The translations under genes and the position numbers were made by a program. Positions 1-64,000 of a stretch of 64,000 nucleotides of DNA are shown piece by piece; the first letter of the stretch is position 1; every line of letters starts with the position of its first letter. This DNA is from Macrobrachium rosenbergii (taxonomy: Eukaryota > Arthropoda > Malacostraca > Decapoda > Palaemonidae), in assembly GCF_040412425.1 (NCBI RefSeq), contig NC_089788.1:62528720-62592719 (forward strand), written 5' to 3'. The notes beneath the pieces are model-generated. The model was not told where the DNA came from, did not search any database, and saw only the letters and a list, made by a program, of their open reading frames with translations.

Positions 1-3000
1 TGACATTTAGTCCTTCAAAGATATCCTGTAACCATCCCAAAGGACACAGAACACCCAGAACTCTGCCCTATCTCTAACATTTTGCTCAATGACATGGAAG
101 ATCGAAAGGGTAACGCCTACCTTTGTGCCCCTCCCTTCTTGTTCCCCTTACCTCCCTTTATAGCTGGGGCTGGGGGAGATGTAAGGGACAAAAGGCCTGG
201 GAAGGATCCTTGCCCTTCCTAGAGGAAACAATGTGTGTCCCTTGCATCAGTTTTGCAAAACAAGGGGAGTCCCTCCTGACAATGAGCATAGAAGGCTTAG
301 TGACCCATGAGGGTTTGGCCTTGGTTCCCTTCATCACCCCCAAGGATTTGAAATGGACAACATGGAGGATCAGGCTATCAATATGTCTCTTCTCCACTGC
401 TGCCTCTAAATTACCTTTTGGTAAGAGTTAGTTGGTTACCTGAATCAGACTGTTCCATAATTAAAGACCATGTCTCATCTCATGGCAAAGTTTACCTATT
501 TGCCAGTCTCTGACGTAAGAGTCACAGGTTTTCCTCCCAACACCAGCAACCTCCTGAACTTGGTGTAAACCTCCTAAACTCAGGCTTCTCATCCTCAGAT
601 AAGACACCACTACCTCATAGTTAGCAAGCCTGCATAACCAAAGGTTGAGCCACAACACTGCCTGAAGGAGGCCATGGTGACTGACCACATGGCTCCTGAC
701 TCCACTGATGAAGAAGCTGTAGCTTCCTGTTGGAGTCTCTCCAGTGAAAGGTCATTCATCAATCTGCAGACTACTGAGTCAAACTGAAGGACAGTAGTCT
801 GCTGGGTCAACAGTGGCCCCAGGGAGGCGCTTGCTCAATGTGCTTAACAACAGGGAACCCTCTGACCTGGTCCAAAAACACAAGCTATCTGTGACTCCTC
901 CAATCTGTACAATAGTCTTGCTTCAGAAATGCACGTGAAGGTGAGCTCAATCAACGAAAATAGTTCTAACGGAAACTAGAGTCACCTTTCCCAAATTACT
1001 GCCCTCATACATTAGAGCAATAATCTCTCAAAAATGTTGTTCCAACTCAGAATGATGGAATTCTGATGAAGCACAACCTACTAGTCCCATCAGATCCCTC
1101 AGAACATTACAATCATCTTCTTAGAGAGAAAAGATGACATGGCAGTCCACAGTTCCAATGGTACCAATCAACGAGTCATGGAAGCCAGGATGACCTGTGA
1201 ACACAACTGGGTTCTGAACAGCAGACACTTTTCTTTCAAACCACCCTATGACAGGCCAAAGCCAAACCAGTTAAGTCCACTGAAGAACAATCACAAGCAC
1301 TATTGTGCAAGCACAAATCAGGGGCTCTAGAGAAGAACCCAGAACTACTGACCAAGGTGCTTATAATCACATGCCTGCAGATTGTAGGTATCATAAAGCA
1401 GACACATCTGCACAGTTATGATCAGGAAACTGTACATACACTGAACAAATGGGTAGTGCTGACTCTGCCTTGCACATCTCAACAAAAGTACAGGAGTAAG
1501 AGTCAGTGGCAGTCCTGTCCAATAAGTCAAGGGAAGACTCAACATCCAAAGCATGCTCAGCCAACCCCACCTAGGGTAGATGTCCCACTAGTAAGTGAAT
1601 TAACACTGCAGCTACCCGTAAAAGAGGGAAGGCTCTACTCAAAAGTCCACCAGGACCTATTGTAAGAGTACTTCTTAGGGCTACTTCTTTCTGTGAGAGG
1701 TCTTGTGAGAGGAAGAAGGACCAGATGGAGAGAAGGAAGAAGAGCTCAATGAGGTTGAGGAGGATGAGCACCCACATTTTTCACCTAATTACTTACACCT
1801 ATATAACTTTCCTCTAACAGCGCAGAAGAACTGGTCAGGAGAGGAATGCAGATGTTGACTAAGCACACGTTGATGTCATGGGAGCATTTCCCAAGGGTAG
1901 GGCGACTGCTACCAGAGGCTCGACAGGGAGGCTGGATTGTAGATACAACAGCAGCCAACAAAGATGCCCAAGCTGAGTGGTCCAAAAGAAAGCAAAAGAC
2001 TGACTCCCTAGAATAGTGAGGAAGGGCCACACCTTCCACAATTTCTCAAATGATATCATCATCCCTACAGCAACCAATGCCAGGAAGAGATGGAGAGGCA
2101 CACATGTGTCAGGGTCTCACCAAGGCAGAGCCCAGCCAATATACCTGCCTCATTACTACAGTAGAAGAGAGCATGTGCTGACAAGAAGACAGCATGTTGA
2201 TCACCCACCTTTATGCAAATCCCCCCCCCCTCCTATTGGGTCACAGATGTACAATGTGGAAGGAGCAGAGGGAGATTCAGCTGTGTCAAAGGGGGAGATT
2301 TCCTCCTGATGACACCAGCAAACTTTATCCACTGTGTATGGACTTACTTGAACACTCCTCAAAGGGAAGATCAGGACTGCACGTCACGCACACAAAAGAA
2401 AATGAAGCGACTACACACTCCCTCATGTCCTTCACCCCTTCATTGTGCTCTTTTTCCAAGCAGATACATGATGTCAACAGAAAATGAAAATAAACAAAGA
2501 AAAGCAGGGAAAAGAGTTCTCCTTGGCAATTGGTAAGAGTGCAACAAGATGTCCTCACTCAACAGCAACCAGAAAAAAGTGCTTGGTGACAGCAGATGAG
2601 TAGAGGTTTCCCAGTTACCATCAGTTCACTACCTTGCTCCCAGGTTTCAACAATCAATTCCATCTTGCTACAAAGAAATGCTCCTACATGAGACAGTGGT
2701 TTGTGTCCCCATAGAAAAAAATTATAAAATTCATTATAAACATAGTTGAATACCATACAAACCACTGAAAATAATTTCCTTTTATAATTTCCTTTGTTTC
2801 TCAAGTGATCGACCATAAGCTCTTCATAATTTTGAGGATATTATGTGCACTGTCCTCCAAATTAAGAGGACATTATGTATACTGAATATATCAGAAAGTG
2901 TGTCAGATGATCAGGTTTGCAAACTCTCAATAGATTCAGGGATTTTCAATGTCTAGCATGTAAAAAGGGGAACTAATGATGAAGCTAATGGAGATAAAGA

Positions 3001-3334
3001 ACCATTTCTGTTAAAAGGGAGGCAATGCGAGGCCAGAATTGAAAGAGCAGTGATACAATAGCAAAAAGCAGTAAAACAGTTCCAAAAAGCAGTGAAAATC
3101 TGGATCAACAGGCCCAGCTAAAATATGAAGGAATTTTCAGTTTCATACAAAAAAACAATATCCAAGTCATATTTAGATAAAAAATCTGATACTCGTACAA
3201 CACCTGTGCTTCTCTATTCAGCAGGATGGTTACTTATAAGGAAAATGAAGGAGATTCTGAATAGGCTGAACTACAAAATTCAATGTTGGAGTGGACTGGA
3301 AAGATTGTATCACAGACAGTGAAACAGCAAATGC

Positions 3335-3471
3335 AATGTTCAGAAGTTAGAACACTGATTAGAATCTCAAAGACTAGGCTGATTCAAGCCCAATGTGTGG
3401 GAATGTTCAGAAGCTAGAACACTGATCAGAATCTCAAAGACTAGGCTGATTCAATCCCAATGTGTGTGAAT
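3335..3471. repeat. two-copy 67-bp tandem repeat
   Basis: The sequence starting aatgttcagaagttagaaca at 3335 recurs at 3402 with only a few changes, ending near 3471. There is no coding potential. Confidence 0.92.
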
Positions 3472-3656
3472 GGGAAGCAAAAGCAATAACGTGGCTCATA
3501 ATGAGGGGGGGGGGGGAGAGAAAGGAGCAACTGGTAAATGGTAATTTGAAGTAGATGGATGTCAACCAGTATAGGCCAAAAGGACCATGGAGAAAGGGTA
3601 CAGATGAGGACTAAGACCAGATAGGACTTCTGGCTGATACAGCACTCATGGGGTCT

Positions 3657-3668
3657 TAATAATAATAA

Positions 3669-3699
<31 letters not shown>

Positions 3700-3703
3700 A
3701 ATA
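3657..3703. repeat. (AAT)n microsatellite
   Basis: An interrupted run of about 15 AAT/AAA triplets. Such tails also end the non-LTR fragments elsewhere in this window, but the flank here does not resemble them. Confidence 0.9.
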
Positions 3704-6700
3704 CTGTAGTTAGGATGTGCATCAACGAAGAAATGTCAACACTCAACTGTACTTCAGCAAATAAGATTCACAACAATATTCTTAGTACTGTACTGACATT
3801 TAACCTAAAACAATCAGTGATATGAAGATTAAAAGCAATCAAAGCCAACTGTACACCACACCTTCTGCTGAAACTTCAGCTTAAAAGTATGGAGGGCTAC
3901 TTATCTCACTGGCAGGTAAATGGGCACATGCCACAATCTGATCTAGCAAAAATGAAGTCCACTAAACAAAAAATTTGTGCTTTGAAAAATACAAAGCACA
4001 AATGAATACCTGTATAAAAACATCACATTTCCTATGAAACTTGCATATACAATGTTTATAATTCATGTTCATTTCAACTAAAAATACTCTTCACAACACC
4101 AAAAAGTTTGAAATTTAGAGGACAGCAACACATTACAGTACAGTATTTGTACACCAAAAGATCAACTACACAAAATTTGTTCATGCATTCCTCATGACCC
4201 ACAAATAGAACCAAAATATCTCTGTTGCTAGGGCACTCATCACACTAATGTGCAAAACATAAACCATAAATTTAAAACTAAAATAACTTGCAAATAAAAC
4301 AAAACGAGCAGTCAGGGGGAAAAAGCGCCACCAAAACATACTAGAAATACAATAATGAGTGACAAAGTAAATTAAATTTGAGCATGTGACAGAAATCCAC
4401 TTTAAGCTACAGTTACCCTGTCTTTGCATCAAAGACAAAAGACGCTTTGACAAAGGCTTGTCTACTCAGAAGTTGTGCAATACTTTGTCATGAAAGAAAT
4501 TGATACCCACAACATACTGGTAGTTATTAGTACCCATAATTACCATACACTATTAAGAAAAGTCATTACAATTTGAGTATGCAACAAGACTTCACTTCCA
4601 ATACAAGTTTTCTCAGTTACTATTACTTGTAATATTCAGGAACAAAATTTGGAAAAGGTTTAATTATTCATAATTTATTTAATATTGTGATGAAACAAAT
4701 TTTACAGCCATTTTCAAAGCCTCAGTTGGACCTATAAAGTACTTTGAAGGTAACAAAACTCATTTCATAAAGTTTATGCAATGCAAGGATTTGTTGTCAG
4801 TTATAACATTTCTGACGAGACAAAACTGTGAACATTCATTAAAACTGATATTCCCAGTAAAATAACAAATAATATTCCCCTTTCCTAACTGAACTTCACT
4901 GCCCTCAGATAGAAAGTACAGATCTCACGTCCAAAGCTTTTTTTTAAGCGTTCGACTTTACAGTGAAGAACATGACACTGGATGTCTTTATGCTAAATAA
5001 AATAAATGAAAAATTAAATATAAAAACTCAGTACCAACACCAATGAAAATGGCTAATTCTGACAGCTAACAAAATGTGTACAATTAAATTACTGAAAGTG
5101 TAATTACCAACATATGGTAAATAATCTGACATAATGGTAAATGGGTGTTGTTGAAGCCTCATTACATTCTTTTCTCAAGGACACTCAAAAGTTAAACCAA
5201 CTTGAAAAGAAAGAGAAGAGAGAGACGCTGCTGAGGGATGGGGTTTGAAAGCCAACACCAACAACAATGGGTAAGGTGGGCTGAGCTTACCTCTATGAGG
5301 GGATCTGAAAAATACACAGTACTGTGGTCAGTTAAATAGTATTAAATAGGGATTTCACAAATTTGTGTTTATTTCACTTGAAAATTTTAAACTAAACTGA
5401 ATTTCAAGTGCTAATGAAAAACAGCCTTTATAACAAATTACAGTTGTCTGCATGGGGGCAAAAATTACTTGTGTCTTATTTAAAAACTTTCTTTTGAAGG
5501 GTGTTAATATTAAAAAGAACATTGCAATGTTTAGCCAACTTTCTCATGGCAATAAGAAGACTCAGACATAAATATATCTGCAATATGTATACTTAACTAC
5601 TGGCCTATTCCAGGTTCATCAGTGCAGACATCTTTCCATTTTCAAAAATATTAAAACAGTATTTAGGTTATTAATCCTAATAATCAAGCTTTCAGTATAC
5701 CTGTACTGCTCAAAATACCAAAGCAGTACACCATGGAGAAAGAATCTGAATTCTTACCAGTAACAACAGTAGTATTACAGTGGCCCTTCTATCAAACAAA
5801 GGCAATTACAAACTGTCCCAACAATAACTAGTACTGGTCTACTCAACACCAAACTGCTAACTTGGAGTCTAAGAAATTCTGGGATCAGGAAAGAAGAAAT
5901 TTAATTGGACATTACGCTTTAATACCATTCCACAGCCCATGCTTTGGAGCTCCTAACGTAATGTTCCTTTTTCATATCAACCATTTCCTTGACTGAGCCT
6001 CTCCCCTACTCCTTGTGTGTCCAAAATATATGTGTGCTAACTACATAATGGAATGTTTGACCTCCTGCAAGGTCTGTCCCTCACACCATAACATGATACA
6101 GCTTCTACAATCTCTTCCCTAGAAGCTCTTTTTACACTTGTCAACCACTGAAATTCCCTTGCTTTATTTAAAATTCAAAATATTGAGCATCTTCTTTGAC
6201 AGTATCTGTTAAATTTGATACACAGCACTGCTGGCAATCCTACACCATGCCAGCTCACAATGATGAAATTACCACTTTCTATAGTGAACCTTTCTTGCTT
6301 TCTTTCTGGTCACTATTTCTAAAAACAGCATTACATGAGGATATAATTGTGGGCAATACCCACCAAGAATTTATAAGATTAATAATGTTAGAAAAAAAGA
6401 GGGAGATTAAGCAGCAGCACACAAATAAACAATTCATTTGGAGATTAGTAGAAGCAACACAAACGAAAATCTCTACCAAACCTAAAGAAAGATGTACGTT
6501 TCCTTAATTTTTCCAGGCATAAAAAATCACAAATCAGGTAACTCCTATACAGTATTATTTTTATCATCAAGAACCAAGCCGCATCCCCAACATTTGAGGA
6601 ATAAACACTTAAAAGATTTCCTCATCATTTATTCTGGCAAAGAAAATAGAAAAGACAAAACTTAAGCAGTACGGATTCAGGAAAACAAGTGACGTAAAAA

Positions 6701-8277
6701 AAAATAAAAGCTATGCAAGAAACAATTCTCCATAATGTTTACAAGAAAAATTACTTAACTATGTATATTAAAGCTATTATCAAAAGTACATCAACAAGAA
6801 ATGTACGTATTGGAAAACCTGGTCGGTACAGCAAAACTGACCTACCAAAAATAAAAAAATGCTTTCACGACTGATACTTCCATCAAAGAATGTAAAAGGT
6901 ATTTGCAGTCATCTTAAGAAAAAGGCATTTTGACCCTTAATCAAATAAGTGCCCAACACACCTTTTGAATTAAACTAGGAAATAAAAAAAATGTGTGAGG
7001 ATTTCATAAAGCCTCAAATAATGACCCTTGTGCATAACCTTTTCTGACATTCTACGAAAAGTAAAGATCTGTAAGATATTGAAAGATATGTTTCATGTGA
7101 AGAGAAAATTTAATACATTCAACAGTCATCTTCCATGTTATATTACAAACTATAAATTATATGTTTCCCTCAATAAAAAAAATAAAGATATAAGCATGTC
7201 ATCAAATCTACGCAAAGTTGACAAACTAAGTACAGTAGCTCCTCTACAGACACAAGGCAGAGTATACATACATTCAGTGCCATAAAACTTCACAAAAAAA
7301 AAAAATAAATATAAATAAATAAAATCAGACAAAAAGACAAATCTTGCTAAAAATCACAATTGTTCCTACATAAATACAAACCCTCGGTCTTTGCATATGG
7401 GATTAATTTTCAGCGAGCTGGAAATCCGGCCATTAAACTTTTGCAAGGTGGTTATGGTAATAGCTACTGATGGTGGGGGCAGAAGCACAACCCCCTAAAT
7501 CAGTGCACATTCAATTCTACCCAGTTTACCTTTTGGCCGCCGTCTCATCAAGATGTGCGATTCTTTCTCTGACCTGCCGTTCAACTTACTCTTGTGTGGT
7601 AACAGTCAATGGAAGTTACCATACCACCTACATACAACCGAACGAATGAATTCGTTCTATCAGACCCATATGGACATCATTACGTGAACTGACAATCTTT
7701 CACTTGTGTTCAGCCAGAGACTTCAACATTTTACAGGTAGGAAAAAATCTCGTTTCATCGTTCACATTCGAACCTTGACTCTTGATTGTTCCTACACTAA
7801 TATTAACCTTCGACTCCCTGAGCCAAGGTAGTTACAGTTCGTCAGCATGGATTTCTTATGATTCTTGTTTGTTTTCGAATACAGGTTGCTTTTGTTTACA
7901 GTGAAGTTCTGCAGAACCATACCTTCCTACACTTCCGTGCACGGTTTTGCCTTGTGCGATAAGAATTATTTTCTAGCTCTGTAGATCTATACAACAGCCT
8001 CAATGTCCTCTTCTGTAATACTCTTCTTGGTACAAGGATGAAGCCTATTTCTTGAAGATGGAAAGAGGGGTCATAGTCTTCAGCAAGGTCTCTCCATTCC
8101 TTTCCACCCTCTCTCAGAGGTGAGAGGATTTAGCCTAATGGTGAGACAGCAACTATTCCCTTGTGGTGTTGAACACAATTCCCCTCCAGAGATACTATCA
8201 GACCTGCACTTCAATATCCTGGAACTTCTTGTCTCATGATATCAACCAGGAGGTAGTCACCTGCTCTTCAAGGGTCT

Positions 8278-8476
8278 AGGTTGGGTTAGGTTTGGTTGGG
8301 TACGTAACCTAGCTTAGCCTAGCCTAATGAGTTCCAGCCTAACCTTACCAAACGTGCAATTCAATATCCTGGGACTTCTTGTTTTATGGCATCAACCAAA
8401 GGGCTAAGTTAGATTAGGTTAGGTTGGGTTCTTAACCCACCCTAGCCTAGCTTAAGCTAAACCTAGCCTGACGTGA
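8278..8476. repeat. degenerate telomere-like (TTAGG/CCTAA) tract
   Basis: This stretch holds two clusters of ggttaggtttggttgggta-type and cctagcttagcctagcctaa-type repeats. They read TTAGG-like on the plus strand, then CCTAA-like, making an imperfect palindrome. TTAGG is the ancestral arthropod telomere unit, but this tract is too degenerate to be a telomere. Confidence 0.6.
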
Positions 8477-10732
8477 CCTAATCTTCTTAACTCTCTAAGC
8501 CTCTGGATGCGAAGATAGGCATTCTGTAATGTTGTTAAGAAACAGTACCACGGTAGTTCCATAGTCAACAAGAGGGGGGAGCTAGTGTCCCATCATCTCC
8601 TCGACTAATGGTGCAGGTGCACGGGTTTGCAGTAGCACACTCAGCACAGCAGTCAACCAGACACATTCCAGGATGATGGATGTATGACAGACAAGTTCAG
8701 TCACTACGGTCAGTGTTAGCAACAATTGGGCTTGATACCTCAACAAGAACTGTTCGAACTAGAAAGACGGTCAATTAGGCCTTCAATCTTGACACTCCGA
8801 AACTGTATCTATTCAGCTCTGTGTCTATGGACCGTGGGCATAACAGCCATCAACCATGCCACACTGAAATGTCACTTCTCATCCAATCAGTAAATTAGCA
8901 ATGACTGGGTCAGGTCAGTACTTGGATAGGCAACCTCAGGAGCACTGGATGCTGTTGATGTCTTGGAGACTTTCGCATCCATGGTTAGAAGCATTCAGAC
9001 TAGTCAGTACGTGGATAAGTGACCTCCTAGAAACTTTAGATGCTGTTGGCACCTTGGAGACATCTTTTGCATCCATGATTCAAGTCTTGGACTTACAACT
9101 TCCAGTCGCTCTGCCTGATTCATCGGGAGATCAACAGCACCTCCAAACTAACTTCCGACAATTTGTTTTTGGTACCTACTCAGCCAAGAAGTGGTGTCTA
9201 GGAGCTCCATTTCTTTTGACTTGATATAGTTAGTCTCAGGCTCTGAATAGGCACTCCTATGATGGCAAAAACACCAAGGTAGTGCCATGGTTACACTAAC
9301 CTCCTCCAGAAATTTTCATTCTTTGAAACAATGACCAGGGCGACAGCCTCCTACACTTCTTTTCTTGGAACTTAAGCATAGTTCTTTTTAGACTTTCAAG
9401 ACTCTCAAGAACCAAAGATTGTCACTCCTCAATGTGATAGCAATGACACACGGTAGTGCCATGCTCAACAAAAGGTCCTTGTGCCCTTTCATCTACTCTT
9501 CTGCAGTGCAGGTAGAGAAGTAGACAGAAGAACATTCAGTACAGTGGCCAACCAGACACATCCCAAGCAAGATGGATGTAATTACAACAATTCATTCGCT
9601 GAAGTCAGGAGATAAGGACAGTTGATCTTGGCACCTTGACTTCCGGAAATTCGTTCAACCTCTGAAAAGCTTGATCACAGCCCTTTTCTCGACCTACTAA
9701 TGTTAACGCTGTTCTGTTCTGTCTTCTCGCACCGTTGTATAAGCTAAACATCTTTGGTATCCATTTACATCTGGAAGCTTATGCCTTTTGCCATTCTATG
9801 TTTCGGAGGTGATCAGTGAGATGGAGCATTCCACTTCTATGGTCATGTGGTTCCAATAACAGTATGACATCTTAGTTGCCTCTGTAAAGACTAGACTTTC
9901 TGCCCAATGCTAATGACTCATTCGTTAGTTTCGAGTTGGCTGAGAAACGGTGTCCAAATTGTCATTTCTCTGACTAGTGAGATGATCACAAGCGTACTCC
10001 GCAACTTCCTGGTGGACATCAGTACATTTCGGGCCAGATCTTTCAAGGCGAGGAAGAACCTGTCAGCTGAGTACTAGGATGGAATGTAATTGCGCAGATC
10101 ACACTCATCTCTTTTTACCTTGGGTCGTTGCCCATAGGTCCTTGGACTCCTTTTCCTTGGATCCTATGGTGGATGCTCAACAAGTCATATAATTCACCCA
10201 GCTCTTGACAGACAAGTTGCCTAATGTACAGCTGCAAGGAGAAGGTGTGTGGGACTGGCCTCCTCCATTTCTCCTGTCTTCCTTCCTCTCCAGTGGGCAG
10301 AGGAACAGTGAACGAGCCGTCACATGCTGTATGGGTGTGCATGCAGGTGATATCTAGATGACTGGGTATCCCATCTATAATATAGCTACATTTGGATTAT
10401 TAAGTGCAAATCTTTCCTTCTCTCTAGCAAGAACTGACAGAAGGACTGATTATGAGCTCTCTAGCAAGGGGACAGAAGGACTGACTACGCGCAAACCAGC
10501 TGGTTATTCTTAGCTTTATAGTCTCCAGCAGAAGTCTGACGACTGAGCATCTCTCTTGTTCAACAGATCAGAGGTATGGTCTCCTTCCTTTGCTCTTTCA
10601 TGACCAGGAAGAGAGTACCCAGATGAGCTGAACTACCAGTCAGTTCAGAGATTTACTCAGAATCCTCCCTCCAAAAGTAAGACTCCACTATGCAAAAACC
10701 GAGGGTTTGTATTTGTGTAGGAGCAAATGACA

Positions 10733-11021
10733 AATTTTTTAAGTAATTTGTATTTTTTCTAACATACAAGCCTGAGGTCTTTACATAAAGGGCCCACCTC
10801 TTACCATCCATCATTCTCTTACCTGGGCCAAAAGGTAAACGGGTAAAATTGAATGCGCACCGATTTGGTGGGCGGTGCTTCCGCCCGTACCATCAGTAGA
10901 CATTACCATAACCACCTTGTAAGAGTTTAATGACCGGATTTCCAGCTCACTGAAAGTTAATCCCATTATGTAAAGACCTCAGGTTTGTATATTAGGAAAA
11001 ATACAAATTACTTAAAAAATT
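10733..11021. mobile_element. 289-bp MITE-like unit with 55-bp terminal inverted repeats
   Basis: The left end (aattttttaagtaatttgta... to ctttacata) and the right end (tatgtaaagacctcaggttt... to ttaaaaaatt) are near-perfect inverted repeats. The interior (ttacctgggccaaaaggtaa, then a gggcggtgcttccgcccg hairpin) recurs at 40440-40560 and, inverted, at 7430-7541. It has no coding capacity. Confidence 0.85.
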
Positions 11022-12908
11022 AGTCATATTCACTCAGGCCATTACCAAGGCAAGGCAGCACAGAACTTCCCTGCTCACCACCGGTGTGTCTGCAGAGAAG
11101 AGCTTACTTGCTTTTTTAAATTACTGTGAATTTGATGAAGGCTTAAAGCAATTAGAAAAAAACAGACACTAATGTAAAGTCCTTATTTATTTGTGGGGGG
11201 GGGCTGATTTTTAAACGATATATGTTACACCCTGACAAAAATTATGTTGTCAGCTTATACCAACCACTAGAGGTACTTTGTTAAGAGCATGAGTTACTGA
11301 CCAACATTTTAATAAGTCTTATATGTTGGTAATAGATTGACTATTTCTGACAAGTTCAATAATCATCATTAGTGTATATTTTTTTTATTTCACTTGTGTT
11401 GATCATTTCAAACACAGATCTTTTATTCTGTACACTATCATATTATATTATGTTACAGTAAACCTTTTTATCATGTTAAGTATCACTGTAATTCACAGGC
11501 ATTTTGACAAAAACATGAATTTTTTTCCATCTTTATCATTCTCCATTACAGTACTGTATATTTTTCATTCTTTTGTTATTCATTTTTAGGTACTGTACAT
11601 ATAAATTTTGTTATGAGCTACTATTGTATTTTATGTAAAAACTTAACAGGTAAAATAAACAAACATGTGTTAACAAACAATGATGTAGTGTAGCCTAATT
11701 TCTGATATGTAATACTGTATAGGCTAGCTAGCTAGAGTGTTTAGAAAATCTGGACTCACCCTACACACAAATTTAATGACCTACTTTTTTATTTAATTTT
11801 TATTCTTTTAGGGGGGGAGGGGGGAGGCAAAAAATTGGTCAAATATTCCCAAGAGTATACAGTACTTATGATGGGATGTGTTCAATGTTACTTGGTTGAC
11901 CACAGAATAAGTTTTAAAGCCTAGACCTAAGAAATCTCGTTCACCCTCAACCTCCTCTATCAGCTGATCATGCAATGTCAGCTCAAGTGCTAGCTGCTAG
12001 TGTTACTAGTAGTTTTTGTGAGTACCAACATTTAATTATTCATAAAAATACATTGAGTAATGTCCCTAGTTACTTCACATTTTAAAAAATTTTCTATGAA
12101 GGTAACATTACATACAGTTAGTGGGAAAAGTTAAAGGATTAGCACAAGTTTTGTAGTGTCAGTACATTTATCAATATCAGAACAGATCAATTACTTTTTA
12201 ATTATCTACCATATTTCATTAAAGTGTCACTATATTTTATTTTGTAAGTATTATTTGATGTTTATGTATGCTGCACTGATCATTATTAGTGTGTATCAAC
12301 ACTGGTTTTATATTGTGAAGAAATTATTTTACGGTATTTCATTTAAAGAAAAGAAAAACTTTAGAAGATTCAAACTACTTCACAGAATTGTATCAATTAT
12401 TGTTACTGCCATAATAAATATTATTTTAGATTTTTAATAGTGGCAACTCAAATCCATTCAAGACTGGCATATGACCTACGCAATAATACAGTAACCTGAA
12501 GCAACTTGCTTAGCTTACAATGTACGGTCATTCCATATATACAATAAGTACAAGATATGTACAAAGAACAAATACTTGATGAACTATAAAACAACTGAGA
12601 GAATGATATGAAGACTAAGTAAATTCCTAAGTGCAGTAATGAAAACATATAGCAAATAATATAATGCATGTGATTTTGAAAAAAAATTATCAAGCAAAAA
12701 CAAACTAATCATACAAAATTTAAAGAGTAAAAAAATTTTACAAATGATATACTGTACTATGAAGCCATTCATAAGAAACACAGGAAGCCGATAGATACAA
12801 TTTGACAGCCATTCAAAAAGATAAAACATTCCCTTAAAAGTTATGCAGTGTAAAAGCATGACTCAGCTATGATATAACCCACAACAATGATAACCACCAA
12901 GAACTTAC
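11022..12908. other. REV3 intron, AT-rich, no gene recognised
   Basis: Very AT-rich sequence with G-runs at 11189-11200 and 11812-11827 and short chance frames only. The REV3 donor (GTAAGT) lies at 12908-12903. Confidence 0.6.
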
Positions 12909-12992
12909 CTCATGCAAAGCTTTAGCCTCACGCAAGTTATGATTTGAGAATTTAAAGCCATAGGTGTTGTTCAAAGTTGGGCCATCTAATCC
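12909..12992 (-). CDS. REV3L: REV3 exon with the LNNTYGFK block (start of catalytic half); last exon visible
   Basis: This 84-nt, phase 0-0 exon has exactly 28 codons, from acceptor TTTTTGCAG|GGATTA to donor CATGAG|GTAAGT. It encodes GLDGPTLNNTYGFKF, a short variable stretch, then LREAKALHE. This is the clearest homology in the window: human REV3L has IDGPSLNNTYGFKV and LQEAKALHE with the same spacing, just before its B-family exonuclease-like domain. The following polymerase exons (motifs such as the YGDTD active-site segment) were not found at 12908-1, so they must lie beyond the window, leaving an intron longer than 12.9 kb. Confidence 0.95.
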
Positions 12993-13529
12993 CTGCAAAA
13001 ATTAAAATTTTTCACTCTTGGCAAGCCAATATAAATAATACTTGAGTATTTCAATGCCAACTAAAGAAAGCCTAATCTGAGTTAGGAGCAAAATCAGCAT
13101 TTTTTTTTTATTCTACCAGAAATCAGTAACTGTACAGTTTTCTTTACACATCCATAGAAACCTGCTCCTTTACCTCTAGACATTTCCTAGATTTTTTTGC
13201 AATTTACTGTATTTCTAATATTCAACTGAGTTTGGTACAGTATTGTACGAAAGTCTTTGTTCATAAGAACCCATCAATCATAAACAGCCTTATTCTGTGC
13301 ATGTATTTCCCAGCCATACCAACAAGATAGATCTTGGAAGATGAAAAACTCACATCACACTTCTAAGCCACACTCCAATTTTTCCTGTTACTGTGATTTG
13401 CCATCCATTTACATTTAACCAATTGCTTCTTGATTAATTCAACACATTTTCTGCAGTGATATGTGAGTATTACCTTATTTTAATGTGTTTGTCTTTAAGG
13501 CAATGGTTTACTCGCAGCATTATGTAACG

Positions 13530-14512
13530 AGTGCTATGTGATCCAATGATGCAACACTTGTGGGCAGTAATGTCTCCACTTGGGAAATGAAGCGGTCCCC
13601 AGCCTCAATCAGGACACAGACTGGATCACTGAATGGTGTAATCAGTGGGGTATGAGGATAAACTCCAGTAAAACCAAAACACTATTGACTAGCAGATCCC
13701 GTACAGATTTTCCTCCTCATCCTCCCCTTCAGCTGGATGGGACTCTGCTAAATGAGTCTGAAGCTTTAAATCACAACTTACTTTTGAGAAACATCTAATG
13801 AAAGTTTCAGCAAATACTATTGTTTGTAACTCCTCATACATTTATAACAATGATAAAATTAATGAAACCTATCTAGATCATTTGTCCTTCCTTTACCAGA
13901 ATACTGTTCTCTGGTGTGGATGTCTGCTTCTGCCACAGATTTATCTCTTTTAGATATAGGTTCGTGTGGTAGGTTTTTGTTTCCTTAATATTAGCAACTA
14001 TGCCTTGGACCATCAACAGATGGTCTCTTTTGTCAATTTTTCATAAGCTGTATTTTAACAGAAACCTTTCACATTCACAATTAATCCCTGATCCCATTTT
14101 CCTGCCAAGAGCAACCAAACTCACTGAACATCAGCACCGATATGCAGTAAATGTGCCTCGCTGTCGCACTTCTCAGTTCCAGAATTCCTTTATTCCTCAC
14201 ACTGCTGGACTGTGGAACAGCCTTTGTGAGGATGTCGTGCAATTGAAACTCCAGAAATCAAAGTGAAGATGCAATGCATTACTACCTAATACAATTCTCC
14301 TTATATTTTAATAACTTAATTATTATTTATTTATTTGTTAATTATCTATTTTTCTAATAACTGATCTCCTCTTTCTGTATTTCCCATTACTACTTTCTGT
14401 TATTTCTTTCACAGGAACACCATATTCTTTGGAAGCTTTAATTTTAAGTCAATGGGGCCAGTGGGCTTGATCCACATGAAGAGGATTCATCTTCTGAGTA
14501 ATAATAATAATC
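13530..14512 (+). mobile_element. non-LTR (jockey-like) retrotransposon fragment, decayed
   Basis: Read on the plus strand, it starts near a degraded YxDD reverse-transcriptase motif (gatgcaacacttgtgggcag gives DATLVG). Next comes DWITEWCNQWGMRINSSKTK with TLLTSRSRT, typical of the RT thumb region of jockey-like elements. After a deletion and frameshifts, the C-terminal block at 14000-14266 gives RTSQFQNSFIPHTAGLWNSL, the usual end of these proteins. An (AAT)n tail follows at 14500-14512. The 3' end matches 40676-40778. The copy is 5'-truncated and non-functional. It is in sense orientation opposite to the REV3 gene. Confidence 0.85.
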
Positions 14513-15882
14513 CTCACCAAACACACTGAGTATAAAGACCAGTGTTGAACTGTCTCATTGCATATCAGACCTTTTGCAGATTCAATGTACCATATGTCTC
14601 AATATTCACGAGCATCTTAGCTACCCCAGGCACATCTACTACTTCCCAATCTTCTACCCTTATTAATCGTCCTCTGAACCTTGCTCACTTGTCTTTGAAT
14701 ATGTATTCTATAGACTCCTCCACTTGAAGTTCTGGACTTGGGAGATCCTCCTCATACCCCTGGTATATGTAAGAGAACCAGGTTCAATTTCTCTAACGAA
14801 ACTGTGTTGATCAATGGAAACTCAGATGAGGATATTTCAAAGGGATTATGATGTTCTAAAGAGTTCTCTCATCAACTCAATCTGACAGGCCAGCATTTTC
14901 ACAAGCTTTATGAAAAACCAAGGCTGCTCTTCACTGATTACAATGCCTTTCTCCATGGACTTAGCTGGTAAGGATGCCTCTACCTCTCTACTCAGTGTTG
15001 GATGCCTTGTGACACCTTTGGCTCTACTCAGTGTTGGAGATGGGTATATTCATCAGAAATTATTTCCTGGCTTACGACGCATGTTCGGGACAGAGTATGG
15101 CAGAGACAGTTTGGCACTCATTTAATTGAAGTGTTTCTTATGATTTTTGACGATTTTCGACGATGTTCTTTTTCGGCAGCGCCGGAGCTCCCGCCTTTTA
15201 ATTGGAGCATGTAGTCATGCATTCCTTTGAAAATGCTCCTGTTCTTCAGGTTTGCTATGCATACTATATGCTGGCAAACATGAAGATGAAATGGGATAAG
15301 ATGTGGCTTTCCAAGATCTCTCCAGCTTGCTTTTTTCAAATGAACTTAGATCCTTACATGTTTATGACCCTTTGGCTCCAGGTCTTCTCCCTGAAGAGTT
15401 AGGGTGTAACTCACCTCTACTAGTCCTAGGGCTGTCATTCTTAACTTGGGTACACTGACTTTCTCATCTTCTTCCACCAAGCCTGCTTCTTCCTCCAAGA
15501 GTTTGACTGACTTCAGCTGCCCTCAAATCAGTGCCAGAAATAGTATACTCTGCAATACCCCATATCCCCTTATTTCAGAAAGAGGAGTAGTCTGTACTCA
15601 ACTCACCAGTAACGATCCATCTCACAGCCACACTGCTTGAAGTCTTTTGATCCAGTGACTGGGGACATTCCCAGTACAGGTCAGCATGCAGAGGTAGTCA
15701 AAGCAGATGAAGTTCTGTTGTCCATACCATAATGTCTTAAACTCTCCAATTGGAGCCTGTCTTAAACATTTTTGGAGGGGCCATCCATGTAGAACCTTGG
15801 TCTCCCATTTCCCAATACAGATACTCCCTCCACTGACTCAACAGGTAGTTCTCATAATAGATGCAGGTTCTCAAAGACGGGG
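14513..15882. other. REV3 intron, unassigned
   Basis: Only short open frames are present (up to about 85 codons, both strands), none recognisable. No splice-bounded segment with REV3 homology was found. Confidence 0.55.
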
Positions 15883-16102
15883 TAGGCAGTCCCCGGTTAT
15901 CAGTGATCCAGTTTTTTGGGGCTTGTCCAGCAACGAAAATCTGCAATTTTTGGTGTTGGTATGAGGCAATTTCTGCTTATCGGAGCCAATAATGGCGTAC
16001 TGGCGCCAATAACCAAATATCACTGATTTTCAGTTATCAGCGATTTTCGTTTATTGTCACGCCGTCAGAACAGACCCCACCAATAACCGGGGACTGCCTG
16101 TA
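15883..16102. mobile_element. Tigger/pogo-like MITE
   Basis: A 220-bp unit beginning taggcagtccccggttatca and ending accggggactgcctgta. The ends are inverted repeats flanked by TA, as in pogo/Tigger (Tc1-mariner) elements that duplicate TA. The interior is a set of nested short inverted repeats (cagttatcagcgattttcg). A second copy lies at 20862-21118. Confidence 0.8.
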
Positions 16103-16210
16103 GTTAAATGCTTCTAGAGGTTGGAGACCAATTATGGATCTCAGTCATCTATATAAATTTCATTTGACTCCCTTCATAATGGAAACATGACATTTTTTAT
16201 AATAAAATAA

Positions 16211-16392
16211 AGTTTTATATACAGTACTCTTACCAAGTAATTACAGAGCTATAGTTTCTAACTATCGTGGCAGCTTAAATTTTGAAATTCGCAGTAGCAC
16301 TTCTATTGTTTAGTGTAAGTGACTAGCCCCACCCACTTCCGGGGAAGAATAGGTACAACACAGCTGAAGAGCTCAATTCGTTTGTGCCCTAC
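16211..16392. repeat. DIRS inverted terminal repeat, 3' side of element
   Basis: It reads ctatagtttctaactatcgt... to cacagctgaagagctc and is the reverse complement of 22737-22921 with few differences. The adjacent 16420-16500 carries another inverted copy of the outermost part (ttaccaagtaattaca), so this end has a second, short inverted duplication, as expected near a DIRS internal complementary region. Confidence 0.85.
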
Positions 16393-17023
16393 GTCCATGA
16401 GAGGGGAGGGAAGGCGGGCTCCGATTCTTAAATTACTTGGCAAGTATATATAAAACTTTGTTTTATTATAAAAATGTCATTTTTATAACTTACCAAGTAA
16501 TTACACAGCTGACTCCCATACTGACAGGAAGTGGGATGCATGAGCACATTCTGTTCCCAAAAATTCTGTGGGATAAAGAGTTTTGAAAAAGGAAAAAGGT
16601 AGCTAGCATTGGTTAAAATGCCTGCTGTAACCTTACCTGGTAAGAGCTACTGTAGATAGATACTGCCTCTGGTTGGTGCTCATCTTAACCCGTAGTGGTG
16701 CGGCATTAAAGCCGTGGAGCACCCCTACTTCAGTGGGAGCTAAGTACTGAAGGAGTATTCTGATGGCTACAAAGCATCAGTGTTAGTAATGCAGCTCAAG
16801 GAGTTATCTGATGGCTAGCAAAACTTTTAAAAGGTGCCCTTGCCCTGGGTGCAGTACCATAATGAAAGATTACCAGACAATGCTGTCACCTACACAAAAT
16901 TAAAAACCACTACCCATCCATTAAAAGACTGGTGGGTACTCCAGGTACATAGTACCCCCGGGCTCCCCAAGACTCGACAGCCTGTAACAAAGTAAAAAAA
17001 AAGGTAGAATAGGAGCATAACTC

Positions 17024-18239
17024 CTATGCTTCGTCCCCTAACACTGTGCCAACTACAGATAACGGACCCAATGTACTGCATTTCTCGAACACTGTCTCCA
17101 CTTCTCGTAAATAATGTGTCGAAAACACTGACTTACACTTCCAAGAAGTTAACTGAAGAACCACATATATGGACATGTTATGTTTAAATGCCAAAAAGGT
17201 GGTGACAGCTCTAATTTCATGGACTTTACCTTTAAAAATAGGTAAAAGGTCCTCCCGATTCTCGAGTATGACTCGAGATAACGTCTCTTAAAAAGAATGA
17301 CATTGCATTCTTGAGAAGTGATCTGTAAGAATTCTTTACAGAACACCAGAGGTTACTAGAGGGACCTCTGATCTTCTCAGTCCTATTTAGGTAGTACCTC
17401 ATTGCCCTTACTGGGCAAAGAATTCTGGCCTCTTCTTCAGGTCCAAGAATTGCCATCAAATTCTTGATGACGAAAGAATGGGGCCAGGGCTTAGAAGGAG
17501 TCTCGTTCTTGGCCAAAAACCCTATTGTAAAAGAGTAGACCATGTCTCCCTGGGAGAATCCAACTTTCTTGTCAATGGCCCATAGCTCACCGACTCTTTT
17601 GGCTGTATCCAAAGAGGTGAGAATTCTATGCCCTTACAGGGCAAAGAATTCTCGCCTCTTCTTCTGGTTCAAGAATTGCCATCAAATTCTTGATGACGAA
17701 AGAATGGGGCCAGGGCTTAGAAGGAGTCTTGTTCTTGGCCAGAAACCCTATTGTAAAAGAGTAGACCGCATCTCCCTGGGAGAATCCGACTTTCTTATCA
17801 ATGGCCCGAAGCTCACTGACTCTTTTGGCTGTATCCAAAACAAGAAAGAGAGATTTCCTTGTTAAATCTCTTAAAGAAATCATGCGAAGGGGCTCAAAGG
17901 GAGGGGCTGAAAGCCACTTGAGGACAACATCCAAATTCCAGGGGACCAAGTTTGTCTTGCTTTCTGTAGTAGTGTCAAAGGACTTTATCAAATTGCTGAT
18001 GTCATCATTAGATCCCAAATCTAGGCCTCTGTGTCAAAAAACAAGCCCAACATGGCTCTGTATCCCTTGATGGTCAACGAAGAAAAACCTCTGGAAGTCC
18101 TTAAAAATAGCAGAAAATCCAAGATCCTTGTCACAGAGGTTTGAGTAAAAAGAGATGTTATGTCTTCTACACTACCTGCAGAAGACTGCCCACTTAGCTT
18201 GGTAGGCTCTAGGAGAAGACTAGTGTCTATATTTCGCAA
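17024..18239 (-). pseudogene. DIRS tyrosine recombinase, frameshifted and internally duplicated
   Basis: The N-terminal part gives DITSLF...LDFLLFLRTSRGFSSLTIKGYRAM, the SAM-like core-binding region. The catalytic part has the first Arg in KRVSELRAID, then RYYLNRT. After a +1 shift near 17245, the HxxR box reads HEIR (17221-17210) and the nucleophilic Tyr sits in STHYLREV (codon 17113-17111). The stop is at 17026-17024. The central 200 bp is present twice (17402-17616 and 17631-17840), so the protein would carry two copies of the KKVGFSQGD...ARILCPVRA block. It is not functional as it stands. Confidence 0.82.
17402..17840. repeat. 229-bp-offset tandem duplication inside recombinase
   Basis: The sequence beginning gcccttactgggcaaagaat (17405) recurs as gcccttacagggcaaagaat (17631). 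The copies are about 95% alike by eye, which suggests an event after element decay began. Confidence 0.9.
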
Positions 18240-18560
18240 CAGTCTCTGCAGCTGGTCTGGAAAACCCTTTCACTCTGACGAGACTGATGACAGTCTGAAT
18301 CGATGATCACCATCCAGTCGCCCTGGTGAATAGAAGACAGGACTGAGTGGCTCATTTCCATCTTGAATTTTGATTTCTGAATGGAGAAATTTAGGGTGCT
18401 GACGTCGAGGTCAGACCTCCAACCCCCGAATGACTTGGGGCCCACAAACAAACAGCTGTAAAACCCTTCTGTGCTGTCATCCTCAACCACCTCTACAGCT
18501 CTTTTCGAGAAGAGACGATACCTCTCCCGCAAGGGCTGAAAACCTCTCTGAGCCTACCTC
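18240..18560 (-). pseudogene. DIRS reverse transcriptase, N-terminal fragment
   Basis: The minus-strand translation shows VEDDSTEGFYSCLFVGPKSF, GGWRSDLDVSTLN, FKMEMSHSVLSSIHQGDWMV and IIDSD. These are fingers-domain motifs of DIRS reverse transcriptases (the last is the position of the first catalytic Asp). The sequence then switches directly to a recombinase-proximal segment, so the palm with the LDD motif and the RNase H are missing. Confidence 0.82.
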
Positions 18561-20589
18561 AACGCGATGGGCATTGACACTTAGGAGGTTTCTCCCTGAA
18601 CGGGATGGAGTAGCCCTCCTTCAGGACTAGCAAAACTCACTGCTCTTCACCCCTGGCTTCCCATTTCTCCCAAAAATGGAGAAACCTGGCTCCCACTGGC
18701 ACATGGAGGACAGGACCTTCACTTACGAGAGGAAGGTTTTGAGGGGACCTTTTTGACTGGTCAGGCAGGGCACACATTAGAGTGAGGTCTGGGTTGGAAT
18801 CTTGCCCTACTGCCCTGAAAGGGTTGCTGCTGGAGAGGAAAGACTGTCTTAGTACTAAAAGAGGGTGGCTCCTTGGGGCGTTTGGCTGACTGAGCCAGCA
18901 GATCCTGAGTAGATTTCTTTTAAAGATCTGAGGCTATCTCCTGGACAGTGGCTTGAGGAAAAAGATGATGATGATCAAGTGATGAAAAAAGAAGCGCAGA
19001 TTTCTGGGAAGTAGTTACACCTTTGGTGGTGAAAAAACACCGAAGTTCCCTCTTCTTTCATACCCCAGTAGAAAACAAGGAAGCCAATTCCAGAGAGCGT
19101 CCTTAATGGCTTTATCTGCACAAGAGACAACGCCCAGCCAGTTTGCAGACAAGTCCTCTGCGAAATCACCACAATCTTCTACTTTCTTTGCAAGCATGCC
19201 AACGGTCCAATCTAAAAAGCTCAGTACCTCGAATACTGTAAAAATATTCTTGACTAAATAGTCAAGTTCCGTGGAAGAGAACATGATCTTGGCTGATGCG
19301 AAAGCCAACCGTCAGGATGAATCAATCAGGCATGAGAAGTCCCCCTGAGAGGAAGGAGGGACTCCCTGAGAGGAAGCAGGGACTCCCAGGGAGGGAGCTT
19401 CTCCGGTTGCATTAGAGTGATACCTCCTACTTGAAAGATGCAAGGGGGGAGTGCAGAAGACCACCTTGCCTCGCTCTCTCGTGTCCGAGAGCCAAACTCA
19501 TCTCTCTCTCAAGGCTTTCCTGGACGAGGAGGACAGAACCATCTTGGGAAGCCTGGATTCTCCACAGGCTGGTTCCTCATCAAAAACACAGAGGCAGGAG
19601 GAGCCGGGGTAGCTAGGGAGAAAAAGGAAGGAAAAGCCACCAAGAAATATGAGAAGATTTTCGAAAGGTGTGGGAGCAGGCGCCTGGTCGAGTACCTCAT
19701 CATCTGAAGAAATCGGCAAAGGACACAAGTCCAGAGGGTCCTATGCTACTGCAAGAGTCCTCTGAAGAAGGCCCATGATTTCATCAAGTCAGCACTGAAT
19801 GGGCTCTAGTGAAGGATCATGCTCCATGGGAGCAGCAGCAAACACAGTAGGCAACTGAAGAGTTGGCGCCAGGTGCTTGGCGGCTGGTGCCCAGCATACA
19901 GGTGGCGGCGCTGAGTGCTCAGACATTAGCTCTGGGTGCTCGTGAGCTGCTGGGTACACAGGAGCTGACAGGTGCTCATGATCTACTGGGCACCTAGAAG
20001 ACAACGATAGGTGCTTGGGTCTAAAACATTCTGGGTTGTCCCAGAAACTACAGGACGGCTGAGGACCAGGCTCAGGCTCCTTGAGACGCCTGCAGAGAAG
20101 GCCCTTCAGCGCCTTTTATCTGGGCTGGAATCTGAAGCACTGGAAGAAAGCTCATGCACATCTTTTCGAACGCCTTTCCATTGGGTGGTCCGCCAAGGCC
20201 TGGGAGCAGACACCAGGCTCAGCTGAGGGGGCGACTACCTGTGGGCAAACCCCACCGACCTCCATCAGACTTCCAGTATGCCTCCTCCATGGTGCTGGGA
20301 AGTCTGACACTGACCTTTGTCTAGGAGCGTTGGTGGAATGCGTAGCCACCTCCCCCACTAACACTGCACTTGCACTGGCACTCTGAGCACACACTTTGTC
20401 CATAAGGACTTTCACAGATGCACCTAACTGCTCCACAGTATTAACTGTGAGACCAAATTTCTGATCAACATGGGCTTCAAGACTGGCAATGGTATTAGGG
20501 TCGGAAGCATGGGGGCCAGGTAAAGGAGTAGGTGGAGTAGTCAGAGGGCTGGTTAAAGGGGGAAAAGCAGTTAAAGGAGAAGACAGCAC
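18561..20589 (-). pseudogene. DIRS gag-like region, broken
   Basis: Two readable pieces exist: 20589-20152 (Pro-rich start, then TIASLEAHVDQKFGLTVNTV, a likely coiled-coil) and 19308-19015 (ELDYLVKNIFTVFEVLSFLD, AMxSCADKAIKDALWNW-type sequence, as in DIRS gag-like ORF1). Between them and down to 18561 the frame is interrupted. Assignment rests on position ahead of the RT and on general resemblance. Confidence 0.55.
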
Positions 20590-20861
20590 AGGTAAATTGG
20601 CTACACCAATTTAGGAGTACACTCCAAGCTAGCATAAGTTCCTAGCTTCAGCTCTAGCAGCCATCTTTCTTTTTCTGTCTCTTTCAAGCTTATCTAAGCG
20701 AACTTTTGAAGTCTTCCATTTCCCCTGATCCCAGTCCCTGCATCCAATACACAAGTCAAGTCAATTGAACAATTCTGTCCTCTATATTTACTACATATTG
20801 TGTGGGAATCATATGAGGCTTTCATCAATCTAGTTTTGCAGCCTTTGCTGCAAAAAACAAA

Positions 20862-21118
20862 TACAGGCAGTCCCTGGTTATCGGCGGGGTTCCGTTTCTG
20901 AGGGTGTGATGGTAACCGAAAATCGCCACTAACCGAAAATCAGCAATTTTCGGGGGTTATCGGCGCCGAAAAGCGCCGATTTTCAGTTATTGGCGCCTCT
21001 GTTGGGTATGTATTGGCAACAATACCCAATTATCGGCGCCGATAAGCGGAAATCGGCGATTTTTGTCGCTAGACAAGCGCCGTAAAACCAGATCGCTGTT
21101 AACCGGGGACTGCCTGTA
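20862..21118. mobile_element. Tigger/pogo-like MITE, second copy
   Basis: A 257-bp unit beginning tacaggcagtccctggttat and ending ccggggactgcctgta, TA-flanked, with strong internal self-complementarity (ttatcggcgccgaaaagcgc and its complement). It is inserted in the DIRS 5' region, 15 bp from the LTR element. Confidence 0.88.
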
Positions 21119-21133
21119 ACTAGAAAACACTAG

Positions 21134-22592
21134 TGTCAGACATTGTCGGGTTGAATGGTTTTGCGGGAACTGCTGGTTCCCGCTTGTTCCCTTTTGTGGA
21201 TTGCTGCCTCCCTTACCTTCAAGTTTTTTTGTTTTGATGTTTTCGTGGTGAGCTGCCGTTTTCTGTCTTCAGTCGGGTCTGGTAGGGCAAGAGAAGCGGC
21301 AGTAGCAGCAGCAGGCAGTTTTTGGAGTCGGCGTTGGTGAAGTTTTTTGAGCAGCAAATTGGAGCACGCCCTCTGACGTGGAGCACGTCGTAGAGGTGGA
21401 GTGTGACCATGAGTAGTCGTCGCGACCAAAAGCTGCTCATCTTTGATGACAGCGTGAGGCTATCCTGGCGTCTCCATCGGGGTTTTCTGGTTTGTGGGTT
21501 TTTGTCCCTGTCGTTAGCTGAGGGCTGTCTTGGTGCCCGATGGAGGACGTATGTTTGTTTTTTTTTCTGCCTGCTGTTGTTTATTTTTGCCTTTTTTTGT
21601 TTTAAGCTACTTTCTGGATTATGAAGTTAATTGCTTATTTAACTTGATTTTGTTTAGTGCTGCCTTTTGGTTTTTCTTGTATTTATGGTTTTTATCTTTT
21701 TACCAGACCTGACTCACTTGTAAATATTGTAAATAAATTAATTTTAAGCTTTCTTTATTGTTTTTGTTGTTTTCTCCTCCTTTGTTTGTTGCATCTGCCG
21801 TCAGTCATGACAGCCCCGTCCTGAGTATGTTAAAGAAACTGCATAACGGTCCACTGGTCGTTAAATGGCGACCGTGACAGGGCGGCTCTGTTTTGGCTGG
21901 CGGGGTTGTTACGGCATTGGAGGGGAGTTTGAGTGTAAAAAAAAAAAAATTTTTTTTTTTTTTTAGGTGGGGAGGTGTCACGTTATGATGGTTTATGGAA
22001 CTGCTGGTTCCCCGCTCGTTCCCTTTGTGGATTGCTGCCTCCTTACCTTCAAGTTTTTTTTTGTTTTGATGTTTTCGTGGTGAGCTGCCGTTTTTCTGTC
22101 TTCGGTCGGGTCTGGTAGGGCAGCGAGTAGCGGCAGTGGCAGCAGCAGCAGGCAGTTTTGGAGTCGACATTGGTCGAGTTTTTGAGCAGCAAATTGGAGC
22201 ACGCCTACAAAGTGGAGCAAATGGGAGTGTGACCATGAAACCACAAGCTGCTCAATGACAGCGGAACGTCCTCCATCGGGGTTTTCTGGTTTGTGGGTTT
22301 TGTCCCTGTCGCAGCTGAGGGCTGTCTTGGTGCCCGAAATTTTAAGCTACTTTCTGGATTATGAAGTTAATTGCTTATTTAACTTGATTTTTGTTTAGTG
22401 CTGCCTTTTGGTTTTTCTTGTATTTATGGTTTATCTTTTACCAGACCTGACTCACTTGTAAATATTGTAAACAAATTAATTTTAAGCTTTCTTTATTGTT
22501 TTTGTTGTTTTCTCCTCCTTTGTTTGTTGCATCTGCCGTCAGTCATGACAGCCCGTCCTGAGTATGTTAAAGAAACTGCATAACGGTCCACT
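21134..22592 (+). mobile_element. Ty3/gypsy-like LTR element reduced to two LTRs and a 120-bp interior
   Basis: Two direct repeats, 21134-21855 and 21976-22592, both begin with TGTCA and end with ataacggtccact. The first is followed by ttaaatggcgaccgtgacag, the sort of sequence seen at a primer-binding site. The second is preceded by a purine tract, ggtggggagg (21966-21975). This order fixes the plus orientation. The interior lacks gag and pol. The LTRs differ by several indels (722 versus 617 bp), so the insertion is old, or the 3' LTR lost segments. Confidence 0.72.
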
Positions 22593-22736
22593 AAAAACAG
22601 GTCTTAATAAACCTAAGCTATATAGAAATAGCATGATGGCTACCAAAATAATGAATACTTCACCAAATGGAGAAAGTACAACCATCTGGCAACCAAAATT
22701 CAAAACAAAGCTGCTCAAGACAACTGAAGTTCAAGT

Positions 22737-22921
22737 CGTTAACCGGCAAAAACGAATACAGCTCTTCAGCCGTGTTGTACCTATTCTTCCCCGAAAGTGG
22801 GTGGGGCTAGTCACCTACACTAAAACAATAGAAGTGCTACCGCAAATTTCAAAATTTAAGCTGCTGCAATAGTTAGAAACTATAGCCATGTAATTACTTG
22901 GTAAGTTACTTATATAAAAGT
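22737..22921. repeat. DIRS inverted terminal repeat, 5' side of element
   Basis: This is the reverse complement of 16211-16392. It includes the motif agctcttcagccgtgttgta and the outer ttacttggtaagtta. Confidence 0.85.
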
Positions 22922-22925
22922 TCCT

Positions 22926-25900
22926 ATTCACCCACTTTCCAGGTTTCCTTGCTTCATATGGTAGGGTTAAGTATTCTGAGTCCTTTGCCTCGGTCTGTGT
23001 AAAGCCCCTTAAATCTTCAGAATAATTATGACACCCACAGCAAGGTCTGTTTCATTGTCTTGATAACTGTTTAGTCTTGGCTTCTATCAAGGAGGGATGG
23101 GAGAGAAATGTGCAAGTTCTTATAGTCTTGTGTTGGCTACTGGGCCTTGGTTAACCTGGAGAATATGGATATTGTGCATTCTATGCATGCAGTGTACCTT
23201 AAAATGTAAAGCTACATAGTCACATAGGTACTATCCCCCACAGATGACATAATTTGTCATCTCCAAGATGTCATCCAAGAGTTTATTATGCTTGGCCCAC
23301 AAACAAGTCTTGGCCAGTGCTGATAAACCATCAGGTGTCACCAGAGAAGCTACTTCCTCACAGTTGGTTCTGATTTACTCCCTACAACTTCCAGTAACAA
23401 GGTTTGTTCTATGAGTTTGCAACCTGTTGGCAAAGACTCTAAGCAGGGCCCATCAAATTCTTCTTTCAATGGTCCCTTAATCTGGGCATCAGCAGGCCCT
23501 CTGGCAAGTATGGCAAGTAACTTGGGTAATAGATACCATGCTCCTAGCCTAGAAATGCCTTCCCATTACAGGTCCTGATGATGTTCTGGATTTCAGACAA
23601 CTCAAGATGATTTTCATCACCTTCTTTTGGCTACAGTAAATAGTATCCAGACCTCTTAAATCTTATTATGTAAGAAAACCCAAGATGTTCTTGCTTGGAG
23701 GGCCCTTCTGAAGTAGCACCACTTCCATTTTCAGTTATTCAAGGGTTCTTCATCCTCATGCATGAGGGTTGTCCAGTGTAGTCTCCATAAGAGGGCATTT
23801 CATTTCAGAAGTTGCAGTAGTAACTATTGCCAGCCTTTGCAGTTCCTTTACCACTCTTCTTTACATGGGCCCAGTTCATCTTGGAACAAAGAATGGGATA
23901 CTTATTCTCATCCAGTTGAAGTTTTCATTCATGCACTGGCACCCTTCTTGATTTACCTGAGGATATCATGAAACTTGCTCACTCTCAGTTATTGAAGGTT
24001 ACAGATCTGCTTCTCTCTCTGGCCTCTCTTTAGCATGACCTAGATGGTTAGGGAATGGTAACATTTCTGAAATGCTTGGTCATTTTGCTCATTTGATTTC
24101 CCATGCTGCACCCAAACCTCCAAGTCTGGACCTGACTTTGTATTGTGCAGCCTCACCCTGTCTCCTTATAACCCCTTAAATGATGCTTCTTTTTTGGATT
24201 TACCCCTCGTGACAAAGTGTTTCTGGGAGCCATTGCTTCCTCTAAACCTGTCAGTGAGCTTTACGCCCTGTAAGATTATGTTTCTCATTCCAGCTGTTGG
24301 TGTTCTACTGGTCTTTTGTTTGTTCCTGAGTTCATAGCCCTAACCCAATCCTCCAGACAATACAGCGCATCCTTGGATTCCCTTGCTAATCCTGTCTTGC
24401 CTGTCTCTTCAGATGAGTTTTCTGTCCAGTGACGGAAGATAGTCTCCTGTGTCTAGTGAGGGACGTAAGAGGTACCTTCAATGGATCCAAATTTCCCAAC
24501 CTTACTCAAGAGTGTTTCTGCTAGCCACTGCTTCCTCTAAACCTGTCAGTGAGTTTTATGCCCTGTAAGGTAATGTTTCTCATTCCAGCTGTTGGTATTC
24601 TATTTGTCTTTTGTTTATTCTGAGTTCATAGCCCCAACCCAGTCCTCCAGACAATGTAGCACATCCTTGGATTCCCTTGCTATTCCTGCCTTTCCTGTCT
24701 CTTCAGATGAAGAGTTTTCTATCCAGTGAGGCAAGATAGTCTCCTCTGTCTAGTGAGGCATCTTCAATGGACCCAAATTTCCCAGGATTACTAGGACATT
24801 TCACAGGAGGCCCCCCTCTCAACTCATGATCAAACATCTTTCCTGGGTTTTAAGTTCAACCTGAAGCTCTGTCATCCTTACACCTTGAGTTGGTGTTATC
24901 AGCATACTTTTGCAAGACTTTCTTTACAATGTTACTTGCAAGTCTTTTTTATATTAATCTCTTGGGTTTTAATCATTACAGCAGGTCCTGTTCTGGGAGG
25001 GATATGAGCCAATTTTCTTCATCTTCATCACCACGTTTATCCCTTATGTGTATGGTACACATGGAGCAGTACTTGCATGGAGAATATCACAGCTTTGGGA
25101 TTTCTTACTTCCACTATAAAAAGTCACTGCTTGAAGGGAGCTCCCATTGTGCAACCACTGCTCTACATCCACACCTTTTGAAGAGTGGATAGACTAAATG
25201 CATTATGATCTCTTTGAACACTTTCTTATCATCATCCTTCCTCCTTAATTGTGGTTTAAACTACTTATGATTAATGGGTTCATATGAGCAAACTATGCTT
25301 TTACAATAAAGTTCTGTAGATCTACAAACTCAATTATAAAGTTTTAGCGCCATTCTCTCTTTCCTACTCTCTTCTCAACTGAGATTCTATCTCCAAGATC
25401 TAGTACATCAGTGTGGCTTGGAATGTGTGTGGAATAAGGCTACTTATGATTAATGAGGTTGTTGAAAAAAAAAAATTTTTTCTGTAAAAGCAATGCATTT
25501 CATTACTCAATACTTTTTTTGACATTTGTCAAGATCCATTCTTATGGGGGTTACCATTTGGAGTTTGCCTTACAAGGCAGTTTCTCTTTGGGCCAATTTT
25601 GTTGTCAGCTTTTCGAACTTAATCTTGATTAAAATTTCACCTCTTATTTATTAACAAATCCTTTAATCATACCCCATAAGAGCCTGGAAAAGACCCAGTT
25701 GCTCTATGAAACTGCCAGTCAGTATCAAAAGGATGTGATCCTTACTCTTATTCTGTGCTACTATTCATTTTTTTTTTATAAACTCATACAAAGTTAACTA
25801 AAGAAAGCTCTTAAAAGATAACAGAAACTTGAAAAACACTAACTCTCTAAATATTATGAAATTTTAATCTTTGGAAACTTATCAAATAAGCCTATCAAAA

Positions 25901-26023
25901 ACAAAATATTATGCATTAACAAAAGCTAGGTAAGCTGACACATACATCCTTAGGATATATCTCCAAGGAACAACCTTGTGAGCGCATCAAGCTTAAAACT
26001 ACCAAAGTAAAGTACTCATTCAC
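22926..26023. other. REV3 intron, unassigned apart from a tandem duplication
   Basis: No gene recognised. It contains the 294-bp tandem duplication at 24218-24795, an A/T run at 25456-25471, and the REV3 donor at 26023. Open frames here are short and unrelated to known families. Confidence 0.55.
24218..24795. repeat. 294-bp tandem duplication
   Basis: The sequence starting gtgtttctgggagccattgc (24218) repeats from 24512, through tcctctaaacctgtcagtga, cattccagctgttggt and cagatga...gtccagtga to ggacccaaatttccca. The copies are about 90% alike by eye, with small indels. Confidence 0.9.
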
Positions 26024-26140
26024 CTGTGAAGAGCCTGAAGGAACTTGTGAGAAGCTAAGGAACTGCTGTCGGAACTGAGTGTCCATCAGTTGACGTTTTA
26101 GAGAAGAGTCAGACATCTGACTACATGGTTGCGAAGCTGC
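26024..26140 (-). CDS. REV3L: REV3 exon preceding the conserved pre-exonuclease block
   Basis: This 117-nt, phase 0-0 exon has exactly 39 codons, from acceptor ATAACAG|GCAGC to donor TTCACAG|GTGAAT. The segment SLKRQLMDTQFRQQFLSFSQ aligns in spacing with the human REV3L stretch that begins TLRRVLL and ends in SQ. In both proteins this lies immediately before the conserved xDGPxLNNTYGFK block, which here starts the next exon. It is expected to be a helical, partly basic segment at the entrance to the catalytic half. The next intron is 13 kb. Confidence 0.9.
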
Positions 26141-26293
26141 CTGTTATCAAATGAGGTAAGAAATGTGACTATAGTACAGTACCTTGTTAAGTATATTTCT
26201 AGAGCTAACAATAAAAGATCATTAACTGTAATTATGATCAGTTGTATCATGCAGTAAAACTGAAAAAAATCAGATTAAAAAAATAAGCTTTAC
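26141..26293 (-). other. short REV3 intron (153 nt)
   Basis: GT-AG, phase 0 intron with donor GTAAAG and acceptor TTGATAACAG. It is AT-rich and nothing else was seen in it. Confidence 0.85.
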
Positions 26294-26424
26294 CTTAGTA
26301 GACAATGAGAGTGTTAAATCTAATGAGCCTGACTTTGAACTTATTATAGTTTCAGGGCTTGATTCTATGTCTGGATCAGCAACTCGGGTCACTAAAGTTG
26401 AATCCAAATCTTCATCTTTCTCAC
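26294..26424 (-). CDS. REV3L: REV3 exon, acidic linker before catalytic region
   Basis: This is a 131-nt exon (two bases completing a Ser codon plus 43 codons) between acceptor TTTTAAAG|GTGAG and donor ACTAAG|GTAAAG. It starts with SEKDEDLDSTL and continues with an acidic, Ser-rich stretch. Human REV3L has a comparable acidic segment at this place, after its second REV7-binding motif, but the match is by composition and position rather than clear identity. It exits in phase 0, matching the next exon. Confidence 0.85.
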
Positions 26425-26582
26425 CTTTAAAAGGACAGCAACATGATATAAAAATGTACTTCACCATAGCAAGTATTTCTATAAAAAGTATTTCCATTCA
26501 AAACTCAAAAACTATAGAGCACCTTAAGTTTAGGAGGCCATTAACTCCCCCTCATAATAAATCTTAAACCTCTGTAACTTAC
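26425..26582 (-). other. short REV3 intron (158 nt)
   Basis: GT-AG intron with donor GTAAGT and acceptor CCTTTTAAAG. It splits a Ser codon (A|GT, phase 1). No internal feature was seen. Confidence 0.85.
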
Positions 26583-29500
26583 TTGTGCATTCTTTAGCTG
26601 ATTCTGGACTCTCTGGCATTGGCCTCAGTTCTTCAGCTTTACTGTGATCTTGTACATCTGTAGCTTTAAAACTGCCTACTGGTTGCATCATGCCAGAAAA
26701 AGGCACACACCTCACCAAACTTTTCTTTGGTTCACTGACTTCTCTTGGAGTTTCTTCAGGTAAAACGGGCAAGCCCTCATAAGAGATCCTCCTCTTCTTC
26801 AACAAAGAAGGCTTTACAGATGGGCTACCATCTTCCCATGAGACTCTGCGCTTCGGTTTCCTCTTGCTAAGAAATGCAGGAGATGGGGTCTTTTCATTAC
26901 CAGAGGAGTCTCCACCAATGGGCGTTAAATGAAGAGGTGTTAACCGTGAGAATTTCTGTGGCTGTGGTGTACTAGTGTGATGATGCTGCTGGGATAAAGC
27001 AACGCTTGGTAAACCTTGAGTCAGAGATACATTACCATCTCTAGATTGCTGGTTATTTTGTCCACTTGAATTTTTCTGAATACTTCCATTACCAACAGTA
27101 CTGGAACCAGGAGGCAGTGCAGTGGATGATTTCTTATTTGAATCCAACTTTTTGTCCGATTTTGAGGATGAACCACCATCATCTTTATCTTCATCCTTCT
27201 TTTTCATAGACTTTAGGATCTTGCGAGCTTCCGCCCACTTCATCACCTCTGATGGTGAAGGTGGAACTTTTACTGGGGTCATGATGGACTTCGAAATTTT
27301 GTTGTCCTTTTTATTCACAATTAATTCCTGAGTAGATGGTCCAGCACAATCAGAATTCATGCTGCTCAGCAATAAACGCCAGTTGTAGAGCCCATTATTT
27401 TGATGAGGACCTTCAAAACTTTCAAAATCTGAAACTTCTTTGGATTTTAACTTCAGAACCTGGCCTCCAACTTCCATTGGTTTGGCAGGAATATCAAGTC
27501 TGTTACTACAAAATGCACCTGGGTGTATAACATCTGGAATATTATAATCTGCAAGGCTATTAATGATATCATCACAACTTGGTGGGGGTGGACAGTAAAC
27601 AAGAACAACTGAATTTGAAGCCTTTGTAGAAGAAAACGAAGTTTTCAACTTTGGTTTGTTATTTCCTGTGTTCTTGTATGTTTCTTGTCTTTTTTTATTT
27701 GATCTTCCTTTATCTTTGTTTGAATTTTCACCTTCTTTACTCTGTGTACTCTCACTGTTGCCCTGCTCACGATAGAAACCCAAGCCAGTACTTCCTGCAC
27801 CATAAGAAACGGGTAAAGTGTTCTCCTTAGGGAAAGAAAGTTTTGAAGGTTTTTCTGTACTAGATGCAGTGTAACTAATTCCATATGAAATTGACTTTGC
27901 TGGTAGAGGAACATATTCTTCATGACTTTCCAAGTCATCTAAAGGCTTGCTGGATTTAATATCAGATATATCACTTGGAATGTATTCTGGACAAGGTTTA
28001 TCAAGACCAAATGGAAGAGGGCAATATTCATCATCGGTACTACACGCAGTATTGGTGTCTTTTACGCCTGATACATCTCCAAGGCGCTTTTTAAGCAAAG
28101 AATCACACTTTGTTTTACTATATTTCAATGACTTTTTATCAGGTGTGTCTGTAGTAGGTTTGGAGTTAGGTTTCACGCTAGATTTGTATTTTCCCTTTGT
28201 GTCATCAGTCAGGGCATGTGGTCTCCCTTTGTCATCAGGTTTAAATCTTACTTTAGAAGAGGATGTTGGTTTATACTCTACTTCTAACCTTTCCTTACAT
28301 ATTGAAGAAGGGTTGTATTCAGCCTTTGTACGTGATTTAACTATTGTTGTTGGCTCATATTCATTTTCTGTGTCCTCTTTCCAATTAGAGCCTATGTCTG
28401 TTTCCTTTATACCAAAACTGGAGCTAGGTTCAAATAAAGATTCTAAGGATTCCTTGGACATGGTCTTAGATCCTGATTTATCTTTAGATGTGGAAGGTTG
28501 AGGTTTGTATTCCTCAGAAACTTCACTCTTTTCAGCTAGGGATGAGTGGCCAAATAACTCTGTCAGCTGCTTCCTCAAACTTGAGCCACGCATTTGTTGT
28601 TTACATGAGGGATTTTCATTTTCACAATCTTCAAACAAGTTGGCAACCATTTGCTTCAATCTTTTTCTTTTTTCACTTGCTGCCTCTTGTTTTGCTGCCT
28701 CTTGGCCACTAGCATTGCTGTCACTTTGATCCCAACGACTTTTCTTTGTCACTGCTGTTGCACTTGCATTTTTATCCTTAACATCCCAACGACTAATACG
28801 CTTCTTGCCTTTGCTAATAGAACTATTCTCTGTGGTTACTAAGAGTATTTTTCCATCCCCATTTTGGCTAGAATCAAACTTAGGTAGCAAGTTTACACCA
28901 CCAGTAACAATATCACGTTTTTCAAAACATCCTTGAACTCTACTGAGCACTTCAGTTGGATCAATCTTATCTGAGGATTTACACAGGTCTTCCATTCTCA
29001 TGTTTTCATCATCTGTGACTTTAGGGTCATGTGCTGGAGTGCAATCACTCTTTGTAGTCAAGGAAGACAGTTCCCGTAATGGCCCCTTGCATGGTTCCAA
29101 GGGAACTTCATTCTTTTGTGTCAATGGCAATGTATCATGGTTTTCAATTTTTGCTGGGTGTACACTCTTGATGCCATTTTCATCTGAATCAATCTTATCT
29201 CTGCTGGGCTCCTGCATACATGAATGGTGTTTTTCTTTGAATGTTGTAAGTACTTTAGTTTTGCCACAAGAATTCACACTAGGATTTCTGCAAGAATTTT
29301 CAGAAGGTTTTTTATCTTTTTTATTGGCAAGGGACTCCTTAGAACTTTCTTGTCTTTGTGTCTTTTTTGTGCTCGTTTTGTTTCTGTTCTTGTCAGCTGT
29401 GGAGAGCAACTCCTTTTTGTCCAAGCCTGAGACCTCTTTACTATCATTTTTACTGTCCGTATTGTGAATTTTCGTGGGATTCCCTTCTGAGCTGGAATTA

Positions 29501-32500
29501 CCACATACGTTCTGATCTGCCTTTCGTAGTGGTGCAACAGAATCCTTTGCTTTATCCTTTGCTTTGATGTCTTTCTCCTTTTTATCAAAAGTTTTTCCAT
29601 GGTCTTTCGTCTTGGATACTAACTGTGGTTTTTGTTTGTCAAGCATCTCTTTGTTATGTTTTTTATTTTCTGGCTGACTCAATTTCTTTGAAGATTCATT
29701 GTTTGTTCCTTTTGTTTTATCTTTACTTGTACTACCAATTAGTTTTTCCATACTTCCCATATTGCCTTTTAAGTCTGTCCTTTTTTTATCAACTTTTTGG
29801 GAATCAGGAATCTTTTCATTACAAACTTTAATTCCTGTAATACTGGGTACAATTTCAGCACTTGAATTATTTATCTCCTTAACTTCCTTACTTTTTTCTG
29901 TTACTTCCTGCACTTTATTTTCACATAATGGCTTCTCTTTCTGTACAAGAGAAAGAACTTTCTTTTTCTTCTTTTTAGGTTTTGTGTTGTAATCCTCACC
30001 AAATATTTTTGCCATTTCTCTATCAAAACCTGTTGATGGGATATTCTTGTCTTCAGCCTTTTTTGCTACACTTTTTGTTGTTGTTTTTATTAGATCAACT
30101 GACATTTTCCGCTCTTTCTTAGGGATCTCTTCAATCTTTTCTTTTTCCACCTGGGACTTGTCCTCATTCTTTTTTTCTTCAATCTTTTCTTTTTCCACCT
30201 GGGACTTGTCCTCTTTCTTTTTGTCATGTCCCTTTTCATTCAGACTTTCTTCTCTTTTGACTCTGGGAGCTTTCCTTTCCACATCTTGGTTTGTTTCTCC
30301 GCTATCACTGGTCCTTTTAAGTGAATCGTTTTCTTTAATTTTTGAAAGATCTTGCTTAGAATCAGACTTTCTTACTTTATCTTTTTTAGAGGATCTTCTG
30401 TCACTTTCTGAATGAGATTTATCACTTTTCCCATGAGCTGTGTGTTTTTTAGATTTACCTGTATCATGTTCTTGATATGGTTTTTCATATGATGATGACC
30501 TATGAGACTTTTCCTTTGAGTGTGATGATGATTTCTTACTCTGAGAAACAGAACTTCTAGAACTTCTACTCTCCAAAGAACTACTTCTTGAACTATTTTT
30601 GGAAGTACCACTACTGCTCTTTCCACTAGATGGTTTCTCTGTACTGCCATGATGATCTTTACTGTTACTGGGATGCTTTTTACTACTTTTATCACTTGAA
30701 GAAGCTTTTCGATCACTTGAATTTTTAGATGCTCTCTGTTTATTTTCATTATGCAAACTGTTTTTTTCTGAAAGAGCCTTAGGATCAGACATAGGAAATG
30801 TACTTTCACTAACTGAAGAGTGACTGTTTGTTTTATCTAAAATTTTGCTATTCTCTTTTTCCTTGTGAGAACCTTCCTTGTCATTTTCGATTTCTATTTT
30901 TCCATTTTCATCCAAGCTTCCACAAGTTTCAGGTTCTACATGTGAACTCTCTTTATTTTTGCAAGGTGTTATGGCTTTATCCTTTATACTTCCATCATTG
31001 CTGACCCGAGTTGTTTCAGTCACATCAGAATTCAAGGCTTTTGAACACGACTCTCTATCTTCTTTAATCGGTGCAGCACTACTACCATCACTATTGGAAG
31101 ACCATTCCATAGTAGCTAAGTCTTCACTAACAATATGTTCCTTGTTTACCACTGATTTTTTCATTGCTGGATCTGCATTGGACTCAGACTGACAGTTCTT
31201 TTCTGCCTCTAATAATGAATCCTTTGTCTCACCTGAATCTAACTTTTGAGGGTCCCTATGACTACACTCACTGACAGTGTGATCCACAGAAGTTGAAGCT
31301 TCTGGGTTTTCACAATCAACTTCCAGTGCTGCATGCCTTTTGGAAACGGACCTACTTGTACTATCTGAAGTAGCAGGAGGCTTTGGCTCTGCTGATATTG
31401 CTAAGCCACTGCCTTGGGTAGTCACTTCTTGTCTATCGCTGAAAATGCTAATTTTAGTGCTCTTAATATTTTCAATGTTGACTAAATCTCTTGAAATGGT
31501 TATACGAAAAGATCCACTGTTAACTTGTGCCGATGAATTATCCTCAACAGAGCTCTTGTCCTTTCCACTTGTTTGAGGTATACTGCTTATTGCCAAGTCC
31601 TCCTCCACCTTCTTCTGAGCTATCAATCCACCATCCTGCTCTTCAGAGTTGGCTCCTTCACTATCATACTTCCCTTTTTTCAGCTCATGATTACTTATTT
31701 CACTGTGACTTTTCTCATTCAGAATATTTACACAGGACTTGCCTGCTTTATCTACAGAACTTTCAGTTGGCGTTTGGTTCTGGCAATTTTGGAATCTCTC
31801 TTCTGCACTTACCTTACTCCTCCCACAAGATGTTAGTTGAATTTCTTCAGGATCTCTATAGGTTACAGAGGACTCATTATTTGATATTTCTGACGAGTTT
31901 ACTTTATCAAATTGCTCATTAGGCACTTTCTTTGTTTGAGATGAGGAATCCTCTTCAGTGTGTTTTGAAGGATCAGGTTTAGAAAATATACTGTCACTTT
32001 TGTGTGGTAGGGGGCTTTCTCTTTCATATGTCTGTTCATGCACTTTAGCCTTGTTTATACATTTGTCTTTATCAATTTTGGATGTATCCATATCTACAAT
32101 ATCTGATTTCTTTATTGATGTGCTGGAATTACATTTAGTTTGTTTGCTAGAAACACATTCAGAAGTTGCTGCTTCTTTGTTACTAACCAAATCAGTGAGA
32201 AGTTCCCTTTCAATCTTTGCCAAACTTTGACTTGATTTATTATCAGACTTTCTCTCCTTTTGCTCTTCATTGATTTGTTCACCTGAGTATGGTTTGATAG
32301 AATCTTGCTTCTCATTTGTTTTTGAATAATCAGTGATTGAGGTGTCTGACAGCCTCTTGGACACGTTATGCACACTTCCTTCAGCTGCTTCTACAGCATT
32401 CATTTTCTCTACGCTGGAATTATGAGATGGGGTTGGAGGTAAACTTATATTCAACTCAGAAGAAACCTCCTTTCTTGAATCCAGAAGTTCATTTGCACTT

Positions 32501-35500
32501 TTATCTTTCCCATTTCTGTGTTTTGTTCCTTCTTCTTGAAGCTGATTTCTAGTCTCCAACAGGCATTCTTCACTGGTCTTAAGGGAGTCTTTTGGCAGTT
32601 CACAGTCCTTATCATTTTCTTGGTCCTTTCCTTTGGCCTTTGATTCCAAAGGACTTTTACACTGGCCCACAGAACTCTTATTTTTTGGAGAATTTCTATT
32701 CTTTATTTCAGTGTCATCTACTTTAACAGGTGATGGTAACATTTCTTTTACTAATTTATCTTTGTGATGGTCTATCTTCAATCGTTTAGATGAATCTCTA
32801 CTGACGTTATTAGAGGATTTTTTCCCACTGGCATCAACAGAGTGCTGCCCACCTTTACCTGGAGATTCCAAAGAATGTCTCCTTTTCTGAGAATGACTTT
32901 TCCTGGAATGTAGCTGATCTTTCTTCCGAGTTTCTGTCACATCTTCCTTGCTTGAGTGGCAGGAATCTTTTTTATTCAAACAACTAGAACCTTTGCCCTG
33001 GCCCATAAGAGAATCTTGCCGTTTTTCTTCTGAAAGAGTCTTATTTTTAGTTTGAGAAACTTCTCTATTTGCCTCTTTATATACTCTTTTGTCTCGATTC
33101 AGGAAATCCTCTTCCTTATCACCTTGGCTCTCTTTGTGTTTCTTTTTAAACAATTCCTTCCTGTTAGGTTCCTTTTTGTCTGGCTCTGGTGAAACTTTTT
33201 TGACATCTTCATCACCAGACTTCTCTTTACAAAACTCACCCTCTTTAGAGATATTTTTGCTTGGTTTTGAGGAATCTTTTTCAACACTTCTATAGTTTTC
33301 CATTTTCCCCTTGTATGCATCTTCACCTTTTTTATTGGGTTTGGCAAGATCTTTCCTCGTATCAACTTGGTGTTTTGAAGAATGCGCTTTACCCAACTTG
33401 TTCTCCTTAGATTCCTTTTTGTTAGAGTTCACCAAATTTTTTCTATCAGTTTTGCTTTTCTCAGAAGCATGTTGGACATTCTTGTCTTTTATTCCATTCT
33501 CTGTGGAATTTTTTATCTTAGTACATGTAGTGTTCTCAGAATGTTTCCTCTCCCTTTCACCCTCCCTCATTTCTTTTCTGTCATGACTGGATTCTCCTGT
33601 AAGTGTTTTCTCACCACAATCATTAGTGTTTCCATGGCTGGAATACTTTGAGCTGTTCTTGTCACCTTCCAACAACTCTCCCTGATTAAACTCACTGGAT
33701 TTTACACAGCTTGATTCTCCTGGAATTTTTTGTTGTGAGGAATTCCTACCTGTCACTGTAAATTCTTTTATGTTTGATTTTGTCACATCTTTAAAATCCT
33801 TTTCATTTAACAAGTTTCTGCCTTTAAAGTTTGGATATTCGCCATCACCAGCGCTTTCCTGTTGGTTAACTTGCAATTCCTTGACTTCCTCATTGTTTTT
33901 CTTAGAGTCCTTCTGACAGATAGCTTCCTGTCCTGCTTGAATATTCTCTTCACGACGGTCATTCTTATCTGACTCTCTTTCTACAGTTTGATGAATCACT
34001 GACACTGATTTTTCTGGCACAGATTTTCTGGATTTGCCTGACTTTTCTTTATCTGTCATACACACACTTTCATGGTTATCTTCATCTTGTGCACTGCCAT
34101 GATTTTTACTATGTTCTGAAGTGTCAGGTTCTATTCTAGATGATGATGCTACTGCCATATGCATTTCCAATTCTTGAACATGGCTGACTTCAGTGTCATT
34201 TTGAGTTGCTCTCTCTGTTTCTTTTACATCTGTCTCCTGATGTTTTTCATCAACAATGTTCTTATTATTTTGCTTAGGTGACCCTGCTAATTCATCACCA
34301 GACTTTTGCATTACAGCACTGCCTTGAACTATATTCTGAGTACCAGCATCAGCCTCAGAATGGAGGTTTTTGTTCTGCATGTTGGCCTTTCTCATATCTT
34401 TAACACCATCTTCCTTTTCATTTTGTAGACCATGAGTATTAAAACTCTTTTCTTTACTATGACAATTTTCATCTACACTTTTATGACTTTGCTGACTTGG
34501 ATGAATGATAATTTTGTCTGAATGAGTATTGCCTTTTTCAGTGGCTTTAAGCCCCCGAAGTCTCTTTATCTTCAAAGTGCGCCTGCCACAAAGCTCAAGA
34601 GGTATCACTTTTGGATCATTTACCACTTTAGTACTTGGTGTGTTACCACCCATCAACTCCTCCACTCCACTATCACAAGAATTGACACTACTCTGACTTT
34701 CTTTAAGCTGCAGGCTTTTATCAGGAACATTTGCTCTTTTAGCTCCTCCTGTAGTCTGGTCTTTATTTGTCTCCAGACACATCTTGCTTAACATGCTATC
34801 TTCCTCATCTCTCAACTTGTCAAATTTGCTACCTAAACTTGTGGTATCACCAATGTTTACCTTCTGAGTATCTACATTTCTTTGACTTTCCTTCTCCCTA
34901 AACACTGAAACTTCAGGATCTTCCCCTGCAACCTGGCTCTTATTCTTAGAGTGAGCAAGTACTTCACTTGAAAAGTCACTTTTTGCAGAACACTGGGTGT
35001 ATTTCTCATCATTACTGCCACTGTTTTTCTGCAGACTGTATATTTCCTCAGCTCCAGGGCTTTCAAGAGTAGTTCTTAAATTGCTCTCACTTTCATTATT
35101 CTGACTTGCAAACTGCAAGAGATTCTTCTTTTGTCCAACTTGTTTTTCACCTTCACCTTCCTGCTCTACTGGCTTTTCAGATTCTGCTTCCTTCTCAAGT
35201 AATGGCTTTTCAGATTCTGCTTCCTTCTCAAGTACTGGCTTTTCAGATTCTGCTTCCTTCTCAAGTACTGGCTTTTCAGATTCTGCTCCCTTCTCAAGTA
35301 CTGGTTTTTCAGATTCTGCTTTCTTTTCAAGTACTGGCTCTTCAGATTCTGCTTCCTTCTCAAGTACTGGCTTGTCAGATTCTGCTTCCTTCTCAAGTAC
35401 TGGTTTTTCAGATTCTGCTTCCTTCTCAAGTACTGGTTTTTCAGATTCTGCTTCCTTCTCAAGTACTGGTTTTCCAGATTCTGTTTCTTTCTCAAGTATG

Positions 35501-38500
35501 GGCTTTTCAGATTCTGCTCCCTTATCAAGTACTGATGTTTCAGATTCTGCTTCCTTCTCGAGTACTGGTTTTTCAGATTCTGCTTCCTTCTCAAGTACTG
35601 GTTTTTCAGATTCTGCTTTTCTTAATTTGAAAATAAGTTGTCCCAAGTTTCTCTCTTCTATGCTTGCTTGTGCACCATGTGCATGACTAGTGCTTGATGT
35701 ATCTTTAGTTCTAACTTTACCTTCACCTTCATTAGTTTCAACAGTGACATCTTGAGAATTTATTTGTGACACTTTATCCTCAGACCCAAGACTTTTCTTT
35801 TCTTTCATTTCAACCTTTTTGTTTTTCTCACTGGGTTTGACAGCTTCATTTGCTTCCTCTGTATCTTGCAATGAACTCATGAATGAATCTGCAACTCCAG
35901 CTGCTTCTTTTCTTACATTATTACATGGATCTTTTAAAGCTGAACAGCTGTGCTGTTGTTTGAGATTATCAGACTCTGAGTTTTCCTGAGACAAAGTCAC
36001 TTCCTTTTCAACTTGTACTTCACTTATTTTCTTTAATTTGTCTCCAACGTCAGTATCTTTGGCAGCACTTGAAGTTATAGAGCATTCTTCTTCACATTTC
36101 TTATTTGAACTTTGGGAAGCCAGCTGAGGGCAAAGTTTTTCTTGGTTTGTTTTGTTCTGTTGTTCATGAAGTGAAAACCCTTCAGTAGGTGTTCCAGTTG
36201 GCTGAGCAGATTCTTTTACACCATCCTCAACCATAATCCTTTGGTACATTTTTGAAAAATCAGAGCTGGCCTGATTTTCATTATTCCCCTCTTGTTCTTT
36301 TTTACCGCCCTCTGTAGTACCCTCTCCTTTTTCCTCACGAGATTCTAGAGAGTCTGATGACTTTCTGGTAACTAACTTGAGTTTCTTTAGCTTTTCTGTG
36401 TCTTCTGCTGTACTGATAGTTCCTTCTGAGGAAGAGTTGCTTGTACCCAAAGGTAGTTTCGAAGACTCTCTGGAATTTCCTCTCCCAAAGAAAGCTCCTG
36501 GTGTAGGTATGAGAGCACATGATTCCATAGCCTTATCGGGAATCAATTTTTTTGTAGAGTTATTAGTGTCATCTGATACTTCTGGAATGACTTTAGGTGT
36601 CATATTTTCAGACAAATTACTGTCTCCCAAAGAGCATGAAGCTTCCTTGCACAAATATTGATCAGTGTTCTCAGAACACTCAGAAGTATCTTTAGAGGAC
36701 TGGTTTGTAGCTAAATCAACAATAGTCTCTAATATTTGTTCTGTTTCTTTGCAAGTCAATCTGGTGTCATGGCTATCCCTCTCTGCACATGCTCCAGGAT
36801 TATTTTTCAACGACTCTGCCCTGACATTTTCATCAGTAGTTTCAGATGTTCCTGGAATTTCTTTCGATGGTAAGTTTTTGGATATAACACTACTCTCCTG
36901 TTTTGTTATTTTTACATTAGATTCCTTTTCAGCTGAGACAATTAACACTTCCTGTGACTGTGTAGGTTTTACTAATGATAATCTATCACTTGTTCCCACT
37001 ACAGCTGCACTCCCAGTTTCTTTGCATTCTGATTCATCTAAGGTATTTTGAGAGTTTTCTTCGTAAGATTTTGTCCTATTTTGTGAATTCTTGTTTTCAA
37101 ATGACATATTTTCTAGGGCAGATTCCTCACAGGTAGTCTGATTTACAGCAGTTGATAACTCTGTGGACAGGGTATCGTTACAAGATTCATCTATAGCAGA
37201 GCTGTTACTTGGAATTTGTAATCTTGGACTGTTTTCTGATGATAAATTATCCAAGTGTTTATCATGGTCTACTAATACGGTGGAATTTTCTCCTGTAAAT
37301 TTGGATGCATTAACTTTACCTGATTGATCTTGCAAATTCTGTTCTTCCTTTGCATGTAGAACAGTCTTTTTGTCAATTTTCTTAGAATTACACTGATCCT
37401 GAAATGGAACAATGACACTCCCACTACAATTCTCTGAATTAATTTTAGATACAAGATTAGAGGGGCTTTCCTTCTCTGAAAGACAGCTAACACTCGATAA
37501 ATTCAACTGAGCTTCTGTTCCTTCTGTATCTTGCTGAGAAACATCAATATTTGGCCTATTGTCCACATCCTTTTCTAAAGGCAATGGAATACTGTCAGAA
37601 TTCCTGCCAACAGATTCATCTGTCTCTGCGGGATCAAAGGATACTGATGAGTCATCCAACTCAAAAGAATTAGGTGCTTCAGGATTTTCATTCCCAAATA
37701 AATCATCTTCCAAATCATCAAAATCTGCTTCAGTGGATGAATGGCAAATATCAACTTTAGGCTCTATGGATTCAGTAGGCTCCTCTAGGATCTTAGTTTC
37801 CTTGTCATCACCTTTCACACTATCAATATTCTGGTTAACATCTCTGCTGGATATTTCAAGGTCACTGTCACATTCATCATTATGCATGGTCAAAATAACT
37901 TCCGAACCTTCATCCTCTGACAGAGCATCAGCTGTGTCATGATCACTGCTAATACCTGAAACAGTCATTGCATCACTTTTATCCTTTGGTAACTGTTTGC
38001 GTTCTGCTCCTGCAGCAACGTTCGCTTTTTCATTACTGTTTCGTGACTCCATTGATGACACTTCACCTTCCTCCCCACAAGATGCATCACTCTGTAGGAG
38101 AGAAGGAGAGGGATTATCTGAAAGTGAAAACACCTTGTCAATCTGACAGATATTCACACTTCCAGATGATGTTCCACTATCTGTTCTGACCCTCTCAGAT
38201 AACATGTCATGTACTCCAACTTCATCTTCCACTGTTACTTCACTCAAGGGATCTTGCACTTTGCGTACATGGGAGCCACTGACTTCAGGAAGTTGTTCAA
38301 AATCAATCTCCTCAACTGGCTCAACCAGGTCTTCAGTGAGGCCTAGACTTTCCTTCAAGTAACTTGTTCTTTTCTTATCACTCTTCTCTATTGGGATTAT
38401 TTTTTCAGCTCTGTGCTCAATTCCACTCAAGTCAGTGTGATCAAACATAGGTGTGTTTTGCACCAAATCCACTGGAGATGATAAAATGGCCATTGTATGG

Positions 38501-38545
38501 TCAGATGCTGAATCTGAAGGGTCTCGACGTACAGGACTCTCAAAG
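26583..38545 (-). CDS. REV3L: REV3 second giant linker exon, with REV7-binding region near its 3' end
   Basis: The exon is 11,963 nt with no stop, from acceptor CCTCAG|CTTTGAG to donor GCACAA|GTAAGT, giving 3,987 full codons plus split codons at both ends. The first two thirds are Ser/Glu/Lys/Asn-rich and highly charged, with a 14-copy 11-residue repeat, Lys/Ser blocks and RS-like serine runs. The last roughly 350 codons carry the diagnostic part: a VYCPPPPSC motif, an FCSNRLDIPAKPMEVGG block about 25 residues later, then an IMTPVKVPPSP motif followed by a helical Lys-rich segment. This order (REV7-binding motif, FCSN block, second REV7-binding motif) is that of vertebrate REV3L. Vertebrate REV3L also encodes much of its linker in one very large exon, but far smaller than this. 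The upstream acceptor is in phase with the 82-nt exon and the downstream donor with the 131-nt exon. The apparent ATG at 38568 lies in the intron and is not a start. Confidence 0.93.
27225..27620 (-). other. REV7 (MAD2L2)-binding region of REV3, two motifs
   Basis: Read on the minus strand, motif 1 (about 27611-27567) is LVYCPPPPSCDDI. The block AFCSNRLDIPAKPMEVGG follows (about 27516-27463), and motif 2 (about 27287-27241) is SIMTPVKVPPSPSEV. Human REV3L has two REV7-binding motifs of the form (hydrophobic)2-x-P-x3-P-P-S-R flanking the same FCSN block. REV7 dimers bound here link REV3 to REV1 in translesion synthesis. In this copy the terminal Arg is Cys in motif 1 and Pro in motif 2, and the first Pro of motif 1 is not in the expected place. 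Confidence 0.82.
30131..30213 (-). repeat. two-copy 48-bp in-frame duplication in coding exon
   Basis: A 35-bp core starting at 30131 recurs at 30179, an offset of 48 bp or 16 codons. Each copy encodes EDKSQVEKEKIEE. The near identity of the copies suggests a recent slippage or duplication. Confidence 0.9.
30420..30690 (-). other. Ser/Lys/Arg-rich RS-like segment in REV3 linker
   Basis: The encoded stretch is dominated by serine runs interspersed with Lys, Arg and His (for example SSRSSSLESRSSRSS). It is low complexity, positively charged and likely disordered and phosphorylated. It may contact nucleic acid; that is inference from composition only. Confidence 0.7.
35163..35619 (-). repeat. 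14-copy 33-bp tandem repeat inside the coding exon
   Basis: Fourteen in-frame 33-bp units encode variants of AESEKPVLEKE. Changes are mostly single-residue (D, G, T, I, K) and the last unit diverges to VEQEG. The unit length is a multiple of three, so copy-number change keeps the frame. The array is Glu/Lys-alternating and probably forms a charged helix or a flexible spacer. Confidence 0.95.
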
Positions 38546-39884
38546 CTGAGGAAAAAGTTTAAAGTCATTTCCCAAAGCTGAGCTACCTTGTGTAAAGACT
38601 ACAACTAAAGAAAAATAAAAAATAAAAAGTGACTAGATACCTTAAACATTGAAAATATATACATTTTCATAATAACATTTATTATTTAGATACTAACCTA
38701 CTGCTAAAATTAGCTTATATCTCCTCGCCTATCAGCGTGGATATATAAGCTAACTTTAACTTCATCCCAGATAATGCTGCACATTAAAATCTTTTGCCCA
38801 GATGAAAAATGAAAATTAATGTCTTGTATAATATATTTTCCTTAATGTATTATGATGATGTACTGTATTCTACAAAGAAATACAAGAACTACACCAAATC
38901 AGTTAAAATTAAAGTACTCAATTTTAGATTCATTATTCATTAATGCCTAACATCTAATCAGCATAACAGATATTCATTTATAGAATATAAAGTTGAGATT
39001 TAACCATATACACACCCTCAATTATACAGAACCTTCATTCACTCTCTTAAATGTTCCTAGACAAGAGCATTCTCATTTCAAATGTCTGTTTTCAAACCTT
39101 TGAATCATAGGCAGGTACTAACTGTCCTCTTCCTTATTCCACACATAATGATGTGGCACAAGGATAAAGAGGAGATGGAGGCTGGCACTTTATATATGAC
39201 TGATGAGTTTGAAAACATAGATTTTGTTCTAAAATCTTTGTTTCATTATAAACCATTTAATCAGAGAATTAACCCTGTCTCATCTCAAACCCATTAATCA
39301 TACAGACTAAACAACTTTGGTTGGAGGTCAACAAGCTATGGAAGGCACTGAAATGGCCAGGTGCCAATCCAGGGTAGTCAGCACACATCAAAACCTTGAA
39401 GTGGACTGTCACAGGATGACAAAGCTGTCAAGATATTGACTGACAAGCCAATTCACACATTCCACCTTTAACAAATTAGTCTTAGGTTGCAAGATACCGC
39501 AAATTGTGACCAAAATTCTCCTCCAACAAGATGAATTCCTTTCACTCCCATCCAGGTGACAAAGCCTACAACTGCACCTAAGCCTTGGGGATTGAGAATG
39601 ACCAAAGTCACAGGAACAGGATAGCAACAGCAGAAACAGCGACTCCTTGGCAAAATGAGAGCTCCCAGAGTTACTAGGAGGTTCCATGGACGATGACTGA
39701 TTACCCTTCAAAAACTGAAAAATTCAAATGGAAGAAAAGAATCTGAAGGACTCACCCCTTAAGCTGCAGCATAGAAAGAGAAACAAATGTTAAAGGCATA
39801 ATCAAAGGTCCATCAAGCAAAACAGACAGAGGAGGAGGTGGAGGATCATGGCAAGAGTAACAAGTGGAGCAGCAAAGGGATGAG

Positions 39885-40620
39885 CAGCAGAAGCAGCAGA
39901 GGCCTCCTCCCTTTCTCCCCTCTTCCTTCCTCTTCCAATGGGCAGAGGAACAGCAAACGAACCGTCACATGCTGGACTGCCGTGCTTGCAGGTGATCTAG
40001 ATGACTGAGTATCCTACCTATAATCTAGCTCTATTTGGATTAGTAGATGCAAATCCTTCCTTCTCTCTAGCAAGGGCAGAGAGGGACTGACTATGAGTAA
40101 ACCTGTTGGCTATTCTTAGCTTTAGTCTCTGACACTTTTTGAATCAAGGATACTGCATTCCTTTAATTCGAAATGCCCAGAAGTTTGATGATTGAACACC
40201 TCTCTTCTTCAATAGATCAAAGGTATTGTCTCCTTCCTTGGCTCTTTCATGACCATGAAGAGATTACCCAGGTGAGCCAAACTACCAGTCACTTCAGAGA
40301 TTTAGTCAGAATCCTCCCTCTAAAAATAAGTCTCCCATACGTAAAGACCAAGGGTTTGTATTCGTGTAGGAACAAATGACAAATTTTTAAAGCAATCTGT
40401 ATTTTTCCTAACATACAAACCTGAGGTCTTTACATTATTGGCCAACCTCTTACCACCCCTAATTCTCTTACCTGGGCCAAAAGGTAAACAGCATAGAACT
40501 GAATGTATACCAACAGGGTGGGCGGTGCTTCCGCCCCTACCATTGGTAACTGTTACCATAACCAACCTTGCAAAAGTTTAACAGCCGGTTTTCCAGCTCG
40601 CTGAAAGTTAATCCCACACA
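39885..40620 (+). mobile_element. partial copy of the composite inverted-repeat element
   Basis: This matches 10215-10985 in the same orientation: gtgggcagaggaacag-like, the tctagatgactg segment, the tttgtattcgtgtaggaacaa end, and the MITE-like unit with its gggcggtgcttccgccc hairpin. It ends near ctgaaagttaatccca, so the right 55-bp inverted repeat is missing. It carries one extra block of about 50 bp near 40125-40170 relative to the other copy. Confidence 0.82.
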
Positions 40621-40675
40621 CCTCAGAAACCTTTGGATGCTGCTGAGTAGGAAACAGTAATTCCAGCTTTGTTGA

Positions 40676-40778
40676 TATTATTATTGTTATTCAGAAGATG
40701 AACCCTATTCATAAGGAACAAGCCCACAAGGGCCACTGACTTGATATTCAAGCTTCCCAAGAATGTGGGGTGCCACGT
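40676..40778 (-). mobile_element. 3' end of non-LTR retrotransposon, severely 5'-truncated
   Basis: Read on the minus strand it gives ccacattcttgggaagcttg, gtggcccttgtgggcttg and gttcatcttctgaataacaa. This matches the 3' tail of the element at 14410-14512 and ends in an AAT-type tail. The retained piece is about 100 bp. Confidence 0.82.
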
Positions 40779-41049
40779 TCATCCAGTCAGTAATCTGATG
40801 TCTCTTTGCCACTTATTAATGACCAGGACCCTCTAGGCATGAGGAGGAGGAGGAAACCACCCGGTTCCCCAAGCAGGCTTCCCAACTTTGATCCTAGGCG
40901 TTTAAATGGAAAACTAGGTCTGGGTTTGTAGTATGAAGGCACTTCCCTTCTAATGGTTTGTGTTCGGACAGCCACTACTGTAGGTTCGACCTAATTCAGG
41001 GATAAAGGGAAAACAAAAGTGTCCAGCTGTGCTTCCCTGCCCCAAATGT

Positions 41050-41420
41050 TATAAAACCTCCTCACACTTTCCTTCGAAAGTAACCAAAGAAGTCAGTTGT
41101 CCAGGTAAAGAATGATGTTCCAGAACATGAAGCAAACGCTAGAGGAGTGAGGACTCGAGAGTAGGCTTGCCATAGAGAGGCCGGAACACAGATCCTCGCA
41201 CTAGAGGGCTCTGTCCTCCCAGATGGACTTGAGATACTCCCAGAGTCCAGCAGGAACATAGAAGGATACTTTCTGCATAACTCAGGTCTTCATCCAAATG
41301 CCCTTGGGTAGATGACAGGATTGTTCGGTTCATCTCTATCCTGAATTTCGTCTTCTATTCTAAGAGAAAAAAGAAACGTTGCAGGCCGTGCAGATTCACT
41401 GACTACTAGGCAGTCTCGCG
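41050..41420 (-). pseudogene. probable DIRS-like reverse-transcriptase remnant
   Basis: Across shifting minus-strand frames I can read pieces in the order expected of a DIRS RT palm: a METP..VLSS-like stretch, an FRPL-type stretch near 41190, RVLTPLAFAS, then IILYLDN*LLWLLS. The last resembles the YLDDWLL catalytic motif with the second Asp changed and a stop inserted. Several frameshifts make it non-coding. It could be a sister copy of the RT part missing from the 16-23 kb element. Confidence 0.5.
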
Positions 41421-43176
41421 GACAACGAGGGAACTTGCAGATCCTCGTCCTGACCCGCAGACCACCATGCGGACTAGCTGCTGACCCTGTGGACTTTTTG
41501 ACAGTCAGTGGACACTTGGACATTCGAGCGCACTCGATTATAGTGGGCTCAATAACACTACGCACAGGCTGAAGACATATGCGGAAAACACAGAAACCTA
41601 GCACAGGCATAACTGTGGGTTTGATAAACTGAGCCAAACCCTTCTGCAGAACAGACACAGTTCTCTCAAATGTGTCCTGACGGAAGAGGAAATGCAGGCC
41701 TGGAGGCGAAAAGAACAGGGCTGAATGTGACTGTGTGACTCCCTCAGCAGTAAGAGAGCACCCAAGTTTTCTCTTCTTGAGGTTTCAAAGTAAAGAGCAG
41801 AGATCACTAAAAGACACCTCAATCGTCCTTACCCACACAGGACAGGACTCAGAGACATAATGAGTTAATGTCTCTCAACTAAAAACTGGAAGTCCTCCAT
41901 CTTCTTAACCAGACTTCCTGCTGTCTAAGAGGAGGGAGCATTCTTCGCAAAGCTCAAAAATACTGGACAAAAATGTCATCCAAAAAGGGGACCTCTCTAT
42001 ATGCAGACTACTGCTCTCCGTATGGCGCCCAGATGCACGAGACTGATACTAAAGAACTGGTGCCAGGTTACCGGGAACTGGCGCCGGTCACTTGATGGCG
42101 TTCAAGAAAGAACAACAGTGCATTCTAAAAAACTGTCTGTGAGTGGGTGATAAATGTTCGCAGGCAGGAGACAAGTAGTGGATAGATATTGACGCTCTGC
42201 AGTAGACCCTGAGCGTTCTGGAATCAGCACCTAGCACTAGGGCACTTTCAAACATTAACTCTTAAGACTTGAAAAAAAAAGTTGAACTGGTTAGCCAGCA
42301 AGGTAACAGAAGGCCAGAAAATGAGGCATTGTACAAGGATCTGAAAGTGAAACAGGGAGAAAACCCTTCATCTGGACTAAGGAGTAATAGTTAAGAGGGA
42401 TCAGAGAACAAGAAGGAAGAAGGAAATGGGAATAAAGGTAAGGTATCTGGCAAAAAGAAAAAAAAAGTGGGTGCAGCTAGGGATAAAAGCAAGAAATGAA
42501 ATACTGCAATTACTAAAGTAAACAGGCAAATGACAAAATACCCAGGCCAAGTGAAAAGGAAAACATCCCAATAAATTAACCTAACACCACACTAGAAAAC
42601 AACAATCAAAAGCATAACAAAAAGTAGCATTTTTACAGTAATGCTGAGAGGGACTAATGATGCACTGGCCCCAGACCACAAAACTTTAATGAATTACATA
42701 TACTGTATTGTAGTATAACTGAAACCTGTGAGAATGAACACAATGTAGGAAAATACTTATGTAAATGACAGACCAAGGATATAAATATTTAGAAGCTAAA
42801 TCCCAGGAGAGAGCCATGAAAGTGTGCTTACTTCACCAGTTGCATGAAAGGATGAACAGTAACTGAGGACTAGCCATGCAAAGGTAAGGTTTCTGGAACA
42901 TGATCAGTGAAAGTTGGTGCAACTGGGGTCTCTCGTGTGGATAAAGGCAACATATGATTAATGGGACTGTAATGAACAAATGAATTTTGTTTTTAAAGCT
43001 TTAAATAGTATCCTACTATACTTGAGACAGTACACAATATCAAACAGTACCTGCAGGTTAGAATACCACAGTACACAGTACAAGCAACTATACTTGTGAT
43101 CAAAAGAATAACAATTCCACGGTACATCTATATTATTTATACTTTTCTAATAACATTTGTAAAGAGTAAATTTTAC

Positions 43177-43258
43177 CTTCCAGGCTGACAAGTTAGGAAA
43201 GTTGGATAAAGCTGCCTTGTTCGCACACTTCTTTGACAACCTGATCTTCCTGGGACCC
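43177..43258 (-). CDS. REV3L: REV3 82-nt linking exon between two giant exons
   Basis: The exon is bounded by acceptor TTTCTAG|GGGTCC and donor GGAAG|GTAAAA. It enters with two bases that complete a Gly codon from the giant upstream exon, encodes 26 full codons, and leaves two bases (AG). Those two bases form a Ser codon with the first base of the next giant exon. The peptide contains GRSGCQRSVRTRQLYPTF, a compact basic and aromatic stretch unlike the low-complexity sequence on both sides. One alternative frame is also open through the exon, but only the frame used here joins both neighbours. Skipping the exon would shift the frame (phase 1 donor onto an acceptor that needs two preceding bases), so it is obligatory if both giant exons are translated together. 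Its function is unknown. Confidence 0.78.
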
Positions 43259-43559
43259 CTAGAAATTGAAATATTTTCATGACAATCTTGAATTCGAATC
43301 CTACAAACTATTATGTTTCACATCAAATGACTATTAATACTTGAGAAAAACTACTTTTTATTACAAAAAATATTTTCTACATAAAAATTCAAGACCATCA
43401 ATAGCTTTCTAATTAATCAGATATGTACACAACAGTGTTCCAAGAGGAAACAAATATGGATTGGACATTTCATTTCTATATACCAGTTCTTTGCAAATTT
43501 CGTAAATCTATAACTATAATAATGAAACTTATTCCAAAGAAAAAAAAGCACATGCATAC
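43259..43559 (-). other. short REV3 intron (301 nt)
   Basis: This is a GT-AG intron with donor GTATGC at 43559 and acceptor TTTCTAG ending at 43259, after a T-rich tract. The coding frame of the upstream exon stays open by chance down to about 43417, but that tail is intronic. The intron connects phase 1 to phase 1. Nothing else was seen in it. Confidence 0.8.
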
Positions 43560-46500
43560 CTGGAGAACCAGCCTGGAGTGGAGAGATCTCATCTTTTTCT
43601 CGATGCTCTGGGGTGAAAAATGCCATGTTCCACATGGAGTCACGGTATTCTGAATCACAATCACTAATACCATCACTGTACTGGACTGATTTAAGATGAA
43701 GGTCCCTTGCTGGACTGCTAGTACCATCCTCCCCAATATTGTTATCCTGACACTCATTTCCCAAGCCCTCCAAAGACCTAATATCACTACTAGAGGTGTT
43801 CTGATCTGTGCTGACATCTTTCCCTTCTCTCCTTTTGTCATCAAAACTATCATCTTTCTTAGAATGACTTTTACCTTCCCCAGAATCCACAGCATCATTT
43901 CCACTCTTAGAGTCTTTAGCATGCTTATTAATTTCACCCTTTTCCAATTCAATGTGACTTCTATTCACTAATACTGATTCCTTGACTTTCTCAACTGGCA
44001 TTTGTTTACTGGACTCACATTCATTAATGTCACTTGAACACTGTCTGTTCTTTTGTATTATATGGTCGTCTGTTTGTTGAATATCGTTAGAAGTCAAGTC
44101 AAGACTACTTACACGCTCCAAACAGATCTTTACCGATTTTAAATTGACATCATTTGATTGCATTTCATTCTCAAAAGGTTTGCTTGTGTTTTCATTACCT
44201 ATCACTTGCGATAGATTCCTTGACTTACTTTCTACAAGAGGTTGACCCGTTTCACTCAACCCATCATCTATTTCTTCTTCCTGATCACTGATATTGCTCT
44301 TCCTGGAAATTCTCTTGGATCTCCCACCAATCTTACCTGTTACATCACACACATTTAAAACTGAAACTTCATCCCTCTCTACACTAGGTTTACTAATAAC
44401 AGATGGCGTTTCTTCTAATGTCTGATTACTACTAAACTCATTTCCATCATTGTGTTTCTCAAAAAAACTGGCTGCCTCAGTTGCAAAATTATCTTTAATT
44501 ACTGTTTCTGTAGCATTCTCTGTAGCGTCTTTCATTATTTTACCTGATGAATTCTTAGATGTGGACTGGCTACATGTACTAGGCAAAGACTGAGTACTGC
44601 AGATGCTTGTGGATACACCATCCCTGTTCTCCACATCTAATGATGGTGAATTCCTCTGCACTGCACCTGATGAGTTCTCCCTCTTCTCCTTTGGTGAGTC
44701 AGGATTAGGATTAGATTTCTCCAAACTCCTACATCTTGTAAGCCTCACAGTACTTACATTCCCATCTTGAATGCTGGTGTGATTTTGTACAGATTCCTCA
44801 ATGCTGTCAAATTGCCTTAATGACTCTTCTAATTCATCCATGTCGACAGACACCGGTCTCAAGGGTAACAATTTTGATTTCTTATTCTTGGTATGGCCCT
44901 TTGTTTCATTACCAGTCTCTGTTTTATTATCTTTACTTGGAACTTGGTCTGCTTTACTTGCCAGTGGTAATTTCGATCTTTGTACGTTTCCTGAACTTGA
45001 ACTACATAAATCACTTGCTTCAAAATTATTTTGTGACATCATTCCCGGATAGCCATCATCTCTTGTTACAAGTTCACCTAAGGATTCACTTTCCTTCACC
45101 ACAGCAGCTTTGTTACTTGTAACTTTCCCGTCTCTCTCCTGGCTTTCATCAAATTTGACAGATCTGGCTTCACCTGGAGCATTGTCAGTGCCACTGCTGC
45201 TGGCTTTCTTAAGCACATTACCAGTTATTGGAACTTCAGTTCCACCACTAACATCCTTGTGATATTCTTCCTGACGTTCCACTTCATCAGATTCACTTGA
45301 TGACGGATACCAAAGTCTTTTGATGCCTGCCTGGAAAGTGGCATTATTGAAGATCAAATTTTTCACAGTTTTCTTATTAATATCTGGATCAACTGCAACA
45401 TCATCATCAGTACTATATTTCTTTCTTTTTACTTTTTCACTCCTCTTTTCCTTGGCATTCATACTTTTCTTTGGATTGCTGTTTTTAACTGAACTCTCTT
45501 GAAGGTCATCTTCTGAACTACTAGAGGAGTCAATGATAGCTCTTGATTTATAAACCTTTCTACCTAAATCCTCCCTAGTATGTTGTCTGCGTAATCTGTT
45601 ACTTTGTCTCATGAGCTTTCTGCAAACTTCAGAATTATCAGTTTTGCTGTTCTTTCCTGTTTCACATACTCTACTTCCATCTTCACCTTTTGCAGACTTC
45701 AAACCCAATAATACTCTGCTTTGTACTAACTTTTGACTTACTTCTGTGCTTTTCTTTTTATTTCTCTCATCTGTACTTCCCTGGTTGCTTCGAAGATTTT
45801 CATTCAGAGTAACATATTCCAACTCATTCACTACATTTTTACCTGATGCATTAATTTCTTCTTTATCTGCCTTGGTGTCGCAAGTTTCACCACCTTTATC
45901 CAGAGTAGCACTACAGCTATTATTTCTCTTAGACTCTGACTCAGTAATACCAGAATCACTCAAGGGGCTACTTGTTTCCAATGACAGCTCCGATGATGAT
46001 TTATCATTTAAGACAATCTCTTTGTTACATATAATGTTTTTCTTTCCCAAGCTGTGTTTAGGGACACTGGCTTCTTTCCCTTCTTTACCTAATAGAGATG
46101 TTGTACCCTCTAAAGCAACAATGTCTATTCCTGAAGTTTCATTATATACTTCCTTTTGACTGTTTCCTCTCTCCTGTGCAATTTTCTTTAGTTTCCGTAA
46201 CAGTGGAGAACCACCTTCAGGTAACTTAGAATTCCGCACACTTCTGCGCAGCTTTTTTGAACTACTTTCTTCTGTTGGACTTGACAAAATCCTCTTTTTC
46301 ACTTTTAATGAACCTTTCATTTCATCTTGTTCCAGACTGAATGATAGAGGAGGCGTTATAGAGTCTTCAATAAAATCTTGGGGCGACCAAACCTTTTTCT
46401 GAGGGCCTGAGAACCTCAGAGTTTGACGAGTAAGCTTTTTAGGAGCAAAAAATCGTGATTCATTTGGTAAAGGTGATGTGCTCTTTACAGAATTTAAAAT

Positions 46501-49500
46501 TTTTGGTGAAAGTTTCTCTAAAATGACTTTTGGAGGGGTACTGAGTTTCACATCACTCACATGAAACGTATTTAATGTTCTGTCTGTTGAAGGAGGTACA
46601 TTCTCTTCAGGTGATGCCTCAAGAATATCATTTGAAACCTGACTATTTGTGGATCGTTGAGATTGTGTTCTCATATTAAGAGATGTATGGGCAGGTTCCC
46701 TGGTGGTATCCTTATTTGCGCTACAGTCTTCATCTATATTATTTGGTGAAGTGCTTTGCTCTGAAATAGGTGCCCTATCATCAACAAAAAGGGCTTCTAA
46801 ATCTTCATCATTCATAGCCCTTGAATCTGGAGTTGTAATTCTCTCAGAGCCTTTTGTTGGAGATCCAAGAATAGCAGCTAATTCCACCTCTACAGAGTCT
46901 AATCGTGACCTTGCAGACTTAGGAGTTACAAGTTGGGGCGAAGTACACCTAACCTGTGGAGGAGTTACCCTTGAGGTTGTTAACTTCAGGGAATTATCAA
47001 ATGGAACAGGTGGTGGAGAAAGAACTGGGGATGGAATGGATGTCACTAATGATGAAGTATGCTGAGATAAAACACCCTGAGATACTGATGGTGCAATTTT
47101 TGAAGAAGGTGAATCATGGGAACTGGAGATTTCTGATGTTTCTGAACAATCTACCACTGAAGATTTCACTGGTGAAGAGGATAAAAGTAATGAACTTGAA
47201 ACCTTGGAAAGCCTCGGAGATGGTGGCGAAGACTGTGACAAAGTACATTTCTGTTTTCCAAATGACTGTTCACCAGCTTCCAACATAGATGGTGATGTCT
47301 CAACATGCAGCACTGGGGAATTAAACTCATTTTCATTCTGTGGTGAGGAATCTTTTGAATTAAAAACGTTATCTGAATTTCTTTCTTCACCTTTTTCTTG
47401 TCTCCGAGATTCCTCATTTTCAGTAAATTCTGATAATTTCTCACTAGCCCCTACCTGATTCACTGCCTTGTCATCAGGGTTGCAACTGGATTTCTGAGGA
47501 GAAGGAGCACTTGGTGGCTTAATCTTAATCTTCAGAGTTCCCAGTGACTTTGGAATGGTTTCCTCTGTGGTTTCTTGGTCTCTGTTTTTAGATACTGCTG
47601 GTTCTGCACTACCACCTACATCAGGTATAATATTCTTACTACTGTTGTTCTCTGTTATTTCATCCCCTACAGATTTTGGTAAAGATGATGCTGCAGAATT
47701 GTCCCTTTGGACATCAACTGTGTTCTTTTCCTGCTCCCAGTGCGAGTTGCAGCGTCTCAACTTTAACATGACATGTGCTGGTGCCGGAGGTATTACAAAG
47801 CCATCGTCTGAAAGCTTAACTCTTGGAGCTGCATGTGACTTGACCCGATCACCTGCTTCCAATGTTGAAGAAAATCCAGATGTAGCAGATTTTTTTATTA
47901 TCAATGTAGGGATAGCTGGCATTTTTTCTTTGGTTATACTATCAAGTGAATTATCTGCATTAATGGGTTTATCTTTACCTACCGCTTCTTTCTTAGAAGC
48001 TACAGATTTGGATCCAAATGGGGAAGTGACCAATGATTTATCAATTGGATGATCATGCAAACTATCAGAAACACCAGAAATGTCTTTACTTGGGGTTCCC
48101 TTTTTAGATGCTGAAGTCCTAGATGCAGATGCTGTAACTTCCTTTAAATTTTCCCCTTCATTTTCCAAAGAAGAGTCAATGAAAGATGGAGGGGGATTCT
48201 CAGATTGAGATGCTGAAGGAACACCTATGCATGCCTCACTTACAGCACTTTTAGGGTTAGGCAATGTACTCTCTTTGGAATCAGAAGCATTTCCTCTTAC
48301 ACTGCGTTCCTTTTGACTCTTGTTATTTCCAGACAACTCTTGAGTACAACTCTCTATATCATCTTTTTGCTGCATAATTTCATCATTTACATTAGTAATG
48401 AGAGGTTTCTTAATTCTAAGGATAATTTGTTTTTCACGAGGAGGTTTCTTGATCAACTTTAACTTAAGACCATCCTGTAAGAAATTATGTGGAGTTGACC
48501 CAGGACCAGTGTAATGTATACGGTGAACAGGGGTATACATGGGAGAATAAAGTGGTGTAACGCCCCCTGAATAACCAGAGGTATGGCAAGGAGTGCGTAA
48601 AGGCGTCCTCAAGTAACTGAAGTTTGGCTCTCTTCTTGGTGTCCTAATAGCATTACGAACTATTCTCTGAGCTTTCTTAAAGGTTGAACTCTTCTTTTTT
48701 CTAAGTTTCTCTAATCTCTTGGCAACAGGAATGTCCTCTTCACTCATATCTTCATCAAAGTCATAGACATTGTTAGTAGGTCTAGGTAGTTCACCTGTGT
48801 CAATGCCCAATGGGTCATGAGGGTCAAAATGAAGTGGAACAGATTCTGGAGAGGTTATGGACATATTTGGCAACTCATTACCCTCCTGTGGTATAGCAAG
48901 TTCATTAGACATTTTATTTCCTTTACCAATGTTGCCAGTAATGTACTCTGGGGATTTCAGTTTTCTTTTTCGTTTTGAAGGATTTTTTGCAGGTGATATA
49001 CTGGCAGGTCTCTTCCCTGGTGCTGTTCGTTTAATAGTTATTCTTAAAGTAGATCCTCTATTACCTACCACCGTCAACTCGGGTGGTGGGGACACACTGG
49101 GTGATTCAGAGATGGAAGTTCCAGGATCTGAATAAGGCATTGTACTAACCGTAGCACTACTGTTATTGTACCCCTCTTTGGAATTATGAAATAATGTAGA
49201 TTTTACTCTCTTTGTAGAAGCACCAGCTTTCTGATTTTGTGATGTAGCATCCAAAAGCAAAATTGACTTCTTGGGAGGGCGTCCTCTAGGCCTAGGCTTC
49301 TTCATTACATTTGCTGCACCTGCTTCAGCTGCAGAGGTGCTGCCATCTAGTACACAAGTCTCTTGGACTGAGGATACACTGGCAAGGTTTGTGTTTGTCA
49401 CCCTGGCATCACATACCAGTGCTGTACCTGAGGGCTGGGATGGTGTGGCTAAGACTCCTTCCAAAACTTGACTGTCATTTATCTTTGTCTTTCGTGGACG

Positions 49501-52500
49501 TCCTCGTCGCCTTTTTACTGGTGGAGCAAGGCTGTTGTTACCAGGCATAACCCCTTGTAATTGGTGAAATTGCACAGATGCTCCAGAAGCAAGGGGAGGG
49601 TTTAAAGAATTCACTGCTAGAGATGTGGGCTTCTGCACTGCTGGCTGAGCTTCAAAGTCAAAGAACTTTGTATAAGAAATGTTAGCTTTAGCTCGCCTTC
49701 CTCTCCCTCTTAGAATTGGTTTTTCTGATGATGGAACATCCTCAGTAGGTAATGGCAGAGCTGGTAATTCCTTTGCTACTGGTTTTTGTAATTCTGGCAT
49801 TGTCTCTTTCTCTGTCTTTTGATCCTTTGGCAACTCATCAATTAATATAGCTGGCCTGCTGGTATTACCACACACACTCTCCATATCTCTTTTCTGTTTA
49901 ACTGAAGGGACTTTTTGCTTTCTACCTACATTTTTACCAGCAACATTTCTACCTTTCCTCACTACAGGTTTTCTCACTGGCACCTTTTTAGTCTGTCTTC
50001 TTCTCCCTTGTACCTTTTTTTCTGGTTGATCTGGTGTTGTTGATGTTACTTCTGAACTGCTGTCAGGCTTACACTGCTGAAACAAATCTTCACTGTATGC
50101 TTTTAAAGCTCCTTTAGTGGGTAACTTGAGTACTAATTTTGGAACTCCCGCAGTTTCCTCATTCAAACCATATCGGACATTATCATCTAAACCAATAACA
50201 TGGTCTTCATGAACTGGCTGCTGTAAGTTTGAGAGTTTACTGGAAACTTGCTGATCAGGTGAAGTACAGGTAGGATCTTTGGTACCTGTACCTTGATTAG
50301 GTAATGGAGAAGTATGACAAGGCTCATAACTCGGGGACTGTCTTGGTAATAGATTGTTCTTACAACTGTTAATATCCTGGTCATCCTGAAAGGCTGTGCA
50401 TGATGCTGGGAGTGGTGACAAAACACTGCTTCTGGTGAAATCTTGTGGTGGAGGCACAGATGGAGGAGTAGAGATATGCTTGGGTAAAGAGGAATGAGAT
50501 GGGGTAGCTAACTTTAGTGCGTTGACATCATTTTTTTCAGAGCTGACCTCACCTTTTTCAAGGCTACAAACATTTTTTGCAGGGCTGGCCTCACCTTTTG
50601 CTGTATCAGCCTTGTTTGCCTCCGAAGAATTTTGATCAGCATTAGCATCATCTAATATCACTGACTCAGGTACATCAGAAGTTTTCCCGTTTGCAGATAA
50701 AAGTTCAGCTCTAGGGCTAAAAATCTGCTGGTCACAGCCAATTTTGTTCTCAGCTTCTTCTTCATTTCTTTGGAGAGGAGAACTAACAGAAGCAATCACT
50801 TTCTCAAGATTTTCATTAATTACAGCATTCTGCTCCTTCACAGCACAATCTTGACTGATTTCAGTTACAGTGGCTATCTCATCATCTGAAGAATCACAAG
50901 AACGAGGAGGAGAAAACGGAGGAGGAGAATGTCCTGAAAAACTTGTGGGTTCACTTGCTTGGCTTGATGAGCTACTTCTTCGACCAAATATTCTACTGGT
51001 TTGTATATTGCGGCATGAGTCTGCATCACTATCTTCGTGAAAGAAGGAGAGGCAAGGAGAGACTGATGGAACAGAACCCTCAGACACTTTTGCTAGATCA
51101 CTGGTTCTAGGAAGTTTAATATCTACAATCTCCTTCTGAGGGGGATCCTGAAAAACTTCTAAAAGAGACTGATCCTTTGATCCCCCAACTATACCCTTCA
51201 AAAGGGATATAGTTTCATCAAGCTGGTCCAAGGACGAGGCTTTGTCTTGAACTGCAGCTGTTGCCTCACCGCTTGTATTTTTTTCTGTTTCCAACCTGGC
51301 TTCTTTTTTGGGGGCAAAACTGGTTTCAGATATGGATTCTTCCCCTCCTACTAGCTGGGATGCAATAGTATTAGTTGGTCTACTATTATCAATAACTGGT
51401 GACTCTGACTGACTCTGCAATAAAGCTGTATTCCATGTATGTGTATCAGATTCACATGGGGATTTTGTAGTTCCATCAGGAAATTTTTCTTTACTTACTG
51501 AAGCAACCATTTCTACTGGTGAACTTATAGTATGAGGAGAATTAGTTGTCAGTGCACAAGGAGACCTCTCTGCAGTGGAATTAGCTGTAACTACACAAGG
51601 AGACCTATCTGCAATACATGGAGACTTACAAGGAGACCTATCCGCAATACATGGAGACTTTCTGGTAACTAAAGGAGACTTAGCACAGCTAGCAGGAGAC
51701 CTACTACATTCCATAGGAAGCCTGTCAAATCTACCTTGAAGAATGTCTGGGCTTTTAGATGTAACCTCAGTTTTACTAGATTTTATTACATCTTCATGAA
51801 TCTCTGTTTCATTCATAGCAAAATTGACTTCGTTTTCTGGTACATCTACTTCACCAGACTGATTATCCTCAAATTTGGATGAAATTGTTTTCTTAAATCC
51901 ACGTTCAAAGTGCCGTTCTGTGTCTGGATGCATACTGCATAAATCACTCTGCTGCATATCACACACATTGTCATCAAAGTTTGATTCCTTAAAGACATGA
52001 GATTCCTGTTTCATATTCATCTGGATTTCAACTCTTGTTCGGTTCTGGCAGTCATCAATAGAGTTACTTGTCTCATCAATAATTACTGTGTGAGGAGTAC
52101 TCGTTTCTGTACGCTGATTATCAATAGAGCCTCGTATGTACCGCATGAGAAATTTTCCAAGCTTTCCAACTTGTTCTGGCCGAGTGCCATCTTCTGATAA
52201 CTGAGATCCATGAGGGTACTGATAATCAGTTGTTGGTGGCATATAGCCTGCAGCAGTGTTCCCACTACAAGGAGTAACATTTGCTGTGTTGCAGGGCAAG
52301 TTACTGTTAGCACCATCTATGGTCACTGGTCGACTTGCAACAATTCGACCACTGTCAACAGGCCTATCAAATTCTGAAAGACCATCAATTGAGCGAGTGA
52401 TGTTTGCAGAGCTTGAGTTTTCTGAAGACTGATTCATGTCTATTGAATGAGGTGACTTTTCTTCACTAGCTTTTCCTTGAAACTGTTGTGTCTTTGCTGA

Positions 52501-55500
52501 TACTGCAGTTTCCACCTTCCCTTCACTAAATTGTTTCTGTGATGATATATGATGAAGTGATTTCCCCAATCCTTCTAAAGTTGAGGTCTCTGTTACACAT
52601 GCTTCCTCTGATTCTGATAAAGGAGGAATATTAATCTCAGGTTGTGGAAAATCATAGTCTACTACATTAATTGGGCTATCCTCAGGAGAGTTCTCCTGAC
52701 ATGCTTTGGATTCACTGTCCTTGTTCTGTTCTGAATGGAGATTCTGCACACTTGTAAAAGGTTTTTCTGACTCTGACAAACTCTTTTCATGCTGATATCG
52801 CTGTACTGGTGCACGGGAAGACTTATAAGGCTCCAAAGGAGTATGCTGATTGAAAAGAACCCTTGAAAGACATGAGTCCACAATATATGGTTGTCTTACC
52901 TGCATGTGCATTTGACTGGACATTCCTGGCCACCTATTGTAATCTGGGGGTATCGATTCTAATGGAGGGAATCTGGGTTGTTCGTGGTACTTGAATCCTC
53001 CCCTCCAACGTAACTGACTAACATCCTCTTTGCTTACAGTTTGGGAAGAAACTGTTTCATCCTTAGGTGGAAAATGAGATCGAGATGGTGCACCATACCT
53101 CGCTATATGTTGATGACCTGAATCTAAGGTCATCAAAGGATCTGCAGGACGGAAACCAAAATTCATTGGTTTAAAAATAGAATCTCTTCGTAATCGATCT
53201 TTTGAGTGAGGGTCTGGTGGCCTGTTACCAGGCATACGATAACTCCAATCAGGAGGCTGCTGCATAGGTGTGACACCTGATCCACCTGGTGGTGGTGCCA
53301 TAGCATGAATAACTGTTTTTGATGGAGGTGGAGGTGAACTCACAATACTACTTTTACTTACTGCAGGACTCGGTGTAATTCTCAGGCAAGGAATGCTCTG
53401 AGTTTGAGGCAATGTTCCTGGATAAGGCAAAACTTCAGGATCAGCTGAATCCTCTGGCATTAGAGTAACTGACCTTTTACGTAGTGGACGGCACTGTTCA
53501 TTACCATATGCTCTTCGCTGTGCTACCAAATTTTGCAGGAGATGTCCCTCACTATATGGTTCTGCAACAAACTTCTTGGGATAAGAATCATGTGAAAAGG
53601 GAGGAATTACTTTACTATCACTGCCTTTTTGAATAACTAATGCCAAAGGAGATGTCTGCTGACCCTGAGGTTCTGAGCTAGGAGAAGAAGCAGGAACTTT
53701 AAGAGGTGTACTTGGGGTACTCTCTGATGACCAATCAGTTCTACTCTTTGAACTGTTTGAACTTGGGGATTCAATAATACGGCGCACACAGCCCTGAGGT
53801 GTTCTCAAGGTTCTTATTTCTTGGTCACTGCCAACAGATGGACAACTGGAAAATGGAATCTGCAACTCAACCCCAACAGACCCAAGTGAATCAACTGACC
53901 TTGCATCAGGTTCAACTATTGGACTTGGTCCAGCTGCCCCTATCTGTGACCCCGGAGTGTTTTGTCTTGTCTGAGTAACAGGTGTAATCTGAGGCACAGG
54001 ATTTCCATCTCTAAATACAGGTGCTCCATAATCAAATGAACCAAGCCTAGGAACTAAAGTGGGATGACTAGTATGGCCTGTAGTTGAAGGGTAAACTTCA
54101 AACCGATTAGGCTGTGGGCCAGGAGATGACACTCCTTGGCTACAGCTGTTGTAAGAGAGAGGAACTGGCCCAATTTTGGAAGCAACTTCTAACTTGGATT
54201 CACTGGAGTACGCTCCTGTTACAGGTTCAGCCGAATGAGTTCCCTCTGGTGTTCGATTGCGAGATGAGTGTATCAAATGCTTTTTCAAGTTATTTATCAC
54301 ATGTGTTTTTGGTTGAGATGGTTCAGTTCCATCCAAAGTCACCTGAGGCTGACTAACTTCAGATCCATGCATGGGTAATAAGTAAATAGGTTTATTATTA
54401 GAAACACCTGAATGTGTTGTGGAAACAGGCAAAACTTTACTAGAAGTAACTGATGTGCTGAAGCTTTTTGGAGGAAATTCCTTTACCCCTACAGTCTCTA
54501 ATTTGGAAAGCCTTGAATCTTGCTTTGGTAATTTATCTGAATTATTAAATTCTGCATTTAAAGATGCATGGGCATCACTAAAAATGTTTGGTGATGCAAT
54601 CCGTGTTATCTTTACCAATGGTGTTTCTCTGCCAGCATGACTACTAGATAAAACTGAAGAAAGTGATGTAGGACATGGCAATGTTGATGATTGAGGTGTA
54701 TGACAAGGCAGAACTGGCAACACTGTAAGGCTGGGCACAGCCGATGATACAGACATTGGACTGGGCAATGATGATGTGACAGAGATGGTGGATAACAATG
54801 ATGGTTGGGAAGTAAGACTAAGCACTGCTGAGGACACAGAAGAATGAATGGGCATGGCAGCAGAAGACAAGTTATTGCCACTGGACACTGATGGTGTAAT
54901 GGATGAATGATTCTGTGATGACTGGGAAATAGAGATATGACTGGGTGCCACAGACAAAAGGGGTGTGCGACAAGGTACTGGTGGAGAATGTGATGCATGA
55001 CTTGACAATGATGAAGGAAATGATGTTAGACTGGGACTTCCAGACGACATGGGTAAATTATTTGATACTGACATTGGTACACATGCAGGACTGGTCTTGT
55101 TTGAAGACAAAGGTGCATGCCTCAGCACTTCTGATGCCAAACTTCCATGACCGGGGACAGCCAGAGATAACACGTGACTGGGGACTGTAGACAACATAGG
55201 TTGAGAACCAGATATTGTTGATGACATAGACAAGTGACCAGGCAATGATGATGAAAGGCATACATTACTAGACACCGATGAAGGTAGACTTATATGACTG
55301 GGCACAGTAGAAGGCAAACAAACAGGACAAGGCACTGGCAACGACACAGATGTGGGTACTACAGGAGAAAGAGATGCATGACTCATACCCGTTGATGAAA
55401 TGCATAGACTGCTTGGCATTGCAGATGATACAGACAAATGACTGGGCATTGCTGGCATATGAGACACATGACTGACAACTGATGATGACGGGGATGTGCA

Positions 55501-58500
55501 ACTGGTTACTACTGAAGAAACAGACCCAGGAACAACCATTGGTGATGCCAAAGAGACACGACTGGGAGCCAATGATGAGGTGTAACTGGACTCTACTGCA
55601 GAATGGGAAATACTGGTGAGTAATGATAAAGATGAGGGAGCATGAATGGGAACTACTGATGAAAGGGACACCTGATTTGGAGCTGATGATGACGAAGACA
55701 TGTGACTGGGTACCGTTGACAATAACGGCATCTGACTCTGTCCAGCTGATGACAAAGATACCTGACCAGGTCCTGTTGAGGAAAATGAGGAATAAGACAT
55801 TTGACTGACCACTGCTGAAGAATGTGAGATGTGGCTGGGAGTAACTGTAGATACGTTCAAACTCCTTGTAGCTGCAGCACTTACTAGATGAGAAGCAGAA
55901 GTAACAGAACTAGCTGATGCAGTTGTGATTGGTGCAACATTCAATTTAGCAACAGCAGGTGCAGTTACTGACAAGTCCATCAATCTCTTGGATTCTATGG
56001 ATGAATAACTGGTCGAGCCCATCATTTGTGAAACAGATACTGCAATTTGGTCATGAGACTCAGTAACAGGCAATGAAAAAGGAATATTTGTATGAGGTGT
56101 CATATACTTCACAGGTTCCTTAAAGCTAAGAGGAGTTCTTATTGGAGAAGGCGGTAAAGACATAGTGCCCCTCAATGAAGCAGTGGAGGCTTCATTTCTC
56201 ACAATAAAACTTGGAGATAGCCCTCGGTCAGGATGCAAGAAATTTCTTGTATTTGGCAATGAAATGTGTCTACCTATAAACTGTGTGGATTTTTGAGTTC
56301 CCTGAAATGGTACTGATAATGGCTGACTTGCAACAGATAAAGGACGAGGCAATGGCTGTACGTTTTTTTCACTTGTTGGAGAAATATGGCCAGCAACTTC
56401 AGCAGAAGAAATTCTGCGATATTGTGGACAAGATGCATCTGGGACTGAATGCCCAGTGGAAATGGCAACTGGAGAATCAGTATCAAGGCAAGATGACATG
56501 GAACCAGCAGGTGAAACCTGTGGTAAATTCTGTGATGATAAACTCTGTGTGACGGTTGACACAACAGAGGGCAAGGAACTAGAGGGAGCAGATGTAAACG
56601 TGACTTGAGGAACTACACTTTGTATACTCTCTGTGGATGAGGCTGGAGAAACACTAATCTTTGAGAAAACATAAGAAGATGTAGCTGCTGGCGGAGTCCC
56701 ACATGAACTACAGTTTGGAGTTAGCTGGGGGCTTGCTGTTGATTTTGGAGTCACTGACATTTCTGAAGGGCTACGAATAGTTTTATCTAATGATGGAACA
56801 GCCTGATGTGGAGAGGCTAAGTGGGTACTTGTAGTTAGTGATGATGGAGATTGTGTGACCACGCATTCAGTAATGGCTTTACTCTCTGTATTAAGAGCTT
56901 CAGACATGTTCAAAAATACTGGTAACGCTGCAGTTCCTGGCTGATACACACTTTTATCCATTATTGAGACCTTTGTGACTTCTACAGTCTCCTCAACCAA
57001 TGGGGGCACCATGGGAAGATGGTTACCTGGACTAAGCTTAGACTCTTTGGGATTTTCAGAGCTGTTAGGTACAGCTAAGGGTGACTCACAATATTTGTTC
57101 TGGGCATTATCACTTAAGGTTTCCTGAGCATTTCTCCCTATACCCTCCAAGTTGTTGTTCTTCAAAGACTCTGGAGTACTAGCACTCTGAGAGGAATTGT
57201 TGGACAAAATCATTTCTTCAGGATTACCCACTATGTCAGTGATGTGAGAATTACCCTGCGAGTCTGAAATACCTTCTTGGCTTTTTTGAGGAACATCTGC
57301 CAAAATAACAGCTGGAAGAGATGGCTGTTCTTGGATATCTGGAGTCCCATCTGCAACTTGATCTGCATAATTCTTATTTTGATCTTTGATGAAATGACCA
57401 TCCCCAACAGAAACCTCAGAATTCTTTTCTCCTTGGGTAGGTACGGAGTAGTTATTGCTACCAGCATTGATGACAACATCCTTTCCTTCACTATCAACCT
57501 TCTCCTTTTCTGATAAAGAATTCTTATCTGACTCCTCTTGACACAATGCTTCTAATGTCCTAAGAACAGGTAGCATAGTTGTTTCCTTTGGCAATTCACG
57601 AGGTGTAGAATCATTATCTTCATTGAATACTGTGTCTTTATCTGGTGGTGAATCTGGATTTCCTTCATTATTTTCAGTTGACATACAGGACTCTCTATCT
57701 ACAGAAATTGCATTTTCTTGATTGTTAACATTTTCAGTGTTACTTACTGAAATAACATCAGAGGGTTTCTCAACACCCACTTGAAACGTGGGTAAGCTCA
57801 GCTCATCAACCAAATCTTTAACACAGTCACTGTCAAAACTACCAAGTTGTTGAAAGGCCTGCTGAACAATATCAATCTTTTCTTCGTTTCCTGAGCATGC
57901 TCTATTCACACTGTTTTCTGCAGTCTCCTCAGGCAAACCACTGACACAACTGAACAGGTTACTTTGGTGAGTGGAAGCTTGCTCAATACTTAAAACACTA
58001 CCAGAGCCACTACTGTCCAAGGGAGTTATAATCTCTGTGAATGGAAGACCTTGGATATTTGCAACAGCAGTAGTATTCGCAACAGGGATACTTGAGCTCA
58101 ATGTTACAGGGAGCTGAAAATTAGACCCAATTAATGAAGCCTCAGTCTGATTCAAGTTGACAGAAGATGCATTCATTGTATCTATTGACCCTACAGATAC
58201 AGCACTAGATGTCTGATTAGCCTGAGTTTCAGTACCTGAAACCATGGGTGTTATGACAAATGGCATAGATGATACATCTTGAGGCATTATCTGAAGAGGC
58301 ATCAAAATCATAGGAGGAGCATACAAGGTGGGAATGGCATCTACACTACCATCAGGTTGTGAGAGAATGACAGGTACAGACTTCTGTTCCTCACCACTTG
58401 GGACTGTGCCTGGAGACTCTCCTCTGTTTTTTGAAGCTGCAGGAGCACTCAGCTGTGCTTGCAGTAAAGGCATAGTGGTTGAAAACACTGGCTCAGAAAC

Positions 58501-61500
58501 AGTCGTTACAAGATTACTGGAGAGAGATGGTGAGCTATTAACATTATTGCTGCTTTTTGATGTCAGAGTTCCTTTTAATATACTTGGAGAAGAAGTTACA
58601 ACAGGTGTTATGTTAGGTCCTTGACCTGACATGCTAACAACAGTCTCCACTCCAGAGAGGAACGTACTTAATGTACTAGCTGTACTTCCACTTTGAACCA
58701 CCGATACTGGTGAAGAAGACGAGTAAGAAACGACTGAGACTTGAGCAGGGTCTGAAGTACATATCCCTAATGAGGATGATGTAGGAATATTTGACCATAA
58801 TATGGGTGATGTAACTTGAGCACCAGGGGTGTTTACATTTGATGCAAGAGTCACAGGTTGGGGAAAATCATTTCCAGGAAGTACCTGCTCACCCGACAGA
58901 CCAACCACATTCACTGTATCCACCTGAGATGGAAGACTGATTGAAACTGTCATTGTCTGTGCTGGAAGTGTGGTTGTGGTATGCGTTGTGACAGAAACTA
59001 GAATATTTCCATCTACAACAGAATCTCCTGATCCAACCTCTAGTGACTGTGTACCTGCATTTTTCCCTGATTTTTTCTGACTGGTAGAAGAGGACACTGG
59101 GCTCAGAAGGAATGAATGTGCCGGGGAACCTACTGGTTTCTTGTCAAATGATGATGAAAAGGAGGATGTGGAGGATAAAATTTCCAAGCTGCTACTACTG
59201 CATGGAGTACAAGCTGAGGAAGCTGGAATGTTCAAGTCTGTCTTATCTTGAGGTTCTGTACCACTTACAGGTGAAGAAATTACATCATGTTGTGAAGTGA
59301 CTGAAGGAACATCAAAAATTGAAGTTGAAGTATTGTATTCATCTACTGACTTTGGTTCTAATGAGCAATTTTGGCCACCACTACCAGCATTAGCTGTTGT
59401 TGCAAAAGATGAAGCCTCCCCCAGTGAGACTGATCTTTGGGAATCACTTACAACAGACTCAGTATTAACTGCCTGTAGCTCTGTGACTGGCTGTTGAGGT
59501 GATATTTGAGAAATGTGTAAAGGTGTTTTTGCCACTGGACTTAAAACAGAACTTTGCACAGTTGGTAAAACAGGCAGTGGACTATACTGATTATCTTGGC
59601 TTTTCTGACTACAAGGGCTTGCAGACAAGGATGAACTAGGAGATGCACCTGAGTTCTGGAGAGACTGATCTTGACCAGCTTTTGCAAGTGGCGTTAAAGG
59701 GGCACTTAAAGGAGTTATGGGAGCAGAAATGGATGGCATGGAAAGGGACAAGGTAGACTGGGAGGAAACAACACTGTTTTCAACAGGCGTTCCCAGAGTC
59801 TGTTGACTCAGTGCAGTTGAATGAGAAGGTTGCTGAGGTGATGGTAAACTATCAATAGGAGTCAATGGTGTAATAGGTTCCTGAAGAGGTGTCATAGCTA
59901 TTACCTGGCTTGAAGAAACAAGTAAATGGGGTTCCTGTGAAGATGGTGTCCCAGACATTTGATCATCCTGCAAGGAGTCACTAACATTCTGTGTGGTAGC
60001 TTTTGGTGGTTGTGATACTTCTGCAGTAACCTGAGAAGGGGGAAATGTTGGCTGATTGTCAAATATTGTCTGTGGCGTATGCACTGGAGTCTGAGGACCA
60101 TAAGCATTAGGGGTGAATGGCATATATAATGGTGACTGACGAGGAAGAGATGACTGATGAGAATATGATGGTGTATGAGGTAAAGGACTTATTAATGGAC
60201 CAGGGGAGGGTAGGTGAGGTAGGGGGCTGGGCATGCTAACATCATTTTCACACCCATAATGAGTTGGTGTGTGTGGCATTGGACTAACAAGGGGTCCTAC
60301 TGAAGGATAAACAGGCATTGATGGATGCCTAAAATTATCATCATCAATATACGTAGGTGAAGGAGGAATAGGGCTTTTTGCTTGATCCAAGGCAGAAGGT
60401 TTTGTCACAATATCAGGATTTAAATTAGGTTGAGTGTGAGACTCTATAACATGAGCTGGCGTAGCTGGCATAGGGCTCATTAAAGGTTGCACAGAAAGAT
60501 GATGTGCTGCTTCTTGGAAGTTAACAAACTGACTAGGAGTACTACTGGCTGGCAAACATTCATCTCCTTCACTTCCTCTACGAGGTGTATCTGGCATTGG
60601 GCTAAGCAAGGAATTGGTCATTGAAAAACTCTCAGGAATACTATGAGTTGGAGTATTAGCAACTGGACTGATCATGGGTCCCATTAATGAAGGGAGCACT
60701 GGCATGGGACTAACACTAATTGGTGATGTAACACGAGCAGGAGTCGGAGGGATAGGACTCATCATTGGGCCAGGAGCGGTGGGTAATGTGAATGCATGAG
60801 ACTGCGATGGTGTAATGGAACCAGAAAGGCTCACTGAATGCTGGGGGCTGGCAGGGTGCAAGCGTAGGGAATTATCTTCAGAAGGCTGATGGCTGGGAGT
60901 CTGAGCTATAGGGCTCATCATAGGCTGTAATTTCTCCATTGTAGGAATGCCAGTGACATCAAGGCTTGAGACAGGTCCACTGTCATCTCTATGGGGTGCT
61001 GGTGTACATGGCATTGGGCTCATTAAGGGAAAAGATGCATTGATCAGAGAGTTTATATCCTCATTTTCTTCTATAGATGTTCTATTCTTAAAACAATCCT
61101 TTTCACCAGTCTCTTCACTAAAATTTCCAGAATGAATTGGTTTTGGTTTTGAAGGTTTTTTGACAATTTCTGAGCCCATTCCCACTTCAGTTTTGGCTTT
61201 ACAGAAACTTGAAGCAAGTGAAGGAATGGATTTCAGCATCTTCTCTTTTGACTGAGTGTAGCTTTGATTCTTCTGAAATTGTGTCAGTCTACTTTGATGA
61301 GATCGATCATGCATATGAGCTGCAACGTCAGTGTCCAGGCCATCACCTGAACGAGAATAGGAAGAACCATCACTATTGGGCCATTTTCTGCCCCTTGGTG
61401 GTGATAAAGACTTCTCTTCCTTTCTTTGTCCCTTTTTGGCAGACTGATGGCCACTATTTCTGTGAGGAGAAAAAGAACTTGAAGATTTTACAGTACCAGC

Positions 61501-64000
61501 AGACAAAGAAAGAGACGAATCTATCACTGGAGAGTGGCTACCACGACCTGGTTGAGATCGTGGGTGAGGTGATGATGATGATGGATTCTTCGGTGAATGC
61601 TGAGATGCTGATTTTGAGGAATGAAAATGAGACACCTTTGGAGATGCACAGAAAGACTGTGGACGACTTCTTGGGGACTGGCCCTGGAACTTGGGAGAAT
61701 GTTGTGGTCGTTCACCCTGTGAAGGTTGAATATTAAGATTTTGAGCAGAATGTAACCTTCCCTGAGATGAGTTTGGTCTGTTTCCTTGACGGTAGGGAGA
61801 CCGAGTTCCACGTGCCTGTGGTTTTACTTCATCCAACTTTTCTTCCTGAGAACTTTGGTTTGACTGTCTCCCTTCATCCAGCAAAGACTGTCCACTCTGA
61901 GTTGAATATTTGTTATTAGATGACACCTGTGACGAATTTCCTAGCAAGGACTGGCTATGTCTTCCTTGATAAGACTGAGTCCCACTTTCTTGACTAGGGT
62001 ATGACTGGTTGCCATGAGGATGCTGTTTGTGATCTCTTGAAGATTGTTGCCAACCTCCTTGTCCATGTTGTTTTAAGTTCCTGTCAGCTGACTTTGTTCG
62101 ATATTCCTGAGCAGGTAACTGAGGTCTTTGACCAGACTGAGAACGGCCTCCAGGATGTGCTTGACTCCCCAGACTGGATGAGTGCGAAGTTTTTGTGGAT
62201 GACTGAAAAGCCTTTCTTTGAGGAGACCCAGACTTACTCCCTTTGGAAGACAGTGACGAGTTGCCTGGCAAATGCAAAGATCGATGACTTGGTGAAGATT
62301 GTGTAAGGGTATTTGATTGTGGGTGGTGTGACGATGACTGCAAAATTCTGTTATGATGACGGTGTCTACCCTCGCGCTGTAATTCACTTTGGCTGTGAGG
62401 TGGAGATTGTGACCTGCTGTCCACAGGACGTGCCTGATTTCTTTGCTGTGGTGACTGATGGCGATTTCCTGGACAAGATGATGACCGACTGTTATCGTGT
62501 ACCTTACTCGAGTCTTCCATACCATGGATATGTGAAGAATGTCGAGACCCTGAATGCTTCTGAGACCTTTCAATTCTTGCATCATCTGTAGGCTGCGTCC
62601 TCCGGCCTTTATCATGGCGACCATATGACTGCGGCCTCCCAGAAACTGTTTTTGATTCTTTTGTCTCATGAGGACTGGGATCAAGGTGACTTGATTTCTG
62701 CATACTTGATAGCTTAACAGCTTTGCCTTCCTTTACACCAGATATCTGGTGCACTTCTGTACCTACTGGAGCACTGTTCTGCAGTTCTCTGTGCTTAATA
62801 TGATCTTTGTACTTTTCAGTGTTTCTTTGGTTAGTTGTATTTGGTGAGTTATTGCTTTTTCTAACATTAGTGACATCATCCTTACCTGCTGCTTTTTTCT
62901 TCTCTCCACTACTTTTGCAGTGGGAGGAACTGTCAGTGCTCTCCTTAAAGGAAGGCATTTCTCTGAGCATCTCAGGTAATTTTGTACTATAGACAGGCGA
63001 TTCTGCATTTGGTGTCTGAGATGCAGATACAGGACTAGAATCTGCCCCAGGTGTTCTTGGACGTTCATATGGGGAGCTTATCATGTAATAAGAGTCAAAT
63101 ACTGAATCATATGGCATTCCTGATACATTTTTCTGTGACTCACTTAAAAACATATTTGGCCCTTCACTGCCACCACCACCAGGGGTGACTGGTCTTTCTG
63201 GAAGACTGCTTATGTCATCATAAATATAATCTGATACTTGCTCTTGTGGAGCCTGGGAAGGGGTATGGAATGGTTGACTATCTTCAACACCCAGCCCTGG
63301 GGTCTGAGGCCGGCCTTGAGAATGAAAACTAAAACCAAAACTATTACCATGCTCAGAATGAGGTGAGCTTCCAATTTCTTCAACAGCCTGACTCTCCTTT
63401 TTCAACCTAGAGGGAGGACAGGAAAGGGAATCATCTTTTGATTTTGATGGAGGAGGAGAAAAAGAGCCAAATAACCTTTTCATCTTTCTCTGTGATTTCC
63501 TTTTTAAGGAAGTATTTCCTTCAGACCCTGAATCAATTAATGAAGAACCTGCTCTACCATTATCATTTTTATTCTGACTAACGCAACTATTTCGATTTTC
63601 ATTCTTTTTTGAAACTGGGCCTGATCTACTAGTGTCTTTCAAAGCAATACTGGACTCAACAACTGGATTACCTGGTGTTGGAGGACAATCAAAGTCACTC
63701 ATCCAATCTGTGTTCACACAATTAGATGTTTTTACTAAATATTCTGTCTCCTGTAAAGGCTGAGATGCTTTTGACAAAGTGGGAGGTGGAGTTGATGGCT
63801 CATGCACTGGAATAAAACTACCTGGTGTGTGTGGCATTTGGTCAAAGTCGTCAAAGAGATCTGACCCTCCAACGTCAAGGGGCTGAGAAATTTTGTCAGG
63901 ATAACATTCACTAGGGGGATTTACTATGGGAGAATTTTCATAAGTGTTACCTCTTGAAGAAGACAATTTGTGAGTCTCATTCCTTGAAGTGTGCCTGGTA
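43560..64000 (-). CDS. REV3L: REV3 (DNA polymerase zeta catalytic subunit), giant linker exon, 5' end outside window
   Basis: A single reading frame with no stop runs from the window edge for 20,441 nt (6,813 codons plus one base). It ends at a clear donor (CTCCAG|GTATGC) and leaves phase 1. The protein is mostly disordered: Ser/Pro/Thr-rich with TPG motifs, SPMPxTPxH motifs, Ser-rich repeats, an AT-hook cluster and basic blocks, then an acidic, Ser-rich end. No catalytic domain is visible. I place it in REV3 because its donor phase continues through the 82-nt exon into the exon that carries recognisable REV3 motifs, all on one strand. Taken alone, this exon has no sequence I can match confidently to human REV3L. 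By position it would be the linker between the N-terminal polymerase-B-like domain and the catalytic core. No real start codon is visible; the frame is open upstream. Coding status is near certain, REV3 membership strong but inferred. Confidence 0.84.
48420..48670 (-). other. basic Pro/Tyr-rich island in REV3 giant exon
   Basis: The minus strand encodes RRTP-type repeats (YLRTPLRTPCHTSGYSGG, then TPLYSPMYTPVH), followed by a hydrophobic-basic stretch with KLKLIKKPPREKQIILRIKK. Alternating hydrophobic and basic residues here could form beta strands, unlike the flanking Ser-rich sequence. I do not recognise a named domain. A link to the basic central domain shared by vertebrate REV3L and NEXMIF is possible but unproven. 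Confidence 0.5.
49270..49725 (-). other. AT-hook-like cluster in REV3 giant exon
   Basis: Three motifs lie within about 450 bp: LRGRGRRAKAN (about 49720-49683), KRRRGRPRKTK (about 49525-49488) and PRPRGRPPKKS (about 49312-49270). The second and third carry the RGRP core of classical AT-hooks, which bind the minor groove of AT-rich DNA. A Lys/Arg-rich block (about 50030-49880) precedes them in the protein. They are spaced about 70 residues apart. Confidence 0.8.
51544..51720 (-). repeat. short RSPC/KSPC repeat in REV3 giant exon
   Basis: The translation repeats (R/K)SPC or (R/K)SPx every 8-14 residues, including the doublet KSPCIADRSPC, with near-identical DNA in the duplicated unit. Each SP is a potential proline-directed phosphosite, and the Cys residues are unusual for a disordered linker. 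Confidence 0.8.
52790..53300 (-). other. aromatic, less disordered island in REV3 giant exon
   Basis: Within a Ser/Thr-dominated exon this stretch is rich in Trp, Phe, Tyr, Arg and Pro. Examples are FKPMNFGFRPADPLMTL, LRWRGGFKYHEQPRFPP and a PPDYNRWPGM segment, then IVDSCLSRVLFNQHTPLEPY. Such composition suggests a bound-on-folding peptide or small domain. I do not recognise it as a known family. Confidence 0.5.
54650..55900 (-). repeat. degenerate Ser-rich repeat of about 13 residues in REV3 giant exon
   Basis: Over about 1.25 kb the protein repeats a unit close to (S/A)xVPSHxSLSS (for example TVPSHMSSSSS, VVPIHAPSS, MPSHLSVSS). In the DNA the repeats are highly diverged. Over thirty approximate units can be followed by eye. 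Confidence 0.85.
60070..61030 (-). repeat. SPMPxTPxH motif array in REV3 giant exon
   Basis: About eleven copies of a motif resembling (L/M)(M/I/V)SPMPxTPxH recur every 25-40 residues (MSPMPCTPAP, MSPIAQTPSH, MSPIPPTPAR, ISPVANTPTH, LSPMPDTPRR, MSPMPATPAH, KSPIPPSPTY, VSPMPHTPTH, ISPLPHTPSY). The motif is kept while the spacers vary. This suggests a repeated docking or phosphorylation element (SP and TP sites). Confidence 0.88.
63040..63840 (-). repeat. xPxTPG motif series near the window-edge end of REV3 giant exon
   Basis: Five motifs occur over about 260 residues: MPHTPGSF, CPPTPGNP, RPQTPGLG, RPVTPGGG and RPRTPGAD. They are set in acidic or aromatic contexts such as FDDFDQ and YIYDDI. 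The spacing is irregular and the function unknown. Confidence 0.8.

Follow-up and report, generated by a model that had tools for sequence, protein, structure and literature searches.

A Macrobrachium rosenbergii REV3 gene with a linker probably encoded by two giant exons

The window, by which we mean the whole stretch of 64,000 nucleotides of the Macrobrachium rosenbergii genome analyzed here (contig NC_089788.1 of assembly GCF_040412425.1), is dominated by two minus-strand stop-to-stop frames, 26530..38598 with 4,022 aa and 43417..63999 with 6,860 aa, of which the latter is open at the window edge; no further frame of at least 300 aa is present. These frames supply two giant exons to a chain of six that we assign to the gene of REV3, a subunit of polymerase zeta (Table 1). 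The chain sums to 32,817 nt or 10,939.0 codons (hereafter the window model) with zero stops and all junctions in phase, and canonical splice sites are found at 43560|GT, AG|43258, 43177|GT, AG|38545, 26583|GT and AG|26424, with CCAG|GTATGC as the donor of giant exon 1. By frames, splice sites and phases, the count of six in-phase exons and 10,939 codons upstream of the catalytic core given in a preliminary description of this DNA is exact, and the more than 10,700 residues that it had placed in two giant exons compare with about 10,800 codons in the giant exons alone. Nor can the stop-free frames be put down to chance, as it had also stated: the two other sense frames contain 336 and 694 stops along the 20.4-kb exon and 182 and 570 along the 12-kb exon, and the log10 probability of no stop by base composition is -182 and -131, respectively. 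In Pfam searches at E ≤1, exon 1 had no match and exon 3 a single weak, irrelevant one (E 0.37).

Table 1. Features of the REV3 locus in the window, following the coding chain on the minus strand; residues are those of the window model.
Feature	Position	Strand	Description
Giant exon 1	43560..63999	-	at least 20,440 nt, frame open at window edge; 6,813 REV3 linker codons
Five P-x-TPG motifs	63046..63837	-	residues 55-318
Nine-copy array	59521..61023	-	P-phi-phi-S-P-phi-[PA]-x-T-P-x-H; residues 993-1493
Two AT-hook-like RGRP cores	49276..49512	-	residues 4830-4908
Conserved island SVQYSDGISDCDSEYRDSMWNMAFFTPEHREKDEISPLQ	43573..43689	-	just before the micro-exon; longest of 23 islands
82-nt exon (micro-exon)	43177..43258	-	AG/GT flanks; sets the phase between the giant exons
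Giant exon 3	26583..38545	-	11,963 nt; AG/GT flanks; linker through REV7-binding region
33-bp tandem array	35167..35618	-	13.7 copies, 91% match; codes AESEKPVLEKE; in exon 3
First REV7-binding site, degenerate	27574..27606	-	VLVYCPPPPSC; Y at first consensus proline; from alignment with eight relatives
Second REV7-binding site, intact	27256..27285	-	IMTPVKVPPS; from alignment with eight relatives
Exon 4	26294..26424	-	131 nt; called from AG/GT flanks and phase only
Exon 5	26024..26140	-	117 nt; called from AG/GT flanks and phase only
Exon 6	12909..12992	-	84 nt, GLDGPTLNNTYGFKFSNHNLREAKALHE; AG/GT flanks; last before catalytic core

The 3' side of the chain is anchored by tblastn searches of the window with 37 database proteins (P0005-P0041; 36 REV3-like records and one Penaeus chain), of which 27 match the REV7-binding region at 26773-27852 and 19 match the exon at 12909-12989 with the NTYGFK segment that precedes the exonuclease-like domain (E<1e-3 in both cases). 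Exonuclease-like/polymerase (PF03104, PF00136) and C4 zinc (PF14260) domains have no match within the window. Since none of the 49 tblastn matches at E ≤1e-2 lies wholly below 12876, the polymerase domain appears to be encoded outside the window; the N-terminal domain would be encoded past position 64000. Both points agree with the preliminary description, which had reported the two parts as missing. One of the two REV7-binding sites (IMTPVKVPP) fits the consensus phi-phi-x-P-x-x-x-p-P given in the available text of PMC11747621, with Y replacing the first P in the other; the excerpt of PMC8468184 gives an alternative consensus, phi-phi-x-P-x-x-x-x-P-S-R, in which the eighth position is free. 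The other decapod models described below stop before reaching the degenerate first site. Among the intronic sequences, broken frames at 17232-18269 on the minus strand and at 17403-17839 lie in a REV3 intron without Pfam matches above cut-off and with a 226-bp tandem duplication; they are reminiscent of a tyrosine-recombinase retroelement. A weak RVT_1 trace at 13571-13798 on the plus strand (E 0.023, below cut-off) is probably a decayed intronic retroelement, and 18227-18553 on the minus strand, also intronic, weakly resembles Glyco_tranf_2_4 (E 0.00048), short of the curated cut-off. The window contains no RNA families at gathering threshold and no tRNAs by ARAGORN.

A search with residues 2900-6800 of the frame of the 20.4-kb exon returned two decapod proteins. 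The first, SK128_007274 of the caridean Halocaridina rubra (P0003; 7,585 aa, partial), has PF24055 and PF24065, the Pfam domains of the REV3 N-terminus, and is collinear with the window model in BLAST matches at residues 44-2173, 3023-4060, 4621-5505 and 6751-7145, which leave gaps at 2174-3022, 4061-4620 and 5506-6750. Its last match begins within exon 1, passes over the 82-nt exon and reaches into exon 3; this single chain runs from the REV3 N-terminal domains through the homologue of exon 1 and the 82-nt exon to the start of exon 3. The second protein, from the astacidean Homarus americanus (P0004; 4,436 aa, partial), matches residues 3227-4057, 4619-5213 and 6762-6856. The peptide of the 82-nt exon aligns over both junctions in the two species, with 61 of 96 residues identical in Homarus (64%) and 52 of 118 in Halocaridina; the Homarus alignment includes the micro-exon peptide, with LYPTFLTCQPG against VYPTLLTLQLG, and the exon-3 start SFESPVRRD. 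Giant exon 3 is matched at its 5' end by these two proteins and at its 3' end by the 27 of 37 tblastn queries mentioned above.

A third chain, from the dendrobranchiate Penaeus chinensis (P0023; mucin-4-like, 2,939 aa), begins with PF24055 and PF24065 and continues from the REV3 N-terminus into the linker, where it matches residues 527-1522 of the window model. Neither domain is present in the window; both open the chains of Halocaridina and Penaeus that are collinear with it. The Penaeus protein ends inside the linker in the tail KLYPTLCIPCLQ (its last 12 residues), which is weakly like the micro-exon peptide and may reflect either a short isoform, spliced internally from the giant exon to the micro-exon, or truncation of the gene model. 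All three proteins are incomplete gene models that stop before the catalytic core, no single record among the decapod relatives spans N-terminus to core, and residues of about 7,250-10,400, the middle of exon 3, have no aligned relative. The three chains are nevertheless collinear pieces of apparently the same giant protein, though the names given to them do not say REV3.

Further evidence comes from the island that ends exon 1. Abalone REV3 matches the window at 43689-43561 by tblastn (E 0.001; abalone YEDVMYKLALVSPPQSDKGETSPPIPLSP against window YRDSMWNMAFFTPEHREKDEISPLQ), and an island profile built from the three decapod sequences alone and run on 45 non-decapod REV3 records found this island in 18 of them, from molluscs and echinoderms (iE ≤0.01; best 4.4e-08), with 6.4 as the best value among 90 reversed or shuffled controls. 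Because the island is present in non-decapod REV3 linkers, the 20.4-kb exon ends on its 3' side in what is, on sequence grounds, old REV3 linker, and this holds independently of decapod gene models. The distance from the island to the first REV7 site is 439-698 residues in four mollusc records versus 3,717 in the window. The same island presumably also resembles the DVMSKLGFL...SPPRCWSP stretch of human REV3L. At the same level of iE ≤0.01, which one control reached with 0.009 for one of them, the other 22 islands found no match among the 45 non-decapod records, and most of the linker is therefore tied to REV3 through the decapod models only. That the 20.4-kb exon belongs to the same mRNA had been offered in the preliminary description as an inferred step; with the single-chain decapod models and the shared island, the assignment of this exon to REV3 is now supported by comparison of sequences.

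Along the linker, blocks of 250 residues are 14-56% identical to the window where relatives align, compared with 65% between Halocaridina and Penaeus in the N-terminal domain. Island scoring, which covers the 4,293 of 10,939 residues with at least two relatives, detects 23 conserved islands, 22 of them in exon 1, and permutations of conserved columns give at most two (n = 200). The P-x-TPG motif occurs five times in the window, five times in Halocaridina and four times in Penaeus, and [RCM]P.TPG is absent from all 45 non-decapod records. The nine-copy array is present with nine copies each in the window, Halocaridina and Penaeus (where one copy is lost and one gained) and in none of the 45 non-decapod REV3 records, counts that refer to a pattern written after viewing decapod sequences and to an array part that the Homarus model does not reach. 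Its copies are spaced by 35, 52, 30, 22, 42, 64, 32 and 216 residues in the window and by 30, 52, 30, 22, 42, 67, 30 and 221 in Halocaridina. AT-hook-like RGRP cores, in turn, are found at three sites each in Halocaridina and Homarus and also in several non-decapod REV3s, so that they are not specific to decapods. The window model contains 246 S/T-P sites versus 195.8±10.6 in local shuffles, and none of its 10,939 residues matches APIM or PIP (PCNA-binding) patterns. Charge-hydropathy plots class as disordered 158 of the 217 segments of the window and 85 of the 144 segments of the Halocaridina linker, as opposed to 0 of 15 and 1 of 16 segments in two catalytic parts and 0 of 5 in one N-terminal domain.

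By BLAST matches, the part before the window start amounts to about 1,160 residues in Halocaridina and, in Penaeus, to about 1,270 (window residue 44 corresponds to Halocaridina 1206, and Halocaridina 1202 to Penaeus 1314); upstream counts of 474 and 487 from MAFFT were set aside since that global alignment scatters the initial residues of the window. Downstream, 798-955 residues follow the part covered by the window in 24 of 28 measurable records, and the other four, with 302, 407, 539 and 705, look truncated. Adding these flanks to the 10,939 residues of the window, we estimate a full protein of 12,900-13,200 residues, around four times the size of human REV3L, with a linker of nearly 12,000 residues, which is in line with the earlier expectation that it would exceed 12,000. 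Non-decapod REV3 lengths among the matches listed are 1,474-5,646 aa, from two N-terminal searches (19 and 28 hits) that scored only candidates sharing most words within length limits.

The REV3 insertion is coded by a single exon whose variation makes protein sizes differ, and the mammalian linker exon amounts to 1,386 aa, according to the available text of PMC6895278; with exons of at least 20,440 and 11,963 nt, the window shows this trait of a giant-exon-coded linker and is an extreme of the known one-exon linker growth, with two giant exons instead of one. Human REV3L (3,130 aa) likewise combines an N-terminal domain, a large exon-coded and partly disordered insertion, REV7 sites and the core. 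It differs in that the window linker has about eight times the length of the 1,386-aa exon and is coded by two giant exons split by an 82-nt exon, that neither giant frame has a Pfam match at E ≤1 to the DUF4683 (NEXMIF-like) region, a trait of vertebrate REV3L, and that the first REV7 site of the window is degenerate. The REV3 proteins of molluscs and sea cucumbers (18 records, 4,231-5,646 aa) share the long linker and the same REV7 region, and many of them carry the island that ends exon 1, but they have less than half the estimated length of the Macrobrachium protein and lack both the nine-copy array and [RCM]P.TPG. We found no paper on a giant crustacean REV3 in the open-access literature searched, including one search of which the best 12 of 9,091 matches were listed; judging by a title in the reference list of PMC8494903, a Macrobrachium nipponense polymerase zeta cDNA has been cloned.

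We consider it highly probable that the locus encodes a REV3 in which the giant-exon linker is translated as part of one chain and serves as a mostly disordered, regulated scaffold; the frames, splice sites, phases, homology and islands are read directly from the sequences, and from them we infer the continuity of the transcript as well as fold and function. The exons of the window would be translated between the N-terminal domain and the exonuclease/polymerase core, and the two protein ends would fold together as in other B-family polymerases while the linker between them loops out as a tether that is mostly disordered and drifts over most of its length. Short islands would be kept by selection, namely, the nine-copy SP/TP array, the TPG motifs, the SEYRDSMWNMAF island and the intact REV7 site, and these may act as docking and phosphorylation sites that turn the linker into a regulated scaffold around polymerase zeta. 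S-P and T-P stand five residues apart in the array, which points to a proline-directed kinase, and P-x-T-P is also a form of Cks-type docking; the reader of the array would most likely be such a kinase together with a phospho-TP-binding partner.

A different function of the array, a bank of weak REV7 (safety-belt) sites switched by S-P/T-P phosphorylation, is suggested by its phi-phi-x-P-x-x-x-x-P spacing, which 23 of 27 copies fit with two aliphatic residues before S-P, and by the degeneration of the canonical first site. If true, many copies of REV7 could be threaded on a single decapod polymerase zeta, a megadalton chain that would gather partners. We regard this as improbable because T occupies the eighth position in all 27 copies (TP having been demanded by the pattern itself) and SR follows none of them; as REV7-binding sites, the copies fit neither of the full consensus patterns given in the accessible parts of PMC11747621 and PMC8468184.

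The regulated scaffold has to be weighed against a linker that is real but mere ballast, grown by slippage or insertion and only joining the two ends of the protein, which we view as unlikely, if still a serious contender. The wide variation of REV3 size among animals and an identity as low as 14% in single blocks speak for such swelling. The 33-bp array in exon 3 and an unrelated long array toward the end of the Homarus protein (AQVSAKTKDD), in roughly the same linker region, fit it as well, and these two arrays suggest that the middle of exon 3 is still growing. Islands and a nine-copy array with kept spacing speak for constraint instead, and exon 1 yielded no long direct repeats other than short tandem arrays, of which TRF reports three there. 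Growth by internal duplication was tried as an explanation and rejected, as direct repeats of at least 40 bases over 26530-63999 are limited to the 33-bp and a 48-bp tandem, both in exon 3.

It is rather unlikely that the giant exons are real but mostly skipped or truncated, with a short protein as the usual product and the 13,000-residue form as a rare one. The Penaeus chain, which stops inside the homologue of exon 1 with a tail weakly like the micro-exon, could be such a splice form, and there is a precedent in human REV3L, whose exon 13 contains a cryptic 3' site repressed by RBMX according to the available text of PMC11446547. Exon 1 of the window holds 18 GTRAGT donors (15.3±3.7 in synonymous shuffles) and so shows no clear depletion of cryptic donors, and acceptor-like sites in exon 3 are somewhat above synonymous shuffles (12 versus 7.0±2.7). 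Yet, the Halocaridina and Homarus models read through, and 22 of the 23 islands, which look selected, lie in exon 1, where a rarely used exon would show them less clearly. GTRAGT in exon 3 also falls below shuffles (4 versus 8.9±2.5, with 6 of 200 as low), though as one of 12 comparisons. AGGTRNGT is absent from exon 1 versus 2.8 in shuffles, with 11 of 200 as low. Over all six patterns and two exons, the results are mixed, and we dropped the idea of selection against cryptic splice sites.

That the 20.4-kb exon instead forms a gene of its own, upstream of REV3 and with a 3' end near 43.4 kb, is highly improbable. Its frame does continue past 43560 to a stop at 43417, and the Homarus and Penaeus chains are annotated under other names. 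The 47 read-through residues after 43560, however, have no counterpart in any of the three decapod proteins (best E 0.71), REV3 N-terminal domains precede the exon-1 homologue in one chain in Halocaridina and Penaeus, and in Halocaridina and Homarus the chain continues across the junctions to exon 3. The presence of the last exon-1 island in non-decapod REV3 linkers makes two genes less likely still, and on the combined grounds of single-chain relatives and shared island, we rejected this reading. Collapsed repeats or a chimeric contig deserve next to no credence, since three decapod proteins share the order seen in the window and its 32.8 kb of coding sequence keep an intact frame, even if only one assembly is at hand.

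For a REV3 with a giant-exon linker as favored here, the list of islands, including one that molluscs and echinoderms also have, makes the purpose of the fast-drifting polymerase zeta linker testable. Exons of more than 20 kb and 12 kb that contain donor-like sites likewise offer a test of how splicing tolerates ultra-long exons. Finally, annotation may split or misname giant REV3 genes, as the names mucin-4-like and Ribosome-binding protein 1-like 8 illustrate.
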